DNA of 64,000 nucleotides, taken from the NCBI RefSeq assembly GCF_007827465.1, contig NZ_VISL01000001.1:2313001-2377000 (forward strand), given 5' to 3'. The translations under genes were made by a program, and so were the position numbers. Shown piece after piece: positions 1-64,000 of this stretch (position 1 is the stretch's first letter; every line of letters begins with the position of its first letter). A model generated the notes under the pieces. That model made no database searches and had not been told where the DNA came from. It was given only the letters and a program-made list of their open reading frames with translations. Origin of the DNA: Dokdonia sp. Hel_I_53 (GTDB taxonomy: Bacteria; Bacteroidota; Bacteroidia; Flavobacteriales; Flavobacteriaceae).

Positions 1-45
1 CATAAACTAATTTTTACTATTACAAAAAGCTTACATACAAAAACT

Positions 46-375
46 ATGTCTGACATACAGATTGTAATTACAGATAGAGAAGGAGTCACACATAACGTTT
101 CTGCTCCTACAGATATGAATATGAACTTGATGGAAGTGGTCCGTTCATACGAGCTTGCTCCAGAGGGAACTATCGGAATATGTGGCGGGATGGCTATGTG
201 TGCAAGTTGTCAGTGCTATATAGAAAGTGACCACCAGTTGCCTGAGATGAGTGATGATGAAGATGCTATGCTAGCAGAGGCTTTTTATGTTGAGGATAAT
301 AGTAGGTTAGGCTGCCAGATCCATATCGCTCCAGATATGGATGGATTACAAGCGAGGTTAGCTCCAGAGGAGTAA
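46..375 (+). CDS. 2Fe-2S ferredoxin, adrenodoxin type
   Basis: This 109-residue protein is a soluble one-electron carrier with a [2Fe-2S] cluster. The cysteines follow the vertebrate/bacterial-type ferredoxin spacing C-x5-C-x2-C plus a distal one: Cys46, Cys52, Cys55 and Cys90 are the expected ligands, and Cys57 is an extra, non-ligand cysteine. The chain is acidic, as is usual for this family. The length and the ATG start fit the family. It ends 7 bases before a convergent metallophosphatase gene. Its redox partner (a ferredoxin reductase or P450) is not visible in the window. I am confident of the family and do not know the pathway. Confidence 0.93.
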   Translation: MSDIQIVITDREGVTHNVSAPTDMNMNLMEVVRSYELAPEGTIGICGGMAMCASCQCYIESDHQLPEMSDDEDAMLAEAFYVEDNSRLGCQIHIAPDMDGLQARLAPEE

Positions 376-382
376 AGCACAA

Positions 383-1279
383 TCATGTGGTTTTGTAGGA
401 TTCTAATTTTTCAGGTCCTTCTAGAATAATTCTAACCACCCTTAAAGTTCCATTAGTAGCAGTAGCTATTTTCCATTTTATAAGTGATATACACCCATTT
501 TCTATTTCAATACCTGTGATACTTCTGGGGTGAACACAGCTACCGTCATTAAAAAATGCAATATCACCAGGCTCTGGAAAACGAGGCCTATGTGTATGTC
601 CAGTGATCTTGAGAATATTGTTGTTTTCTGTTATCCATTTTTTTATACGACGTTCAACTTTTATAAGCTCTTTATAATTTTTTGCGGGACTCGTAGGATC
701 CGTAATACCATAAATCTGTAGAGGTTTCCATAAAAATCTAACTAAGAGCCTATTTAACTTCCATGCATGATAGTTCATCCAGTCTGCTTGATGACCGTGC
801 AACAAAAAAATTTCTTGTCCCGTACTTTGATATTCTAATAAAATAGCTTCATGGTATTCAAGATTTTCAAACAGTATTTCTTCTCTGCCGTCTTTTTTAT
901 CAAAATAAGTGCTTAAATGTTTTTCTACATAGGCTTTATTTTGATACACCATATCGTGATTTCCCCAAATGAGGTGCAGCCTATTCTCTTCGTGAAATTT
1001 CTGAAAAAGAGTGTATACATTTTTATGAGAATATAAAATATTTTCAAAAGAGCTATTTTTCCAGAGCTCATCTCCATCCCCTAGTTCAAAATAATTAAAC
1101 CCTTCATTGTAATAGTGTTGTAGAGCATGATAATAGATGTTTTCATTCTTAGCAAAATCGTCTGCATAGCTCTTGTCACCACGATGGCAATCTGAAAAAA
1201 AGACCAATTTCTTATTTTCAGAAAATCTTATTCTCTTAGATTCTCTATAGGCTCTATCTAGTCTCTTACGTGAGTTCAT
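383..1279 (-). CDS. Calcineurin-like metallophosphoesterase
   Basis: This 298-residue protein carries the full set of dimetal phosphoesterase motifs. They are D30-x-H32 in SDCHRGD, G-D at 67-68 in ELGDGDE, GNHD at 106-109, HGH at 161-163 and GHTH at 227-230. I see no signal peptide, so it is probably cytoplasmic. Similar proteins are annotated in Bacteroidota as metallophosphatases related to LpxH-like UDP-diacylglucosamine hydrolases, but I cannot assign a substrate. It is convergent with the ferredoxin gene and divergent from the flavin oxidoreductase gene, with a copy of the 14-bp palindrome in the divergent gap. Confidence 0.88.
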   Translation of the reverse strand: MNSRKRLDRAYRESKRIRFSENKKLVFFSDCHRGDKSYADDFAKNENIYYHALQHYYNEGFNYFELGDGDELWKNSSFENILYSHKNVYTLFQKFHEENRLHLIWGNHDMVYQNKAYVEKHLSTYFDKKDGREEILFENLEYHEAILLEYQSTGQEIFLLHGHQADWMNYHAWKLNRLLVRFLWKPLQIYGITDPTSPAKNYKELIKVERRIKKWITENNNILKITGHTHRPRFPEPGDIAFFNDGSCVHPRSITGIEIENGCISLIKWKIATATNGTLRVVRIILEGPEKLESYKTT

Positions 1280-1329
1280 TATGATAAAGATCGCTATTTA
1301 TGATGAATTATAGGTTTGAGAATAGTTAC

Positions 1330-1343
1330 GCTTTCGCGAAAGC
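1330..1343. repeat. 14-bp palindrome, copy 1
   Basis: This is an exact GCTTTCGCGAAAGC, extended symmetrically to 20 bp (1327-1346). It sits in the divergent gap between the metallophosphatase and the flavin oxidoreductase, upstream of a TATCTTTG -7 element at 1374-1381. Confidence 0.97.
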
Positions 1344-1373
1344 GTAGTCTCCTCAAATTTGATCAATACAGTT

Positions 1374-1381
1374 TATCTTTG
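1374..1381 (+). promoter_or_regulatory. Candidate -7 element of the oxidoreductase gene
   Basis: TATCTTTG matches the flavobacterial -7 consensus TAnnTTTG and lies 33 bases before the ATG at 1414. A TTG at 1359-1361 is too close to serve as a standard -33 element, so the promoter is only partly supported. Confidence 0.5.
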
Positions 1382-1413
1382 AGTTAAAAATTAAATCACT
1401 TGATACTAGAGAA

Positions 1414-2427
1414 ATGGAAGTAGGTATAGATAGTTTTGCAATAGCACCCAAAAATAAAAGTGAAAGCGCAGCAGACTCCTTAAGGTTATTGATAGAGAGA
1501 ATTGTTCATGCAGACAAAGTAGGTATAGATAGTTTTGGGATAGGAGAACATCACAGAAGTGATTTTTTGGATCAATCACCAGCTATGATCTTGGCGGCTG
1601 CAGCCGCTATGACAAAGCGTATTAAACTTACAAGTGCAGTTACCGTTTTAAGTGCTGCAGATCCAGTGAGAGTCTTTCAAAATTATGCTACGTTAGACCT
1701 CCTTTCTGGTGGAAGAGCAGAAATTGTCGCAGGTAGAGGCTCTTTTACAGATGCTTTTCCATTGTTTGGATTTAATCAAGCAGATTACAATGCTGTCTTC
1801 AAAGAAAAGTTAGAGCTCTTATTAAAGTTAAGGGAACAAGAAATAATAACTTGGTCTGGAAAATTTAGACCAGCACTTCATAATCAACCTGTTTTTCCAA
1901 GACCACTACAAAAGAAGCTTCCCATTTGGTTAGGGGTAGGAGGAACCCCAGAATCATTTGTAAGAGCTGGTGAGTTAGGTTTACCACTTATGATTGCAGT
2001 GATAGGTGGTCAGACACATCGATTTGCACCATTAGTAGATTTATATAGACAAGCAGGCATAAAGTCTGGACACAGTCCAGAAGATTTAAAAGTAGGCTTG
2101 CACTCCCTGGGCTATGTAGCAGAAACAACAGAGGATGCTATCAAAGACTACTTTCCAGGATATCAAGAATTATTTACAAAAATAGGTCTAGAAAGAGGAT
2201 TTCCAGCACCTACTAGACAAAGTTTTGATGCTCAAAACAGCGTTCCACAGGGTGCTTTACTAGTAGGTAGTCCAGAAGATGTAGCTAAAAAAATTCTTCA
2301 CCATAGCGAGGCTTTAGGAGGAATTTCAAAAGTCACGTTTCAAATGGATGTTGGTATTCCGCATGATAAATTAAAAAAGGCTTTAGAGCTTATAGCAACA
2401 AAAGTTAAGCCTCTTTTGAATTCTTAA
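1414..2427 (+). CDS. LLM-class flavin-dependent oxidoreductase (luciferase-like)
   Basis: This 337-residue TIM-barrel protein belongs to the bacterial luciferase-like monooxygenase family, whose members use reduced FMN or F420. Visible family features are GEHHR at 44-48 and the AEIVAGRGSF segment at 102-111 on the flavin-binding side of the barrel. The length is normal. It stands alone, so the substrate is unknown. Bacteroidota members are usually annotated only as LLM-class oxidoreductases. An F420 requirement is unlikely because flavobacteria generally lack F420, but that is inference. Confidence 0.85.
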   Translation: MEVGIDSFAIAPKNKSESAADSLRLLIERIVHADKVGIDSFGIGEHHRSDFLDQSPAMILAAAAAMTKRIKLTSAVTVLSAADPVRVFQNYATLDLLSGGRAEIVAGRGSFTDAFPLFGFNQADYNAVFKEKLELLLKLREQEIITWSGKFRPALHNQPVFPRPLQKKLPIWLGVGGTPESFVRAGELGLPLMIAVIGGQTHRFAPLVDLYRQAGIKSGHSPEDLKVGLHSLGYVAETTEDAIKDYFPGYQELFTKIGLERGFPAPTRQSFDAQNSVPQGALLVGSPEDVAKKILHHSEALGGISKVTFQMDVGIPHDKLKKALELIATKVKPLLNS

Positions 2428-2451
2428 TATGTTATGTTTGACCTTCAAAAA

Positions 2452-2485
2452 AAACAGCCATCAGTCCCCCAACTGATAGCTGTTT
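2452..2485 (-). terminator. Hairpin terminator of the OmpA/PD40 gene
   Basis: Two 14-base arms (2452-2465 and 2472-2485) pair with a single mismatch around a C-rich loop. Read leftward, the stem is followed by a run of eight T, so it terminates the minus-strand gene ending at 2519. It may also stop the plus-strand oxidoreductase transcript, less well. Confidence 0.8.
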
Positions 2486-2518
2486 CCTTAACAATGATTT
2501 ATTACAATTGTTAAGAAT

Positions 2519-4141
2519 CTATTCTTTGATTACGATAAATTCTACTCGTCTGTTTAATTCATTTTGAGCCGCAGAGCAGGGTGAACATTTGATAAGTAAT
2601 TCTTCTTCTCCGTATCCTTGAGAACTCATTCTTTCTTTTGAAATTCCTTTATTAAAGAGATATTTTAATGCAGATGCTGCCCTCCTCATAGAAAGTTTTT
2701 TGTTGTAGATAGCACTACCTTGTATATCTGTATGCGCTTTAATGTGGATTTTTATAGAAGGGTTATTATTTAATGTTGCTACAATTGAATTGAGCGTAAT
2801 AGTAGAAATAGGCTTAATCCTTGCACTGTTTGTATCAAAAAGTATATTTTCTATTTCAATAATAGTCTCTTTCTCATTCTCTATAATTGCTGCAGGTATT
2901 GCTTCTAATGCAATATCATTAACAAAAGTTTTATTTACTTGTGCAGAAGTGTTTATAGAACTTGTTGCTTGCTCAAAACCATCTTTATAAACAATAACTG
3001 TATAATTTAAGAAAGTATCTACAGGAAACTCATAGGCGCCAGTTGTAGTAGAAGTAGTATTTGCTACTTCTTCTCCATACTCGTCTATAAGTACAACTTT
3101 TGCGTTTTGAAGTGCTATTTGTGTTTCACTATCATATATTTTTCCTGAAACAAATACATTTACAGGCAACTCTCTAACTTTATATATATCATAACCACCC
3201 TCGCCACCTTCTCGATTAGAAGTTAAATAGCCAACAGTTGGCGTGGCTTCAATATATGCGATATCATCTGCTTTAGAGTTAATTGTATTTCCTAAATTTC
3301 TAGTAGCGACAAAACCTCTAGCTGTTTTTCTCGATCTAAATACATCAAAGCCTCCTTGAGAGTCATGACCTTTTGACGAGAAATATAAATATTTACCATC
3401 TATAGATGTACGCGGAAACTTCTCGTCTAAAACAGTATTTACACTACCTTCAACACGCTCTACTGGACTTCTAAAACGACCCATTTCTTGTATAGAAATA
3501 TCTTTTTCTAGGGCGATTCTAAAAATATCAAATCCTCCGATAGCTTCTGGGCGGTTAGAGGCAAAGTATAGCCAATCACCATTTTTTGAGATATGTGGGT
3601 TTTCAATTGAAAAGTCTCCATTAATAGCTAATGAAACAATATTTATCCATTCACCCTCTCTTTTTGGATTCATATCTGCGCGATAGAGTTCAAAACTTTG
3701 ACTATCAGACTTCTTACTCTTAGTAAAATATAAAGTATTCCCATCCTCTGTAAAAGTTACGCTTCCTAAATTTTCATACTTGTTGAGTATAGATGAGAAT
3801 AGTTGTGGAGTTCTTAAATCATATTCGTAGGTAATATCAGAACAATATAATTTAGTAAAGGGTTCGCCTGTGTTAGGATCTTTTTTGGCTAAAGCACCTA
3901 TTTTTCTAGCAGAAAAAGAAATAAATTTTTCTCTAAAAAAACCTACTCCATAGTCGGCATATTTAGTATTTATACCCGTAGTAAAGGTTTCAAATTTAAA
4001 ACCATTGTCGCTGTAAACTTCTTTTTCATTTTTTGTTTTACTATAACCTGTATCAACAACAGTGTTTGTGTTCTGAGAAAAAATATTGAGGCTTGAGAAT
4101 AAGCACAGGCTCAATAAGCAGTAAAAAGATAGTTGTTTCAT
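2519..4141 (-). CDS. OmpA-family lipid-independent envelope protein with PD40 propeller
   Basis: This 540-residue protein is probably periplasmic or outer-membrane associated and anchors to peptidoglycan. Residues 1-22 are a signal peptide ending before Gln23. Residues about 95-325 contain TolB/PD40-type blades with repeated [LY]YF-S-N/K-R and GG-[FY]-D-[IV]-[FY] patterns (134-143, 189-208, 250-269, 303-321). Residues about 330-405 form a carboxypeptidase-regulatory-like domain. Residues 433-540 are an OmpA C-terminal domain ending in the NRRVEF signature. The domain order resembles PorE of the type IX secretion system but the N-terminal TPR repeats of PorE are missing, so I do not call it porE. 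The gene stands alone with its own terminator. Confidence 0.88.
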   Translation of the reverse strand: MKQLSFYCLLSLCLFSSLNIFSQNTNTVVDTGYSKTKNEKEVYSDNGFKFETFTTGINTKYADYGVGFFREKFISFSARKIGALAKKDPNTGEPFTKLYCSDITYEYDLRTPQLFSSILNKYENLGSVTFTEDGNTLYFTKSKKSDSQSFELYRADMNPKREGEWINIVSLAINGDFSIENPHISKNGDWLYFASNRPEAIGGFDIFRIALEKDISIQEMGRFRSPVERVEGSVNTVLDEKFPRTSIDGKYLYFSSKGHDSQGGFDVFRSRKTARGFVATRNLGNTINSKADDIAYIEATPTVGYLTSNREGGEGGYDIYKVRELPVNVFVSGKIYDSETQIALQNAKVVLIDEYGEEVANTTSTTTGAYEFPVDTFLNYTVIVYKDGFEQATSSINTSAQVNKTFVNDIALEAIPAAIIENEKETIIEIENILFDTNSARIKPISTITLNSIVATLNNNPSIKIHIKAHTDIQGSAIYNKKLSMRRAASALKYLFNKGISKERMSSQGYGEEELLIKCSPCSAAQNELNRRVEFIVIKE

Positions 4142-4303
4142 GGGGGATAAATTCGACTGGTTAAAGCCTCCAACAATCGAAAATAATGCTCTAAACTACT
4201 TGATTAAAAGAATTTTAAATTTTTTAGACAAGATGAGTTGTTTTGTCGGTGAGACGCTGTATTCTACATGAAGAATGAACTTAATTTTATGTAGGGAGTA
4301 GCG

Positions 4304-5821
4304 TTAGGATTTTTCTAAGCTTATTAAATCTTCTATAAAGTCTCTTTTATTAGATAGCCTAGGAATTTTATGCTGTCCTCCTAACTTGTTTTTTGAACTT
4401 AACCAGTCATAAAAGAGATTCTTTCTCGCTACATGTATTGTGGGCGCATTGAGCGTAGTATTATTAAAACGTTTTGCTTGATAATCACTGTTTACTTCTT
4501 GTAGCGCTAGATCGAGTTGTTGGTTAAAAGTAGTTATGTCTTTTGGGTCATTTTTAAATTCGATCATCCACTCATGAGCGCCCTTTTCTCTACCTTCCAT
4601 AAAGATAGGAGCAGCAGTATAATCTTTTATTTCTGCGCCTGTGGCAAGCGATGCTATTTGCAATGCTTTTTCTGCATTTTCAATTATAAGTTCTTCCCCA
4701 AAAACATTAATATGATGTTTTGTTCTGCCGCTTACTTTAATTTTATAGGGGCTGAGAGAAGTAAATCTTACAGTATCTCCTATTTTGTACCTCCATAACC
4801 CAGCGTTTGTAGTGATGATTACCGCATAATTTTTATCTAATGCTACTTCATTTAAAGGAATAACTTTTTCATCTAAAGTTCCGTAAGTATCCATCGGTAT
4901 AAATTCATAAAAAATACCGTAATCGAGCATTAATAATAGTTCCTTAGAATCATTTTGATTTTGAATTGCAAAAAAACCTTCTGAGGCATTATATATTTCG
5001 TAATACTTAAATGAGTTTGAGGGGAGTATCTTCTTGTATTGATCAATGTAGGGGTCAAAACTTACGCCACCATGAAAATAGACTTCAAGATGAGGCCAGA
5101 TTTCAAATAAACTAGTTTTACCTGTGGTTTCTAAAACATTATTCAACAATACAAGCATCCATGATGGAACTCCCGCAAGGCTGGTTACATCTTGTTGTAT
5201 GGTTTCGTTTACGATGGCTTGCATTTTTATTTCCCAATCATCAAGAAGCGAAACATCACTAGTAGGAGTGCTGCTAAATTCTGCCCAAAAAGGCATATTA
5301 TCAATTAAAATTGCAGAAAGGTCACCATAAACAGTTCCCTTATCTTCATATAACTTCTTACTGCCACCTAGTCGTAAACCTTTGCCAGAAAATAATTGAG
5401 ACCCTTCATTATTATTAAGATACATACATAGTAAATCCTTACTTGCTGCATAATGACAATCTTCTAGCGACTCTGTACTAACAGGTATATATTTACTACG
5501 AGCATTTGTTGTCCCACTACTTTGAGCAAACCATTTAATAGGTGATGGCCATAAAATATTTGCTTCCCCACGGCGACTCCGTTCAATAAACTGATGGTTT
5601 TCTTCGTAAGATGTGACAGGCACCCTTTCGGCAAATTCTCGGTAGGTTTTAATAGAAGCAAAATCATATTTTCTCCCTATTTCTGTATCCTTAGCTTTAT
5701 CTAGAAGCTTTATGCGCAATTCTTCTTGAACCTCTGCAGGGTACTTCATAAAAAGCTCCATCTGATGGATACGCTTTTTGAGAAACCAAGAAGCTATAGA
5801 ATGGACTAAAGGGATCGCCAT
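4304..5821 (-). CDS. GH3 auxin-responsive-promoter family protein (acyl-adenylating enzyme)
   Basis: This 505-residue protein belongs to the GH3 branch of the ANL adenylate-forming superfamily. Plant members conjugate amino acids to jasmonate, auxin or other acyl acids after adenylation. The nucleotide-binding loop SSGTTNARSKYIP is at 101-113. The later YNASEGFFA segment, W-R-Y-K-I-G-D and SGRTKHHINVFGEEL are also typical. Length is normal for bacterial GH3 proteins, which are common in Bacteroidota but mostly uncharacterised. It is a single gene, divergent from the DUF2797 gene across a copy of the palindrome. The substrate acid and the acceptor are unknown. Confidence 0.87.
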   Translation of the reverse strand: MAIPLVHSIASWFLKKRIHQMELFMKYPAEVQEELRIKLLDKAKDTEIGRKYDFASIKTYREFAERVPVTSYEENHQFIERSRRGEANILWPSPIKWFAQSSGTTNARSKYIPVSTESLEDCHYAASKDLLCMYLNNNEGSQLFSGKGLRLGGSKKLYEDKGTVYGDLSAILIDNMPFWAEFSSTPTSDVSLLDDWEIKMQAIVNETIQQDVTSLAGVPSWMLVLLNNVLETTGKTSLFEIWPHLEVYFHGGVSFDPYIDQYKKILPSNSFKYYEIYNASEGFFAIQNQNDSKELLLMLDYGIFYEFIPMDTYGTLDEKVIPLNEVALDKNYAVIITTNAGLWRYKIGDTVRFTSLSPYKIKVSGRTKHHINVFGEELIIENAEKALQIASLATGAEIKDYTAAPIFMEGREKGAHEWMIEFKNDPKDITTFNQQLDLALQEVNSDYQAKRFNNTTLNAPTIHVARKNLFYDWLSSKNKLGGQHKIPRLSNKRDFIEDLISLEKS

Positions 5822-5861
5822 AAAGTTGCTATATTTACCGTAGTTTTTATGTTAAGATTAT

Positions 5862-5875
5862 GCTTTCGCGAAAGC
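5862..5875. repeat. 14-bp palindrome, copy 2
   Basis: Exact GCTTTCGCGAAAGC in the divergent gap between the GH3 and DUF2797 genes. The flanks are AT-rich and do not extend the symmetry beyond one base. Confidence 0.97.
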
Positions 5876-5920
5876 TAAATTAACCTTTTTCCTCGCATCT
5901 TAAAACCAAAATTTTCATAA

Positions 5921-6715
5921 ATGCAATATCAAGGCGTCCTTAGAAAAATGCAAACGGAGCATACAGATCCTATTAATTATTATTTGATAATGGGCGACGA
6001 TTTTATTCAAATGAACCAGCTCATTGATAAAAATGTGCATATTGAGTTTTTAAAATACGAATGCCTCGCTTGTGGTGAGAATAAAAAAATTTACAGACAA
6101 GGATATTGTTATGATGATTTTTTTAAAGTTCCTCAGGCTGCAGATTGGATAATGAAGCCAGAGCTCTCAAAAGCTCATCTCGATGAAGAAGATCGCGATC
6201 TTGAGTATGAGAAAAGTGTACAGTTAAAACCACATATTGTTTACTTAGCAAATTCTAGCAATGTAAAGGTAGGGGTAACACGTAAATCTCAGGTCCCCAC
6301 AAGGTGGATTGATCAAGGAGCGCATGAGGCAATAGAAATTGTTGAAGTACCAAATAGGTACTTAGCCGGTATCACAGAGGTAGCTCTAAAAAAACACGTT
6401 GCTGATAAAACAAACTGGCGCAAAATGCTCAAAAATGAAATAGAAGACCTCAATCTAAAAACTTATCGCGATCATCTTAAACAATTTATACCAGAGGAGG
6501 CTCAAAAATACTTTATAATTGAAAATGATGAGACGCATATACACTTTCCTGTATTGCAGTATCCAGAAAAATTGAAAACATTAAATCTAGATAAGACGCC
6601 CGCTTACGAAGGTTTGTTGAAAGGTATAAAAGGTCAATATTTACTATTTGATGATAATACTGTTTTTAATGTGCGAAGTTGGGAAGGATATGTAGTTAGA
6701 ATCGAGATATTATAA
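5921..6715 (+). CDS. DUF2797 domain protein with a Cys cluster
   Basis: This 264-residue protein matches the DUF2797 family as I know it. An N-terminal cysteine cluster (Cys48, Cys51 and Cys63 in CLACG and GYC) suggests a structural zinc site. The central VYLANSSNVKVGVT segment (107-120), followed by RWIDQGA, resembles the strand-loop core of GIY-YIG-like folds. No function is established to my knowledge. It is transcribed alone and ends 10 bases before the convergent LysE gene. Confidence 0.75.
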   Translation: MQYQGVLRKMQTEHTDPINYYLIMGDDFIQMNQLIDKNVHIEFLKYECLACGENKKIYRQGYCYDDFFKVPQAADWIMKPELSKAHLDEEDRDLEYEKSVQLKPHIVYLANSSNVKVGVTRKSQVPTRWIDQGAHEAIEIVEVPNRYLAGITEVALKKHVADKTNWRKMLKNEIEDLNLKTYRDHLKQFIPEEAQKYFIIENDETHIHFPVLQYPEKLKTLNLDKTPAYEGLLKGIKGQYLLFDDNTVFNVRSWEGYVVRIEIL

Positions 6716-6725
6716 ATGAGGTTAA

Positions 6726-7352
6726 TCAACTCATATCTACAATAAGCTTTATGGACTGAAAGGTAGCTGCAAGTAGCAATACTATTCCTATAATTTTATT
6801 TAACTTTCCCTTAAAGGCAGAAAAATTAGATGTCATATAGTCGCTTAATCTCCCATATAAATATAAAACACCAAGTTTACCTAAAAACACTCCTAGCAAA
6901 AATAGTATAATAACGAGCCAAGGTGAGTTATCGCTTATTTGCAAATATTTTGAAAGCATGGACAAAATGGCTGTCCAATAGATAAACATAGGGATATTTA
7001 AAGTGCCTAAAAGCAATCCATTTCTAAAACGCACACTTTGAGTTGAAGATATATTTATTTGCTCTTGAGCAGGCTTTCTAAGGAAATAAACTCCAACGAG
7101 AATCATAAGTATAATAAAGACTATTTGAATCCAAAGGTTGTTTTCATAAAGATTTTCAATTAACACACCAAATGTTAGTGCGAGACTGGCTACGACAACC
7201 TCTCCTACTGCAGCACCATATGCAAATTGCATAGCTTTGGAGATAGTACCATCTGCCGTATACTTCAATACCCCAAGATTTGTGGCGCTGGGGGGGAGCG
7301 TGTTTATGGCTGCTGCAATAGCTCCTATTAATAATACTAGTAGTATGATCAT
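6726..7352 (-). CDS. LysE-family exporter
   Basis: This 208-residue protein is very hydrophobic, with six predicted membrane helices, and belongs to the LysE/RhtB type of inner-membrane exporters for amino acids or small polar metabolites. Helix 1 runs into a PPSATNLGVLKY loop that matches the conserved proline region of the family. Length is typical. A TAATTTTG -7-like element lies upstream on the minus strand (7378-7385). It is divergent from der, and the exported substrate cannot be read from the sequence. Confidence 0.82.
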   Translation of the reverse strand: MIILLVLLIGAIAAAINTLPPSATNLGVLKYTADGTISKAMQFAYGAAVGEVVVASLALTFGVLIENLYENNLWIQIVFIILMILVGVYFLRKPAQEQINISSTQSVRFRNGLLLGTLNIPMFIYWTAILSMLSKYLQISDNSPWLVIILFLLGVFLGKLGVLYLYGRLSDYMTSNFSAFKGKLNKIIGIVLLLAATFQSIKLIVDMS

Positions 7353-7377
7353 AAGTTAAATAGACAGCAAAATTAAT

Positions 7378-7385
7378 CTTTCTGC
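7378..7385 (-). promoter_or_regulatory. Candidate -7 element of the LysE gene
   Basis: On the minus strand this reads TAATTTTG, matching TAnnTTTG, 26 bases before the ATG at 7352. No -33 TTG is seen at the right distance. Confidence 0.4.
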
Positions 7386-7467
7386 TCTGTTTTTGTTTTA
7401 ATTTATAATTTCATTAGTGTTTTTTATAAAAATCTAAAATATTTACAGACATCACAGGACTTAGTTT

Positions 7468-7500
7468 TTGACTATATAGCGCGATAAAAGCCTATCTTTG
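7468..7500 (+). promoter_or_regulatory. Promoter of der
   Basis: A TTG (7468-7470) and TATCTTTG (7493-7500) separated by 22 bases match the flavobacterial sigma-A promoter TTG-N17-23-TAnnTTTG. Transcription would start about 13 bases before the der ATG, giving a very short leader. Confidence 0.8.
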
Positions 7501-7520
7501 CACACCTTAAAAAAATAATA

Positions 7521-8825
7521 ATGAGTACCATAGTAGCTATTGTAGGACGACCTAATGTTGGGAAGTCTACATTTTTTAATCGATTAGTACAACGTCGCGA
7601 GGCCATAGTAGATGCCGTAAGTGGTGTGACGAGAGATCGCCATTATGGAAAAACAGATTGGAACGGTCGAGAATTTACAGTGATTGATACGGGTGGCTAT
7701 GTGCTAGGAAGTGACGATGTTTTTGAAGCCGAAATTGACAAACAAGTAGAGCTGGCTATCGATGAGGCAGATGCAATCATATTTATGGTAGATGTAGAGC
7801 ACGGTATCACAGGCATGGATGAGGACGTAGCAAAGTTATTACGACGTACTCAAAAACCTATTTTTCTAGCTGTTAATAAAGTAGATAATAACAAGCGAGC
7901 AGCAGATGCTGTTGAGTTTTATAACCTAGGATTAGGAGACTATTTTACAATTGCAGCTACTAATGGAAGTGGTACTGGTGATTTGCTAGACGCAGTTGTA
8001 GAGGCACTGCCAGAAAAAGAAGAAGAGCCAGAGACAGATTTACCTCGTTTTGCCGTAGTAGGTAGACCTAATGCAGGTAAATCTTCATTCATTAATGCAC
8101 TCATAGGTGAAGATCGATATATTGTAACAGATATAGCAGGTACCACACGTGATGCGATGGACACAAAGTACAATAGATTTGGATTTGAGTTCAATCTAGT
8201 TGACACTGCAGGAATACGACGTAAAGCAAAAGTAAAAGAAGATTTAGAGTTTTACTCAGTAATGAGATCTGTTAGAGCGATTGAACATGCAGATGTCGTG
8301 ATTCTTATAGTTGATGCCACTAGAGGCTTTGATGGACAGGTGCAAAATATATTTTGGCTTGCAGAACGCAACCGTAAAGGAATTGTTATTCTCGTTAATA
8401 AATGGGATTTGGTTACTAAAGAGACCAACACGATGAAAGAATTTGAGAAACACATTCGCTCTCAAATAGAGCCTTTTACAGACGTACCTATTGTTTTTAT
8501 ATCTGTGCTTGAGAAGCAACGTATTTTTAAAGCTATTGAAACGGCAGTAAAGGTTTATGAAAGCAAAACTAAGCGTATCAAGACAAGTGAGCTTAATGAA
8601 TTCTTTCTGCCACTAGTAGAGGCGTTCCCGCCACCAGCAATTAAAGGAAAATATGTAAAAATTAAATACTGTATGCAGTTGCCCACTCCACAGCCACAAT
8701 TTGCACTATTTTGTAATTTACCGCAATACTTAAAAGAAGGGTATCGTCGATTTTTAGAAAATAAATTAAGAGCAGCCTACGACTTTTCAGGTGTGCCTAT
8801 TTCTATCTATTTTAGAAAAAAATAA
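7521..8825 (+). CDS. der: Ribosome biogenesis GTPase Der (EngA)
   Basis: Der is a cytoplasmic double GTPase needed for 50S subunit maturation. The 434 residues hold two tandem G domains and a C-terminal KH-like domain (about 350-434). The first domain has G1 GRPNVGKST (9-17), DTGG (56-59) and NKVD (119-122). The second has GRPNAGKSS (181-189), DTAG (228-231) and NKWD (293-296). All motifs are intact and the length is standard. It has its own promoter and is followed by a palindrome copy and a terminator. Confidence 0.98.
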   Translation: MSTIVAIVGRPNVGKSTFFNRLVQRREAIVDAVSGVTRDRHYGKTDWNGREFTVIDTGGYVLGSDDVFEAEIDKQVELAIDEADAIIFMVDVEHGITGMDEDVAKLLRRTQKPIFLAVNKVDNNKRAADAVEFYNLGLGDYFTIAATNGSGTGDLLDAVVEALPEKEEEPETDLPRFAVVGRPNAGKSSFINALIGEDRYIVTDIAGTTRDAMDTKYNRFGFEFNLVDTAGIRRKAKVKEDLEFYSVMRSVRAIEHADVVILIVDATRGFDGQVQNIFWLAERNRKGIVILVNKWDLVTKETNTMKEFEKHIRSQIEPFTDVPIVFISVLEKQRIFKAIETAVKVYESKTKRIKTSELNEFFLPLVEAFPPPAIKGKYVKIKYCMQLPTPQPQFALFCNLPQYLKEGYRRFLENKLRAAYDFSGVPISIYFRKK

Positions 8826-8859
8826 TAGATTGGCAAAGCGTTGATACTGATTAATTTCC

Positions 8860-8873
8860 GCTTTCGCGAAAGC
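8860..8873. repeat. 14-bp palindrome, copy 3
   Basis: Exact GCTTTCGCGAAAGC 35 bases after the der stop codon and before the terminator hairpin at 8919-8958, so it is probably within the der 3' untranslated region. Confidence 0.97.
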
Positions 8874-8918
8874 ATGCATTGCTCCGTTAAAATACTTACA
8901 TAAATGTATAGCAAAATA

Positions 8919-8958
8919 AAAAAAGGGTTTTGAAATCTACACTTCCAAACCCTTTTTT
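8919..8958. terminator. Bidirectional terminator between der and a small gene
   Basis: A 12-bp stem of A-tract plus GGGTTT (8919-8930) pairs with AAACCC plus T-tract (8947-8958). The U-tract works for der on the plus strand and the A-tract for the convergent small gene on the minus strand. Confidence 0.8.
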
Positions 8959-8990
8959 CTGCTTTGTTATATGAACACATTCAGAACTTT

Positions 8991-9110
8991 TTAACCGAAA
9001 AGTCCTAGTAGCCAAAAAATGATAAAAAAGACGATGATGGTGCTTATACAGCCACCACCTAATTTTTTTGCGCCATAAGCTGCGATAAGTCCGCGAATTA
9101 ATTTATTCAT
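8991..9110 (-). CDS. Small membrane protein, 39 residues
   Basis: I read a short open frame on the minus strand from ATG (9110) to TAA (8991). It encodes 39 residues beginning MNKLIRGLIAAYGAKKLGGG. The N-terminal part is basic and glycine-rich, then a single strongly hydrophobic helix follows (residues about 22-38, IIVFFIIFWLLG). It looks like a small single-pass membrane protein. The shared terminator downstream and the sensible amino-acid composition support a real gene. I do not recognise a function. It lies between der and a surface-protein gene. Confidence 0.6.
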   Translation of the reverse strand: MNKLIRGLIAAYGAKKLGGGCISTIIVFFIIFWLLGLFG

Positions 9111-9271
9111 TTGATCAGGTTTTAAGTGTATAAATGTAACTGTTTATAATAAAGCTAGATGATAAGAAAATGTGAATATTTCTAAGATCAAGCATGGCCG
9201 TGTTGTTAAAGGTTTCTTAAAACTCAATTTATGCATATGACTGGTTTTAAAGATTGTTGATTTTTACACAA

Positions 9272-9311
9272 AATCAATCAATCAATCAGTCAATCAATCA
9301 ATCAATCAATC
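9272..9311 (+). repeat. Tetranucleotide repeat, ten AATC units
   Basis: Ten consecutive 4-base units, nine AATC and one AGTC (fifth), end six bases before the ATG of an outer-membrane protein gene. Tetranucleotide tracts in this position are classic slippage sites. The tract can be read in frame with the downstream gene (as N-Q-S-I repeats) from an upstream TTG. Confidence 0.95.
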
Positions 9312-9316
9312 AAAAA

Positions 9317-12097
9317 ATGAAAATAATTCAAATACTATCTGTAGTAGGGGTGATATTTACGTCTACTGGTTTGATATCACAAAACTTTACAGTATCAGGA
9401 ACATTAAGAGATAGTGAGTCAAAACAATCCCTAGAGGCTGCTACTGTATTTTTAGAAACCATAAAGGATAGCACCTTAATAACATATACAATCACAAATC
9501 AAGAAGGGTTTTTTCAATTAGAAGGGCGATCACAAACTAGTGATGCACGTGTAAATATTTCTTTTTTAGGATATGAGAATTTCTCAAAAATAGTTGACTT
9601 AAAACAAGGTGAGATCTCATTAGGCAGTATAGATCTTGCTACTGCTGCAAATACGCTAGGGGAAGTAGTACTAAAAAGCCGAGCACCTATTACTGTTAAA
9701 AAGGATACTCTTGAGTTTAATGTTTCTTCCTTTAAGACTAAAAAGGATGCAAATATTGAAGATTTATTGAAAGAATTACCTGGAGTAGAGGTTAATGATG
9801 CAGGAGAAATAACAGTAAACGGTAAACCAGTAAATAAGATCTTAGTGAATGGCAAACCTTTTTTTGGTGATGATCCTACAATTGCAACTCGCAATCTTAC
9901 TAAGGAGATTGTAGAAAAGATTCAAGTGACAGATACAAAAACAGATGACGAAGCCTTTGCTGGTGAGGATGGAGATCAAGAAAATAAAACAATTAATCTA
10001 ACCATATCAGAAGAGAAAAATAAAGGAATCTTTGGTAGAATCGCTGCTGGAGGGGGAACTGATAATAGGTTTGAATACGCAGGTATTTTAAATGCTTTTG
10101 ATAATGATAGAAGAATAAGCGTTCTGGGCGGAGGAAATAATATTAATTCTGCCGGATTTAGTTTTGGAGAGATACGTAAAATGTTTGGTGGAGGCCGTTC
10201 AGTTAGATTTAACAGCAATGGAAGTTTTGCTATAGATGGTAGAAGTTTTGGAGGCGGTCAAGGCATTGTAAACAGTCGCAACATTGGTGCAAATTATACA
10301 GATCAATATACAGAAGAACTAGATGCAAGTATGGATTACTTTTACTCTGGAGCAAACGCATATGATGAAACCATAATTGCTAGAGAAAATATATTACCAC
10401 AGGGAAGATTCTTTTCAAATAGTATATCGAGAAGCGATAGTAATGGAGATAATCACAATGTAAATACGGAGCTTAATTTTAAAAAGGATTCTACATTGCT
10501 AGTTAATATTAAGCCTTCATTTGAATTTGCAAATAGTGATTCTCGATATACAGCAGATGAAGAATCTTTAAATGAGATGGGAGAAAGAATTAACCAGTCA
10601 TCAACTATTAATACATCCAATCTTACTGGACGTAATTTTGAAAATAGGTTGAGTGTAACAAAAAAGTGGGGGGATAGAGGTTCTTATTTGAGAGCACGTG
10701 TGAATACTGAATATAATCAACAAAAAAGCGAGGACTTTGTAGACTCTAGCACTGAGATTTTTGGAGATAATCCTGATACGATTATAAGAAATCAGTTTAC
10801 AGATGGATCAACAGATTTAGAAAATTACAACCTTAACCTTACCTATAGAATTCCTTTAGTTTCAAAAAAACTTTTTCTGGATTTAGACGTAGGTCACCGC
10901 AATCAAAATAGAGATCGAAAGCAAAGTACGTTTGATTTTGATGAAGCAACACAACAATATTCTTTGTTTAATCAGACGTTGAGTACAAATTTTGAATCTC
11001 AAAATTTAAGTACAACTCCAGAAGTAGGGATGAATTATAATTCAAAAAAATTCAATGCAAATGTTAACGTAGGATATGTTTTTAAAACACTAGAGAACAA
11101 AGACAGACTTAGACCAGCTTCAGATATTGAACAAGATTTTGAAGCTTTAGAGTTTAGCACTTATATTAATTATAGATTTAGCCCTAAGATGTCACTGTAT
11201 GCTAATCTTAGTAGACGTAATCAAACTCCAAAATTAGAACAGCTTAACCCATTTGTAGATGTTTCTGATCCTTTAAATATAACCTTTGGAAATCCCAATT
11301 TATCTCCATCAAATGCTTATCAATTTTATGCGGGATTCAACAACTATGATTTCCAAAAGGGTGGAGGATACTATTTTAATGCAAATGGAAGTATTACAAA
11401 TGATGCAGTCATAGGTAAAACTTTTGTAGATGAGAATCTCGTACGTACAACAACCTTTGATAATGTAGATGGTAACTATAATGTAAGCGGCGGCGGCGGT
11501 TATAGCAAAAATGTCAAAATTGATTCTTTGAGAACCTTAAAATATGGCGTGGGTGCTTATGCCGTTATAAATCGTAATATCAACTTCTTTAACGGAGTAC
11601 AATATGCTAGCAATACCAATTCGATTACCCCAAGAATAAACGTTACTTTTACTTGGAAAGATTTATTTGAAGTTAGACCTAATTATAATATCTCTTTTTC
11701 TAAGACAAGATTTGGCATAGATAGGTTTGAAGATCAAGAATTTATCACCCATAATCTTGGAATTAATACAGCACTATTTGTTCCAAAAAATTGGGAGTGG
11801 CGCAATGATATTAATTTTAATTATAATCCAAATATTCAATCAGGATTTCAACGAAGTGCTTGGTTTTGGAATACAACCTTAGCTTATTCATTTGCAAAAG
11901 ATAGAGCGACAACAACCTTAAAGGTTTATGACGTGCTCAATCAAAATACAAATGCTCGCCGTACGGCAAATGCAAACTTTATACAAGACGTTCAGAGCAC
12001 CGTTCTTGAGCAATATATAATGCTTAGTTTTAGCTGGAAATTTAACACGCTAGGTAAGAAAGGAGAGACTGGTAATGGAGGTATGCATTTCTTTTAA
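9317..12097 (+). CDS. Outer-membrane beta-barrel protein with carboxypeptidase-regulatory domain
   Basis: I start this 926-residue protein at the ATG at 9317 because a signal peptide (MKIIQILSVVGVIFTSTGLI, cut before a Gln near 22) follows directly. An upstream TTG at 9254 would add 21 residues made mostly of the repeat. Residues about 25-100 are a carboxypeptidase-regulatory-like domain. A TonB-receptor-plug-like segment follows (LKELPGVEVNDAGEITVNGK). The rest is a large beta-barrel rich in aromatic and asparagine residues. It resembles TonB-dependent-receptor relatives annotated as outer membrane beta-barrel family proteins. The ligand is unknown. The adjacent AATC repeat suggests variable expression. 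Confidence 0.88.
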   Translation: MKIIQILSVVGVIFTSTGLISQNFTVSGTLRDSESKQSLEAATVFLETIKDSTLITYTITNQEGFFQLEGRSQTSDARVNISFLGYENFSKIVDLKQGEISLGSIDLATAANTLGEVVLKSRAPITVKKDTLEFNVSSFKTKKDANIEDLLKELPGVEVNDAGEITVNGKPVNKILVNGKPFFGDDPTIATRNLTKEIVEKIQVTDTKTDDEAFAGEDGDQENKTINLTISEEKNKGIFGRIAAGGGTDNRFEYAGILNAFDNDRRISVLGGGNNINSAGFSFGEIRKMFGGGRSVRFNSNGSFAIDGRSFGGGQGIVNSRNIGANYTDQYTEELDASMDYFYSGANAYDETIIARENILPQGRFFSNSISRSDSNGDNHNVNTELNFKKDSTLLVNIKPSFEFANSDSRYTADEESLNEMGERINQSSTINTSNLTGRNFENRLSVTKKWGDRGSYLRARVNTEYNQQKSEDFVDSSTEIFGDNPDTIIRNQFTDGSTDLENYNLNLTYRIPLVSKKLFLDLDVGHRNQNRDRKQSTFDFDEATQQYSLFNQTLSTNFESQNLSTTPEVGMNYNSKKFNANVNVGYVFKTLENKDRLRPASDIEQDFEALEFSTYINYRFSPKMSLYANLSRRNQTPKLEQLNPFVDVSDPLNITFGNPNLSPSNAYQFYAGFNNYDFQKGGGYYFNANGSITNDAVIGKTFVDENLVRTTTFDNVDGNYNVSGGGGYSKNVKIDSLRTLKYGVGAYAVINRNINFFNGVQYASNTNSITPRINVTFTWKDLFEVRPNYNISFSKTRFGIDRFEDQEFITHNLGINTALFVPKNWEWRNDINFNYNPNIQSGFQRSAWFWNTTLAYSFAKDRATTTLKVYDVLNQNTNARRTANANFIQDVQSTVLEQYIMLSFSWKFNTLGKKGETGNGGMHFF

Positions 12098-12103
12098 GAT
12101 TAC

Positions 12104-12117
12104 GCTTTCGCGAAAGC
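12104..12117. repeat. 14-bp palindrome, copy 4
   Basis: Exact core with a 20-bp perfect palindrome at 12101-12120, starting 3 bases after the stop codon of the outer-membrane protein gene and upstream of the patatin gene. Confidence 0.97.
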
Positions 12118-12184
12118 GTATACCTCTCACTTAAGATTTTACATATAAAATTGCTATTTTAGGATATCTTAAAATCTAATTATA

Positions 12185-13102
12185 ATGCGTGCACTAGTCA
12201 TTTCTGGGGGAGGAAGTAAAGGAGCTTTTGGTGGTGGCGTGGCTCAGTATCTGCTGCAAGAGATGGGCAAAAAGTATGATTTATTTGTTGGTACCTCAAC
12301 AGGTAGTTTACTAGTACCTCATCTTGCTATAGATAACCTAGCAAAAATCAAAAAAATCTACACGTCTGTAAATCAAGATGCCATTTTTAATGTTTGCCCA
12401 TTTGTTGTCAAGAAAGATAAATGGGGTGAGCAAACAATAGCTATAGATCATTTTAGTGTGTTGCGCAATTTTCTAAAGGGCTCAAAAACCTTTGGAGAAA
12501 GTAAAAAACTACGTAAACTTATAGAGAAAACCTTTACTAGAGCAGACTATGAAGCGTTGAAATCGAGTGGTAAAGAGGTTCTAGTTACGGTATCAAATTT
12601 ATCTCTTCATAAAACAGAATATAAATCTAGTAAAGAAGAAACTTACGAAGATTTTTGTGACTGGGTATGGATGTCTTGTAATTACATACCATTTATGAGC
12701 CTTGCAAAAAAGAATGGTTGTGAGTATGCAGATGGAGGGTTTGGGAGCTTAGTTCCTATACGAGAAGCTGTAGAACGTGGCGCCACCGAAATTGATGTAA
12801 TAATATTAGAAACAGAGGTTACATATTATAATAATTTACCATCTACAAATGTATTCTCTCTACTTAGTAACCTACATGAATTTATGATGGATCGTATTGA
12901 GAAACAAAACATAGCTATAGGTAAATATGCTGCAAATCAGCACGAGGCAATCATAAATTTTTATTACACTCCCACAGTACTCACCACAAATTCTCTTATT
13001 TTTAATAAAGAAAAAATGAAATTATGGTGGCAAAGTGGTTTTGACTACGCAAAACATAAAAATAGCGAACTCAATGAAATAAAGGTAGACGATGAGGTCT
13101 AG
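12185..13102 (+). CDS. Patatin-like phospholipase
   Basis: This 305-residue protein is a patatin-family lipid acyl hydrolase with a Ser-Asp dyad. The oxyanion-hole glycine loop is GGGSKGAFGGG (8-18), the nucleophile is Ser38 in GTSTG, and the catalytic Asp is Asp183 in DGG. There is no signal peptide, so it likely acts in the cytoplasm. I considered a CBASS effector (CapV type), but no cyclase or other defence gene is nearby. It is convergent with the AsmA gene, 12 bases apart. Confidence 0.88.
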   Translation: MRALVISGGGSKGAFGGGVAQYLLQEMGKKYDLFVGTSTGSLLVPHLAIDNLAKIKKIYTSVNQDAIFNVCPFVVKKDKWGEQTIAIDHFSVLRNFLKGSKTFGESKKLRKLIEKTFTRADYEALKSSGKEVLVTVSNLSLHKTEYKSSKEETYEDFCDWVWMSCNYIPFMSLAKKNGCEYADGGFGSLVPIREAVERGATEIDVIILETEVTYYNNLPSTNVFSLLSNLHEFMMDRIEKQNIAIGKYAANQHEAIINFYYTPTVLTTNSLIFNKEKMKLWWQSGFDYAKHKNSELNEIKVDDEV

Positions 13103-13114
13103 TCATTTCCTGCA

Positions 13115-15748
13115 TTAATTTACGGTGTCTTTTTTAACTTCCTTAACGGGTTTCTTTTTCCCAAAGAGACCACCTATAATATCTTTTGCAACGTCTTTAA
13201 TCACTGCATCTGTATTAACTGGAGGATCTATAGTACTAGTATTTGTAGTGTCTGTTGGTTTCTTTTGTCCATTGCCTAGAATATCCCCTAAAACATCGTT
13301 TATTTTATCACCTGCTTTATTCTTAACTTTTTTCTTTTGAATTTCAACAATCTTTGCGGTCAGACTAGAAATAGCAGCTTTTGTATTTACAGAGACGTTA
13401 GGTGATGTGAATTTACCAGAAAGTGTTACAGGAAGGATAACAGTTAGGCCCTCTTGTTCCTCTTCAGTGAGTTTAGAAAGCAGTTGTCCTAAGTCGCTTC
13501 CAAAATATTTTGCAGGCACATCAAGCCCTAATGTATAATTCATATCATTAGTAAAACTATGACCTCCAGATACATTTACTTTGATACCTTTTACATCAAA
13601 ATCAAATGGCTTTACAGCTACTTTCCCATTACTAAATGTTAAGGCAGTTTGAAGATTATCGAGATTGATATCACTTAAATTCATAAAGTTAAGTTTTGAA
13701 TTTAAAACCTTAAGAAGTGGCATCTGCTCTGGGTTTACTTTTGCTGTAAGTAATTGAGCAAATGCATCTCCAGAGATTGTATTTAAAACGGGGCTAAAGC
13801 TCTCGTCTAGATCACCGCTAACGTTAATATTAGTATTTAAACCACCTTTTAAGGCTTTTGCAATAGGAGCTAGACCTTGCAGCATTTTAAGGTTTTTGAA
13901 TGATTGATCAATATCAATCTTTTTAAGGTCAAGAATGACACTAAATGTAGGTTTCCCTCCCCTTGAGGTCACATTACCTGAAAGGCCAGCCTCTCCACCA
14001 AAAATTCCAGAATTCAACCCTTTAATTTCGGCTTGTTCATTTGCAATTGATAAAGTCCCTCGAGCATTTGTGAGTTCAAGATTATCATAAATTACCTTTT
14101 TGGCTTTAAAATCCATATAAGCATCAAGAAAAGCAGGTATTTTAATGGCACTATTACCGCGAGATAGAGTTTTGTCAGTTGATACAGTTGTCTTTGTAGT
14201 GACAAAATCATTAAGGTTAAAAACATTTGAGGTAACTTTAAAACTCCCTTTGAGCACCTCGTCAGAAATCATAAAAGGTATTAGATTTTGAAGATTGCCT
14301 GTGGCGTTAATGTCAGTTGTGCCACTTTTAGCAGCAAACGAGTTAAGGCTAATGTTAGCAGTATTAAACGTGATTTGAGCCTTAGAAACTGTGATCGGAT
14401 TGGGGAAATCTTCAGTGGCATATTGAAAATTAGATAGGCTGGCAACCCCAGTACTTTTAATATTTTGGTATTGTTTCTTTTCTATAGAATTCATATCAAA
14501 GGCGGTGGTCATATCTGTCACAAGCCTTCCTTGAAGTGGGGTGTCTAATTTTACTGGATACGCTTTTTCAATATTACTAAGATCAATCGTACCTTTTACA
14601 GCTAGGTCTACCAGCATATTACCTGTGAGGTTGCGCAGTGTTCCATTTGTGGTAAATGCATCTTGTTCAATCATAAATCTAGCATCATTTATTTCAATAA
14701 ATGTTTCCTCCGCGATTCCTGTATTGTTGATAACCTTTATATCTAGGTTAATGTTACTAACACCTTTAGGTAACTGCGGGAATTTAAAGGATGCATTGTT
14801 TGAAATAATTGAGATATCTAAGTTTGGAATAGTTGTATCAGTTGTTTTGCCTTTTATAATTCCGCTTACGCGAAAGTCGCCACTAGTTTGTACGCCATCC
14901 AAATTGGACCTGTAGGTACTTGGAATGACGGCTAGAAAATTTTTAAAATCAGAATCTGGAGTTTTAAATGCTATATCCATTGCAGTACCATCGTCTACAA
15001 GTTGTACATAGCCATTAAATTCTAATGGAAGTTGATTAATAAAAGCCGTATTTTCTTTGAAAGTATATTTGTTTTGATCAAGATCCATTTCAAATACAGC
15101 GTTAAGCTTAAGCTCGTGGTTATCTAAATAGTTTATATTATCATAATCAAGAGAAACCATTGCCATTGTTTCTGTATTTAATTCTCCAGCTATGGCTGAA
15201 AAATCTCCAGATCCTTGGTGATGTATTTTTGTGAGATGAAGATGAGTTTTGTTAGAAAGATCTTTGTAATTGATTGTGGAGTTATTAATGGTATATTGCT
15301 GTAAGTTAAATACAAATGGAGTAGCTAGCGTATCTTGGCTAGCTTCTTTAGTTATGTCGTAATTTGTATTTTTATTTTTATCAACAAGAATATTAAGAAC
15401 TGCATCATCAATCGTAAGTGCATCTACTTTTATAGGATCTTGAGAAGCATTTTTAAACAACTGCTTTACGCCCATTTCAAGCTGTATGCGTCTCCCCATA
15501 AGCAATGTGTCTTTTGAAAATGGAACCTCTGGAATTACCGTAAAGTTATTTACAATAACCGTTGCATCAGGAAAACTTCTGAATAAACTCAAATCCATAG
15601 ATTCCCATTCCACTTGGGCAGTGAGATTGTTATTTATTGTTTTCTTTAGTAAATCCTCTAGTTTTCCTCTAAATAGAAAAGGAGAAGCTGCTAGAAGTAG
15701 CACTAGTACCAGCAAAACTATTCCTGTAATTTTTAATATTTTTTTCAT
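13115..15748 (-). CDS. AsmA-family envelope protein
   Basis: This 877-residue protein has an N-terminal membrane helix (about residues 4-24), then a long beta-rich region typical of AsmA/DUF748-type proteins. These bridge the periplasm and are linked to lipid or outer-membrane homeostasis. The conserved AsmA_2-like part lies toward the C-terminus (FDVKGIKVNVSGGHSFTNDM and following). The last about 60 residues are low-complexity, rich in lysine, threonine and aspartate. A two-mismatch relative of the palindrome lies inside the gene (14864-14877), coding D-F-R-V. Confidence 0.85.
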   Translation of the reverse strand: MKKILKITGIVLLVLVLLLAASPFLFRGKLEDLLKKTINNNLTAQVEWESMDLSLFRSFPDATVIVNNFTVIPEVPFSKDTLLMGRRIQLEMGVKQLFKNASQDPIKVDALTIDDAVLNILVDKNKNTNYDITKEASQDTLATPFVFNLQQYTINNSTINYKDLSNKTHLHLTKIHHQGSGDFSAIAGELNTETMAMVSLDYDNINYLDNHELKLNAVFEMDLDQNKYTFKENTAFINQLPLEFNGYVQLVDDGTAMDIAFKTPDSDFKNFLAVIPSTYRSNLDGVQTSGDFRVSGIIKGKTTDTTIPNLDISIISNNASFKFPQLPKGVSNINLDIKVINNTGIAEETFIEINDARFMIEQDAFTTNGTLRNLTGNMLVDLAVKGTIDLSNIEKAYPVKLDTPLQGRLVTDMTTAFDMNSIEKKQYQNIKSTGVASLSNFQYATEDFPNPITVSKAQITFNTANISLNSFAAKSGTTDINATGNLQNLIPFMISDEVLKGSFKVTSNVFNLNDFVTTKTTVSTDKTLSRGNSAIKIPAFLDAYMDFKAKKVIYDNLELTNARGTLSIANEQAEIKGLNSGIFGGEAGLSGNVTSRGGKPTFSVILDLKKIDIDQSFKNLKMLQGLAPIAKALKGGLNTNINVSGDLDESFSPVLNTISGDAFAQLLTAKVNPEQMPLLKVLNSKLNFMNLSDINLDNLQTALTFSNGKVAVKPFDFDVKGIKVNVSGGHSFTNDMNYTLGLDVPAKYFGSDLGQLLSKLTEEEQEGLTVILPVTLSGKFTSPNVSVNTKAAISSLTAKIVEIQKKKVKNKAGDKINDVLGDILGNGQKKPTDTTNTSTIDPPVNTDAVIKDVAKDIIGGLFGKKKPVKEVKKDTVN
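14864..14877. repeat. Imperfect palindrome copy inside the AsmA gene
   Basis: GCTTACGCGAAAGT differs from the 14-mer at two positions. It is read in the frame that gives D-F-R-V-S on the coding strand. With two mismatches a chance origin is possible. Confidence 0.5.
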
Positions 15749-15815
15749 ATCAATCTTATATTCTTTTTTTGCCTAAAATACTTTTGACTCATTCTAGTCG
15801 TGTAGGGTGTATTAC

Positions 15816-15829
15816 GCTTTCGCGAAAGC
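15816..15829. repeat. 14-bp palindrome, copy 5
   Basis: Exact core within TACGCTTTCGCGAAAGCGTA (15813-15832). It lies 12 bases downstream of the queuosine-transporter stop, in the gap before the co-directional AsmA gene. Confidence 0.97.
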
Positions 15830-15840
15830 GTATTTAACCT

Positions 15841-16554
15841 TTAATAAGGTACTATTAATTCTTCTCCTTTTTTTAAATTGAAGCGTTTTCTAAGCAGACC
15901 CACCCCTAGGTATAAAAAGGGAGTGTCTATTGCAGCTATGATTATTTTAAAAAGTACACCAGAAGTAAATAATATTGGAAAAATGTCCCATTCTAGAATA
16001 TTAAAAACACATAGAAGCCCAGTTACCGAAGCTGTGTCTATTATTTGAGAAATGAAAGTAGAAAAATTGTTACGAAGCCATAAATGCTTGCCCTTTGTTA
16101 GTTTTTTCCAAAAATGATAGATATGAATGTCTATATATTGGGCAAAAAGATATGCGGTCATGCTTGCAAATACTGCTAGAGCGGTAGCTCCAAATACTTG
16201 AGAAAATAAAGTATCATTTACTGGTGAATCTGCCATAGCGGGGACACTATCTGCTACGTAGACAATAATTAATGAAAATAAAGATGCAAAAATACCAGCA
16301 GTCACCATTTGATTTGCCTTTTGCTTACCGTAAACTTCACTTACCAAGTCAGTTATTAGAAATGTAATGGGGTAGGGAAGTAATCCTACAGAAATTTTAA
16401 AGTTGTAGATGCCAAAAGGCTTCCAAGTAAAAAACTTTTGAAAAATAAGATTTGATACCACTAATGCACATATAAATAGCGCACCTAGTATGTAATAAAC
16501 GCGATAAGCCGTACGTAAATCTCTTGGGGAATTAAGTGGTATTTCAGGGTTCAT
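15841..16554 (-). CDS. yhhQ: Queuosine precursor transporter (YhhQ family)
   Basis: This 237-residue inner-membrane protein has about six helices and belongs to the YhhQ/DUF165 family, which imports queuosine precursors (preQ0/preQ1 in E. coli). The family-typical SVGLLPYPITFLITDLVSEV segment and a later F-I-S-Q-I-I-D-T helix are present. I choose the ATG at 16554. An in-frame TTG at 16578 overlaps a TACTTTTG promoter -7 element and cannot be the start. The gene probably runs on toward the AsmA gene. Confidence 0.85.
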   Translation of the reverse strand: MNPEIPLNSPRDLRTAYRVYYILGALFICALVVSNLIFQKFFTWKPFGIYNFKISVGLLPYPITFLITDLVSEVYGKQKANQMVTAGIFASLFSLIIVYVADSVPAMADSPVNDTLFSQVFGATALAVFASMTAYLFAQYIDIHIYHFWKKLTKGKHLWLRNNFSTFISQIIDTASVTGLLCVFNILEWDIFPILFTSGVLFKIIIAAIDTPFLYLGVGLLRKRFNLKKGEELIVPY

Positions 16555-16575
16555 TTTTCTTAATAACTTCAAGAT

Positions 16576-16583
16576 CAAAAGTA
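16576..16583 (-). promoter_or_regulatory. -7 element of the queuosine transporter gene
   Basis: On the minus strand this reads TACTTTTG (TAnnTTTG consensus), 21 bases before the ATG at 16554. It overlaps an upstream TTG and so rules that codon out as a start. Confidence 0.6.
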
Positions 16584-16645
16584 CTTCTTTGTGGTTTTGA
16601 TTTCCTTAATTTGTTGTGAAATGTTAATGACTTAAATAAATAGCT

Positions 16646-17782
16646 ATTTCTCTACAAACCATTTATTTATCGCTAGGAAGTAATCAAGGAAACACATATG
16701 ATTTACTTAATAAAGCTGTTCAGTTGTTATTTGAGCACGTGGGGCCATTGATTAAGATCTCTCCAGTGTATAAAAGTCCTGCATGGGGTTTTGAGGCTCC
16801 AGACTTTCATAATTGTGTGGTAAAAATGAGCACTTCGCTTTCTCCAAGTAGCCTCTTAAAAAAGACACAGTATATAGAGAAAAAATTAGGACGGGTAAAA
16901 AGTGATAATAAAGGTTATGAATCCCGCCACATAGATATTGATATATTACTGTATGGTGATCTTATTGTAAATGAACCTAATTTATCTATTCCACATCCAT
17001 TAATGCTAGACCGTAAGTTTGTATTGCAACCACTGGTCGATATTTGTGGAGATGAATTTTCTGAAGTTTTTTCAAAGACTTACAGTAGTATTTTTGAAGA
17101 TTGTAAAGATCAAAGTAAATTAACAAGACAATCTAAGTGGTTAAAAAATCCTATAGATAATATTGATTTAAGCTCTTATAATTATATTGCTATAGAGGGT
17201 AATATAGGTGCAGGAAAAACGAGCCTTGCCACAATGATCTCTGAAGAATTTAATGCTAAGCTCATTTTAGAACGTTTTAAAGACAACCCTTTTTTACCAA
17301 AATTTTACAAAGAGCCAGATCGTTTTGCATTTCCACTAGAAATGTCATTTCTAGCAGATAGATACCAGCAATTACTTGATGATATAGGCCAGTATGATCT
17401 ATTTAAGGACTTTATGTGTGCAGATTACGATCGTTATAAATCACTCATTTTTGCTCAAGTTACCCTCCAAGAGGAAGAGTTTGCATTATATAAACGACTC
17501 CATGAAATGATGTATAGAGAGATGCCTCAACCTGATTTATATATTTATTTATATCAAAATACAGAACGACTGCTTTCAAATATCAAAAAACGAGGACGCG
17601 CTTACGAAAAAGGAATTGCACCTGAGTATCTTGAAAAGATTAATCAAGGATATTTAGATTTTATAAAATCACAACACAATCTCAATGTAAAGATTATTGA
17701 TATTTCTTCATTAGATTTTGTAGAAAATAGAGAAGATTTTTTAAGTATAATAAATAAGCTGGGGAAAGGGCTTGTAAATTAA
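16646..17782 (+). CDS. folK: HPPK (FolK) - deoxynucleoside kinase fusion, non-canonical start
   Basis: The N-terminal half (about 5-160) is 6-hydroxymethyl-dihydropterin pyrophosphokinase of folate synthesis, with YLSLGSNQGN at 7-16, KISPVY and the RHIDIDIL metal site (94-101). The C-terminal half (about 178-378) is a deoxynucleoside kinase with P-loop GNIGAGKT (185-192). I recall such fusions in other flavobacteria. The conserved YLSLGSN segment lies upstream of the first TTG (16724). Between the stop at 16637 and YLSLGSN there is no ATG, GTG or TTG. The best-placed start is ATT at 16646, giving 378 residues; ATA at 16640 is an alternative. Its stop codon directly abuts that of the convergent CotH gene. 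Confidence 0.82.
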   Translation: MSLQTIYLSLGSNQGNTYDLLNKAVQLLFEHVGPLIKISPVYKSPAWGFEAPDFHNCVVKMSTSLSPSSLLKKTQYIEKKLGRVKSDNKGYESRHIDIDILLYGDLIVNEPNLSIPHPLMLDRKFVLQPLVDICGDEFSEVFSKTYSSIFEDCKDQSKLTRQSKWLKNPIDNIDLSSYNYIAIEGNIGAGKTSLATMISEEFNAKLILERFKDNPFLPKFYKEPDRFAFPLEMSFLADRYQQLLDDIGQYDLFKDFMCADYDRYKSLIFAQVTLQEEEFALYKRLHEMMYREMPQPDLYIYLYQNTERLLSNIKKRGRAYEKGIAPEYLEKINQGYLDFIKSQHNLNVKIIDISSLDFVENREDFLSIINKLGKGLVN

Positions 17783-19204
17783 TTACTTTTTTAAAGCATC
17801 AATATAATCATCTAAAAATAACAGACGTTTCTTTGTCCAATCCTGCATATACGCTAAACCTTCTTCGTCATAAATGAAGTCACCCCAAGCTAACGCCTCT
17901 CTTTCAAAAATGAGATTTTCTTTTAACGAGAAATAGGTTTTACGTTGTTTTTCTAATAGATTTTTTTCGCTGAATTCGGTTGCTCTAAGTGTTTTCCAGC
18001 GTTCTTGAAATTTTGAAATAAATCCATCTGCATCGGTTGTAATGAGCCTTCTTAATAGACCATTTGATAGAAAATCTTCTGTGGTGGGAATACGCTTTCC
18101 ACTAAAAATGGTTCCAAAGCTGCCATCAAGATCCCAAGGTGCATAAAAATAGGGTTCTCCAGCATCATAACGTATGAGATATAAATTCTTACCTAAGTTA
18201 TCTGGTGCTCTTAACGCGTTAATATATAAAAAGTAATCAATAGCGTTATTGATAACGAATTTATCTTTAATCTCTCTAGAAAAAGTAATATCATCACTCT
18301 CTATGACAAATTTTGTAAATGGATACACATTATCCCAATAGTGATTAGTAGGAGTAGGATATTTGATGTCATATCCACCCCAACTTGCTAAGTAATTTTT
18401 CTTTACTGGAATGGAGTCAAATGAGCTAGCCCCAAGATAACGTGCGCCTTGAAAAATCTCTCCACGTATGGTATCACCTTTAATTTTTTTAACTTTTACA
18501 AGCTTACGATCTACTTGCTCTTGCAATAAAAAAAGACCTTGATAATTATTATTTACAAATACCTCTGCATATTTTCCTGTAGCGCCAGCTTTTGCTTTAG
18601 GCTCTTTCTCTAGATAATGAGGCTTATAAATATCATTCCATAAATTAAGAGAGAGATATGAGCGCATTCTTAAGGGCTCATTATATAAACCATCTAGAAT
18701 CCAATCATCATCACTTCTCATTCCAGCCAGTTTAAAATCTTGATTTTCCTTAGCATCCCCATCTTTGTAAAAATTAATATCATAAGTTTTTTTTGGAAAT
18801 GCAATGGAGCTACTTCCTCTCAATTCAATCCCTGCATAGGAGGTAAGTGTTGTGTCTTTATAGGCATATGATATTTGTGACATACGCTTAGGTTCATTTA
18901 CGATACCATCTGGCGCATCTATTTGAATAAGTGGTAGTGAGGTGATAAACGCTTTATAGGTTTTAGTACTTGAACTCAATATATGGGATGCTTCATATAT
19001 ATTTTTCTTTGATTCTAGCACAAGAGTATAATTGCTATTACCTAAAGTAAAAGAGGTTTCCTTATCTAGAGAAATAGATTCAGGTATTTGAATGACAGCG
19101 ATTTTTAGTGAATCGTCTAGTGCAACTGTTTCAGATGTGAGATTAACTTGCGCGCAAGAAATGAGCGTAAAAAAGCAAGCACAGAGTAATAAGTAATATT
19201 TCAC
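17783..19204 (-). CDS. CotH-kinase-family lipoprotein
   Basis: This protein resembles CotH, an atypical protein kinase first known from Bacillus spore coats; bacterial homologues also occur as secreted proteins. Key segments are ELRGSSS...PKKTYDINF (about 126-145) and APWDLDGSFG (355-364), which carries the metal/ATP-binding acidic residues. I choose the GTG at 19204, giving 473 residues, because it puts a lipoprotein signal (hydrophobic stretch ending LISC, Cys17) at the N-terminus. An upstream TTG would add 16 residues without obvious purpose. It is predicted to be anchored at the cell envelope. It is convergent with folK-dNK with no spacer. The phosphorylated target is unknown. Confidence 0.83.
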   Translation of the reverse strand: MKYYLLLCACFFTLISCAQVNLTSETVALDDSLKIAVIQIPESISLDKETSFTLGNSNYTLVLESKKNIYEASHILSSSTKTYKAFITSLPLIQIDAPDGIVNEPKRMSQISYAYKDTTLTSYAGIELRGSSSIAFPKKTYDINFYKDGDAKENQDFKLAGMRSDDDWILDGLYNEPLRMRSYLSLNLWNDIYKPHYLEKEPKAKAGATGKYAEVFVNNNYQGLFLLQEQVDRKLVKVKKIKGDTIRGEIFQGARYLGASSFDSIPVKKNYLASWGGYDIKYPTPTNHYWDNVYPFTKFVIESDDITFSREIKDKFVINNAIDYFLYINALRAPDNLGKNLYLIRYDAGEPYFYAPWDLDGSFGTIFSGKRIPTTEDFLSNGLLRRLITTDADGFISKFQERWKTLRATEFSEKNLLEKQRKTYFSLKENLIFEREALAWGDFIYDEEGLAYMQDWTKKRLLFLDDYIDALKK

Positions 19205-19380
19205 GATAGAGTGTTTTAAGGTGATAAAAGTAAAACAATCAGGGTGCCACAAATGACTAATTAAGAAAATATTAGTGTCAATATGTGTAAAAGTCTATGC
19301 TTGTACTTTTTAAAATCACCTTTAGATCCATAGCGAGATAAACCTTTAAGAGATGATGATTAAGTTAAATCTTAAATATT

Positions 19381-20355
19381 TTAATACGTTCGCTTCATCA
19401 AGCCTTTTCCAAAAATGCGCAGCAATTCTTTTTTATCTTCAGAAATATCTACATTCTCTAATGCAGTAAATGCTTGATTAGTGTATTTTGCTATTTCTTC
19501 CTCCGTAGCTTTAGCGGCGCCGCTATCTAAAAAATGCTGTTTAACCGTTTCAATCTTTTCTGAAGGATTTACAGGTGCAATCGAGAAAAAATGTTCTAAC
19601 TCTTTTGCGTCATTTTTAGATGAATTTGCCACGGCTGTTAGATATAAAAAAGTCTTTTTATTTTCAATAATATCTCCACCTACTTGCTTGCCAAAGGTTT
19701 CTGGATCACCAAAGGCATCTAAATAATCATCCTGTAATTGAAATGCAATACCAAGGTCACGACCATAGTTGTAAATCGCTTGTTGACATTGCTCAGAAGC
19801 TCCTGCTACGATCGCACCCATTTTAAGTGCTGCACCTACAAGAACTGCGGTTTTATATTCAATCATTTTCATATACTCAGAAATGGTTACATCATCTCGA
19901 GTTTCAAAATCAACGTCATATTGCTGGCCCTCACAAACTTCTATAGCCGTTTTAGAAAAAAGCTGTGCAAGATTCTTGAATACAATACCATCGTAATTTT
20001 CAAAAAGCTGGTAGGCAAGAATAAGCATGGCATCTCCAGAAAGAATTCCAGTATTGATGTCCCACTTTTCATGTACCGTTTCTTCTCCACGTCGTAAAGG
20101 GGCATCATCCATAATATCATCATGTACAAGAGAGAAATTATGAAAGATCTCAATAGCAAGTGCTGCATCTAATGCTTTTGTGTACGATGTGTCAAAAAGG
20201 TCACAAGCTAATAATGTCAACACAGGTCTTAAACGCTTTCCACCTAAATCTAAAATATAATTTATTGGCTCGTAAAGATTTTTAGGTTCTTTATTGAAAG
20301 AATGACTTTTGAGATAGTCAATAAATACAGAAGTATATTCTGGAATAGAAAGCAT
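19381..20355 (-). CDS. Polyprenyl synthetase (trans-isoprenyl diphosphate synthase)
   Basis: This 324-residue enzyme elongates isoprenyl diphosphate chains using isopentenyl diphosphate. Both aspartate-rich motifs are intact: DDIMD at 79-83, with no two-residue insertion, and DDYLD at 209-213. GGKRLRP lies near 38-44. It probably makes a precursor of menaquinone or carotenoid side chains. Chain length cannot be fixed from sequence alone, though the Phe five residues before the first motif favours a shorter product. I use the ATG at 20355 rather than a TTG three codons earlier. It is divergent from the efflux operon. Confidence 0.88.
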   Translation of the reverse strand: MLSIPEYTSVFIDYLKSHSFNKEPKNLYEPINYILDLGGKRLRPVLTLLACDLFDTSYTKALDAALAIEIFHNFSLVHDDIMDDAPLRRGEETVHEKWDINTGILSGDAMLILAYQLFENYDGIVFKNLAQLFSKTAIEVCEGQQYDVDFETRDDVTISEYMKMIEYKTAVLVGAALKMGAIVAGASEQCQQAIYNYGRDLGIAFQLQDDYLDAFGDPETFGKQVGGDIIENKKTFLYLTAVANSSKNDAKELEHFFSIAPVNPSEKIETVKQHFLDSGAAKATEEEIAKYTNQAFTALENVDISEDKKELLRIFGKGLMKRTY

Positions 20356-20488
20356 ATAAGGCAATTTTTTCGGTAAAAATACATCACAAGATCATATTAT
20401 AAGCCATACAATTCTCAATAGTCTAGATAACAGATATAAATATAGTATAGCTCTAATTAAAAATATTTTAGTGAAAAATGTTAAAAAA

Positions 20489-20518
20489 AGGAAACTTCAA
20501 AAACTTTTAAAGTTTCCT
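20489..20518. promoter_or_regulatory. Inverted repeat, probable TetR operator
   Basis: AGGAAACTT (20489-20497) and AAGTTTCCT (20510-20518) form a perfect 9-bp inverted repeat with a 12-base spacer. It ends four bases before a TACTTTTG -7 element and covers the expected -33 region of the efflux operon. Binding by the TetR protein encoded just downstream would block its own promoter. Confidence 0.65.
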
Positions 20519-20521
20519 GCG

Positions 20522-20529
20522 TACTTTTG
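20522..20529 (+). promoter_or_regulatory. -7 element of the tetR-efflux operon
   Basis: TACTTTTG matches TAnnTTTG and ends 11 bases before the tetR ATG. No clear -33 TTG is present; that region is occupied by the inverted repeat at 20489-20518. Confidence 0.6.
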
Positions 20530-20540
20530 TAAAACTTTAT

Positions 20541-21146
20541 ATGAAAGAAGAAATTTTAAAAAAAGCTACTCAATTATTTTTAAATCAAGGATTTAAGAGT
20601 ATTACTATGGATGATATTGCTCGTGAAATGGGTATGTCAAAAAAAACAGTGTATACTTATTATAAAAATAAAGAGCACATAATCTCAGAAAGTGCCTCCT
20701 ACCTTTTTACGTCTATTACAGGAGGTATCGATATAATTTGTAGTCGTAAAACAAACCCTATTCAAGAGTTGTATGATATTAAGCGGTTTGTACTTGAGCA
20801 CCTTAATGGCGAGCGTACTTCTCCAATGTATCAGTTACAAAAATACTACCCTAAGATTTATCAAAAAATGAGACAAGGCCAGTATGATTACATGCAAAGT
20901 TGTGTTACAGATAACCTACAAAGAGGTATAGAGCAGGGACTCTTTATAAGTGATATTAATGTTCAATTTGTCTCTCGCATTTATTTCACTGGGATGACAG
21001 GAATCAAGGATGAAGGTATTTTTCCACAATCTCAATTCCCAGCTACAGATCTGTACGAAATGTATTTAGAGTACCACATACGAGGCATTGTAACTCCAAA
21101 AGGGCGTAAAATTTTAAATAAAATTATCCAATCAAATCACGAGTAA
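20541..21146 (+). CDS. TetR/AcrR-family regulator of the efflux operon
   Basis: This 201-residue protein has an N-terminal helix-turn-helix (about residues 20-46, DDIAREMGMSKKTVYTYYKN) and a variable ligand-binding C-terminal domain, as in TetR-family repressors. It is the first gene of a four-gene operon with tolC, the membrane-fusion protein and the RND pump, and its stop codon touches the tolC ATG. An inverted repeat over its promoter suggests autorepression. The inducer is unknown. Confidence 0.92.
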   Translation: MKEEILKKATQLFLNQGFKSITMDDIAREMGMSKKTVYTYYKNKEHIISESASYLFTSITGGIDIICSRKTNPIQELYDIKRFVLEHLNGERTSPMYQLQKYYPKIYQKMRQGQYDYMQSCVTDNLQRGIEQGLFISDINVQFVSRIYFTGMTGIKDEGIFPQSQFPATDLYEMYLEYHIRGIVTPKGRKILNKIIQSNHE

Positions 21147-22502
21147 ATGAAACACCTATTATTTTTAATGTTGTTAATGAGTTTCGCTTTCGCGAAAGCG
21201 CAAACTCCTCGATCCTTCACTATAGAAGAAGCAGTTAGCTTTGCCTTAGATAGTAACTATACGGCTATCAACGCACGTAGAGATATTGCAAAAGCAATTA
21301 AGAAAAAGTGGGAAACTACAGCGACGGGACTACCTCAAGTAAACGCTGTTTTAGACTATAACTACCAGATAAGACAGCCTACGCAGCTTATACCTGCAGA
21401 ATTTTCAGGAGGAGAAGCAGGTACGTTTATACCAGTGGTTTTTGGCACACAGCAAAATGCCACCGCAACTGCAACTCTTACACAATTAATATTTGATGGA
21501 TCCTATTTAGTAGGTCTTCAGGCAGCAAAAACATTTTTAGAATTTTCAGAGAATGCAAATGAGAAGACACAACTAGAAGTACGCAAAGGTGTTATTAATG
21601 CATATGGGGCAGTTCTATTAGCCGAAGAGAATGTGAGTATTCTCGATAGAAATATAGCCACATTACAAGAGAATGTGCGCGAGACTCGTATTATTTTTGA
21701 GAATGGATTTGCCGAAGAAGAAGATGTAGAGCAGCTACAAATTACATTACTTTCTCTCGAGAATCAACGAGCCAATTCTCAACGAATGGTAACCATTGCA
21801 CGACAGATGTTTAATGTAGCAATAGGACTTGATATAGAAGAGCCTATCGTGTTAGTAGAATCTCTAGAAAGCTTAGCTATTCCTGCTGTAGGTTTATTAA
21901 ATAATAGTGTAAACTTAGATCAAAATGTTGATTATAAGATAAGTAATAATTTAACCGAACAACGTGAGCTAGAACTAAAGTTAGAAAAGAGTAAAGCATT
22001 GCCAACTTTAGGGGCATTTATCAATTTAGGCACCTTTGCAGGAAGAAATGAATTTAACTTCTTTGATAGTGATAGAAAATGGTTTGCTTCTTCTATTACA
22101 GGTTTTTCTCTTAACATCCCTATTTTTAGTAGTGGAATGCGCAATGCTCGTACTGCGCAGGCAGAGATAGCCCTACAGCAAGCTCAAACAGATCGCAAGC
22201 AAACCGCACAAGAAATTTACTTGGCATACGCTTCTGCAAAAAGTGATCATGAATTAGCCATTGATAATTATACGACTGCTCAAAAAAATTTAAGACTCGC
22301 AGAGCGTATAGAAAATAAAAATCAAACAAAATTTAAGGAAGGGATAAGCAGCAGTTTTGATCTAAGACAAGCGCAAACGCAACTGTACCAAGTACAACAA
22401 GAATTATTACAGTCTATGTATCAAATGATAACGACAAAGGCAAGTTTAGAAACAATTTTAAATGTTCCTAATTATCGCAAAGATCAGTCACCTAGCAAAT
22501 AA
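21147..22502 (+). CDS. TolC-family outer-membrane efflux channel
   Basis: This 451-residue protein is the outer-membrane exit duct of a tripartite pump. It has the two internally repeated alpha-helical hairpin regions of the OEP family (about 25-215 and 240-445). The signal peptide is residues 1-18, with cleavage expected after A-K-A18 and before Gln19. Residues 14-18, AFAKA, are encoded by an exact copy of the 14-bp palindrome plus one base (21186-21199). It follows tetR with no gap and precedes the membrane-fusion gene by 53 bases. Confidence 0.93.
   Translation: MKHLLFLMLLMSFAFAKAQTPRSFTIEEAVSFALDSNYTAINARRDIAKAIKKKWETTATGLPQVNAVLDYNYQIRQPTQLIPAEFSGGEAGTFIPVVFGTQQNATATATLTQLIFDGSYLVGLQAAKTFLEFSENANEKTQLEVRKGVINAYGAVLLAEENVSILDRNIATLQENVRETRIIFENGFAEEEDVEQLQITLLSLENQRANSQRMVTIARQMFNVAIGLDIEEPIVLVESLESLAIPAVGLLNNSVNLDQNVDYKISNNLTEQRELELKLEKSKALPTLGAFINLGTFAGRNEFNFFDSDRKWFASSITGFSLNIPIFSSGMRNARTAQAEIALQQAQTDRKQTAQEIYLAYASAKSDHELAIDNYTTAQKNLRLAERIENKNQTKFKEGISSSFDLRQAQTQLYQVQQELLQSMYQMITTKASLETILNVPNYRKDQSPSK
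21186..21199. repeat. 14-bp palindrome, copy 6, in the tolC-like signal peptide
   Basis: This exact GCTTTCGCGAAAGC is read as GCT-TTC-GCG-AAA-GC(G), A-F-A-K-A. It supplies residues 14-18, the C-region and cleavage box of the signal peptide. Confidence 0.97.
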
Positions 22503-22555
22503 ATTTACACCTGAGTGTAGATCATAAAATATAAACCACTATTAAACTCATAGAA

Positions 22556-23725
22556 ATGAAAAATATTTTAGCCGTATTAATAATGCTTGTTCTTGCCTCC
22601 TGTGGAGATAATACTAGTGAGCAATCTGTAGAAAATGTAATTGCATCTGGATCAATAGATGAGATGGAAGCAAAAAAAACAGCTTTAAAAGATGAAGTAA
22701 GCTTACTTAATGAACAAATAGCAACACTAAACAGTGCAATTCAACAAAAGAATCCGCGTGATTCAAAGCCAGTGTTAATAACCACAAAAATGGTAAAGGA
22801 TACTATTTTCAATCACTATGTTGAGGTTCAAGGTAATGTGGAAACTAAGAAAAATGTACTTGTATATCCAGAGTATCAAGGTACTTTATCCCGTGTGTAT
22901 GTTAAAGAGGGACAGCGTGTTTCAAAAGGTCAAACACTAGCAAGAATAGATGATGGCGGTTTAAGTAGTCAAGTTTCACAAGCAGAGGCTCAAGCTGCAC
23001 TAGCAAAAACGACTTTCGAGAGGCAACAAAGACTTTGGGAGCAAAAAATAGGTTCAGAAATACAATATTTGCAAGCGAAGACACAATATGAATCTGCACA
23101 AAGCCTGCTTAGGCAGGCTAAGAGTCAGTTAGGTAAAACTACGGTTAGTGCTCCTTTTTCTGGAGTAATAGACGAGGTAGTAACAGATCAGGGTACGGTG
23201 GTAGCTCCAGGTGTTGCTCTTTTTAGAATTGTCAACTTAGATGATATGTATGTAACTGCAGACATTCCTGAGAGTTATTTACCTACCGTTACAAAAGGTA
23301 AAAAAGTAATGGTAGCATTTCCAGTTTTAGGAGAAAGCGTAGAGGCAACGGTGCGTCAAACGGGTAATTATATCAACCCAGCAAACAGAAGCTTTACTGT
23401 AGAAGTGGATGTGCCAAATAAAAATGGAAGAATCAAACCTAACTTAACAGCAAGACTTTCTATCAATGATTATACTTCAGAGAATGCGATTCTAGTTCCA
23501 TTAAATGTGATTAATGAAAATGCAGATGGTGAACAATATGTGTATATCGCTTCCGCGAAAGCGAATGAAAATAAAATGGTAGCTCAGCAAAAAATTATTA
23601 CTACTGGAAAATCTCAAGGAGACCGTATTGAGATTTTATCTGGAATAAACGCAGGAGATAAGATTATTGTAGAGGGCGCGAGATCTGTAAAAGATAATCA
23701 AGAAGTAAAAATCTTAACATACTAG
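22556..23725 (+). CDS. RND efflux membrane-fusion lipoprotein (AcrA/HlyD type)
   Basis: This 389-residue periplasmic adaptor joins the RND pump to the TolC-like channel. The lipobox LASC puts the lipidated Cys at residue 16. A coiled coil (about 37-67) is followed by the biotinyl-lipoyl-like half (VYVKEGQRVSKGQTLARID), an alpha-hairpin (about 138-185), the second lipoyl half (TTVSAPFSGVIDEVV) and beta-barrel and membrane-proximal domains. A one-mismatch palindrome copy (23549-23562) codes A-S-A-K. The stop codon is four bases from the pump gene, indicating tight coupling. Confidence 0.93.
   Translation: MKNILAVLIMLVLASCGDNTSEQSVENVIASGSIDEMEAKKTALKDEVSLLNEQIATLNSAIQQKNPRDSKPVLITTKMVKDTIFNHYVEVQGNVETKKNVLVYPEYQGTLSRVYVKEGQRVSKGQTLARIDDGGLSSQVSQAEAQAALAKTTFERQQRLWEQKIGSEIQYLQAKTQYESAQSLLRQAKSQLGKTTVSAPFSGVIDEVVTDQGTVVAPGVALFRIVNLDDMYVTADIPESYLPTVTKGKKVMVAFPVLGESVEATVRQTGNYINPANRSFTVEVDVPNKNGRIKPNLTARLSINDYTSENAILVPLNVINENADGEQYVYIASAKANENKMVAQQKIITTGKSQGDRIEILSGINAGDKIIVEGARSVKDNQEVKILTY
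23549..23562. repeat. Imperfect palindrome copy inside the membrane-fusion gene
   Basis: GCTTCCGCGAAAGC differs by one base from the 14-mer. It is read A-S-A-K, i.e. the A-F-A-K frame with Phe changed to Ser. Confidence 0.75.
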
Positions 23726-23729
23726 AGCA

Positions 23730-26700
23730 ATGACAGATAAGAAAAAGAAAAATGTAGACAAGGAGTTTGCCATTTCTAGCTGGGCAATTGATAATCCAAC
23801 GATTATTTACGTTCTAATGGCATTGTTTCTAGCCTTGGGAATGGGCGCATACCTAGGCATGGCACGCGAGAACTTCCCAGAGATAAATGAAACTAAGATA
23901 TACATATCTGCTCCCTACCCTGGTAATACAGCAGAGGATATTGAGCGGCTCATTATTGATCCCCTAGAAGATAAACTTCAAAATTTATCTGGGGTAGTAG
24001 AAGTGTTATCGACCTCTCAAGAAGACTATGGTATTATCACTATAGAATTTAATGAGAATGTAGATGTTCAGGTCGCAAAACAACGGGTTAAGGATGAGGT
24101 AGATTCTGAAACTGCAAATGAAGACTGGCCTACCTTTAATAACGCAAAAGTAGAGCCTAATGTATTTGACCTTAGTATGTCTGAGGAAATTCCCATTCTT
24201 AATGTCAATGTATCTGGTAATTATCCAGTTATTAAACTCAAAGAATTTGCAGAGTACTTACAAGATGAAATAGAGAGTCTTAAAGAAATTAAAGAGGCAA
24301 CAATACGGGGAGCTCAAGATAGGGAAGTTGAAGTGGCTGTAGATGTATATAAAATGATTGCTGCTCGTGTAAGTTTTGATGATATTTTACGGGCTATTGG
24401 TAATGAAAACATGACACTTTCTGCAGGGAATTTGGTAAGTAGCGGCCAGCGTCGTAACATTAGAGTCATAGGAGAAATCCAGAGTCCTGATGAACTTGAG
24501 AACTTTGTGATCAAGTCAGAACGGGGTGCAGTTTATCTTAAGGATATTGCAGAGATACATTTTACAGAAGAAGATAAAACTACGTATGCGCGTGATCTCA
24601 CACTTTACGAGGGAGAGTCTGTTAATAATGATGAGATAAGTGAGACGGTAGTAATGCTTGATGTAAAGAAACGCTCTGGTGAAAATATGATTGAGGCAGT
24701 AACTCAAATCAACGAGATCATTGAAAAAGCAACTACAGAAGTCTTTCCTCCAGATGTAACCGTACGTACCGCAAACGACCAAAGTGCAAAGACAGAAAAT
24801 CAAGTAAATGACTTGGTAAACAATATCATTTTTGGAATTATCTTGGTTGTAGGCGTCTTAATGTTTTTCCTAGGTTTTAAAAATGCACTCTTTGTTGGTT
24901 TTGCTATCCCAATGTCTATGTTTATGAGTTTTATGATTCTCAACCTCATGGGCTATACAATGAACACGATGATTCTTTTTGCACTTATTATGGGACTGGG
25001 AATGCTGGTAGATAACGGTATTGTAGTAGTAGAAAATGTCTACCGCTTAATGGATGAAGAAGGAATGAGCCGAATCGAAGCTGCAAAAAAAGGAATAGGA
25101 GAAATCGCTTTCCCTATTATAATATCAACCTTAACAACTGTTGCAGCTTTTGTGCCATTAGGTTTATGGCCAGGTATTATGGGTCAATTTATGATTTACT
25201 TTCCTATAACCTTATCAGTTGTTCTAGGATCTTCGTTATTTGTAGCAATCTTCATAAACTCTATGCTAGTTTCTCAATTTATGAAGACTGAGGAGAAACC
25301 GCTTTCGCGAAAGTTTTTAATTCGCACCACTTTAATAATGATACCTATTGGGTTAATGATTTTATTCTTAGGTGGAAGTATAAGAGGTTTTGGGAGTTTA
25401 GTATTAGTGACAATTGCCTTTATGTGGATTTACAAGTATGCGTTGAAAGGTGCAGCAGATGTTTTCCAAAAAAGGTTCCTTACATGGTTAGAAAATAAAT
25501 ATAAAGCTTTCTTAGGATGGTCAATTAGGGGGTGGAAACCCGTTGGATTTGTAGGCGGAATTTTTTTATTATTAATTCTAACGTTCATGGCTTTTGGAGG
25601 TTCAGTAAGTGCAGGAAGAACAGCCATCGAATTTTTCCCAGATAATAAGCCTAATCAAATTATTGTATACATAGAATATCCGGAAGGAACCGCTATTGCA
25701 AAAACAAATGCAATTACAAAGGAAATTGAAGACCGTGTATTTCAGGTATTTAATGATCAAGAATATCTTGAAGGAGGAGATTATAATGCTTTGGTAGAAA
25801 CTTCTGTTTCGCAGGTAGGAGAAGGAGCAGGAAACCCACAAACTGACGGGGGGAGTGCTGCAGAAATGCCACACAAAGCAAAAATCACGGCCACCATGCG
25901 GGAGTACAAATATCGTAATGAGGCAGATAGTGAAGAACTGCGATTTAAAGTGCAAGAAGCGGTAAGAGGTGTTTATCCAGGAGTTGTCATTACTGTAGAA
26001 AAAGATGCTGCAGGACCACCTCAAGGCTATCCAGTAAACATAGAGCTCGAAGGTAAGAATTATGAAGAGCTTATCGTGGCTGCAGAAAAAATGCGGAATT
26101 ACATTAACAGTAGAAATGTTCCAGGTGTAGATGAGCTTAAGATTAATGTAAATAGAGGAAAGCCAGGAACAGAAGTGATTGTTGATCGGGAGAAGGCAGG
26201 TGAGTTAGGTATTGCAACAGGTCAAGTAGGGATGCAGTTAAGACGCTCTATATTTGGAGATAAAGCTGGAGTCTATAAGAAAGACGGTGAAGATTATGAT
26301 ATTTATGTACGCTTCAATGAAGAGCAGCGCTATGACAAGTCAGCACTGTTTAATCAAAATATTACTTTTAGGGATCCTGCTACTGGGCAAATCAAAGAAG
26401 TACCTATTGCTGCAGTAACCAAGACAAAAAACACTTCATCTTTTAGCGCAATTAAGCATAGAGACTCAAAACGCGTAGTAACAGTATATTCTAATTTAGC
26501 AGCTGGATATACAGATGCTGGAGTCGTAGTGGCTGCGGTACAAGAAGAAATGAAAAACTTTGAGGGTATGCCTAAGGATATCAAAGTAAACTACACAGGC
26601 CAAATAGAAGAGCAACAAAAGGAGATGAATTTCTTAGTAAGCGCATTTTTTGGAGGGCTTGCTCTAATTTTCTTTCTTCTAATTTTTCAGTTTAGCTCGA

Positions 26701-27275
26701 TATCTAAACCTATTATTATCATGATCGCTATATTCTTAAGTTTTATAGGTGTTTTTGGAGGTATTATTATAAGTGGTTCTTCATTTGTAATTATTATGAC
26801 GATGATGGGAATCATTTCTCTAGCGGGAATTGTAGTAAATAATGGAGTGGTACTACTAGATTACACACAACTATTAGTAGATCGAAAAGAAGTAGCCTTA
26901 GGACTCGAGGGCAAACAAATGTTAGATAAAAAGACGACCCAAGAACTTATCATTGAAGGTGGTAGAGCTCGATTACGTCCAGTTTTACTAACAGCTATTA
27001 CAACAGTATTAGGATTAATACCGCTTGCGATAGGTATTAATATAGATTTCTTTGGACTATTTCAAGATTTTGATGCTGGAATATATGTTGGGGGTGATAA
27101 CGTGATTTTCTGGGGTCCACTCGCATGGACAGTAATTTATGGATTAATCATCGCTACTTTTTTAACCTTAATTATTGTCCCATTACTCTATTATATAGTC
27201 TATAGAATTAAGCTTAAAGTAAGAGGAAGTAAGGCTACATCGAGAGATGAAGTGAGTTTTCAAAAAGCTTCATAG
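23730..27275 (+). CDS. RND-family efflux transporter permease (AcrB type)
   Basis: This 1181-residue inner-membrane pump uses proton motive force to export substrates through the adjacent adaptor and TolC-like channel. It has the usual 12 membrane helices and two large periplasmic loops. The helix-4 relay motif reads GMLVDNGIVVVENV: Asp428 is kept but the second Asp of AcrB is Asn. Helix 10 reads GIVVNNGVVLLD, lacking the Lys of AcrB. These features are common in Bacteroidota pumps of this branch. A one-mismatch palindrome copy (25301-25314) codes L-S-R-K in the cytoplasmic segment between the halves. A strong terminator follows. Confidence 0.94.
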   Translation: MTDKKKKNVDKEFAISSWAIDNPTIIYVLMALFLALGMGAYLGMARENFPEINETKIYISAPYPGNTAEDIERLIIDPLEDKLQNLSGVVEVLSTSQEDYGIITIEFNENVDVQVAKQRVKDEVDSETANEDWPTFNNAKVEPNVFDLSMSEEIPILNVNVSGNYPVIKLKEFAEYLQDEIESLKEIKEATIRGAQDREVEVAVDVYKMIAARVSFDDILRAIGNENMTLSAGNLVSSGQRRNIRVIGEIQSPDELENFVIKSERGAVYLKDIAEIHFTEEDKTTYARDLTLYEGESVNNDEISETVVMLDVKKRSGENMIEAVTQINEIIEKATTEVFPPDVTVRTANDQSAKTENQVNDLVNNIIFGIILVVGVLMFFLGFKNALFVGFAIPMSMFMSFMILNLMGYTMNTMILFALIMGLGMLVDNGIVVVENVYRLMDEEGMSRIEAAKKGIGEIAFPIIISTLTTVAAFVPLGLWPGIMGQFMIYFPITLSVVLGSSLFVAIFINSMLVSQFMKTEEKPLSRKFLIRTTLIMIPIGLMILFLGGSIRGFGSLVLVTIAFMWIYKYALKGAADVFQKRFLTWLENKYKAFLGWSIRGWKPVGFVGGIFLLLILTFMAFGGSVSAGRTAIEFFPDNKPNQIIVYIEYPEGTAIAKTNAITKEIEDRVFQVFNDQEYLEGGDYNALVETSVSQVGEGAGNPQTDGGSAAEMPHKAKITATMREYKYRNEADSEELRFKVQEAVRGVYPGVVITVEKDAAGPPQGYPVNIELEGKNYEELIVAAEKMRNYINSRNVPGVDELKINVNRGKPGTEVIVDREKAGELGIATGQVGMQLRRSIFGDKAGVYKKDGEDYDIYVRFNEEQRYDKSALFNQNITFRDPATGQIKEVPIAAVTKTKNTSSFSAIKHRDSKRVVTVYSNLAAGYTDAGVVVAAVQEEMKNFEGMPKDIKVNYTGQIEEQQKEMNFLVSAFFGGLALIFFLLIFQFSSISKPIIIMIAIFLSFIGVFGGIIISGSSFVIIMTMMGIISLAGIVVNNGVVLLDYTQLLVDRKEVALGLEGKQMLDKKTTQELIIEGGRARLRPVLLTAITTVLGLIPLAIGINIDFFGLFQDFDAGIYVGGDNVIFWGPLAWTVIYGLIIATFLTLIIVPLLYYIVYRIKLKVRGSKATSRDEVSFQKAS
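25301..25314. repeat. Imperfect palindrome copy inside the RND gene
   Basis: GCTTTCGCGAAAGT, one mismatch at the last base, is read as P-L-S-R-K (residues 524-528), a second reading frame of the same repeat. Confidence 0.75.
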
Positions 27276-27295
27276 AAAATTTACAACGAAATGAA

Positions 27296-27324
27296 AAAAG
27301 CGTTAAATAGTATTTAACGCTTTT
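27296..27324 (+). terminator. Terminator of the efflux operon
   Basis: A 13-bp stem (27296-27308 with 27312-27324, AAAAGCGTTAAAT / ATTTAACGCTTTT) with a 3-base loop ends in a T-run 20 bases after the RND stop codon. Confidence 0.85.
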
Positions 27325-27341
27325 CTTGTCTCTGAAGTTAC

Positions 27342-27355
27342 GCTTTCGCGAAAGC
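27342..27355. repeat. 14-bp palindrome, copy 7
   Basis: Exact core in the convergent gap between the RND and SusD genes, lying between their two separate terminators. It is therefore probably outside both main transcripts. Confidence 0.97.
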
Positions 27356-27359
27356 AAAA

Positions 27360-27384
27360 AACCCTCAGTGAATAACTGAGGGTT
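27360..27384 (-). terminator. Terminator of the susCD-like operon
   Basis: Arms AACCCTCAGT (27360-27369) and ACTGAGGGTT (27375-27384) pair around a 5-base loop. On the minus strand a run of T follows the stem, 20 bases after the SusD stop codon. Confidence 0.85.
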
Positions 27385-27404
27385 TACTATTTAAATTTAA
27401 AATT

Positions 27405-28727
27405 TTAGTTGTTTTCTGCCAGTGGTACTGGTAGTGTTGTGAAAACCTGATCACCACTACGATCTATAGGAAGTGATCCCTCTAGGTTGTAACGACGCAC
27501 ATCATACAATCTACTATTTTCAGCCCATAGGGAATATCTACGTTGTCTAAGTAGCTCAGAGGTCAAAGCCGCCTCACTCTCGTCACCCGTATAAGGGTCT
27601 AAAGTTGCAGAAGTACGAATTCTTGAGAGTGCAGTTACGGCATCATCAAAATTTCCAGCAAGTATGCTTGCTTCAGCATAAATAAGAATTAATTCTTCAT
27701 TTCTAAGAATATCAATAGGAGCCGTTTGACTTGAGTACAATCTAGTTTCATAAGCCCCTGTGAGCCCATCTACCGATGCAGTTGGATCTGGTCGTAAAGC
27801 AGTTTTTGTAGTAACTCTTGAATCTCCAGATTCTGCATCATTAATCCAGCTATCATGCACAATGATATTATCTCCATTGTTTTGATCTTCCACAGTATTT
27901 GAAGGTGCTTTAAAAAGGCCATTTAACTGGTTTCCTCCACCAGCTCCAAAAATATGCTTAGGACCTGTGGTTAAATCACCATTTATACTAAAATAGGAGT
28001 TATCCAGCGCTGTTAATGCACCGTTTCCATCACCGTCATATACTGCAGCCATGGCTGCTATTGCTCTATTAAACTCAGAGAATGTAAAATCACCGTCAAA
28101 ACCACTGCTTAATGTGAAAATTATTTCACTATTGTTTAATTCTTGGTTTGCTTCATCAAGAAGATTTCTAACAAATGAAAGAACTTCACTTTCACTAAGT
28201 AATGGACCTAAATTCTCAGGGTTTGCTGTATCAACACGAGCCGTTCCATAAGATTTGATCATTTGTATTAATTCGTAAGCAATCAAAGTTTTTGCAAATC
28301 CAGTATATCCATTGCGTTCTTGTTCGTCAATATTATTAGAATTAGTTGCAGCTTCAATAAGCAAATTAGCGTTTTTAATACAACGATAACTACCGTTCCA
28401 TTGCGTAGTGCTGTAAAAAGAGTTATTGTCGAGCTGAATGCCATCTTTACCTAATAAGTCTCCAGTATTACGTGGGTCAGCATCAAATAGGTATAGCTCT
28501 CTAGCCATAGTTCCACTAGCAGTTGTCTCTACTGCTATGCCATTTCTTAAAGTGGATTCTACTCCTACTACAAGTTCATTAAGTTGCCCTCTCGTAGCAT
28601 TTTGGATCACCCCATCTACACTAGGGCCATCTGGATCTATTACCTCATCTAGCGAGCAAGATGTCACTATTAACAGCGTAGCGGAAATTGCCAGTGCTTT
28701 TGAAATATTATATATATTATTTTTCAT
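27405..28727 (-). CDS. SusD/RagB-family nutrient-binding lipoprotein
   Basis: This 440-residue surface lipoprotein caps a SusC transporter and binds its ligand. The lipobox V-T-S-C gives a lipidated Cys24. Helical TPR-like segments follow, and the C-terminal RQRRYSLWAENSRLYDVRRY segment is typical of the SusD family. It follows the SusC gene by 11 bases in one operon. No glycoside hydrolase, peptidase or sensor gene accompanies the pair, so the ligand (glycan, peptide or other) cannot be predicted. Confidence 0.9.
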   Translation of the reverse strand: MKNNIYNISKALAISATLLIVTSCSLDEVIDPDGPSVDGVIQNATRGQLNELVVGVESTLRNGIAVETTASGTMARELYLFDADPRNTGDLLGKDGIQLDNNSFYSTTQWNGSYRCIKNANLLIEAATNSNNIDEQERNGYTGFAKTLIAYELIQMIKSYGTARVDTANPENLGPLLSESEVLSFVRNLLDEANQELNNSEIIFTLSSGFDGDFTFSEFNRAIAAMAAVYDGDGNGALTALDNSYFSINGDLTTGPKHIFGAGGGNQLNGLFKAPSNTVEDQNNGDNIIVHDSWINDAESGDSRVTTKTALRPDPTASVDGLTGAYETRLYSSQTAPIDILRNEELILIYAEASILAGNFDDAVTALSRIRTSATLDPYTGDESEAALTSELLRQRRYSLWAENSRLYDVRRYNLEGSLPIDRSGDQVFTTLPVPLAENN

Positions 28728-28738
28728 GATATTATTAA

Positions 28739-31690
28739 TTAAAAATTTACATTCAAGTGAAAAAAGAACTGTCTTGTACTTGGAAAAGGAGTTACCTCAA
28801 TTCCAGAAGATAGGCCTTGACCTCCATTTACAGAGACCTCTGGATCGTAACTGCTATAGTCAGTAACTGTAAAAATATTTCGACCTGAAACGCCTATTTT
28901 AACACCTTCAATTGCATTTCCTAAAACTCTTGTAAATATGTTTTTAGGGAGTCTATAATATACAGCGGCTTCTCTTAAACGCAAGTAGCCAGCAGGCTCT
29001 ACGAATCGGATAGCATTGGCAGGACTCTCACGGCGTGCTTGTCCTGAAGGGGTCTCAAGATCTGGAGTAGTTCTTCCAATATCTGTTAAGTATTTTGAGA
29101 GGTTTAAATTTTCACCTCCAGACTTCAATTGAAATAATAAAGAAAGGTCGAAATTTTTATAGAAAGTCATGTTATTGCTCCATCCCATTTGAAAGTCTGG
29201 CTCTGTATTTCCTACCTGAGTAGGCTCAACTACGCCATCCTCGTCAAGATCTAAATTACCAACTATTTGAGTCACTGGTTGACCTTCCTCAATATATATA
29301 GAACCAAGTCCTAATCCAAATCCAGCTCCTGGAAGCGCAAATGCAGGGACATCAAGTCTTGTTACCTCGGAAGTATTCTTGTACCATTGCAAATTGGTAT
29401 TCCAACTAAAATTGTCACCTTGTATTACATCAGCTTGCAAAGCAAGTTCTATACCCTTGTTTTGAAGCTCTCCTAAATTGGTTATTTCAGATGTAAAACC
29501 TGAAGAGCCAGGAAAATCTCTCTGTAATATAAGATCTTTTACTGTTTTTATATAGTATGTAGCAACAAGTGATATGCGATTATCAAAAAATCCAACATCA
29601 AAACCAGCTTCAAATTCTTGAGCAGTCTCCGGTTGTATATTTGGGTCGCCTTTTGCTCCAGCAACTGTTTGTCCGATAGGTCCACCTAAATTCACAGGGG
29701 CTAAGCTTGTGAAAGTTGATCCAAATCGAGCTGAATTCCCCGTTTCTCCATAAGCTGCTCGCAGTTTAAACTGGTTAATTACATCCACAGTCCAGAAATC
29801 TAGATTAGCAACATTCACTGCAACAGAGGCTTTCGGAAAGCCATATAATTTATTTTCATCACCATTTCGTGTTGATTTGTCCAGTCTATAACCTATTGTT
29901 CCTATAAATTGATCTTTATAATTAGCCTCAACCTGCCCAAAATATCCAAATTCTTTTTCTCTGCTTCGAGCTTGACTTACTTGTTGTGCAGCTGTTTGTT
30001 CCACACTCGTCTGGTTTGCAGCTAAACCATTACCTCTCGCATTGACAATATTTGCGTCTTGATAGAGATATGCTGTCCCTAATTGTGTAGTAAATGCAAG
30101 ATCACCTTCCATTGCATCATGATCCCAAACCAGAGCAGACTGTGTGTTAAATTGCGTAAAGCTATTTTTACCTTGTGCTATAAATCCTGGATTGTCAAGT
30201 CCAACTTGAGCTTGATGTGTTTCCGGTACATATACAAAGGTCTCATTAGATAAATAATCCACACCAGCTCGGTTCGTAAAGCGAACTCGATTTTTATCAT
30301 TGGTAAATAGTTTAGTGTTTACAGATAGTCCTTGTATAATTCGATTGTTAGAATCATCATTTTTTGCTTTGTCTCTTACAAAAAGTGGATTACCTGAAGC
30401 TGTTGGATTATTAGGATAGTTACCTTCAGCATCAGGATAAAGATTAGACCACGCACGAGTAAAAGCAAGATTATAGCCGTAACTAAGCCCACCATCATTT
30501 TCATTTCCAGTAAAACTTCGTTGTGCATTACTACGTACAAAATTTGTTGAAGAGGATATATCAAATACATCAGATATCTTATGATCTATATTTGCTCTCA
30601 TCGATAATCTATCAAATCCAGTATTTTTTATAATACCTTCTTCATCCCTGTAAGACCCACCTACATAAAATTTAGTTTTTTCATTACCTCCCGAGGCACT
30701 TATTGCGGTTTCTGAAATGATACCTGTATATCCATAAATTTCATCTTCATAATCATAGAGTTTACCGTTTGCGGCGATAGTAGCATTATACTTATCTGCT
30801 TCATCTTGGCCATAAGCTTCGAGAACAGAAGCTTCAGTCCATGGTCTTAGTCCCAAAGGGTTTTGAATTTGGTTAATTCCAGAATCTTGTCTAAAATTAA
30901 TCCGTGTTCTACCACCTTTTCCTCTTTTGGTTGTAATTATAACTACCCCAGCACTTCCACGTTGACCATAGATTGCAGCTGCAGAAGATCCTTTTAATAT
31001 TTCAATGTTAGCTATATCATTAGGGTCAATATCTGCTAGTCTATTTCCTGCATTCTCTTCACTACCGCGATTAGCTCCAGAAGCAAATCGAAGCCCTGAT
31101 GGAATCTCTACATTATTTACATACACTCCATCAATTATAAATAGTGGCTGATTGTTTCCTAGAATAGAACTAATACCTCTCAGTCGTACTGCAAATCCTC
31201 CTCCTGGTGCTCCAGATGATGATGTAATGTTTACACCTGCAACTTTACCGTATAGAGCTCCATCCACAGTGGACTGACTGGTTGTTCCAACAAGCTCTTC
31301 AGATTTAACTGTTGAAACTGCATTTGCAAGATTTGATCTTTTAATAGAAGAGGCAAGTCCAGTTACTACTACTTCACTTAATGACTCTGCAGATTCTTCT
31401 AAAATAATATTCATTGTTTGTGAACCCGATATAGGTATTTCTTTTGTTTTGTACCCTAGGTAAGAAACTTCAAGAGTACCGCTGTTACTATTTAAGGTTA
31501 TTGAAAAACTACCATCAAAATCTGAGGTGGTACCGTTAGTGGTACCTTTTTCAATAACGTTAACAAACGGTAGGGGGTTGCTGTTTTGATCACTAATCGT
31601 TCCTGTAACTGTCCTTTGTGCGAGCAGCGCATAAGGAATTGATACTAGCAAAAAGAGAACCATCTTGAATAATGGATGCTTTTTTTTCAT
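28739..31690 (-). CDS. SusC/RagA-family TonB-dependent transporter
   Basis: This 983-residue outer-membrane importer has a signal peptide (cleavage near A24-Q25), a carboxypeptidase-regulatory-like domain (about 26-108) and the SEVVVTG TonB-box-like stretch at about 104-110. A plug domain (about 115-235, with GSSAAAIYGQRGSAGVV) and a 22-strand beta-barrel ending in FFFHLNVNF follow. It forms a canonical pair with the SusD gene downstream. It is divergent from mutS, with a palindrome copy in the gap. The substrate is unknown. Confidence 0.93.
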   Translation of the reverse strand: MKKKHPLFKMVLFLLVSIPYALLAQRTVTGTISDQNSNPLPFVNVIEKGTTNGTTSDFDGSFSITLNSNSGTLEVSYLGYKTKEIPISGSQTMNIILEESAESLSEVVVTGLASSIKRSNLANAVSTVKSEELVGTTSQSTVDGALYGKVAGVNITSSSGAPGGGFAVRLRGISSILGNNQPLFIIDGVYVNNVEIPSGLRFASGANRGSEENAGNRLADIDPNDIANIEILKGSSAAAIYGQRGSAGVVIITTKRGKGGRTRINFRQDSGINQIQNPLGLRPWTEASVLEAYGQDEADKYNATIAANGKLYDYEDEIYGYTGIISETAISASGGNEKTKFYVGGSYRDEEGIIKNTGFDRLSMRANIDHKISDVFDISSSTNFVRSNAQRSFTGNENDGGLSYGYNLAFTRAWSNLYPDAEGNYPNNPTASGNPLFVRDKAKNDDSNNRIIQGLSVNTKLFTNDKNRVRFTNRAGVDYLSNETFVYVPETHQAQVGLDNPGFIAQGKNSFTQFNTQSALVWDHDAMEGDLAFTTQLGTAYLYQDANIVNARGNGLAANQTSVEQTAAQQVSQARSREKEFGYFGQVEANYKDQFIGTIGYRLDKSTRNGDENKLYGFPKASVAVNVANLDFWTVDVINQFKLRAAYGETGNSARFGSTFTSLAPVNLGGPIGQTVAGAKGDPNIQPETAQEFEAGFDVGFFDNRISLVATYYIKTVKDLILQRDFPGSSGFTSEITNLGELQNKGIELALQADVIQGDNFSWNTNLQWYKNTSEVTRLDVPAFALPGAGFGLGLGSIYIEEGQPVTQIVGNLDLDEDGVVEPTQVGNTEPDFQMGWSNNMTFYKNFDLSLLFQLKSGGENLNLSKYLTDIGRTTPDLETPSGQARRESPANAIRFVEPAGYLRLREAAVYYRLPKNIFTRVLGNAIEGVKIGVSGRNIFTVTDYSSYDPEVSVNGGQGLSSGIEVTPFPSTRQFFFHLNVNF

Positions 31691-31856
31691 TTGTTTTAAT
31701 TTTAAGTTTAAGAATCTAAATTATGTATTTAATAGATAAGAGCCTAGGAATGCTAATAATATCTTAATGAAAGCCTTAATTTTTCACAAATTAATCTGTG
31801 TTTGTCTAAAATTTAAAAATATTTTGAAATTTCTTATTTAAGTTAAAGGTGATTAC

Positions 31857-31870
31857 GCTTTCGCGAAAGC
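31857..31870. repeat. 14-bp palindrome, copy 8
   Basis: Exact core with the symmetry extended to 22 bp (31853-31874), the longest in the window. It lies in the divergent gap between the SusC gene and mutS. Confidence 0.97.
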
Positions 31871-31968
31871 GTAAAAAAGCCTTGTTAAAAATTGAGAATA
31901 ACTAGTGTTGTATATGGGTAAGAGACCCAAAAGATTAACGTATTTTTATTTTCACTAAAATTGAAGAT

Positions 31969-34587
31969 TTGGCAGCAAAGAAAGTAACTCCATTAATGAA
32001 ACAATACAATGCGATCAAAGCAAAATACCCTGACGCATTATTACTCTTTAGAGTGGGAGATTTCTATGAAACTTTTGGAGAAGATGCTATTAAAGCTGCC
32101 AGAATTTTAAACATTACACTAACAAGTCGTAATAATGGTGGAGACCGAACAGAACTTGCGGGTTTTCCCCACCACTCTCTAAATACCTACTTGCCAAAGC
32201 TCGTAAAAGCGGGTTGTCGCGTGGCTATTTGTGATCAGTTGGAAGATCCAAAACAAACCAAGACAATTGTAAAGCGTGGTGTAACCGAGTTAGTCACTCC
32301 AGGAGTAGCAATGAATGACGACATTCTTTCTGCCAAAACGAATAATTTTTTAGGAGCTATTTATTTCAGTAAAGAGATAGTAGGAGTTTCATTTTTAGAT
32401 GTTTCTACAGGAGAATTTTTGACTGCTCAGGGAGATACAGCTTATATAGATAAACTATTACAAAATTTTACACCAAGCGAACTTCTAATCTCCAAAAAAC
32501 AGAAAAAAATGTTTTTTGAAACTTATGGCTCGGAGTATCATACCTTTTATCAAGAAGATTGGGTGTTTCAAACGGATTACGCGACAGAGTCTTTGCACAA
32601 GCACTTTGAAGTAAATTCTCTCAAAGGTTTTGGCGTTGAGCATCTAGAGGCCGGGATTATAGCCTCTGGAGCGGCATTGCATTACTTAGGAGAAACCCAA
32701 CACCATAAACTTAACCATATCACACACATTAGTCGTATCGCTGCAAATGATTACGTGTGGATGGATCGCTTTACGATACGTAACTTAGAATTATACAATT
32801 CATCTTATGGTCTTAAGGCAATAACTTTGCTAGATGTGATAGATAAAACAACCTCTCCTATGGGAGGACGTTTACTCAAACGCTGGTTAGCACTACCATT
32901 AAAACGTCTAGATCAGATTGAACGAAGACATGAGGTGGTTTCGTTTTTACTTGATAATAGTAGTATTTATGATAAGATACAGTCTAATATTAAGAAAATA
33001 GGAGATCTGGAGCGACTTGTAAGTAAAGTGGCAACTGCAAGGATTAATCCGCGGGAGGTAATACAATTAAAAAACTCACTGGAGGCTGTCGTTCCTATAA
33101 AATCTATTGCCTCTAAAACCGATAACGAATCTCTTAAATTAATAGCAGAACAGCTTAAAGATTGTGAGGTGCTACGTTCAAAAATTAAAAAAAGCCTCAA
33201 GGAGGAAGCACCTGTATCTATTTTAAAAGGAGGTGCCGTTGCTTCAGGATTTCACCAAGAGCTTGATGATCTACGAGCCTTATCTCAAGGAGGAAAAGAT
33301 TATTTAGAGAAGATGCTAGAACGCGAGACAGAGCGCACCGGTATCACTTCTCTTAAAATAGCATCAAACAATGTATTTGGGTATTATATAGAGGTACGTA
33401 ATACGCATAAGGATAAAGTTCCTGAAGAATGGATACGCAAGCAAACACTGGTAAATGCAGAACGCTATATTACAGATGAGCTCAAAGAGTATGAAGGGAA
33501 AATTCTAGGAGCAGAGGAGCGTATACAGGCGATAGAACAGCAATTGTTCTCAGAGTTAGTGAATTGGATATCGACATTTATAGAACAGATACAGGCTACT
33601 GCAAGCCAAATTGCACAACTTGACTGTTTGCTCGGTTTTACTCAATTAGCTAGAGAGAATAATTATAAAAAGCCTACGCTAGATGATTCAAAAATTATTG
33701 ACATCAAAAAAGGACGTCATCCTGTGATTGAAAAACAACTGCCACTAGGTGAACAATATGTAGCTAATGATGTTTTACTAGACAGTGATGACCAACAAAT
33801 GATTATGATCACGGGCCCTAATATGTCTGGAAAAAGTGCTATTCTTCGTCAAACAGCTTTGATTGTTCTACTTGCCCAAATGGGGAGTTTTGTGCCAGCT
33901 GAGGCTGCACATATAGGTCTCGTAGATAAAATTTTTACAAGGGTAGGTGCAAGTGATAATATCTCGATGGGCGAGAGTACCTTCATGGTAGAGATGAATG
34001 AGACGGCTAGTATTCTTAATAACCTTAGTGATCGAAGTTTAGTATTACTTGATGAAATAGGGCGTGGGACAAGCACCTATGATGGAATTTCTATCGCTTG
34101 GGCTATTAGTGAGTTTTTACACGAACATCCAGGAAGACCTAAAACACTTTTTGCGACTCATTACCACGAACTTAATGAAATGAGCGATTCCTTCCAAAGA
34201 GTGCGTAACTATAATGTTTCTGTAAAGGAGCTTAAGAATAACGTATTATTCTTGCGTAAATTAGTCCCAGGCGGCAGCGCACACAGTTTTGGTATTCATG
34301 TAGCAAAAATGGCAGGAATGCCACAACAAGTATTGCGACGTGCTACTAAGATGATGGAAAAGCTAGAAAAATCTCACGGGAGTGAAAAGCTTACGGAAAC
34401 ACTTAAGAAAACAGCTGAAGAAGAAATGCAATTAAGCTTTTTTAATCTAGATGATCCGCTACTAGAACAAGTAAAAGAAGAAATTTTACATACAGATATT
34501 GATACGCTAACTCCTGTGGAAGCATTAATGAAGCTGAATGAGATTAAGAGGATGTTAGTAAAGAAAAGCGGATCTAAAGCGCACTAG
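31969..34587 (+). CDS. mutS: DNA mismatch repair protein MutS
   Basis: This 872-residue MutS recognises base mismatches. The N-terminal mismatch-reading F-x-E motif is at 32-34 (GDFYETF). The ATPase Walker A GPNMSGKS is at 616-623 and Walker B has Asp695-Glu696 ([10 protein letters not shown]). Length is normal for MutS1. The start must be TTG at 31969: the in-frame stop at 31936 leaves no ATG or GTG upstream, and the next residues ([13 protein letters not shown]) fit the family. A hairpin terminator lies about 27 bases downstream, before the tRNA genes. Confidence 0.97.
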
Positions 34588-34613
34588 GGGACTTTAAATT
34601 ATAGAACATAAAA

Positions 34614-34642
34614 AAACCTCTTTATCAATGATAAAGAGGTTT
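34614..34642. terminator. Bidirectional terminator between mutS and tRNA-Leu
   Basis: A 13-bp stem (34614-34626 with 34630-34642) with a 3-base loop lies just beyond the tRNA-Leu 3' end. On the minus strand it is followed by a T-run, so it ends the tRNA transcript; it can also serve mutS. Confidence 0.85.
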
Positions 34643-34644
34643 AG

Positions 34645-34728
34645 TACTCGAGACGGGACTTGAACCCGTACGTCCTAATGGACATTGGATTTTAAGTCCA
34701 ACGTGTCTACCAATTCCACCACTCGAGC
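34645..34728 (-). tRNA. tRNA-Leu (anticodon TAA)
   Basis: On the minus strand the acceptor arms GCTCGAG and CTCGAGT pair, with one G-T wobble. The anticodon stem is TTGGA/TCCAA around the loop CTTAAAA, giving anticodon TAA for codon UUA. A long variable arm (class II) and a T-arm with GGGTTCAAGTCCC are present. The 3' CCA is not encoded. It is co-transcribed downstream of tRNA-Gly. Confidence 0.95.
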
Positions 34729-34729
34729 A

Positions 34730-34747
34730 TTTTCGCAATTGCGAAAA
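34730..34747. repeat. 18-bp palindrome related to the 14-mer
   Basis: TTTTCGCAATTGCGAAAA is a perfect palindrome directly 5' of tRNA-Leu. Its arms TTTCGC and GCGAAA are those of the dispersed 14-mer with AATT between them. It lies 21 bases from an exact 14-mer copy. Confidence 0.85.
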
Positions 34748-34767
34748 ATTGGTATGTTTTATATGCC

Positions 34768-34781
34768 GCTTTCGCGAAAGC
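34768..34781. repeat. 14-bp palindrome, copy 9, between two tRNA genes
   Basis: Exact GCTTTCGCGAAAGC in the 62-base spacer between tRNA-Gly and tRNA-Leu. It is therefore transcribed as part of the tRNA precursor, where it could fold as a short hairpin. Confidence 0.97.
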
Positions 34782-34790
34782 AGCAATAAG

Positions 34791-34862
34791 AGCGAAAGAC
34801 GGGATTTGAACCCGCGACCCCCACCTTGGCAAGGTGATGCTCTACCCCTGAGCTACTTTCGC
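34791..34862 (-). tRNA. tRNA-Gly (anticodon GCC)
   Basis: On the minus strand the acceptor arms GCGAAAG and CTTTCGC pair perfectly. The D-arm has GTAGCTCAGGGGTAGAGC, the anticodon loop TTGCCAA gives GCC, and the T-arm contains GGGTTCAAATCCC. No CCA is encoded. It is the first tRNA of a Gly-Leu pair behind a good promoter. Confidence 0.95.
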
Positions 34863-34901
34863 AGTATGTTTATGAACAAATGCTATTTCTCATAGCGGAT
34901 G

Positions 34902-34930
34902 CAAATTTAAGTTTTTTCTGTAGTAAACAA
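34902..34930 (-). promoter_or_regulatory. Promoter of the tRNA-Gly/tRNA-Leu operon
   Basis: On the minus strand TTG (34930-34928) and TAAATTTG (34909-34902) are separated by 18 bases, a full match to TTG-N17-23-TAnnTTTG. Transcription would start about 33 bases before the mature tRNA-Gly. The rest of the gap to 35046 is AT-rich with nothing else I can name. Confidence 0.8.
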
Positions 34931-35046
34931 AGTGTTTTTTATAGTTTTTTTTTATCTATTTCAGTTTATAGATAAAAATTAAAGATATTTTACTGGGCGC
35001 TAACGAAATCGGGGATTAAAATAATTCAAGTAAATTAATACTTCCA

Positions 35047-36327
35047 CTATTTATTTTTATAAACCACCCCATTTTTCATAACAAACATAACGTTTTCTGT
35101 TGTTGAAATATTCTCAATAGGATTCTCTTTTGTGGCAATTATATCAGCAAAAGCACCTTCAGAAAGAACACCTATGTTACCTTCCATATCTAAAAGTTTT
35201 GCGTTAGTCACAGTTGCCGATTGTAGAGCAAACAAAGGAGACCAGCCGTAATCTACCATGTATTTAAATTCTTTTGCATTTTCTCCGTGTGGAAATACAC
35301 CAGCATCCGTTCCAAAAGCGATATTTACATCAGATTGTGCTAGCATAGTAAAAGTTTGTTTAAGGGTTGCATCTACCTTCTCAATTTTAGGGATGATGAT
35401 GTCTGGATAATATCCTTTTATCTCAGCTTTTGCTGCAACATACTTCCCAGCAGACAGTGTTGGGACAAGATGGGTACCGTATTTTTTCATAAGGGCTACA
35501 GTTTCTCTATCCATAAAAGAACCGTGCTCGATCGTTTGTACTCCAGCTTTTATAGCCCGTTGCATACCCTCTTTACCGTGAGCGTGAGCAGCGACATGCA
35601 TTCCATATTCTTTTGCAGTTCGTACAATCTCATTGACTTCCTCCTGTCTAAATTGCGGATTTTCACCATTCTTGCTTATACTCAAAACGCCGCCAGTTGC
35701 GGTTATCTTAATCAAATCAGCGCTATTTTTATAACGTTGTCTAACCGCTTTTCTAGCATCATCAACACTGTTAATCACACCTTCTGCAGGCCCGGGATCG
35801 CCCATGAGTGAATTTTTATAGCCATTGGTAGGATCAGCGTGACCGCCTGTGGTGCCTATCGCTTTCTCCGCAGTAAAAATTCGAGGTCCCTTTATAGTGC
35901 CAGCATTTATGGCATTTCGTAAAGAAACGTTTACTCCTGTGCCACCCAAATCTCTAACGGTGGTAAATCCTGCGTTGAGGGTTCGCTCTGCTATTTCGGC
36001 AGCAGTAAATGCGATATCAGCCTCATTTTTAGTAAAGGTTTCTAAATATCTCTTGGGATTTGTTTCACCTTCAATATGAACATGCATATCAATAAAACCA
36101 GGCATTACTGTATATGCTTTGAGATTAATTATGTGTTCGTTCGATTTCGCGGAAGCGTAACCAGCTTCTACTTTGATAATTTTATTTCCAGAAACTGTGA
36201 TGGTTTGTTTTGAAAGTACTTTTCCATTTTGAGTGTCTATAAATTTACCACAGTGAATAAGTGTTTCTTGTCCATAAAGCATACTGCTAACTATGAAAGT
36301 AAGCAGTATAGTGATGAGGTATTTCAT
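35047..36327 (-). CDS. Secreted amidohydrolase (imidazolonepropionase/dipeptidase-like)
   Basis: This 426-residue exported metal hydrolase has a signal peptide cut near Gln20. The metal ligands of the amidohydrolase barrel are visible: H82-x-H84, the carboxylated Lys207 in IKITATGG, His248/His250, His268 in EHGS and Asp341 in GTDAG. The C-terminal strand domain (ADIIATKENP) is typical. Related periplasmic enzymes cleave X-Pro or other dipeptides, but the substrate here is unknown. It starts 9 bases after the DegT gene and is probably co-transcribed with it. A two-mismatch palindrome relative (36143-36156) codes A-S-A-K. Confidence 0.88.
   Translation of the reverse strand: MKYLITILLTFIVSSMLYGQETLIHCGKFIDTQNGKVLSKQTITVSGNKIIKVEAGYASAKSNEHIINLKAYTVMPGFIDMHVHIEGETNPKRYLETFTKNEADIAFTAAEIAERTLNAGFTTVRDLGGTGVNVSLRNAINAGTIKGPRIFTAEKAIGTTGGHADPTNGYKNSLMGDPGPAEGVINSVDDARKAVRQRYKNSADLIKITATGGVLSISKNGENPQFRQEEVNEIVRTAKEYGMHVAAHAHGKEGMQRAIKAGVQTIEHGSFMDRETVALMKKYGTHLVPTLSAGKYVAAKAEIKGYYPDIIIPKIEKVDATLKQTFTMLAQSDVNIAFGTDAGVFPHGENAKEFKYMVDYGWSPLFALQSATVTNAKLLDMEGNIGVLSEGAFADIIATKENPIENISTTENVMFVMKNGVVYKNK
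36143..36156. repeat. Imperfect palindrome copy inside the amidohydrolase gene
   Basis: GATTTCGCGGAAGC has two mismatches to the 14-mer and is read A-S-A-K on the coding strand (residues 58-61), the same frame as the tolC-like copy. Confidence 0.5.
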
Positions 36328-36336
36328 AAATATGTT

Positions 36337-37470
36337 TTATCTACTAATAAAATTAATCACAGTCTGGGTGATAAAGGCAATCTGCTCATCATCAAGTTCC
36401 GTATGCATAGGGAGCGAGATACAATCTTTAACGATAGCATTGGTCACTGGGAAATCTGATTCATTGTAACGCTTGTCTTTATATGCCTTCTGGCTATGTA
36501 ATGGTATAGGATAATACACACCACAAGGAATTCCGTTTTCATTTAAATGTGTAACTAAAGCATCTCTATTTGTATCCTTTACACGAAGTGTGTACTGATG
36601 AAAAACATGACAGTCACAGCTATCACAAATGATAGGAGTAATTATTTTTTCGTGATTTGAAAAAGCATCTGAATACTTCCTTGCGGCATCTCTTCTTGCA
36701 GTGTTGTAGGCATCAAGATGAGGTAGCTTTGCGCGTAGCACAGCGGCCTGTATAGAATCAAGTCTACTATTAACCCCTACTACATCATGATGATAACGCT
36801 CATACATACCATGATTCACGATACCTCTTATTGTATGTGCAAGCTTATCATCATTTGTAAATATGGCGCCGCCATCACCATAGCATCCTAGATTTTTTGA
36901 TGGAAAAAAAGAAGTGGTGCCTATATGTCCTATAGTCCCAGTTTTAACTTTCTGACCGTTACGCCCAGTGTACGTTGATCCTATTCCCTGAGCATTATCT
37001 TCAATTATATATAGGTTATGTTCTTTTGCTAGATCCATGATGGCATCCATATTTGCTGCCATTCCAAATAAATGGACAGGTACAATAGCCTTAGTTTTTG
37101 GAGTAATTGCTTTTTTGATAGCTTCAATATCAATATTGAAATTTACTGGATCTACATCAACAAGTACTGGAGTGAGTTTAAGAAGCGCTATGACTTCTAC
37201 CGTTGCTGCAAATGTAAAATCTGCAGTGATGACTTCATCTCCTTGTTCTAGACCTAAACCCATCATAGCAATTTGCAGTGCATCTGTACCATTTGCACAA
37301 GGAATTACGTGCTTAACATCAAGGTATTCTTCAAGCTCTTTTTGAAATTGATGTACTTCAGGGCCATTTACAAATGAAGTAGTTTCAATAACTTCCATAA
37401 TGGAGGTATTTACACGATCTTTAATTTGCTGGTATTGGCCTTTGAGATCGACCATTTGTATTTTTTTCAT
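36337..37470 (-). CDS. DegT/DnrJ/EryC1/StrS-family sugar aminotransferase
   Basis: This 377-residue PLP enzyme transfers an amino group to a nucleotide-linked keto sugar, usually for O-antigen, capsule or glycoprotein glycans. The PLP lysine is Lys192 in FFPSKNLGCYGDGGA, and Asp158 in EDNAQG contacts the cofactor. The N-terminal MVDLKGQY and the C-terminal SLPMHTEL segment are typical. It is the first gene of a short operon with the amidohydrolase and is divergent from kdtA, which supports a role in surface polysaccharide. The exact sugar is unknown. Confidence 0.9.
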   Translation of the reverse strand: MKKIQMVDLKGQYQQIKDRVNTSIMEVIETTSFVNGPEVHQFQKELEEYLDVKHVIPCANGTDALQIAMMGLGLEQGDEVITADFTFAATVEVIALLKLTPVLVDVDPVNFNIDIEAIKKAITPKTKAIVPVHLFGMAANMDAIMDLAKEHNLYIIEDNAQGIGSTYTGRNGQKVKTGTIGHIGTTSFFPSKNLGCYGDGGAIFTNDDKLAHTIRGIVNHGMYERYHHDVVGVNSRLDSIQAAVLRAKLPHLDAYNTARRDAARKYSDAFSNHEKIITPIICDSCDCHVFHQYTLRVKDTNRDALVTHLNENGIPCGVYYPIPLHSQKAYKDKRYNESDFPVTNAIVKDCISLPMHTELDDEQIAFITQTVINFISR

Positions 37471-37607
37471 TGTATGTGGGAGCGTTGAAAGTACCTACGC
37501 TACGGAGTATTTATTATAATAAAGACACTAAAATAGGTCTTAAACGAAAATACAAAATCTCTATCCCATGAACAATTTATTTATAGACAAAGCACTACTT
37601 TTACGAG

Positions 37608-38837
37608 ATGCAGAGCCTCTATTCTTTCGTAATCATACTTGCACAATTATTGTTGCCAATTGTAGGATTTTTTAATAAAAAAATCAGAAAGTCTGTGATA
37701 GGAAGAAAAAATACAATGGCAACACTCAGGAGTGCTTTAGAAAAAGGTCCGCCTGTGATGTGGATGCATGCAGCCTCTCTAGGTGAATATGAGCAAGGTC
37801 TTCCAGTGATGAAAGCTTTACAACAACGATTTCCTAATCATCAGTGGGTGGTTAGTTTTTTCTCTCCTTCTGGATATGAAATAAAAAAGGATAACGCTTT
37901 CGCGAAAGCAACCGTCTATCTACCTATTGATACACCTGCTAATGCTTGTGAGTTTCTAGAAATCTTATCTCCAGATATGGCTTTATTTGTAAAATATGAA
38001 TTTTGGCCAAATTATCTAAATGAATTAAAACGCCAAAATGTACGCACCTTTTTGATATCTGGAGTATTTAGAGAGAGTCAACCATTTTTTAGATGGTACG
38101 GCAAGTGGATGAAAGAGTCACTAAAAAGTTTTGAATATTTCTTCCTACAAGATAAAGCCTCTTCGGAAGCTCTAAAACAGTTAGGTTTTACAAATTATGC
38201 TGTAAGTGGGGATACCCGTTTTGATAGAGTAAGTCATCAAATTGAGATGGACAACACTTTAGATTTTATCGAGACATTTAAGCAAGGTAAACTTTGTGTC
38301 GTTTGCGGTAGTACATGGTCAGAAGACGAGCAAGTATTGCTTTCATTTATAAATGATGCTTCTTCTGATATTAAGTTTATTATAGCTCCACACGAGATAA
38401 AACCTGATAAAATTGCAGATTTAGAAAGTAGATTACTTGTTAAATCAACACGTTATTCTCAATACACTGAAGAAAATTTAAAGAAGGCTCAGGTTTTGAT
38501 TATCGATACAATCGGACTACTTGCAAAAATTTACAGTTATGCAGATATTGCTTATGTGGGTGGGGCTATGGGAACAACAGGTTTACATAATATATTAGAG
38601 CCTGCCACTTTTGGCACACCGATAGTTATTGGCTCAAATTTTAAAAATTTTCCAGAGGCAAAACGCTTACAGCAATTAGCTGGGCTGTATTCGGTGTCTA
38701 ATCAGGAGGAGTTAAATAAAATACTCACTAAATTAACCACTGATATAAATTTCAGAAATCAAACTGGGATGATCGCTGGACATTTCATCAACAGCAATAC
38801 TGGAGCCACTAAGGCTGTATCAAATTATTTTGAATAA
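37608..38837 (+). CDS. kdtA: 3-deoxy-D-manno-octulosonic acid transferase
   Basis: KdtA (WaaA) adds Kdo to lipid A at the inner face of the inner membrane. The 409 residues start with a membrane anchor (about 4-22). The GT-30 N-terminal domain carries HAASLGEYEQ with catalytic Glu60, and the GT-B C-terminal domain has GSTWSEDE, APHE and YVGGAMGTTGLHNILEPA. Length is normal. An exact palindrome copy codes A97-F-A-K100 in the loop before VYLPIDTP, a place where family members vary. It stands alone, divergent from the DegT gene. Confidence 0.94.
   Translation: MQSLYSFVIILAQLLLPIVGFFNKKIRKSVIGRKNTMATLRSALEKGPPVMWMHAASLGEYEQGLPVMKALQQRFPNHQWVVSFFSPSGYEIKKDNAFAKATVYLPIDTPANACEFLEILSPDMALFVKYEFWPNYLNELKRQNVRTFLISGVFRESQPFFRWYGKWMKESLKSFEYFFLQDKASSEALKQLGFTNYAVSGDTRFDRVSHQIEMDNTLDFIETFKQGKLCVVCGSTWSEDEQVLLSFINDASSDIKFIIAPHEIKPDKIADLESRLLVKSTRYSQYTEENLKKAQVLIIDTIGLLAKIYSYADIAYVGGAMGTTGLHNILEPATFGTPIVIGSNFKNFPEAKRLQQLAGLYSVSNQEELNKILTKLTTDINFRNQTGMIAGHFINSNTGATKAVSNYFE
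37896..37909. repeat. 14-bp palindrome, copy 10, inside kdtA
   Basis: Exact GCTTTCGCGAAAGC, read A-F-A-K at residues 97-100, the same frame as in the tolC-like gene. Confidence 0.97.
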
Positions 38838-38867
38838 TTGATTTTCTTTCCCAAGCTAAAAATTATT

Positions 38868-39521
38868 TTACACAGAAACAGCTTCCCGTAGGTATCTTCT
38901 AAAGGGCAGCATCTCTTGGTAAGCTGTAATAATAGTATCCTCAAAACCTGAAGAAACTACTTGCTTTCGCGTAAGCGTTAGTTCAACAGCAAATGTTTTC
39001 TGCCTAAGTAAATTTATATGAGGATGTTTCATTGAGTACCCTTTTGGCGCAGTAATTAATTGATGGTCTGTATACAGCCCTCCAAATAACTTCTTAAATG
39101 ATTCTTTCTCTAGAATAGCTTTAAGATTTTCCCCATTATAATCAATTGCTTCACGAATACTATTTAAAATTTCTTTCTTGGGTCTCCAGTAGCCACCTGC
39201 AATTAAGTTCTGGTGTAGGCCAATTTCTATATAAAAATCACCTTGCTTTGTTTTTTGATCAAGACCTGCTCCAAAATGATCTTTATAAATAGGTTTTGTG
39301 GGATGAAATAACAAATTATTATTAATTCTATTGATAGCTTTCTTTCCAGGTGTATCAAAGTAGTCTTTATCAATCTTTAGGAACTTGTCATTTAGGTGGT
39401 CTAGCCATTTAATGTATAAGTCACGTACATGGTGATATTCTTTACGGTGGGTATCCATCCATTCCTTAGAATTATTTTTTTGCAATGTCTCTAAAAAATT
39501 GTACAACAACTCGAAATCCAT
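38868..39521 (-). CDS. DUF2461 domain protein
   Basis: This 217-residue cytoplasmic protein matches the DUF2461 (TIGR02453) family. Typical segments are NNSKEWMDTHRKEY near the N-terminus, RINNNLLFHPTKPIYKDHFG and FYIEIGLHQNLIAGGYWRP. No biochemical function is established to my knowledge. Length is normal. A one-mismatch palindrome copy (38963-38976) codes L-T-R-K. It is convergent with kdtA and divergent from the small lipoprotein genes. Confidence 0.85.
   Translation of the reverse strand: MDFELLYNFLETLQKNNSKEWMDTHRKEYHHVRDLYIKWLDHLNDKFLKIDKDYFDTPGKKAINRINNNLLFHPTKPIYKDHFGAGLDQKTKQGDFYIEIGLHQNLIAGGYWRPKKEILNSIREAIDYNGENLKAILEKESFKKLFGGLYTDHQLITAPKGYSMKHPHINLLRQKTFAVELTLTRKQVVSSGFEDTIITAYQEMLPFRRYLREAVSV
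38963..38976. repeat. Imperfect palindrome copy inside the DUF2461 gene
   Basis: GCTTTCGCGTAAGC has one mismatch, read L-T-R-K on the coding strand (the L-S-R-K frame with Ser changed to Thr). Confidence 0.75.
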
Positions 39522-39635
39522 AGGGTTATTTTAATTTAACAGTTTTTGGCGATAAAGATTAATAAGTATGAAATGTTAACTAATTTTTTAGAAATAATTG
39601 GTAATCAATTATCAAAGGTGTTGTTAATACCGACA

Positions 39636-39643
39636 TACATTTG
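39636..39643 (+). promoter_or_regulatory. -7 element of the small lipoprotein genes
   Basis: TACATTTG matches TAnnTTTG, 23 bases before the ATG at 39667. No TTG is found at the standard -33 distance; the nearest is 12 bases upstream. Confidence 0.5.
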
Positions 39644-39666
39644 TCCCACTAATTAATATTATAATT

Positions 39667-39888
39667 ATGAAATTACAAAAAGTAGCTATTGCAGCTCTAA
39701 TTTTAGTAGGATTAAGTTTCACTAGCTGTAGGGAGACAGAAACCAAAGAAACAACAGTAGTCCGCGAGGTAGAAGTTGAAACTAGTGATGATGATGGTGG
39801 TATATTAGAACGTACTGCAAAGAAAGTTGACGATGAGGTAAATAAAGAAATTAACGAAGAGATTGAAAAGATAGGAGACGATAACTAA
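39667..39888 (+). CDS. Small acidic lipoprotein 1
   Basis: This 73-residue protein has a lipoprotein signal with the lipobox F-T-S-C (Cys21). The mature part is short, highly charged and rich in Glu, Asp and Lys, with a possible amphipathic helix at about 48-73. I do not recognise a family. It is followed 42 bases later by a second small lipoprotein of similar build, and the two are probably co-expressed from the promoter at 39636. Confidence 0.75.
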   Translation: MKLQKVAIAALILVGLSFTSCRETETKETTVVREVEVETSDDDGGILERTAKKVDDEVNKEINEEIEKIGDDN

Positions 39889-39930
39889 ATTCTATTTGTT
39901 GATTTTATTAACTCAATAAATTTAAAAATT

Positions 39931-40170
39931 ATGAAAACTCTGAAAATAGCAGTTGTAGCACTAGGTGTTGCAGCAATCTCACTTTCTTCTTGTAAAGAGA
40001 AAAAAACCGAAACTGAAACTTTGATCGAAGAGGCAAAAGAAAATGGCGCTGATATCAAAGAAAAAAACACAGATGACGGCTACAAATTAAAAGTCGAAGA
40101 CGCCAATGGCGACGAGACAAAAATTAAAGTAGACGAAAACGGTGAAGTAAAAGTAAAAACTGACGATTAA
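39931..40170 (+). CDS. Small acidic lipoprotein 2
   Basis: This 79-residue protein has a lipoprotein signal with lipobox L-S-S-C (Cys21, the same position as in its neighbour). The mature part is acidic and ends in alternating charged/hydrophobic strands (YKLKVEDANGDETKIKVDE), which suggests a small beta structure. No family is recognised. The signal peptide resembles that of the gene before it, so the pair may come from an old duplication. A bidirectional terminator follows. Confidence 0.75.
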   Translation: MKTLKIAVVALGVAAISLSSCKEKKTETETLIEEAKENGADIKEKNTDDGYKLKVEDANGDETKIKVDENGEVKVKTDD

Positions 40171-40190
40171 TCTGAAGTTTTTATAAATTT

Positions 40191-40222
40191 AAAAGAGTCA
40201 ATACGAAAGTATTGACTCTTTT
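40191..40222. terminator. Bidirectional terminator
   Basis: A 14-bp perfect stem (40191-40204 with 40209-40222) with a GAAA tetraloop and flanking A- and T-runs serves the lipoprotein genes on the plus strand and the S24 regulator on the minus strand. Confidence 0.9.
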
Positions 40223-40993
40223 TTATGCTTTAAATTTTGTCATTTGTGCTTTTAAATCCTCCATAGATTGCTGGAGTTCTTTTAGTAAATTATTACTACT
40301 ATTTTCATCTAAGCTAAAGGTCAACTTACTGTTAACTTGCCATATTTCTTGTATATTACTTACTTCAACCTCATAGGGAGCATATTCCTTGTTTATTGAA
40401 ATAAGTAAAACTCGTGATGTATCTGGAAGCTTTTGTAGTTTCTTTATCACTACAGCATCCTGCATCACAATCACATAAACTTTATTGTCGCTAGCACTTT
40501 CTAATCCTTCTACGCCCTTTGCTAGTACCCAGTCTTCTGGTCTAAAATTGGGTAACATACTATCTCCTTCTACTTGAAAACCTCGGTAGGTTGCATTGCG
40601 ATACTGTGGCAATGGTAAATCAAATGCGGGTAATTTTTGATACCACTCGACATCTGCAATATTGTTAGGGTAACCTGCGGCTGCTTTTTGATTAACTAAC
40701 ACCATATTTTCTTGATCGTCTTTATCTACTACAACGACTTTAGGACTTACGTCTCCTTTGTCAGTATTAAGGTGTTTTTGATTACTATATCCATAAATCC
40801 ATAATGGATTGATCTGAAATAATCGGAGCAATTCTGTGATTACTTGACCAGAGAGTTTTGTACGACCACGTTCAATATCTGCTGTTGAGTTCTTTATTCC
40901 TAATTGCTCTGCAAATTCTGCTTGAGTAAAATCGTGATCTTCACGTACTTCTTTAAATCTTCTTATTTCTGAAGGTAAATCATTTATGCCCAT
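40223..40993 (-). CDS. XRE helix-turn-helix regulator with S24 (LexA/CI-like) peptidase domain
   Basis: This 256-residue protein joins an XRE-type DNA-binding domain (about 10-65, FTQAEFAEQLGIKNSTADIERG) to an S24 peptidase domain (about 98-225). The catalytic serine is Ser145 in VEGDSMLP and the lysine is Lys184 in VVIKKL. An Ala106-Gly107 bond (KAAAGYPN) sits where LexA and CI repressors cut themselves. A coiled-coil tail follows (about 230-256). It may therefore be a stress-cleavable repressor. Neighbours are housekeeping genes, not phage genes. It is a single gene with terminators on both sides. Confidence 0.88.
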   Translation of the reverse strand: MGINDLPSEIRRFKEVREDHDFTQAEFAEQLGIKNSTADIERGRTKLSGQVITELLRLFQINPLWIYGYSNQKHLNTDKGDVSPKVVVVDKDDQENMVLVNQKAAAGYPNNIADVEWYQKLPAFDLPLPQYRNATYRGFQVEGDSMLPNFRPEDWVLAKGVEGLESASDNKVYVIVMQDAVVIKKLQKLPDTSRVLLISINKEYAPYEVEVSNIQEIWQVNSKLTFSLDENSSNNLLKELQQSMEDLKAQMTKFKA

Positions 40994-41050
40994 AAGGTAA
41001 ATATAAGTAAATTAGGAATATTTCCAATATGTCATTTAAATTATTCAAAA

Positions 41051-41079
41051 AAAAAAATCTCGGATACCGAGATTTTTTT
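41051..41079 (-). terminator. Terminator of fabD
   Basis: A 13-bp stem (41051-41063 with 41067-41079, A-run plus TCTCGG / CCGAGA plus T-run) with a 3-base loop lies 12 bases after the fabD stop on the minus strand. Confidence 0.88.
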
Positions 41080-41091
41080 TATAATTTTTTT

Positions 41092-41976
41092 CTATTCAGG
41101 AAGCTGTGCACTGCCTGCTGTAGCACTACGGTCAATTTTCTTAACAAGACCTTGTAAAACACGTCCGGGACCCACTTCAATAAATTCTGTCGCTCCATCT
41201 GCAATCATTTGTTGTATTGTTTGCGTCCATTTTACAGGAGCTGTCAATTGTGCGATGAGATTTTTTTGAATTTCACTTGCACTTGTAACGGCTTTAGCGG
41301 ATACGTTTTGATAAATAGGACATATAGGGTCCTTAAAGATCGTTTGCTCAATAGCTTTTTCTAATTCTTCTCTTGCTGGCTCCATCATGGGAGAGTGAAA
41401 ACCACCACCTACAGGAAGTACTAAAGCTCTCTTTGCTCCGCGCTCTTTCATAGTGGCGCAAGCAGCATTTATCGCATTTACCTCACCAGAAATTACTAAT
41501 TGCCCAGGGCAATTGTAATTTGCAGCTACCACAATACCATCGGTTCCTTCACAGACTTCTTCCACAACCGAATCTTCTAGCGCAAGTACAGCTGCCATTG
41601 TTGATGGTTGTAATTCGCAAGCTTTTTGCATTGCTTGTGCTCTTTTACTTACTAGTAAAAGAGCGTCTTCAAATGAGAGCGCACCACAAGCTACCAAAGC
41701 AGAAAATTCACCTAAGGAATGTCCTGCAACCATCGCTGGGTCAAAATTTTCAAGAACAGCTTGAAGCGCTACTGAGTGTATAAATATGGCGGGTTGTGTC
41801 ACCTTAGTTTCTTTAAGATCTTCGGCCGAACCTTCAAACATGGTTTCAGTGATATTAAACCCTAGAATGTCGTTTGCTTTGAGAAATAAGTCTTGAGCTA
41901 CTGGATACTTTTCAAAAATATCCAGTCCCATTCCTGTAAACTGAGCTCCTTGACCTGGAAATATATATGCTTTCAT
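41092..41976 (-). CDS. fabD: Malonyl-CoA:ACP transacylase
   Basis: FabD loads malonyl groups onto acyl carrier protein for fatty-acid synthesis. The 294 residues carry the nucleophile Ser87 in GHSLGEFSAL, the catalytic His193 in GGGFHSPMM, FPGQGAQ at 6-12 and QNVSAKAV near the C-terminus. Length is normal. It is not beside other fab genes here. It ends at a strong terminator, and a palindrome copy lies upstream. Confidence 0.96.
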   Translation of the reverse strand: MKAYIFPGQGAQFTGMGLDIFEKYPVAQDLFLKANDILGFNITETMFEGSAEDLKETKVTQPAIFIHSVALQAVLENFDPAMVAGHSLGEFSALVACGALSFEDALLLVSKRAQAMQKACELQPSTMAAVLALEDSVVEEVCEGTDGIVVAANYNCPGQLVISGEVNAINAACATMKERGAKRALVLPVGGGFHSPMMEPAREELEKAIEQTIFKDPICPIYQNVSAKAVTSASEIQKNLIAQLTAPVKWTQTIQQMIADGATEFIEVGPGRVLQGLVKKIDRSATAGSAQLPE

Positions 41977-42024
41977 AATAGTTAGTTTCAGTTGTAAAAA
42001 TACAAATTGTATGTTGGAGATTCC

Positions 42025-42038
42025 GCTTTCGCGAAAGC
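42025..42038. repeat. 14-bp palindrome, copy 11
   Basis: Exact core in the gap between folA and fabD (both minus strand), with the perfect symmetry extended to 22 bp (42021-42042) through TTCC/GGAA flanks instead of the usual TTAC/GTAA. Confidence 0.97.
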
Positions 42039-42067
42039 GGAATTAACATTCTTAAATTCAATTTAAG

Positions 42068-42553
42068 CTACCTAACTTTCTTATAAGTCTCGTAGGTAAA
42101 ACTATAGTTATGATTATCGTCTTTTTTGTGATGATGGTTCTCTATTAATTCCCATTTATCTTTGTCAATCACAGGAAAAAAAGCATCTGCATTAAAATGA
42201 CCGTGAACACGTGTTAATTCTATATGAGTAGCATAGGTCAAGCCCAGTTTATAAATCTCTCCACCACCTATAATAAAAGTATGATCGTCGTCTTTACTAT
42301 ACGTAAGCGCATCCTCTATATTATGTACAACTATTGCATTTTCTGCATTATAATTTGATTTTCTAGTAATTATAATGTGAGTGCGGTTAGGTAGGGGGCG
42401 AGGAAAAGATTCCCAAGTTTTACGACCCATTATTATGTGATGACCCGTTGTGAGTTTTTTAAATCTTTTAAAATCATCGGGTAAATGCCATACGAGATCA
42501 CCATCTTTCCCCAATTCGTTACCTTCTCCTGCCGCAGCAATCATTGTAATCAT
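42068..42553 (-). CDS. folA: Dihydrofolate reductase
   Basis: FolA reduces dihydrofolate with NADPH and pairs functionally with thymidylate synthase, also in this window. The 161 residues include GDLVWHLPDDFKRFK (Trp22 and the catalytic acid at Asp26/27), IMGRKTWESFPRPLPNR and FIIGGGEIY. Length is normal. Its ATG overlaps the stop codon of the upstream 2TM gene by four bases, indicating translational coupling. Confidence 0.96.
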   Translation of the reverse strand: MITMIAAAGEGNELGKDGDLVWHLPDDFKRFKKLTTGHHIIMGRKTWESFPRPLPNRTHIIITRKSNYNAENAIVVHNIEDALTYSKDDDHTFIIGGGEIYKLGLTYATHIELTRVHGHFNADAFFPVIDKDKWELIENHHHKKDDNHNYSFTYETYKKVR

Positions 42554-42999
42554 AGGGGAGTATTTTGATCTGTAAGTGGAAGATTCGGGTCTTTTAAAGA
42601 TGGCTTTTTTTTTTCAGGGAGAGGCATTTTTTGTTGTATGGCCTCGTCTAACTCTGCAATTTTTAATTTTTGCTTAGTAACAAGTTTATCAAGTTGTTCT
42701 TTCTCCCATTCTTTATTCATAAAGCTACTCATAAATACGACATTTATTATGTGTACAAGAAAAAAGAAAGACCATAAGAGAATAGCCCAGACAAACCAGT
42801 CAATATTTAGGATTTTAAATTCTTTTCCTATGCCTAGGGCAAGGTTGAGAACAATTAATACGATTGCTCCAGCTAGAAATAAAACAAAGTGACGATAGAG
42901 TTTCTTTTTTTGTTTAATACGAGCCTGTGCATTCTCTATAAGTTCTCTTTGCTCTGGATCTATAGAAGAAGTGTTGGTTTTTTTTGAGAATAATGACAT
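42550..42999 (-). CDS. 2TM-domain protein
   Basis: This 149-residue protein has two membrane helices (about 36-57 and 66-90) flanked by basic and coiled-coil regions, matching the 2TM domain family common in Bacteroidota. A soluble tail rich in Lys and Pro follows. Its function is unknown. It overlaps the folA start by four bases and is probably the first gene of a two-gene operon. Confidence 0.82.
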   Translation of the reverse strand: MSLFSKKTNTSSIDPEQRELIENAQARIKQKKKLYRHFVLFLAGAIVLIVLNLALGIGKEFKILNIDWFVWAILLWSFFFLVHIINVVFMSSFMNKEWEKEQLDKLVTKQKLKIAELDEAIQQKMPLPEKKKPSLKDPNLPLTDQNTPL

Positions 43000-43081
43000 A
43001 ATATGCGACCTTTAGTGGTGAAAGCTTGATAAGCTTTTGCTATATAAAATTACTATTTTACTAAGCAACAATAGAAGGCTT

Positions 43082-44161
43082 ATGAAAAATTTTGCAAAAC
43101 TATTTCCCATACTGGATCAATATACATATCTCAATACTGCGGCATCCGGTTTATTGCCACTTCCCGTAATGGAATGGCGTAGGCAGCATGATGCAGATTT
43201 TTTAGAAAAAGGAAGCATTCTCAAAGAAAATCAGGGCACTATTTTGTCTGAGGTTCGAGAAAAAGTAGGTAGGTTATTTTCTTGTGCATCAAATAGAGTA
43301 GCCCTGGTACCTAATTTTTCTTACGGTTTTAATACGTTGTTAGAAGGAGTTATACATTATAAAAATGTTTTGCTGCTAGATGGGGATTATCCATCTGTGA
43401 ACTGGCCTTTTGAGAGCAGGGACTTTGGGATTAATTATGTTTCTATAGATGCAGATCTTGAGAATAGAATTGAAGACGCTTTTTCAAAATCCCAGCCTGA
43501 TATTTTTGCATTTTCATTAGTTCAGTGGGTATCAGGGATAAAAGTGAATCATCAGTTTCTAAAAGATCTTAAAGCTAAGTATCCATCTACTTTGTTTCTT
43601 GCTGATGCAACGCAATATGTAGGCACTGAGGTCTTCGATTTTGACAACTCTGGTATAGATGTTATAGGAGCCAGTTGCTATAAATGGATGAATGCAGGTT
43701 ATGGCAATGCCTTTTTTTTATTTAAAGAAGTGATTGCACAGCAAGTAGCTCCAAAAACAACAGGATTTAACTCTTTTCAGGGAAAATACAAGCCACAAGA
43801 AGGAAATTTCATAGGCCGTTTTGAGCCAGGACATCAGGACACATTAAATTATGGAAGTTTAGGAGTGGCTATAGATTTAATTAATGATATAGGAATGGAC
43901 GTTATTCAATCAAACTTACAAAGTATACATCATAAAGTAAGTATTGCTTTTAAAGATAGAGGTTTATTAGAGGCTGATGTTGCAAACCGTATGGATCATG
44001 GGTGTTTTTACAATATTTCTGGAGATGAACATCTTTTGAAGTCTTTGCGTAGCAATAACATCATTGCTTCGTTACGCGGAGATGGTTTAAGGACAAGTTT
44101 TCATTATTTTAATACAGAGCGCGATTTAGAAGAATTGCTACACTATTTGGATAGACAATAA
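43082..44161 (+). CDS. Aminotransferase class V-fold PLP enzyme
   Basis: This 359-residue enzyme has the class V fold of cysteine desulfurases and related lyases. The PLP lysine is Lys201 in GASCYKWMNAGYG, and Asp175 in ADATQ holds the pyridine nitrogen. I choose the ATG at 43082. An in-frame TTG at 43037 would add 15 poorly conserved-looking residues. It is convergent with the DUF427-egtD-egtB genes. Because EgtE, the C-S lyase of ergothioneine synthesis, belongs to this fold, it is a candidate for that step, but this rests only on fold and neighbourhood. Confidence 0.85.
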   Translation: MKNFAKLFPILDQYTYLNTAASGLLPLPVMEWRRQHDADFLEKGSILKENQGTILSEVREKVGRLFSCASNRVALVPNFSYGFNTLLEGVIHYKNVLLLDGDYPSVNWPFESRDFGINYVSIDADLENRIEDAFSKSQPDIFAFSLVQWVSGIKVNHQFLKDLKAKYPSTLFLADATQYVGTEVFDFDNSGIDVIGASCYKWMNAGYGNAFFLFKEVIAQQVAPKTTGFNSFQGKYKPQEGNFIGRFEPGHQDTLNYGSLGVAIDLINDIGMDVIQSNLQSIHHKVSIAFKDRGLLEADVANRMDHGCFYNISGDEHLLKSLRSNNIIASLRGDGLRTSFHYFNTERDLEELLHYLDRQ

Positions 44162-44184
44162 AAATGTAGTAGACCTGCTGTAAT

Positions 44185-44466
44185 CTATTCTATGATAGAA
44201 ACTCCTTTCCAGAAAGCCACTCTATTTTCTATATTTTTTGCTTTGTTTTTGGTATTTGGGTAAAACCATGCTGCATCAGTATTTTCTTTACCGTTGACTG
44301 ATATTGAATAATAGGAGGCCTCACCTTTCCACGGACAAGTGGATTTCTGTCTGCTAGGTTTAAAAAACTCTTTTTTAAGGGTATTATGAGGGAAATAATG
44401 GTTGTTTTCTACAACAATGGTATCCTCGCTTTCCGCAATGACTTGGTTATTCCAGATAGCTTTCAT
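44185..44466 (-). CDS. DUF427 domain protein
   Basis: This 93-residue protein matches DUF427, a small beta-rich domain: MKAIWNNQVIAESEDTIVVE, then YFP, STCPWKGEASYYS and DAAWFYPNTK. No function is established to my knowledge. It is the last gene behind egtB and egtD, 50 bases after egtD with an exact palindrome copy in the spacer. The association with ergothioneine genes may be functional or accidental. Confidence 0.9.
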   Translation of the reverse strand: MKAIWNNQVIAESEDTIVVENNHYFPHNTLKKEFFKPSRQKSTCPWKGEASYYSISVNGKENTDAAWFYPNTKNKAKNIENRVAFWKGVSIIE

Positions 44467-44496
44467 ATTTGATATTTTTTAAGGTGTTTCATTTTT

Positions 44497-44510
44497 GCTT
44501 TCGCGAAAGC
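44497..44510. repeat. 14-bp palindrome, copy 12
   Basis: Exact core in the 50-base spacer between egtD and the DUF427 gene, inside what looks like one operon. Confidence 0.97.
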
Positions 44511-44516
44511 AGAACC

Positions 44517-45485
44517 CTATCTTTTTGTAAATACATAGTTTTTGTAATATGAATTTTTATCTGTGAATTGATCAATAATTTGAAGTCCAGATTCTCCTGA
44601 CAACCACTCGACGATAGTATCATCATATTTTTGGCTTATTTCTGTATGGATTGATTCCCAAGGTGTAAAATGAATCGTCAGGCCTAGAGAATTGATTGAA
44701 ACAGATTGCTCTTTTGTACTTACTAAATAGCTTTTTGCAGTTCCAGATTCTGGATTGTAAACTTCCCAATGTTTGAAAGAATCTACGTCAAAATTTGCAT
44801 CCATTTCATCATTGATACGGTGGAGTAAATTTTTATTGAATGCTGCTGTTATTCCTTCTGGGTCATTGTAGGCATCAAGAATAGTTTGTGGGTTTTTCTT
44901 TTGATCAAAGCCCATAAAGAGCAGATCTTTTTGACTCATTGCTTCTTGAATATTAGTCAAAAAATCTATGGCTTGAGGGTGTAAAAGATTTCCAATGTTA
45001 GATCCTAAAACCATAATCACTTTTTTACGACTATTATAATCTGCTACACTTTCTAGAACGTCAAAATACGAACCTTGCTGTGGTTTAATGTCTACTTTAG
45101 GAAGCTCCTCCTGTACACTTTTCTCCAGACCTTCTAGTACATTATGGCTTATATCAATAGGTAGATAGCAAAAATCATCATCCCGAGAAACGAGGTGTCT
45201 TAGTAATATTTTTGTTTTTTTACCGTCACCTGCTCCTAGTTCAATTAGGTCAAATCCAGAGGGGCTTGTAAAAGCCTCAGAGATAGCCTCCTTGTGTGTT
45301 TCTAAAATTTCAAACTCGGCGCCCGTAAGATAGTAGGAGGGCATTTCCATTATATCTTGAAAGAGTTTATCTCCTTTTTTATCATAAATATATTTTGAAG
45401 AAAGATATTTTGGAAAAGAACTAAGACCTTCTGCAGTGTCTTTTTCAAAATTAGAAGCGTATGTTATTTTTCTTTTAGTCGTCAT
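44517..45485 (-). CDS. egtD: Histidine N-alpha-methyltransferase (EgtD type)
   Basis: EgtD trimethylates histidine to hercynine using SAM, the first step of ergothioneine synthesis. The 322 residues have the SAM-binding loop DLIELGAGDGKKT (79-91) and the LGSNIGN motif expected in the family. The substrate-side motif reads SYYLTGAE (50-57), which differs from the usual Y-Y-x-T-R-x-E form at the Arg position. It follows egtB by 28 bases, and the pair makes the assignment likely. Confidence 0.88.
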   Translation of the reverse strand: MTTKRKITYASNFEKDTAEGLSSFPKYLSSKYIYDKKGDKLFQDIMEMPSYYLTGAEFEILETHKEAISEAFTSPSGFDLIELGAGDGKKTKILLRHLVSRDDDFCYLPIDISHNVLEGLEKSVQEELPKVDIKPQQGSYFDVLESVADYNSRKKVIMVLGSNIGNLLHPQAIDFLTNIQEAMSQKDLLFMGFDQKKNPQTILDAYNDPEGITAAFNKNLLHRINDEMDANFDVDSFKHWEVYNPESGTAKSYLVSTKEQSVSINSLGLTIHFTPWESIHTEISQKYDDTIVEWLSGESGLQIIDQFTDKNSYYKNYVFTKR

Positions 45486-45513
45486 AGACTTTAGCTTAAC
45501 TGATAATATTGTA

Positions 45514-46683
45514 TTACTTTTTCACAAGGCGAAGTCCAGTAAATTGCCACCTCAAGCTTGTTTGAAAAAAATTGCGGTAAGTGTGTCGTGTATGTTTATT
45601 GGGTGTGGCAACAGATCCTCCTCTTAGCACTTTTTGGTTAACCATAAACTTACCATTATATTCTCCTAACGCTCCTGGTGCTTTAGTGTAATTTGGGTAG
45701 GGTAGGTAAGCACTTTCTGTCCACTCCCATCTATCACCCCAATTAAAATGTTTATTTGCAATTTCCCACTCAAACTCTGTAGGTAAACGCATTTCCTTCC
45801 ACTCTGCATAAGCAAATGCTTCAAAATAAGAGATATGAGATACAGAAGCCTTTAAGTCAATTCTCTCAAGAGCATTATCTAAAGTGTATTGATACCACTC
45901 ACCATTGACTTTATGCCAATACATAGGTGCAGTAATAGCATTATTCTGAACCCAATCCCATCCCTCTGCATGCCAAAGAAGGGTTGATGTGTAACCACCA
46001 GCATCTATAAAATCGATCCATTCACCGTTAGTAACGAGTCGTGTAGATATTTCAAAATTTTGAATATAGACTTTATGTCTACTTAGCTCATTGTCATAAC
46101 AAAAGCCTGCAGTTGCATGTCCTATATCATAAACTCCTTCCTTGATATTAATAAATGCGGGTGTAGAAGTTTTTTCGCTTTCGCGAAAGAGTATATCTCC
46201 CTCATATTTTGGCATTAAAGGGTTGTTCCCTAAAATATATTTAATGTCTGTAATGAGTAATTCTTGATGTTGTTTTTCGTGGTGGATGCCTATGGTGAGT
46301 AATTTTTTTACTTGTTCTGTTATTGGTTCTTCTAGTAGTTCCTCTATAGATTGCGTAACATAATCTCTATAGGAATATACTTGTGCTACTGTGGGTCTTG
46401 AGAGATTACCACGATCTGTGCGAACCACTCTTTTTCCTACGCTCTCGTAGTAACTATTAAACACAAAAGCAAAATCATCACTAAATAATTTATAACCTTG
46501 CTTGTGAGGTTTGAGAATAAACTCTTCAAAAAACCAAGTTGTATGACCTAAATGCCACTTAGGTGGAGAAACGTCAACTACAGGTTGGACTACATAATCT
46601 TCTACTTCAAGGGGTTTACAAATTTGCTCAGAATAAGCTCTAGTTTCACTAAAAAAATTAACTATTGTTTGTGTGGTGCTCAT
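45514..46683 (-). CDS. egtB: Ergothioneine-type sulfoxide synthase (EgtB)
   Basis: EgtB is a non-heme iron enzyme that joins hercynine to a thiol (gamma-Glu-Cys or Cys) with oxygen. The 389 residues have an N-terminal DinB-like domain with His44/His47 (KWHLGH) and His135-x3-His139 (HHEKQHQE), the expected iron ligands. The C-terminal formylglycine-generating-enzyme-like domain has LPTEFEWEIA and VLRGGSV. No egtA or egtC gene is nearby, so cysteine may be the direct thiol donor, as in some other bacteria (inference). A one-mismatch palindrome copy (46177-46190) codes F-R-E-S between the domains. Confidence 0.9.
   Translation of the reverse strand: MSTTQTIVNFFSETRAYSEQICKPLEVEDYVVQPVVDVSPPKWHLGHTTWFFEEFILKPHKQGYKLFSDDFAFVFNSYYESVGKRVVRTDRGNLSRPTVAQVYSYRDYVTQSIEELLEEPITEQVKKLLTIGIHHEKQHQELLITDIKYILGNNPLMPKYEGDILFRESEKTSTPAFINIKEGVYDIGHATAGFCYDNELSRHKVYIQNFEISTRLVTNGEWIDFIDAGGYTSTLLWHAEGWDWVQNNAITAPMYWHKVNGEWYQYTLDNALERIDLKASVSHISYFEAFAYAEWKEMRLPTEFEWEIANKHFNWGDRWEWTESAYLPYPNYTKAPGALGEYNGKFMVNQKVLRGGSVATPNKHTRHTYRNFFQTSLRWQFTGLRLVKK
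46177..46190. repeat. Imperfect palindrome copy inside egtB
   Basis: GCTTTCGCGAAAGA, one mismatch, is read F-R-E-S (residues 166-169) on the coding strand, the third possible frame of the repeat. It lies in the linker between the DinB and FGE-like domains. Confidence 0.75.
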
Positions 46684-46842
46684 AGAGATATTTTAAGAAA
46701 TTGGGTAAGGTTGTAGGAGCCAAGATCTTTATTTCTAAAATTACGAGTTTTTTAGAGAGATGGTTTAATTAATAACATAATTTTAAGTGGATGTAATTTA
46801 ATAGGACACGTTACGGATGATAGTGGGTTACAATAAAACTAA

Positions 46843-46865
46843 AAAACTCCGCAAAGCGGAGTTTT
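46843..46865 (-). terminator. Terminator downstream of the TonB-like gene
   Basis: A 10-bp stem AAAACTCCGC / GCGGAGTTTT (46843-46852 with 46856-46865) with an AAA loop, flanked by A-runs, lies about 58 bases after the minus-strand gene ending at 46924. Confidence 0.75.
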
Positions 46866-46923
46866 AAAATTGAATACTTAATGAAGTGGTTTTAACCACT
46901 TATGAAATTGATTTACAATTTTT

Positions 46924-47331
46924 TTAAAATTGAAATGGTAATTCAAGTTTGCTTTCTTTTTTGGTTCCTCCCATATGACCTGGTTTTAATGTGGGAATGG
47001 TCATAACCGCATCACGTACTGCAACTTGCATTCCTGAGGTTCCGCCAGTAATCTTGTTAATGACGGGTTTACCTTCTTTACTAATTACCATATCAACAAT
47101 CACCCTGGATCCGGATTTGTGATCATTAGAGAATTTCATATTTTTTACTACATGAGTAGCAAGTTTTTGTCTTAAGCAGTTGCTTTTTTGATTAATTGAT
47201 CCTGTACAACCTGGCCATGTAGGAGGCACTTCTTCAATTTTTAATACGGTAGAGCGTTTCATCGTTACACCTTCTTGAGCCATAAGGGTCGCTCCTGCGA
47301 ATAAAAATAAAAATAAAAATAAGTTCTTCAT
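46924..47331 (-). CDS. TonB C-terminal-like periplasmic protein
   Basis: This 135-residue exported protein has a signal peptide (cleavage near Ala18-Gln19). The pattern VPPTWPGC...CLRQKLATHVVKNMKF, followed by VDMVISKEGKP and AVRDAVMTIPTLKPG, resembles the TonB C-terminal domain of Bacteroidota energy transducers. It lacks the transmembrane anchor and proline-rich linker, so it cannot be a normal TonB. Its role is unknown. It follows thyA by 38 bases. Confidence 0.75.
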   Translation of the reverse strand: MKNLFLFLFLFAGATLMAQEGVTMKRSTVLKIEEVPPTWPGCTGSINQKSNCLRQKLATHVVKNMKFSNDHKSGSRVIVDMVISKEGKPVINKITGGTSGMQVAVRDAVMTIPTLKPGHMGGTKKESKLELPFQF

Positions 47332-47369
47332 TAGTTTAATTGGGTTTGATTTGGGGATTACTAAATTAT

Positions 47370-48194
47370 TTAAACGGCGACAGCACCTTTAATATGCGGA
47401 TGTGGGTCATAATTTTCTAAAGTAAAGTCGTCAAAAGTAAAGTCAAAGATATTTTTTACCTCTGGATTTATTTTTAAAGTAGGTAATGTACGAAAATCCC
47501 TTGATAATTGAAGTTCAACTTGTTCTAGGTGATTACTATATATATGTGCATCCCCAAAGGTGTGAATAAAATCTCCTGCTTCGTAACCACAGACTTGAGC
47601 CATCATCATTGTGAACAGAGCGTAACTAGCGATGTTAAATGGTACTCCTAGAAAAATATCTGCACTGCGTTGGTATAACTGGCAGCTTAATTTTCCATCT
47701 GCTACATAAAATTGAAAAAAGGCATGACAAGGAGGAAGTGCTGCCTTTCCATTTGCTACGTTAGTTGAAAAAGATTCTTTAGTATCAGGTAAAACAGACG
47801 GGTTCCAAGCACTTACCAGCATACGTCTGCTATTTGGATTTGTTTTTAATGTTTCTACAATATCAGAAATTTGGTCAATTTCATCACCATTCCAGTTCCG
47901 CCATTGGTACCCATAAACGGGACCTAGATCTCCGTTTTCATCTGCCCATTCATTCCAGATCCTAACGCCGTTTTTTTGGAGATAATTAATATTTGTATCT
48001 CCTTGTAAAAACCATAGGAGTTCGTAAATAATAGATTTAAGGTGTAATTTTTTCGTGGTCACCATTGGGAACCCTTTAGATAAATCAAAACGCATTTGAT
48101 ACCCAAATACACTCTTGGTACCAGTTCCTGTTCGATCTCCTTTTTGATTACCATTTTCTAAAACGTGCTTTATAAGATCGTGGTATTGTTTCAT
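47370..48194 (-). CDS. thyA: Thymidylate synthase
   Basis: ThyA methylates dUMP to dTMP with methylenetetrahydrofolate. The 274 residues contain Arg21 in GDRTGTGT, the catalytic Cys156 in [11 protein letters not shown], and [18 protein letters not shown]. The C-terminus ends in Val, close to the conserved family end. Length is normal. With folA and the FolK fusion it shows a complete thymidylate-folate cycle in this region, though the genes are scattered. Confidence 0.97.
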
Positions 48195-48264
48195 TGTTTC
48201 AATAATATTATTTCAGTGAGTTCAAATATTAGTTTTAGAATCTGAGCTAATTTTATGCAAAATA

Positions 48265-48300
48265 AAGACACCTTCTGTTTTTAACAACAAAAGGTGTCTT
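48265..48300 (-). terminator. Terminator of the carboxypeptidase-regulatory-like gene
   Basis: AAGACACCTT (48265-48274) pairs with AAGGTGTCTT (48291-48300) around a 16-base loop. On the minus strand a T-rich stretch follows, 22 bases after the stop at 48322. Confidence 0.65.
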
Positions 48301-48321
48301 GTGTTATAAAAAAGTTATACA

Positions 48322-49596
48322 CTAGTTAGAACTCAGTGATGCTCTAAAATCATCATCTTTTTCGAGCTTACGTTGAATTTTTTTTATGGCAGTTTCAATA
48401 GATTTCTCAGGCTCTATGACATTAAATTCACCCCAAAAATCTGGGTCCTTAAATCCTATTCGTTCATTTGCCATAATGATAGATGGTTTAATAACTCTTC
48501 CTTTAAGAAGTTCTTCATTAGGTAAAATACGCCAGTCCGTAATTGCCATCTCGCAAGACAGAGTGTATATGGATTTGAATAGTTTACGTGGTTTTTTTAC
48601 TTCAAAAGATAAGTTTGCTTTACTGTAGCCGTAATACCACTTCCCATCTTTTTCCCTATAATCAACTATATACGAGATGTCTCTTGCTTTCACGCGAACA
48701 TCACTTGGTTTCTTTTTTACAAACATTTTATTCACCTCAGAGCTATTTTTGAGATCAAGGCTAAATGTAGCTTTCTGCAAAGCAAGATCGTCTGTACTTA
48801 TAAAAAGTTCGCCTTTATAAAGTGGCGTTATAACATTCGGGTTTGGTTTAAAAGCAACAATCAACACATCTCTACCATTGAGGTTCGTAGTATTATTGAA
48901 TGAGAAATCATAGGCACCCATAGCCTCTGGTGTAAAAATATACTCTGGATACTTCATAAGGTCAACATATAGTGTACTAAATGGACCTCCTTGCAATTTT
49001 AAAGTGATGGTATCTAGTTTACTATAATCAGTATCTTTTCTTGATTTTATAAGGCTAACCTTGTCATCTTTATTACTCGAATAGGGTTGCTTTTCTATAG
49101 AAACAACAGCCTCAGCAAGAGATGCATTTTTTCTCCTACTTTTTATCGTCTCTCGATAAAAGGCCATCATTTTCACCTTCTCTTGACTATAATTTATTCT
49201 TTTTTTGTCAAAAACTTTTGAGACAAGATCTTGAGCACTTTTGTAAGCGATAACCTCCACCTCATTAAGGCTTATCTCACTTGGCGTCATTTTGATTTTT
49301 AGTTTTTCAGATGGATCTATGACATCAATTATTAGATCTTTGTACCCAACAGCTTTTACCATCAGTGACGGTAATGTAGCCTGTTCAGGAAATTTGATAA
49401 CAAAATCCCCTTCGCTATTAGTGATTGTACTTGTATTTGTGTTTTCTATTGTAATAGTAGCTCCTATTAATATGTCTTTAGAATCTTTGTCTTTTACAGA
49501 ACCTTCTAAATTGATGAATTTTGTTTGAGCAATTAATGTTATAGGAAATACACATAAGATTAATAGCAAACGATGAGGAAGTATTGACGTTTTCAT
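48322..49596 (-). CDS. Exported carboxypeptidase-regulatory-like domain protein
   Basis: This 424-residue protein has a signal peptide (cleavage near Ala23-Gln24) and a carboxypeptidase-regulatory-like beta-sandwich (about 28-108, VKDKDSKDILIGATITIENT). A long domain follows that resembles the front part of DUF5686 proteins (DLVSKVFDKKRINYSQEKV and MMAFYRETI) but lacks their C-terminal beta-barrel. It is probably periplasmic or surface-bound. It compares with the full-length DUF5686 gene at 55272. Function is unknown, and it has its own terminator. Confidence 0.8.
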   Translation of the reverse strand: MKTSILPHRLLLILCVFPITLIAQTKFINLEGSVKDKDSKDILIGATITIENTNTSTITNSEGDFVIKFPEQATLPSLMVKAVGYKDLIIDVIDPSEKLKIKMTPSEISLNEVEVIAYKSAQDLVSKVFDKKRINYSQEKVKMMAFYRETIKSRRKNASLAEAVVSIEKQPYSSNKDDKVSLIKSRKDTDYSKLDTITLKLQGGPFSTLYVDLMKYPEYIFTPEAMGAYDFSFNNTTNLNGRDVLIVAFKPNPNVITPLYKGELFISTDDLALQKATFSLDLKNSSEVNKMFVKKKPSDVRVKARDISYIVDYREKDGKWYYGYSKANLSFEVKKPRKLFKSIYTLSCEMAITDWRILPNEELLKGRVIKPSIIMANERIGFKDPDFWGEFNVIEPEKSIETAIKKIQRKLEKDDDFRASLSSN

Positions 49597-49806
49597 AACT
49601 ATAATTTTTTTGAAGGGACGTAGGGAGACCTTAATGAACTTTTGAAAGTAAGAATTTTTTTTGAATACTTCACTAACATCACTGTTAATATTGTAATGAT
49701 TGTCAATTAGTTGCCTTCAAAAAACACAGCTTGGTTTCACGAGGTGTAGAATTTACAATAGATTAAGTACAGGTGTATGTTTTTTCTAAGATGGCATGAA
49801 ATAAAT

Positions 49807-51210
49807 CTAGCCAATAAGCATCCCTGCGATGGTTGCTGTAAGAAGTGCTGCTACTGTACCGCCTATTAAAGCTTTGATACCAAAGACAGCAAGTGTCCCA
49901 CGCTGTCCAGGCGCTAATACACCTATGCCTCCTATCTGTATACCAATAGAGGCAAAATTTGCAAACCCACAAAGTGCGTAAGTTGCAATGACTATAGATC
50001 TATAATTTGTAATAACTCCGCTAGCCTTTAGGGTGCTTAGGGAGCCATATGCATAAAACTCATTCAGTATTGTTTTTTCTCCTAAAAGTTGACCTACTGT
50101 GGTTATATCTTCGCTAGGTACGCCTATAAGCCAAGCTACAGGAGCAAAGACATTCCCTAAAATAAATTCCATAGATAGGTCATCATATCTACCATCTGTA
50201 ACACTAGCAATGAGTCCGTTTAAGCCAGTAATATCACCTATTAAATCCCCAAGAAGCCAGTTAATAACACCCATAAGAGCAGTGAATACTAGTAGCATCG
50301 CTCCTACATTTACAGCTAGTTTTAAACCATCTGTTGTCCCTCTTGAAATTGCATCAAGAATATTAGAACCCACTTTTTCTTTTGAAATATCCAAAGTTCT
50401 GCTTACTTCTTCTGTTTCTGGGTATAGCATTTTTGCAATGATAATCGCTGCAGGAGCAGACATAATAGAGGCTGTAAGTAAATGCTTTGCAAAAATGGCC
50501 TGCTCTGCAATATTATCTCCTCCTAAAAATGCTATAAACGCTGCAAGTACGCCACCAGCGATGGTCGCCATACCGCCTACCATTAAACATAGCATTTCTG
50601 ATTTTGACATACTTTCTAAATAGGGCTTAACCACCAAAGGGGCTTCTGTTTGACCTATGAAAACATTTGCAGCCGCAGCTAAGCTCTCTGCTCCAGAGAG
50701 TTGCATTGTTTTACTCATCACCCAAGCAAGACCTTTTACAATTATTTGGAGTATACCTAGATAATACAAAAGTGAAGTAAATGCAGAAAAGAAAACAATG
50801 GTAGGTAATACTTTAAAAGCAAAAATATATCCCATACTTGCAGAAGGATCTACTAATTTTCCGAAAACGAATAATGCTCCTTGTTCTGCGATATTTAAAA
50901 ACTCAACTACTTTTGTTGAGATGTAATCGAAACCAGCAGCTACAAAATTTACTTTAAGAACCAATATGGCAAACAATAACTGCAAACCTAAACCTGTGAG
51001 TACAAGTCTCCAATTAATCTTTTTTCTGTTACTACTTAAGGCAAAACAAACACCCATTAAAAACAACATTCCTAATATACCCCGCCCTATACTATTAGCA
51101 GAAAGTCCAAGACTCACATCTGGATCAAGAGCAATACGGTTTGTGGAGTCTTGCGCAATAGCACTTAGTGATGTAAATACAAAAAGCACTAGTAATAAAA
51201 ATTTACGCAT
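49807..51210 (-). CDS. nupC: Concentrative nucleoside transporter (NupC/CNT family)
   Basis: This 467-residue inner-membrane protein imports nucleosides with H+ or Na+. After a signal-like first helix (MRKFLLLVLFVFTSLSAIAQ) come about 10 helices, with the CNT motifs VFIGQTEAPLVVKPYL, MLCLMVGGMATIAGGV and ALCGFANFASIGIQIGGIG. I choose the ATG at 51210. A longer frame would overlap the upstream nuclease gene by about 150 bases. It starts 10 bases after that gene, so the two probably share a transcript. It fits with the nucleoside kinases in this window. Confidence 0.92.
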   Translation of the reverse strand: MRKFLLLVLFVFTSLSAIAQDSTNRIALDPDVSLGLSANSIGRGILGMLFLMGVCFALSSNRKKINWRLVLTGLGLQLLFAILVLKVNFVAAGFDYISTKVVEFLNIAEQGALFVFGKLVDPSASMGYIFAFKVLPTIVFFSAFTSLLYYLGILQIIVKGLAWVMSKTMQLSGAESLAAAANVFIGQTEAPLVVKPYLESMSKSEMLCLMVGGMATIAGGVLAAFIAFLGGDNIAEQAIFAKHLLTASIMSAPAAIIIAKMLYPETEEVSRTLDISKEKVGSNILDAISRGTTDGLKLAVNVGAMLLVFTALMGVINWLLGDLIGDITGLNGLIASVTDGRYDDLSMEFILGNVFAPVAWLIGVPSEDITTVGQLLGEKTILNEFYAYGSLSTLKASGVITNYRSIVIATYALCGFANFASIGIQIGGIGVLAPGQRGTLAVFGIKALIGGTVAALLTATIAGMLIG

Positions 51211-51220
51211 AGAAATGGGG

Positions 51221-51835
51221 TTAGTTACGTTTTGAGATTTCATCTCTAATTTTTGCAGCAGCTTCGTAATCTTCATTATTAACCGCCTGTTCGAGTTCAT
51301 TGTTAAGTTCTTGAAGAGACATGCGTTTATAGTCTCCAGCCTCATTTGAGGAGTCCTCCTCAAGAAGAATTTCATCCATCAAAACCTCGTCGTTGTCTGT
51401 AAATTCTTCAGGATTAGTATTTCCCTTAAGAAATATACCAGCTTTATCTAGAATATTCTTATAAGTGAATATAGGTGCTTGGAAGCGTAAAGCTAATGAG
51501 ATAGCATCACTAGTACGTGCATCAATAATTTCTTCTATTTTATCTCTTTCACAAATAATACTAGAGTAAAACACACCATCAACTAATTTATGAATAATAA
51601 CCTGTTTAATGATAATGTCAAAACGATCTGCAAAGTTTTTAAACAAATCATGTGTGAGGGGTCTAGGTGGTTTGATTTCTTTTTCTAAGGCAATAGCTAT
51701 TGATTGTGCCTCAAAAGCACCTATAACAATGGGTAATTTACGTTCACCATCTTGCTCCGTAAGAATAAGGGCATAGGCACCATTTTGTGTTTGGCTGTAG
51801 GATATTCCTTTAATATTTAAACGCACTAAACTCAT
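51221..51835 (-). CDS. Bifunctional nuclease family protein (DUF151) with UVR motif
   Basis: This 204-residue protein has the bifunctional nuclease domain (about 1-140, GAFEAQSIAIALE and DARTSDAISLALRFQAPIF) and a C-terminal UvrB/UvrC-type motif (about 168-203, LNNELEQAVNNEDYEAAAKIRDEI). Members have been described as DNases/RNases, but the cellular role is unclear. I choose the ATG at 51835. The TTG at 51844, three codons earlier, lies within the TATTTTTG -7 element and so would not be transcribed. Its mRNA is predicted to be almost leaderless. Confidence 0.9.
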   Translation of the reverse strand: MSLVRLNIKGISYSQTQNGAYALILTEQDGERKLPIVIGAFEAQSIAIALEKEIKPPRPLTHDLFKNFADRFDIIIKQVIIHKLVDGVFYSSIICERDKIEEIIDARTSDAISLALRFQAPIFTYKNILDKAGIFLKGNTNPEEFTDNDEVLMDEILLEEDSSNEAGDYKRMSLQELNNELEQAVNNEDYEAAAKIRDEISKRN

Positions 51836-51841
51836 AAGTTG

Positions 51842-51849
51842 CAAAAATA
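51842..51849 (-). promoter_or_regulatory. -7 element of the bifunctional nuclease gene
   Basis: On the minus strand this is TATTTTTG, matching TAnnTTTG, only 6 bases before the ATG at 51835. It determines the start choice for the gene. Confidence 0.6.
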
Positions 51850-51938
51850 GTAAAAAGCGTTAACAACTTGTTAAGTTAATTTGTTAAGGTAGTTACTTAT
51901 AGTTGTCTTTTTTGAGAGTTTTATAATTCATTTAAATA

Positions 51939-51975
51939 AAAAATGAGCTAAAATATTTCTATTTAGCTCATTTTT
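51939..51975 (-). terminator. Terminator of the etfBA genes
   Basis: A 14-bp stem (51939-51952 with 51962-51975, A-run plus TGAGCTAAA / TTTAGCTCA plus T-run) lies 23 bases after the etfA stop on the minus strand. Confidence 0.88.
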
Positions 51976-51998
51976 AGATTTATAAACAAGAATGTATT

Positions 51999-52961
51999 CT
52001 AATTGTTTGCTGCCTTGAAAGCTTTAAGTTTTTCATTAAGTTGAGGTACAATTTCAAAAGCATCACCTACCATTCCATAATCTGCGGCTTTAAAGAAAGG
52101 AGCCTCAGGATCATTATTAATTACCACTTTTATTTTAGAAGCATTAATTCCTGCAAGATGCTGTATTGCTCCAGAAATACCGATAGCAATATACAAATTA
52201 GCAGCTACTGGCTTTCCAGTTTGACCTACGTGCTCTCCGTGTGGTCTCCACCCAAGGTCAGATACAGGTTTAGAACAAGCAGTTGCAGCGCCTAGTATGT
52301 CCGCCATTTCCTCTATCATCCCCCAATTTTCAGGCCCTTTAAGTCCGCGACCTGCAGATACTACAACCTCTGCATCTGCAATAGATACCTTATCTGTGGC
52401 TTTATCTACAGATTGTACGGTTACTCCTAGGTCACCTACCTCTGGATTAAACTCTTCTGTAGTAGCAGCGCCTGTACTTTCTTTAAGACCGTATGCATTT
52501 TTACCTAATCCTACTATTTTTATCGCTGTAGTAATCTCGGTATTATTAAAGGCTTTATTTGTAAAAGCAGTACGCTTTACTTTAAAAGGAGCAACACTTT
52601 CTGGAAGCGCGACTACATTAGACGCATAGCCTGCTTCAAGCTCGATGGACAATAGGGGGGCAAGATACTTTGCGTTTGCGCTCTGGCTTACAACTACTAC
52701 TTTTGCATCCTCTGCTTTTGCTGCCTGTGCAATACTTTTTGCATAAGCTGCGGCATTAAACGCAGTAAGACTATCATTTTTGATGTTTAAAACTTTTTCT
52801 ACGCCGTAATTACCTAAGGCAGATGCGTCACCTCCATTTACAGCAACTGCAGTAACAGATGTCCCCATCATATCTGCAATTCCTTTTGCATAGCTAGCTA
52901 CTTCAAAAGCTGTTTTTTTGAAGTCTCCATTTTCTGATTCTGTATATACTAAAACTGACAT
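51999..52961 (-). CDS. etfA: Electron transfer flavoprotein alpha subunit
   Basis: EtfA binds FAD and, with EtfB, passes electrons from acyl-CoA and related dehydrogenases to the quinone pool. The 320 residues show the N-terminal ETF domain and the C-terminal FAD-binding signature GQTGKPVAANLYIAIGISGA followed by IQHLAGI, then NNDPEAPFFKAADYG. Length is standard. It is the second gene after etfB, separated by 117 bases that hold an exact palindrome copy. Confidence 0.96.
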   Translation of the reverse strand: MSVLVYTESENGDFKKTAFEVASYAKGIADMMGTSVTAVAVNGGDASALGNYGVEKVLNIKNDSLTAFNAAAYAKSIAQAAKAEDAKVVVVSQSANAKYLAPLLSIELEAGYASNVVALPESVAPFKVKRTAFTNKAFNNTEITTAIKIVGLGKNAYGLKESTGAATTEEFNPEVGDLGVTVQSVDKATDKVSIADAEVVVSAGRGLKGPENWGMIEEMADILGAATACSKPVSDLGWRPHGEHVGQTGKPVAANLYIAIGISGAIQHLAGINASKIKVVINNDPEAPFFKAADYGMVGDAFEIVPQLNEKLKAFKAANN

Positions 52962-53051
52962 ATATTAATTTTTATAATTAAGAAATAAGAGCTTCATACT
53001 TATTGAGTTCCTATATTCTAAGGTGTGTGATAATTTAAGTGGTATACTAAT

Positions 53052-53065
53052 GCTTTCGCGAAAGC
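53052..53065. repeat. 14-bp palindrome, copy 13
   Basis: Exact core in the 117-base spacer between etfB and etfA, 14 bases after the etfB stop codon. Confidence 0.97.
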
Positions 53066-53078
53066 GAATAAACTTCCA

Positions 53079-53819
53079 CTAGATTGCTTTTGCTTCGTTG
53101 TGTAGTAAGTCAATTAACTCATCTACGCTATCTACAAGCTTTACGGCTCCTTTAGGTGCTGGTTTTTCAAAAGAAGCAGAGACTGTTTCTGTAGTTGCGC
53201 CTGTTGCTTCTACAACATTGAGTGGTTTTTTACGAGCCATCATAATACCTCTCATATTTGGAATACGGAGATCGCTTTCTTCTACAAGACCTTTTTGTCC
53301 ACCTATTACTAATGGGAGAGAAGTGGCAACAGTTTCTTTACCACCATCAATCTCACGTGTAGCTGTAACAGTCGTACCATCTATGTCTAAACTAATACAG
53401 GTGTTTACAAAATTTGCGTCTATAAGTCCAGCAAGCATTCCTGGAACCATACCACCGTTATAATCTATAGATTCACGACCCGCAATCACAAGGTCATAAC
53501 CTTCATCTTGGACTACTTTAGCTATTTCTTTTGCAACTTGATAACCATCTAAGGCTGGAGTATTAATTCTTATCGCTGTATCTGCACCTATTGCAAGTGC
53601 TTTACGTAATGTAGGTTCTGTTTCTGGACCACCTACATTTACAACATCTACAGAAGCGCCTTGTTTTTCTTTGAACCACATGGCACGCGTAAGTCCAAAT
53701 TCATCATTGGGATTAATTACAAATTGAACACCAGCTGTGTCAAATTTTGTATCTCCTTCCGTAAAGTTGATTTTTGAGGTTGTATCAGGTACGTGACTGA
53801 TGCACACTAAAATTTTCAT
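53079..53819 (-). CDS. etfB: Electron transfer flavoprotein beta subunit
   Basis: EtfB binds AMP structurally and forms a heterodimer with EtfA. The 246 residues show the family N-terminus MKILVCISHVPDT, NPNDEFGLTRA, DLVIAGRESIDYNGGMVPGML and the recognition-loop region LVEESDLRIPNMRGIMMARKKPL. Length is normal. It leads the etfBA pair from a promoter at about 53911. Inverted repeats in that region are shared with the divergent pdhB promoter. Confidence 0.96.
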   Translation of the reverse strand: MKILVCISHVPDTTSKINFTEGDTKFDTAGVQFVINPNDEFGLTRAMWFKEKQGASVDVVNVGGPETEPTLRKALAIGADTAIRINTPALDGYQVAKEIAKVVQDEGYDLVIAGRESIDYNGGMVPGMLAGLIDANFVNTCISLDIDGTTVTATREIDGGKETVATSLPLVIGGQKGLVEESDLRIPNMRGIMMARKKPLNVVEATGATTETVSASFEKPAPKGAVKLVDSVDELIDLLHNEAKAI

Positions 53820-53910
53820 ATAATTTATTTTTTTTAAAGGTACGCTTTTATCTTATTGATAATATAATAGTGAAAAAAATGCGTTATCCTCGTTTTTTAA
53901 TATTGCGAAA

Positions 53911-53918
53911 CAAAAATA
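53911..53918 (-). promoter_or_regulatory. -7 element of etfBA
   Basis: On the minus strand TATTTTTG matches TAnnTTTG, giving a leader of about 85 bases. The position expected for the -33 element falls inside the palindrome at 53934-53957. Confidence 0.5.
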
Positions 53919-53933
53919 AGGTAAAAATTAATA

Positions 53934-53957
53934 ATTTGCTATGCATGCATAGCAAAT
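53934..53957. promoter_or_regulatory. 24-bp perfect palindrome over the etfB promoter
   Basis: The half-site ATTTGCTATGCA is followed directly by its reverse complement, a perfect 24-bp palindrome. It covers the expected -33 region of etfB. It shares the string TAGCAAATATT with a second inverted repeat at 54089-54107, so both may bind one regulator. Confidence 0.7.
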
Positions 53958-54087
53958 ATTTTTAGGATTTTATGTTTTTTAGCCAATTGTTATCGGTAAG
54001 AGAATTGCTTATTTTTGATATCTTAAAAATTAAAAGAGTTGTATTGTATTACGATCTCTTATAATTATTAAAAGTTGATAACAAGTT

Positions 54088-54095
54088 TATATTTG
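54088..54095 (+). promoter_or_regulatory. -7 element of pdhB
   Basis: TATATTTG matches TAnnTTTG, 42 bases before the pdhB ATG, with no TTG at the standard -33 distance. It overlaps the left arm of the inverted repeat at 54089-54107. Confidence 0.5.
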
Positions 54096-54107
54096 CCTAG
54101 CAAATAT
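54089..54107. promoter_or_regulatory. Inverted repeat over the pdhB promoter
   Basis: ATATTTGC (54089-54096) and GCAAATAT (54100-54107) form a perfect 8-bp inverted repeat with a 3-base spacer. It overlaps the pdhB -7 element, a position suited to repression. Its right side matches that of the 53934-53957 palindrome. Confidence 0.7.
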
Positions 54108-54136
54108 TACAATATAACCAAAGGGGTATACTATTT

Positions 54137-55114
54137 ATGAGAACGATCCAATTTAGAGAAGCTGTCTGTGAGGCGATGAGCGAGGAAATGCGCAGAGATG
54201 AATCCGTTTATTTAATGGGTGAGGAGGTAGCAGAATATAATGGTGCTTACAAGGCTTCAAAAGGAATGCTTGATGAATTTGGTGCTAAGCGTGTAATTGA
54301 CACTCCTATCGCCGAGCTTGGTTTTGGAGGAATTGCTGTAGGAAGTACCATGACGGGATGTCGTCCTATCGTAGAGTACATGACCTTTAACTTTTCGCTA
54401 GTAGGTATTGATCAAATTATAAACAACGCAGCAAAAATCCGACAGATGTCAGGTGGTCAATTTCCTTGTCCTATCGTTTTTAGAGGTCCTACAGCTTCTG
54501 CAGGACAGTTAGGAGCTACGCATTCCCAAGCTTTTGAAAACTGGTTTGCAAATACACCTGGTCTTAAAGTAATCGTTCCTTCTAATCCTTATGATGCAAA
54601 AGGATTGCTCAAAGCCGCTATTAGAGATAACGATCCTGTGATCTTCATGGAGTCAGAACAAATGTATGGTGACAAAGGGGAAGTGCCAGACGGAGAATAT
54701 ATATTGCCTATTGGAGTAGCAGATATAAAAAGAGAGGGTACAGATGTAACCATCGTATCTTTTGGAAAGATTATAAAAGAAGCTTACAAAGCAGCAGATG
54801 AACTTGAAAAAGAAGGGATTTCTTGTGAGATCATAGATTTACGTACGGTACGACCTATGGATTATCAAGCAATTTTTGATTCTGTAAAAAAGACAAATCG
54901 ATTAGTGGTTCTTGAAGAGGCGTGGCCTTTTGGAAACATATCTACAGAAATTACCTATCAGGTTCAAGATAATTGTTTTGACTATCTAGATGCGCCTATT
55001 CAAAGAATTAATACAGCAGATACACCAGCGCCATACTCACCAGTATTACTTAAGGAGTGGTTACCTAATAGTGAGGATGTTATTAAAGCTGTTAAAAAAG
55101 TGTTGTATAAATAA
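54137..55114 (+). CDS. pdhB: Pyruvate dehydrogenase E1 component, beta subunit
   Basis: PdhB is half of the thiamine-diphosphate-dependent E1 that decarboxylates pyruvate. The 325 residues match the family closely: MGEEVAEYNGAYKASKGM, the E-L-G-F segment near residue 60, MTFNFSLVGIDQIINNAAK and EEAWPFGNISTEI. Length is normal. The alpha subunit and E2 are not nearby, so E1 genes are split in this organism. It is divergent from etfB with operator-like repeats between them, and a palindrome copy and terminator follow. Confidence 0.95.
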   Translation: MRTIQFREAVCEAMSEEMRRDESVYLMGEEVAEYNGAYKASKGMLDEFGAKRVIDTPIAELGFGGIAVGSTMTGCRPIVEYMTFNFSLVGIDQIINNAAKIRQMSGGQFPCPIVFRGPTASAGQLGATHSQAFENWFANTPGLKVIVPSNPYDAKGLLKAAIRDNDPVIFMESEQMYGDKGEVPDGEYILPIGVADIKREGTDVTIVSFGKIIKEAYKAADELEKEGISCEIIDLRTVRPMDYQAIFDSVKKTNRLVVLEEAWPFGNISTEITYQVQDNCFDYLDAPIQRINTADTPAPYSPVLLKEWLPNSEDVIKAVKKVLYK

Positions 55115-55115
55115 C

Positions 55116-55129
55116 GCTTTCGCGAAAGC
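55116..55129. repeat. 14-bp palindrome, copy 14
   Basis: Exact core starting one base after the pdhB stop codon and before its terminator, so it lies within the 3' untranslated region. Confidence 0.97.
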
Positions 55130-55142
55130 GGACTTATCTTTG

Positions 55143-55170
55143 ACCCTTTCCAGAAACGAAAGGGTTTTTT
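55143..55170 (+). terminator. Terminator of pdhB
   Basis: ACCCTTTC (55143-55150) pairs with GAAAGGGT (55158-55165) and is followed by a T-run. Confidence 0.85.
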
Positions 55171-55271
55171 ATTTAATTAATGTTTAGACTATTAGATGCA
55201 TTCTAAACGACTCAAATGTATTCCTTTTTTATGCAGCTCCTACTGGCTGTGAGGTTGAAAATGAAAAATCT

Positions 55272-57815
55272 ATGAGACTAAAACATTTTTGTGCGATAGC
55301 AGCCCTACTTTTTGCTACGTTGTTAGTTGCCCAAACAAAAGTAAGCGGCGAAGTATTTGACACTACTGGTAACCCAATACCATTTGCAAATGTCATTTTT
55401 GTAGGCTCTAACGAAGGTACTATTACTAATGAAAATGGTCGATTTTACTTAGAATCTGATGCAAGTTGGAACCAAGTACGCTTTTCCTTTATAGGCTTTT
55501 CAAATAAAATACTGGATCTTGACAAAAGCGTGAATTATGATCTAAAAATCACCTTAGATGAAGAACAAGGCACGCTAGATGAGGTAGTTATATTTACAGG
55601 TAAGACAGACAAGAAAAACAATCCTGCGATAGATTTGCTTCGTAAAATTTGGGATAATAAGCGTGAGAACGGATTAAAGCAATACAACCAGTATGCTTAT
55701 GATAAGTACGAGAAATTAGAATTTGACTTAAATACCATTGATAGCTCTCTCATTAATAGCAAAATATTTGATGGGATGGAATTTATTTTTGAGCAGACAG
55801 ATACGAGTAAGATTACAGGTAAAACCTACCTTCCCATATTTGTAAACGAGGCTTTCTCAAAAGTATATGGAGATAATATAATAAATAAGGAAAAAGAAAT
55901 TCTTGAAGGTAATAAGAATAGTGGCTTTAGTGAGAATCAGACCATTATTGGTTTTGTAAAGAGTTTGTACAGTGATTATGACATTTATGATAATTACTTA
56001 CAATTTTTTGATAAAAGTTTTACCTCTCCACTTTCACGCACGGGTATACAAACGTATAACTACATACTAGCAGATAGTGCTTACAGAGAAAATAAGTGGT
56101 GCTATAATATTATTTACTATCCTAGACGCAAAAATGAACTCACCTTTAAAGGTGACTTTTGGGTAAACGATTCTACCTACGCTATAAAGGAGATAAATAT
56201 GCAACTTTCTAAAAGTGCAAATGTAAACTGGATTAAAGAGATTTACATGGAGCAAGAATTTGATATTGTAAATGATTCCACTTTTTTACTTTCTAGAGAT
56301 TATTTCCTGTCAGATTTTGCCATAAACAAAAAAGAATCTTCTCGAGGTATGTATGGTAAACGTACAACGCTCTATGACAATCACTCATTTAATAATGAAT
56401 TAAACAAAGATTTTTACGACAAGGAAGTATACAATTACGATAAAGATATTTATAATCGTGATGATGCTTTCTGGGAAGAAAACAGACTCGAGAAGCTAAG
56501 TGATGATGAGCAAGGTGTTTATAAGATGCTAGACACGCTTAAAACTGTTAAAAAGTTCAGAAACTTATATAATGTAGGTTCTATTTTGGCTTCTGGGTAT
56601 TATGAGATCCCTAGTCTTAACTTTGACTATGGTCCTATTTTTGCAACTTTTGGTTTTAATGAGGTAGAAGGATTAAGGTTAAGAGCTGGAGGTAGAACAT
56701 ACTTTACGCAGAATGATCCTTGGAGATTAGAAGGTTTTGTGGCTTACGGATTAAAAGATGAACGTGGTAAGTTTGGGATTTCTGGAAAATGGTTGTTAGA
56801 CAAGAAAAGTAGACTTATACTGTCTGGAGGTTACCGTCAAGATGTAGAGCAAATAGGAGCAAGCTTAACGACCTCTCGAGATGTGTTAGGTAGAAATCTA
56901 GCATCTTCATCATTAGTAAACACAGCAACTAATGATAAATTGACAAATATCCAGCTCGTTAATGTTGCCGCCGAAATTGAGGTAGTACGTAATTTACAAG
57001 TTCGTACAGACTTCTCATTACGAACTTTAAAATCTGCTTCAGAAACATTTAGTCTTGATTATTATACTGATGAGACAGAAACCACCACCACTGGTGAGCT
57101 AAAACAAGCAGAATTTGTTTTTACCACTATCTGGGAACCTGGAAAGAAAACCTCTGGATTTGGAGTAGAACGTAGAGTGACTAATGAATGGTTTCCTAGT
57201 TTTTACGCCAGCTATACTAGAGGAACAGATGGAGTTTTAGGGAGTGATTTTAGTTATGACAAGGTGCAGTTTTCTGCAAGAAAAGCCATACGTCTAGGAG
57301 GTATAGGAACATTAAATGCCTCTACAGAAATAGGGAAAACCTTTGATGAAGTACCATTAGCCTTATTAAGTCCAGTACCCGGGAACCAATCTTTGTTTTC
57401 TATATTTAATACTTTTAGTCAACTTAATTTTTATGAGTTTACTACAGATGAATATGTTTCAGTACAATTAGAGCATAATTTTGGTGGTCGCATCTTCAAT
57501 AGAATACCATTTCTAAAAGGTCTCAATTTGAGAGAGATTATAGGAGTACGCGGGATCATCGGTGATATCTCACAAGGTAATATTGATTTAAATAGACCTG
57601 CCTTTCAAGATTTATTATTTGAAGAGGGAGATATCATAACTGCGATTACTCCAGAGATGATAGCACCTAATCTTGAACCTTATTATGAATATAGTATTGG
57701 CGTTGGTAACATTTTTAAAGTGTTTCGTATCGATTTTAATTTTAGAGGAAATTACAGGGAATTACCAGACGCTAGAAAATTTGGAGTGACAGGTAGCTTT
57801 GGATTTTACTTTTAA
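55272..57815 (+). CDS. DUF5686 / carboxypeptidase-regulatory-like outer-membrane protein
   Basis: This 847-residue protein has a signal peptide (cleavage near Ala20-Gln21) and a carboxypeptidase-regulatory-like domain (about 23-105, VFDTTGNPIPFANVIFVGS). The DUF5686 region has NPAIDLLRKIWDNKRENGL and the repeated Y-D-K motifs. A C-terminal beta-barrel ends GVTGSFGFYF. The family is widespread in Bacteroidota outer membranes, without an assigned substrate. It is a single gene followed by the ppa promoter region. Confidence 0.88.
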   Translation: MRLKHFCAIAALLFATLLVAQTKVSGEVFDTTGNPIPFANVIFVGSNEGTITNENGRFYLESDASWNQVRFSFIGFSNKILDLDKSVNYDLKITLDEEQGTLDEVVIFTGKTDKKNNPAIDLLRKIWDNKRENGLKQYNQYAYDKYEKLEFDLNTIDSSLINSKIFDGMEFIFEQTDTSKITGKTYLPIFVNEAFSKVYGDNIINKEKEILEGNKNSGFSENQTIIGFVKSLYSDYDIYDNYLQFFDKSFTSPLSRTGIQTYNYILADSAYRENKWCYNIIYYPRRKNELTFKGDFWVNDSTYAIKEINMQLSKSANVNWIKEIYMEQEFDIVNDSTFLLSRDYFLSDFAINKKESSRGMYGKRTTLYDNHSFNNELNKDFYDKEVYNYDKDIYNRDDAFWEENRLEKLSDDEQGVYKMLDTLKTVKKFRNLYNVGSILASGYYEIPSLNFDYGPIFATFGFNEVEGLRLRAGGRTYFTQNDPWRLEGFVAYGLKDERGKFGISGKWLLDKKSRLILSGGYRQDVEQIGASLTTSRDVLGRNLASSSLVNTATNDKLTNIQLVNVAAEIEVVRNLQVRTDFSLRTLKSASETFSLDYYTDETETTTTGELKQAEFVFTTIWEPGKKTSGFGVERRVTNEWFPSFYASYTRGTDGVLGSDFSYDKVQFSARKAIRLGGIGTLNASTEIGKTFDEVPLALLSPVPGNQSLFSIFNTFSQLNFYEFTTDEYVSVQLEHNFGGRIFNRIPFLKGLNLREIIGVRGIIGDISQGNIDLNRPAFQDLLFEEGDIITAITPEMIAPNLEPYYEYSIGVGNIFKVFRIDFNFRGNYRELPDARKFGVTGSFGFYF

Positions 57816-57886
57816 AACTTAAGGTTAAAAATAATCTTCTAATCTTGCTATTACTGTTATGTAACCTAAACTTAACATGTAAAATT

Positions 57887-57917
57887 TTGGCAGTAAAGCT
57901 ATTTCAGTGTATTTTTG
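57887..57917 (+). promoter_or_regulatory. Promoter of ppa
   Basis: TTG (57887-57889) and TATTTTTG (57910-57917) with a 20-base spacer are a full match to TTG-N17-23-TAnnTTTG. A second -7-like TACTTTTG follows at 57932-57939. The predicted leader is about 118 bases and contains a palindrome copy. Confidence 0.82.
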
Positions 57918-57984
57918 CACCCCGAAAGAAATACTTTTGATTATTTTGGGTATAACAATCTGATTTATAAAATATTAAAAGTTC

Positions 57985-57998
57985 GCTTTCGCGAAAGC
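57985..57998. repeat. 14-bp palindrome, copy 15
   Basis: Exact core in the predicted 5' leader of ppa, 43 bases before the ATG. Confidence 0.97.
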
Positions 57999-58041
57999 GT
58001 AATAGTAACCACATTTTAAAAATTTCTCAAACAATTTAGGA

Positions 58042-58602
58042 ATGAGTGATTATTTAGATGTTTTTTCAAAAGATATGACAGCAGAAAAAGTAACAACATT
58101 TGATGTATTAATTGAGATTCCAAAAGGAAGTCGAAATAAATATGAATACGATTTTGAATTAAAAAAAATACGATATGACCGTATGATTTTTTCTTCAATG
58201 ATGTATCCAGCAGATTATGGATTTATACCTGAAACGTTAGCACTTGATGGAGACCCTCTAGATGTTCTAGTACTTGTAACAGAGCCTACATTTCCAGGAT
58301 GTGTGATTGAGGTAAAACCTATAGGTGTCTTTCATATGGCAGATGAAAAAGGCCCAGACGAAAAAGTAATTTGTGTACCTGTTACAGATCCGTCTGCAAG
58401 TAAACTAACAGATCTTTCTGACTGTAACCCGCACCTTATTAAAGAAATTGAGCACTTCTTTCAAGTTTATAAAGATCTTGAAGAGAAAAAAGTTGATGTC
58501 GGAGGATGGGGAGATGTACATGAAGCAAGAGAGATTGTCGCTAAATGTATCGTACGTTACCAAGAATCTGACGTACCTCGTAGTGAGGTAAGTATCTATT
58601 AA
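58042..58602 (+). CDS. ppa: Soluble inorganic pyrophosphatase (family I)
   Basis: Ppa hydrolyses cytoplasmic pyrophosphate to phosphate, driving biosynthesis. The 186 residues carry the family I core: EIPKGSRNKYEYD, YPADYGFIP and the metal-binding DGDPLDVLVL (Asp69, Asp71, Asp74). Length is normal for bacterial enzymes. A membrane pyrophosphatase follows directly downstream behind a terminator, so the two enzymes sit side by side but are likely separate transcripts. Confidence 0.97.
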   Translation: MSDYLDVFSKDMTAEKVTTFDVLIEIPKGSRNKYEYDFELKKIRYDRMIFSSMMYPADYGFIPETLALDGDPLDVLVLVTEPTFPGCVIEVKPIGVFHMADEKGPDEKVICVPVTDPSASKLTDLSDCNPHLIKEIEHFFQVYKDLEEKKVDVGGWGDVHEAREIVAKCIVRYQESDVPRSEVSIY

Positions 58603-58650
58603 ATAATATTGATGTGATTTAAAAATCACATTTCCACAGAGTTAGCCCCA

Positions 58651-58680
58651 AGCCTCAACGCATTGCGTTGAGGCTTTTTT
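58651..58680 (+). terminator. Terminator of ppa
   Basis: AGCCTCAACGC (58651-58661) pairs with GCGTTGAGGCT (58665-58675) around a 3-base loop, followed by a T-run. A weaker hairpin (58613-58630, TGTGATTT / AAATCACA) lies just upstream. Confidence 0.92.
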
Positions 58681-58765
58681 AGTTTGAGTGATTTTCCTAC
58701 ATTAGCAGGTGTTAAAAATTTTAAGGGATTTATTGAAAATCCTTAACTAAACCAATTAAAAATTT

Positions 58766-61195
58766 ATGGAATCAATAATGATTTACGTTCCTATCGCGCT
58801 AGCAGCTCTAGGTCTTATTTTTATGCTTGTGAAACAATCTTGGGTAATGAAACAAGATGCAGGTGATGGTAAGATGAAAGAAATATCTGACCACATTTAT
58901 GAAGGTGCTCTCGCTTTCTTAAAAGCAGAATATAAATTACTTACCTTTTTTGTTATTATCGTGAGCATCTTACTAGCTGTGGTATCATTTATTGTACCTA
59001 CTACACACTGGTTAATTGTCATTGCATTTATATGTGGTGCTGTCTTCTCTGCATTTGCTGGTAATATAGGGATGAAAATTGCTACAAAAACAAATGTACG
59101 TACGACACAAGCAGCTCGGACAAGCCTGCCTAAAGCACTTAATATATCTTTTGGAGGAGGAACAGTAATGGGACTAGGTGTTGCAGGACTTGCAGTATTA
59201 GGCTTAACTGCATTTTTTATATTTTTCTTTCACTTCTTTATGGGTGGTGTATGGACAAATACTATGGATATGACCATTGTTTTGGAAACACTAGCCGGAT
59301 TCTCCCTTGGAGCAGAGTCTATTGCGCTTTTTGCAAGAGTAGGAGGTGGTATTTATACTAAGGCAGCAGATGTAGGTGCAGATTTAGTGGGTAAAGTGGA
59401 AGCAGGAATTCCTGAAGATGACCCTCGTAATCCTGCAACAATTGCAGATAACGTGGGAGATAATGTAGGAGATGTAGCTGGAATGGGAGCAGATTTATTT
59501 GGTTCATACGTTGCTACCGTACTTGCTGCGATGGTGCTAGGTAACTACGTAATAAAAGACATGGGCGGAAATATAGCAGATGATTTTGGCGGAATAGGTC
59601 CAATACTGTTGCCAATGGCCATTGCAGGTGTAGGTATTATCATTTCTATAATAGGGACGCTTTTAGTAAAAATTAAAAGTAATGATGCTAAGGAAGCCCA
59701 AGTGATGGGTGCACTTAATATAGGTAACTGGACTTCCATTGTTCTTGTAGCTTTGGCTTGTTTTGGATTATGTATTTGGATGCTTCCAGAGACGATGCAA
59801 ATGGAGTTTTTCGGAGAGGGATTAGTAGAAATATCCTCAATGCGCGTATTTTATGCCACCCTTGTAGGTCTAATTGTGGGCGCGGTAATTTCATCAGTGA
59901 CAGAATATTATACAGGATTAGGAAAATCGCCTATTCTCAAAATCGTACAACAATCGAGCACAGGTGCAGGTACAAACATCATAGCAGGTCTTGCTACTGG
60001 TATGATTTCTACATTTCCATCTGTATTATTATTTGCAGGAGCTATCTGGGCATCTTATGCGTTTGCCGGATTTTATGGAGTGGCGCTTGCTGCTTCAGCA
60101 ATGATGGCTACAACAGCTATGCAACTTGCCATTGATGCCTTTGGACCTATTTCTGATAATGCTGGAGGTATTGCAGAGATGAGCGAGCAAGAGCCTATCG
60201 TACGAGAGCGCACAGATATTCTTGATTCTGTAGGAAACACGACTGCGGCTACTGGAAAAGGCTTTGCTATTGCATCTGCAGCTTTAACTTCATTAGCATT
60301 ATTTGCTGCGTATGTTACATTTACTGGAATTGATGGTATTAATATTTTTAAAGCACCAGTCCTCGCCATGTTATTTGTGGGAGGTATGGTGCCAGTAGTT
60401 TTTTCTGCTCTGGCAATGAATGCTGTAGGTAAAGCTGCTATGGAAATGGTTCAAGAGGTACGTCGCCAGTTTAAAGAGATTCCAGGAATCATGGAAGGTA
60501 CTGGAAAACCAGAATATGATAAATGTGTGGCAATCTCTACTGAAGCTTCCTTAAAACAAATGTTATTACCAGGGGTGCTTACCATTGGGTTTCCATTAGT
60601 AATTGCTTTTGTTCCACTCGCATTTGGGATGAACCCTCTTGATATAGCAGAAATGTTAGGTGGATATATGGCTGGAGTAACTGTGAGCGGTGTGTTGTGG
60701 GCAATTTTTCAAAATAATGCAGGCGGAGCTTGGGATAACGCTAAGAAGTCTTTTGAAGCTGGTGTAATGATTAATGGAGAGATGACTTACAAAGGTTCTG
60801 ATGCACACAAAGCAGCAGTTACTGGTGATACAGTAGGGGATCCTTTTAAAGATACTTCTGGTCCATCCATGAATATATTAATAAAACTTACCTGTCTCAT
60901 AGGTCTTGTGATAGCACCTATTCTAGGTGGTCATACGGATGATATTGCTTTAAAAGGTGACATAGATATGGCCGTAGCAGTTATAGAAGCTGGGACTGAC
61001 GCTAGAGAGTTTAAAGAAGTTCAAAAAGAAATTCGTTTCTCAGTAGCAGAACGTGCGAATTCATTTGTAGGGACAGTTGAGGTGATCACAGATGATAACG
61101 GTGTTAAAACTACAGAAACAAAAGAATTTACAGGAACAGAAGCTGAGGTCAAAGCACAGATGAAAGCATTTGAAAACCAATTGAGGAAAAAATAG
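58766..61195 (+). CDS. hppA: Membrane-bound ion-translocating pyrophosphatase
   Basis: HppA couples pyrophosphate hydrolysis to pumping of H+ or Na+ across the inner membrane. The 809-residue protein has about 16 helices. The substrate-binding signature is present at about 207-245 ([20 protein letters not shown] followed by [17 protein letters not shown]). The segment [10 protein letters not shown] (490-499) has Ala and Gly at the positions that mark K+-dependent enzymes; K+-independent ones have Lys and Thr. Which ion is pumped I cannot tell. The charged C-terminal tail of about 60 residues is soluble. It follows ppa with a terminator between. Confidence 0.95.
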
Positions 61196-61224
61196 CTATT
61201 TTTTCACTTTATTAAACCAATTCT

Positions 61225-61257
61225 AACCGCAAGACTTCCTAGGTCTTGCGGTTTTTT
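61225..61257 (+). terminator. Terminator of hppA
   Basis: AACCGCAAGAC (61225-61235) pairs with GTCTTGCGGTT (61243-61253) around a 7-base loop, followed by a T-run. Confidence 0.92.
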
Positions 61258-61382
61258 ATGCACAACAGTTAGGGTTTAATAAAAGTAACGTATAGCCGTA
61301 AATAAATTAAGGTTAACAAACCTTTACATTCTCTTTAAGGCTTATTAGTATGGTCTATAACTATCTTTAAATAAAAAAAGAT

Positions 61383-61916
61383 ATGATTTTACCTAGAAGC
61401 GAAATGCCAAACTTAGAACTAGAGTTAATAAATGGAACTAATTGGAAATTATCTGACCAAAATCCTGAAAACTTTACACTGCTTACTTTTTATAGAGGAC
61501 TTCATTGCCCAGTTTGCAAAAAGCAGTTAAAAGATCTCACCTCAAAGATTGAAGACTTTACAAAGCGAGGTGTAAACTTAATTGCAATAAGTATGGATTC
61601 AGAAAAGCGTGCAAATAAAGCCTCAGATGAGTGGGAGCTTACCTCACTGCCGCTGGCTTATAATTTACCTGCAGAAAAGGCAAAAGAATTAGGTCTACAT
61701 ATTTCTGAGGCCGTTTCAGATAAAGAACCAGATTTTTTTAGTGAGCCAGCGATGTTTCTTGTGCGTCCAGATGGGACACTGTATTTTTCATCAATCCAAA
61801 CGATGCCTTTTGCAAGGCCTCAATATGAAGATGTTTTAAATGCTATAGATTTTGTTCTCAAAGAAGACTATCCTGCACGTGGAGAGCTTAAAGGTATCCC
61901 AAAAGCAGTGTCATAG
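61383..61916 (+). CDS. Peroxiredoxin-like AhpC/TSA-family protein
   Basis: This 177-residue cytoplasmic protein has the thioredoxin/AhpC-TSA fold. Its active-site segment FYRGLHCPVCKKQL carries a C-x2-C pair (Cys42, Cys45) rather than the T-x2-C of typical peroxiredoxins. LVRPDGTLYFSSIQTMPFARP near the C-terminus is also typical of the family. It probably reduces peroxides or thiols, but the partner is unknown. It is a single gene, with a palindrome copy after it and an App1 gene next. Confidence 0.85.
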   Translation: MILPRSEMPNLELELINGTNWKLSDQNPENFTLLTFYRGLHCPVCKKQLKDLTSKIEDFTKRGVNLIAISMDSEKRANKASDEWELTSLPLAYNLPAEKAKELGLHISEAVSDKEPDFFSEPAMFLVRPDGTLYFSSIQTMPFARPQYEDVLNAIDFVLKEDYPARGELKGIPKAVS

Positions 61917-61951
61917 TATGCAACTAATTTTTAATTAAAATTAATCCATAC

Positions 61952-61965
61952 GCTTTCGCGAAAGC
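61952..61965. repeat. 14-bp palindrome, copy 16
   Basis: Exact core within TACGCTTTCGCGAAAGCGTA (61949-61968), between the peroxiredoxin and App1 genes (both plus strand), 28 bases before the App1 ATG. Confidence 0.97.
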
Positions 61966-61992
61966 GTAACCTCATAACAACCCATATAGCAT

Positions 61993-62997
61993 ATGTTTTC
62001 AAAAAATAAAGACCCCATTCAAATAGACGGCTATCAATCTTATGGTACAAAAGATCATCTGTATCTCATAGGTAGGGCATTAGAACATGAGGGAGTTAAT
62101 TTAGAGAAAACAGGTTTTATTTCTGCGTTTAAAAACGCTTTTAAGCAATTTGCTACAGATGAGTTGAGACATGCTAAATTAAGAGTAACATTGCCCGATG
62201 ATAGCGTTTTTTATACCACTACTGATGCAGAAGGCTATTTTAAAGTAGATGAAAAAGTAGAAGGTCTTGGAGAGTTAACTAATAGTGAGGGATGGCTACA
62301 ATTATATGTAAGTTTTGATGATGTAGATAAAGATGTGGTAGTGATTGGAAAAAATAAATTCCCTTGTGAGATGCTCATTCCTTCTCAAACCGCAGAGTAT
62401 GGTGTTATAAGTGATGTAGATGATACAATTTTGCACACAGGTGTGGCATCATTGTTAAAATGGCGGGTTATTTTTAATACTCTTTTTAAGGACGTTGGAA
62501 AGCGCACTTCGCTAAAAGGTGCCCCCGAGTTATATCAAAAATTACATAGAGGAAAGTCTGGAACAGCGGCAAATCCAATGTTTTACGTAAGTAATAGTCC
62601 TTGGAATTTATATAAATATTTAGAAACTTTTATACGTAATCAATTATTCCCTAAAGGACCTATCTTACTAAGAGATTTTAGAGGACCCTTTGAAAAAACA
62701 CCAAAGCCTGAGAAGCCTCATAAGCAGCATGAGATTCGCAATATTCTAAAGACGTATCCAGATCTAAAGTTTGTGCTTATAGGTGATAGTGGTGAGCATG
62801 ATGTAGATATATACCTAGAAGTTGCACAGGAATATCCAGAGCAGATTCTAGCGGTATATTTGAGGAGTGTAAATCACAAGAAAAAAGTGCTGCGAGTTCA
62901 AGGTGTTCTAAAGAAATATGAAACTACCCCCGCAGTACTCGTAGAGAAAAGTGAATTTGCAGAAGAACATGCAAGATCAATCGGTTTGATTAAGTAA
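61993..62997 (+). CDS. App1-family (DUF2183) phosphatidate phosphatase-like protein
   Basis: This 334-residue protein matches the App1/DUF2183 family, first described as a Mg-dependent phosphatidate phosphatase of yeast actin patches. The HAD-like catalytic motif is SDVDDTILHTG (140-150). Supporting segments are FYVSNSPWNLYKYLETFI, GPILLRDF and FVLIGDSGEHDVDIY. I see no signal peptide. Bacterial members are uncharacterised as far as I know, so the lipid substrate is inference. It ends at a bidirectional terminator shared with the dNK gene. Confidence 0.88.
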   Translation: MFSKNKDPIQIDGYQSYGTKDHLYLIGRALEHEGVNLEKTGFISAFKNAFKQFATDELRHAKLRVTLPDDSVFYTTTDAEGYFKVDEKVEGLGELTNSEGWLQLYVSFDDVDKDVVVIGKNKFPCEMLIPSQTAEYGVISDVDDTILHTGVASLLKWRVIFNTLFKDVGKRTSLKGAPELYQKLHRGKSGTAANPMFYVSNSPWNLYKYLETFIRNQLFPKGPILLRDFRGPFEKTPKPEKPHKQHEIRNILKTYPDLKFVLIGDSGEHDVDIYLEVAQEYPEQILAVYLRSVNHKKKVLRVQGVLKKYETTPAVLVEKSEFAEEHARSIGLIK

Positions 62998-63005
62998 CTA
63001 TAAAT

Positions 63006-63036
63006 AAAAAAGGCTGTCTAAGAGACAGCCTTTTTT
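63006..63036. terminator. Bidirectional terminator
   Basis: A 14-bp stem (63006-63019 with 63023-63036, A-run plus GGCTGTCT / AGACAGCC plus T-run) serves the App1 gene on the plus strand and the kinase gene on the minus strand. Confidence 0.92.
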
Positions 63037-63063
63037 ATATCTAAATAAGATGGTTGTTTTACA

Positions 63064-63678
63064 TTAAAAAAGCCCATTTAATTCCGCATCAATACGGTTG
63101 ATAATGTTTCCAAGATCCTCGGGGTTATCTACAAAATTAATATTATCTACATCAATGATCAGTAACTTCCCTTTATCGTATCCGTGTATCCATGCCTCAT
63201 AACGTTCATTAAGGCGACTCAAGTAATCTATAGAAATAGAATTTTCATATTCCCGCCCACGTTTATGTATTTGTGATACTAGGTTAGGTATAGAACTACG
63301 TAAATAAATCATAAGATCTGGAGCATCTACAACACTCTCCATTAAGTCAAATAAAGATTTATAATTATTAAAATCACGATTTGTCAATAAGCCCATTGCA
63401 TGAAGGTTAGGCGCAAATATGTACGCATCTTCATAAATTGTGCGGTCTTGAATGATTGTTTTTTTACTATCACGAATGTCAAGTAACTGACGAAAACGAC
63501 TGTTTAGGAAATATATCTGTAAATTAAATGACCAGCGCTCCATCTCGTTGTAAAAATCGTCGAGATAAGGGTTGTCTACTACATCTTCGTATTGCGGTGT
63601 CCACTTAAAATGTTTTGAGAGAAGTTTCGTCAAGGTAGTTTTACCTGCCCCGATATTACCGGCGATGGCGATGTGCAT
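63064..63678 (-). CDS. Deoxynucleoside kinase
   Basis: This 204-residue enzyme phosphorylates deoxynucleosides for salvage. The P-loop is GNIGAGKT (7-14). Glu31 is in the position of the catalytic base (QYEDVVDNPYLDDFY). The ERS-type motif reads D-R-T (78-80) and the lid contains HKRGREYE. Length is normal for bacterial dNKs. It is a second dNK beside the FolK-fused one at 16646, which suggests divided substrate specificity. It follows an unidentified gene by 8 bases, so the two are probably co-transcribed. Confidence 0.92.
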   Translation of the reverse strand: MHIAIAGNIGAGKTTLTKLLSKHFKWTPQYEDVVDNPYLDDFYNEMERWSFNLQIYFLNSRFRQLLDIRDSKKTIIQDRTIYEDAYIFAPNLHAMGLLTNRDFNNYKSLFDLMESVVDAPDLMIYLRSSIPNLVSQIHKRGREYENSISIDYLSRLNERYEAWIHGYDKGKLLIIDVDNINFVDNPEDLGNIINRIDAELNGLF

Positions 63679-63686
63679 ATGATAAC

Positions 63687-64000
63687 TTATTTAGCTAATT
63701 TAATTCTGAAGGCTTTTACCTTTTGGTGGCTGTAAATATACAGGATTTCATTATTCAAATAAAGTTGTTCTAGCGGTAATTCTGGTAAATTTATCTTTAA
63801 AAATTCCCTTGCATTTTTCTTTTTGTATTGAAATATTGTATTTGCAGATAGTAGTAAATTTCCATGAGACTGGCTCATAAATTCAATATTCTTTAAGTGA
63901 TTTTCATCCAGAAAACTGCCATAAATATTATACTCAGAGAGTGAGTTATCATCTGCAACCCAGGCAAAATTAAAATTACTCACTACTAAAGTTTCATTAG
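63687..64000 (-). CDS. Unidentified protein, C-terminal part, cut by the window edge
   Basis: The minus-strand frame is open from the window edge (64000) to a stop at 63687, so only about the last 104 residues are seen. A GTG at 63983 could start a 98-residue protein, but the frame stays open upstream of it. The segment is rich in aromatic residues and alternating strands (NLLLSANTIFQYKKKNAREF and later LYLNNEILYIYSHQKVKAF), suggesting beta-propeller-like or WD40-like repeats. No family is recognised. It lies 8 bases before the dNK gene. Confidence 0.6.
   Translation of the reverse strand, partial: NETLVVSNFNFAWVADDNSLSEYNIYGSFLDENHLKNIEFMSQSHGNLLLSANTIFQYKKKNAREFLKINLPELPLEQLYLNNEILYIYSHQKVKAFRIKLAK

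What the first reader, a model, noticed from the sequence alone, without database searches (positions are those of the whole stretch)
1330..61965. Dispersed 14-bp palindrome GCTTTCGCGAAAGC, 16 exact copies in 64 kb
Exact copies start at 1330, 5862, 8860, 12104, 15816, 21186, 27342, 31857, 34768, 37896, 42025, 44497, 53052, 55116, 57985 and 61952. A given 14-mer is expected about 0.0002 times in 64 kb, and less in AT-rich DNA. Many copies extend to TACGCTTTCGCGAAAGCGTA. They lie in divergent, convergent and co-directional gaps, within operons, in 5' and 3' untranslated regions and in coding DNA, so they are not explained as terminators or promoters. A dense, evenly scattered, sequence-conserved palindrome suggests a DNA-level signal: an uptake sequence, a chromosome-organising site, a global regulator site or a mobile palindromic element. 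I do not recall a published description.
Basis: partly seen in the sequence, partly recalled or inferred. Interest (0 to 1): 0.88.

Follow-up and report, generated by a model that had tools for sequence, protein, structure and literature searches.

The report
Evenly spaced conserved palindrome across Dokdonia
A 14-letter DNA palindrome is repeated about 700 times at fairly regular distances in this marine bacterium's chromosome and is kept letter for letter by evolution even inside genes, which looks like a signal for recognising or exchanging the cell's own kind of DNA, though its function is not yet known.

Summary
Of 237 family genera sampled only three are rich. It is not a mobile repeat: at 5-7% divergence 36/38, 36/36 and 61/61 mapped copies are unchanged. 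In coding copies third codon positions changed 1/89 against 504/1912 alongside, so the DNA itself is selected. Copies avoid each other: 5 of 86 neighbour distances under 1 kb, 23 expected. Each carries, on average, C-poor, G/T-rich 19-base 5' arms on both strands, a symmetric 52-bp site. RAYT, C5 methylase, extra ParB and Rfam RNA do not explain it. Best reading: a self-DNA signal for uptake or recombination, like DUS/USS but palindromic; inferred, not shown. A chromosome-organising or Chi-like site remains possible. Divergence rises with distance from copies in one close pair, replicated, but not in another. No open-licence paper holding the sequence was found.

The parts
1330..1343 (.). exact copy, divergent gap, full TAC..GTA extension
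5862..5875 (.). exact copy, divergent gap
8860..8873 (.). exact copy, co-directional gap
12104..12117 (.). exact copy, co-directional gap, 6 bp after a stop, full extension
15816..15829 (.). exact copy, co-directional gap upstream of the 877-aa ORF 13115-15748(-), full extension
21186..21199 (.). exact copy inside ORF 21147-22502(+), coding A-F-A-K-A at the end of a signal-peptide-like leader; a copy stands at the aligned place in genome G010 of another genus
27342..27355 (.). exact copy, convergent gap; not shared with G010 in the aligned stretch
31857..31870 (.). exact copy, divergent gap, full extension
34768..34781 (.). exact copy in the spacer between two tRNA genes (34645-34728 and 34791-34862, both -)
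37896..37909 (.). exact copy inside ORF 37608-38837(+), frame 0
42025..42038 (.). exact copy, co-directional gap
44497..44510 (.). exact copy between genes, 6 bp from the stop end of ORF 44517-45485(-)
53052..53065 (.). exact copy, co-directional gap
55116..55129 (.). exact copy, co-directional gap, 1 bp after a stop
57985..57998 (.). exact copy, co-directional gap
61952..61965 (.). exact copy, co-directional gap, full extension
1311..1362 (.). example of the whole 52-bp site round the first copy: 14-bp core plus 19 bp on each side (on average C-poor to the left, G-poor to the right)
   Evidence: arm length read from the average base profile of 105 sites: C 0.06 at -19, 0.16 at -20
23549..23562 (.). 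one-mismatch copy (GCTTCCGCGAAAGC)
25301..25314 (.). one-mismatch copy (GCTTTCGCGAAAGT)
38963..38976 (.). one-mismatch copy (GCTTTCGCGTAAGC)
46177..46190 (.). one-mismatch copy (GCTTTCGCGAAAGA)

Best explanation
The palindrome is a genome-wide self-DNA signal in Dokdonia and two further Flavobacteriaceae genera. A DNA-binding component, most likely of the natural-transformation or recombination route, recognises the 14-bp core with its two 19-bp arms as a 52-bp symmetric site. Fragments that carry a copy are taken up and recombined in preference, so copies arise by point mutation wherever they do little harm, are restored by exchange with relatives, and stop accumulating where a neighbour already lies within 1-2 kb. 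Shown: abundance, strict conservation at the DNA level, dyad symmetry, mutual avoidance, clade restriction. Inferred: a protein reader, uptake or recombination as its task, origin by point mutation, and the drive.
For: Copies avoid each other beyond what gene layout explains: of 86 neighbour distances 0 are under 500 bp (null 14.9) and 5 under 1 kb (null 23.1), CV 0.56 (null 0.97, sd 0.09), 0 of 2000 nulls as extreme. PMC1939737 (passages) cites significant even spacing of uptake sequences and puts 65% (H. influenzae) and 35% (N. gonorrhoeae) of them in ORFs; here 44 of 103. The core is nearly frozen: 2/532, 0/504 and 2/518 substitutions in pairs whose surroundings differ by about 4%, 6% and 12%; third codon positions 1/89 against 504/1912. 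In G149-G164 third-position divergence rises with distance from the nearest copy, 0.091 to 0.239, and again in a fresh 200 kb, 0.126 to 0.294, correlation 0.099 against null 0.000 (sd 0.023), 0 of 400 nulls. Sharp changes of identity between G153 and G164 (97.2% beside 79-88%) suggest exchange between species. ComEC is in 18 of 18 genomes tested, 8 rich and 10 poor, so it allows but does not single out uptake. Riemerella columbina of the same family is transformable and prefers its own DNA, with no signal established (PMC7965970, section 16).
Against: No study of transformation in Dokdonia was among the 25 listed of 359 papers found; no receptor is known to me. DUS/USS are not palindromes (PMC1939737). 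The distance gradient is absent in the G152-G155 pair (correlation 0.009, null 0.002, sd 0.022) and in pairs about 12-21% apart. Without ORFs of 1200 aa or more the first G149-G164 set weakens to 0.056 (3.5% of nulls reach it). The test inside intervals is weak: middle more diverged than edge in 19/26, 19/34 and 16/25 intervals of close comparisons (Wilcoxon p 0.05, 0.23, 0.17) and 13/28 and 8/25 of distant ones. In Neisseria DUS-proximal DNA is slightly more, not less, divergent (PMC2397512, passages). Copy-poor stretches hold foreign-looking and giant genes, which may cause part of the gradient. Copies are no rarer in G149 DNA that does not map to G152 (9 in about 34 kb against 33 in 126 kb). 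Of 25 differing sites only 13 differ by one base; 7 align with gaps and 5 by several bases, and gain and loss were not told apart.
Confidence: 0.45

Rival explanations
1. Chromosome-organising or nucleoid site: a dimeric DNA-binding protein sits on the roughly 700-900 spaced copies and bridges, anchors or positions the chromosome.
For: Dyad-symmetric 52-bp site, strict conservation, spacing more even than chance, copies in each of 20 evenly spread stretches at 1.0-3.5 per 10 kb (origin and terminus were not located). Copy number does not follow genome size: 899 in 3.3 Mb, 903 in 5.5 Mb.
Against: No candidate protein. One ParB_N match (PF02195) in each of 8 rich genomes, so no Noc-like extra copy. 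The TTTC..GAAA half-sites recall parS but with a 2-bp instead of a 4-bp centre (parS is recalled, not tested). Offers no reason for the divergence gradient.
Confidence: 0.25
2. Chi-like recombination site made direction-independent by its palindrome: a RecBCD/AddAB-type nuclease is switched at the core and RecA loads on the G/T-rich strand 5' of it.
For: G/T-rich, C-poor 5' arms on both strands; G-T differences in the arms 1.2-2.3 times those farther out in five pairs, part of which follows from their composition; gradient in G149-G164; one copy per 4.2 kb, near the density of Chi in E. coli as I recall it.
Against: Known Chi sites are 5-8 bp and asymmetric (recalled). The half-site GCGAAAGC occurs only 37 times outside the exact 14-mer in 464 kb (5.4 expected; some belong to one-mismatch copies) against 214 inside it. 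Mutual avoidance is not expected of Chi (inference).
Confidence: 0.13
3. HIP1-like highly iterated palindrome maintained through a cognate methyltransferase.
For: Highly iterated GC-containing palindrome over one clade, as HIP1 in cyanobacteria (PMC4390886, abstract and section list only).
Against: C5 methylases (PF00145) are absent from 5 of 10 rich genomes, G000 among them. A strict 14-bp core with 19-bp arms and even spacing exceeds a methylase site (inference). Adenine and N4 methylases were not searched over the genomes.
Confidence: 0.05
4. Mobile palindromic repeat (REP with RAYT, or a miniature element).
For: Dispersed, denser between genes; the 22-base form folds as a hairpin, -8.3 kcal/mol; Y1_Tnp matches do occur in the three g11 genomes.
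Against: No Y1_Tnp (PF01797) in G000, G149, G152, G155 or G207. Positions are kept between species. 44 of 103 copies lie in reading frames. None of the three gapped cases printed is a clean absence of the unit. Copies avoid each other instead of clustering.
Confidence: 0.03
5. Binding sites of a global transcription regulator, or transcription terminators.
For: 59 of 103 copies are between genes.
Against: 44 of 103 in ORFs; per gap equally common in convergent (12/58), divergent (12/61) and co-directional (35/206) gaps; copies avoid each other; none of the five copies in window 1-20000 is among the 9 terminator-like sites; no Rfam family at the copies.
Confidence: 0.06

Closest known systems
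DUS of Neisseriaceae and USS of Pasteurellaceae (DNA uptake sequences)
   Same: Hundreds of copies of a short sequence in related genera, in genes and more densely between them, conserved at the DNA level, spacing more even than chance.
   Different: A 14-bp palindrome with symmetric C-poor arms, one per 4 kb (DUS about one per 1.1-1.5 kb, PMC2397512 passages), host in Bacteroidota, no competence shown; DUS-near DNA is more, not less, divergent (PMC2397512).
HIP1 of cyanobacteria
   Same: Highly iterated palindrome over a clade.
   Different: Longer, evenly spaced, with arms, no shared C5 methylase.
REP/BIME with RAYT transposases
   Same: Dispersed palindromes, denser between genes.
   Different: No Y1 transposase in 5 of 8 rich genomes, fixed positions, no clustering.
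Chi sites
   Same: Similar density (recalled); G/T-rich strand beside the core.
   Different: Symmetric and 14 bp long; half-site much rarer outside the palindrome than inside.
parS, Noc and MatP sites
   Same: Palindrome with TTTC/GAAA half-sites (recalled for parS and Noc).
   Different: Hundreds of copies over the whole chromosome, 2-bp centre, single ParB.

Membership tests
DNA uptake sequences (DUS/USS) | strong genome-wide over-representation of one short sequence in a clade | tested here: met
   700 copies; 18 of 18 genus mates; 3 of 237 sampled family genera
DNA uptake sequences (DUS/USS) | in ORFs and gaps, denser in gaps, conserved at DNA level | tested here: met
DNA uptake sequences (DUS/USS) | spacing more even than chance | tested here: met
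DNA uptake sequences (DUS/USS) | association with recombination | tested here: inconclusive
   gradient in G149-G164, replicated; absent in G152-G155 and in distant pairs
DNA uptake sequences (DUS/USS) | rare in accessory or foreign DNA | tested here: inconclusive
   one copy, at the edge, in the 20-kb defence-gene stretch L302; but unmapped DNA of G149 is not poorer in copies
DNA uptake sequences (DUS/USS) | promotes uptake in a naturally competent host | not testable with these tools
   ComEC in 18/18 genomes, rich and poor; no assay
HIP1-type iterated palindrome | cognate methyltransferase in all rich genomes | tested here: inconclusive
   not met for C5 methylases: absent in 5 of 10 rich genomes; other classes not searched
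REP/RAYT | RAYT-type (Y1_Tnp) gene in the genome | tested here: not met
   none in 5 of 8 rich genomes
REP or mobile repeat | positional turnover by insertion | tested here: not met
Chi | asymmetric motif active in one orientation | tested here: not met
   perfect palindrome; half-site 37 outside against 214 inside
parS/Noc sites | an extra ParB-type protein for an extra site class | tested here: not met
   one PF02195 match in each of 8 rich genomes
Intrinsic terminators / Rfam RNA | hairpin plus T tract, or a family match | tested here: not met
   Rfam over the whole window; terminator scan of 1-20000 only

The most novel reading that the evidence does not exclude
A palindromic, direction-independent 52-bp self-recognition site, to my knowledge the first in Bacteroidota, read by an unknown protein that steers DNA exchange (or holds the chromosome) in three Flavobacteriaceae genera; copies left in metal-efflux islands mark gene flow between these genera and at least nine others.
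Probability: 0.45. Interest if true: 0.9.

Novelty: new variant of a known kind. Interest (0 to 1): 0.82.

Why it matters
The passages read here name uptake signals only for Pasteurellaceae and Neisseriaceae (PMC1939737); self-preference in a Flavobacteriaceae species has been measured but its signal is not established (PMC7965970, section 16). A strict 14-mer makes that question testable with one PCR fragment with and without the site. If it is instead a chromosome-organising site, it is an exact handle to fish out a new nucleoid protein. Either way the palindrome is a marker for DNA that has lived in these genera.

Tried and rejected
Dialects: one 20-kb stretch from each of 18 poor genomes (two more of the 20 stretches are from rich G207) showed no other repeated 12-mer palindrome. 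Some 8-mers recur 8-12 times in G012, G101 and G118; their printed surroundings show no common longer site and I did not follow them. G231 has gene-like tandem repeats. A 13-mer in G270 looked like a direct-repeat dialect but is a tandem heptamer; in the family it occurs in 39 of 299 genomes, at most 13 times.

Mobile repeat, REP/RAYT, C5 methylase, ParB paralogue, Rfam RNA, terminator: rejected or weakened as listed.

Polarity: left and right arms are equally C-poor and not anticorrelated, so no hidden orientation. Arm pairing: mirrored positions beyond 4 match about as often as base composition gives, so no longer hairpin.

Single origin: a ComEC+ParB tree of 18 genomes joins g1 and g191 (73%) and leaves g11 apart with weak support (47-53%); monophyly of the rich genera is not rejected (p-AU 0.26). 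Five ComEC proteins (G000, G078, G149, G152, G155) came out shorter than their open frames.

Naming by the search for related loci gave only three Gillisia loci. PMC12306157 (REP survey) does not name Dokdonia in its text. PMC7371117 (mobile elements found through DUS distribution) was seen as abstract and section list. The Chi/Bacteroidetes search was seen as a listing.
Full report
The observation. The window holds 16 exact copies of GCTTTCGCGAAAGC at the stated places and six more sites within two mismatches. The genome, one contig of 2.93 Mb, holds 700, one per 4.2 kb. In 464 kb sampled from it (window plus 20 evenly spread 20-kb stretches) it is found 107 times, with 13 one-mismatch forms, while no other 14-bp palindrome of real letters occurs more than twice.

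Where it occurs. All 18 genomes of the genus that were searched have 369-905 copies. The contig lengths of G155, G152 and G153 (3,623,447; 3,389,993; 3,305,093) equal the sizes of Dokdonia sp. Dokd-P16, 4H-3-7-5 and PRO95 in Table 1 of PMC13151707 (first of two parts of the text read), so the genus is very probably Dokdonia; the window's own species was not identified. With the 12-mer core, 397 genomes of 237 genera of the family were searched: only g1 (734, 917), g11 (586, 685, 627) and g191 (445) are rich, every other genome has at most 21. In 296 genomes drawn over the phylum the 14-mer is in 16, and apart from G000 none has more than 4.

Copies elsewhere. I fetched 19 stretches of 13 poor genera, chosen mainly because copies cluster there; they hold 37 copies, and 25 of these, in nine genera, lie in DNA similar to five islands whose genes I looked at. 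Six proteins of these islands are an outer-membrane efflux protein, RND pumps (ACR_tran), a membrane-fusion protein and P-type ATPases, one with heavy-metal domains (Pfam). In the outer-membrane-protein gene two copies stand 933 bp apart in G073, G078, G087 and G101. The same two places carry the palindrome in Dokdonia genomes G151, G152 and G155 and in G010 of g11; G000, G157, G258, G410, G207 and a second G010 gene have one copy each; the G151, G152 and G155 proteins are 95-98% identical to that of G101. The 37 copies show C-poor arms too (0.095 against 0.195). I read these as DNA that acquired its copies in a rich genome and moved on; the direction is an inference.

Anatomy. Of 107 copies 103 could be classed: 44 in ORFs, 35 in co-directional, 12 in convergent and 12 in divergent gaps, while ORFs (own caller, 80 aa or more) cover 87% of the sample. 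Reading 5' to 3' towards the core on either strand, C falls from about 0.18 to about 0.08 and G and T rise, over 19 bases with a sharp edge (C 0.06 at -19, 0.16 at -20). This holds in every class of place and on both strands of coding copies (C 0.071 sense, 0.105 antisense). Next to the core TTAC..GTAA is favoured. The arms are not complementary beyond about four bases. The arms change at about the background rate while C stays rare in them; G-T differences there are 1.2-2.3 times those farther out, partly because G and T are commoner. So composition, not sequence, seems to be kept. The site is thus 52 bp with dyad symmetry. g11 shows the same arms (C 0.063 against 0.168, 19 copies in 80 kb); g191 a weaker form (0.175 against 0.251, 12 exact and 6 one-mismatch copies in 80 kb).

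Conservation. Orthologous stretches of five Dokdonia genomes were compared. Mapped copies unchanged: G149-G164 36/38 and, in a second 200 kb, 61/61; G152-G155 36/36; G153-G155 (12% divergent) 35/37; G149-G153 28/33; G164-G155 29/36; G149-G152 (21%) 24/33; 1 to 9 copies per comparison did not map. The 25 differing sites (pairs overlap, so not independent) are 13 single substitutions, 5 with several, 7 with alignment gaps. Core substitutions were 2/532, 0/504 and 2/518 in three pairs whose surroundings within 300 bp differ by about 4%, 6% and 12%, and 30/462, 34/462 and 26/504 in the others with surroundings at 17-28%. In coding copies third positions changed 1/89 against 504/1912 in the surrounding 150 bp (G153-G155), 7/79 against 750/1596 (G149-G152), 8/84 against 813/1731 (G164-G155), 0/85 against 204/1796 (G152-G155) and 0/79 against 139/1634 (G149-G164). 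Of the two window copies in the stretch aligned with G010 of another genus, the one at 21186 is shared and the one at 27342 is not. The signal is therefore in the DNA, old, and under strong constraint.

Spacing. Within the sampled stretches none of 86 neighbour distances is under 500 bp and 5 are under 1 kb; a null that keeps each stretch's number of coding and non-coding copies gives 14.9 and 23.1; CV 0.556 against 0.974 (sd 0.087), 0 of 2000 nulls as extreme. The first 100 copies of G000 and of G149 give CV 0.71 and 0.74. Copies thus behave as if one per few kilobases were enough.

Exchange. Identity between G153 and G164 or G149 changes between blocks of 95.7-97.2% and blocks of about 77-88%, a sign of recombination between species. 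Third-position divergence in G149-G164 rises with distance from the nearest copy: 0.091 (0-250 bp) to 0.239 (3-5 kb) in the first 160 kb and 0.126 to 0.294 in a fresh 200 kb, correlation 0.099, 0 of 400 shifted nulls. Leaving out ORFs of 1200 aa or more the first set weakens (0.056, reached by 3.5% of nulls) and the second does not (0.101). G152-G155 shows no correlation (0.009), and more distant pairs show no such gradient; G149-G152 is even slightly more diverged near copies. Comparing middle with edges inside the same interval: 19/26, 19/34 and 16/25 intervals in the close comparisons, 13/28 and 8/25 in distant ones. This is suggestive of exchange centred on copies, not proof; copy-poor stretches include a defence-gene island and giant ORFs.

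Candidates tested. ParB_N one per rich genome (8 of 8); ComEC in 18 of 18, rich or poor; Y1 transposase absent from five of eight rich genomes and present in the three of g11; C5 methylase absent from five of ten rich genomes; Rfam finds only two tRNAs in the window. The reader of the site remains unknown.

Interpretation. Strict conservation, tolerance of coding and non-coding places, mutual avoidance, absence of polarity and clade restriction fit a signal that must be present every few kilobases. Uptake signals of Haemophilus and Neisseria are the closest in behaviour (passages of PMC1939737 and PMC2397512; [quoted passage not shown] I therefore put uptake or recombination of self DNA first at 0.45, a chromosome-organising site next at 0.25. 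It works like an uptake sequence in its genomic behaviour; that it is one has not been tested. No paper in the open-licence library holds the 14-mer, the 12-mer or the longer forms searched, and the listings for Flavobacteria, Nonlabens and Dokdonia with palindromes or uptake (20 of 422, 7 of 7, 3 of 3 and 25 of 359 papers listed) showed no description of it by title or opening of abstract.

Noticed in passing
L027-L030, L032, L033, L035-L037, L040, L041, L043 (genomes G012, G054, G073, G074, G078, G087, G101, G111, G144): Metal-efflux islands shared among many Flavobacteriaceae genera carry palindrome copies inside genes, in one gene at the same places as in Dokdonia; the palindrome can serve as a marker of gene flow.
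   Followed up: partly
L302 (G000 contig 391501-411500): A 20-kb stretch with one copy, at its edge, holds AbiEii, Eco57I/MmeI-type methylase, OLD-like and UvrD-like genes next to each other (the last two recall the Gabija pair) and a Zot-domain ATPase (Pfam): a defence or mobile island, probably recent.
   Followed up: partly
L305, L306 (G149): Two long copy-free stretches are filled mostly by giant ORFs of 4431 and 2939 aa.
   Followed up: no
window 21186-21199; L090-L092, L095: Some coding copies read A-F-A-K-A at the end of a signal-peptide-like leader; 22 of 44 coding copies in the 464-kb sample are in the frame that reads A-F-A-K.
   Followed up: partly
G270 contig 1 near 513291: Tandem array of a heptamer (AGCGAAA), with two further short arrays in the same genome.
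   Followed up: yes
G149/G153/G164 stretches: Mosaic identity with sharp edges between Dokdonia species, and gene-internal tandem repeats of about 456 and 1050 bp (offsets).
   Followed up: partly
G207 (g191): Rich genome at about 46% GC with fewer exact copies, relatively more one-mismatch forms and weaker arms: possibly a decaying or incipient state of the same system.
   Followed up: partly
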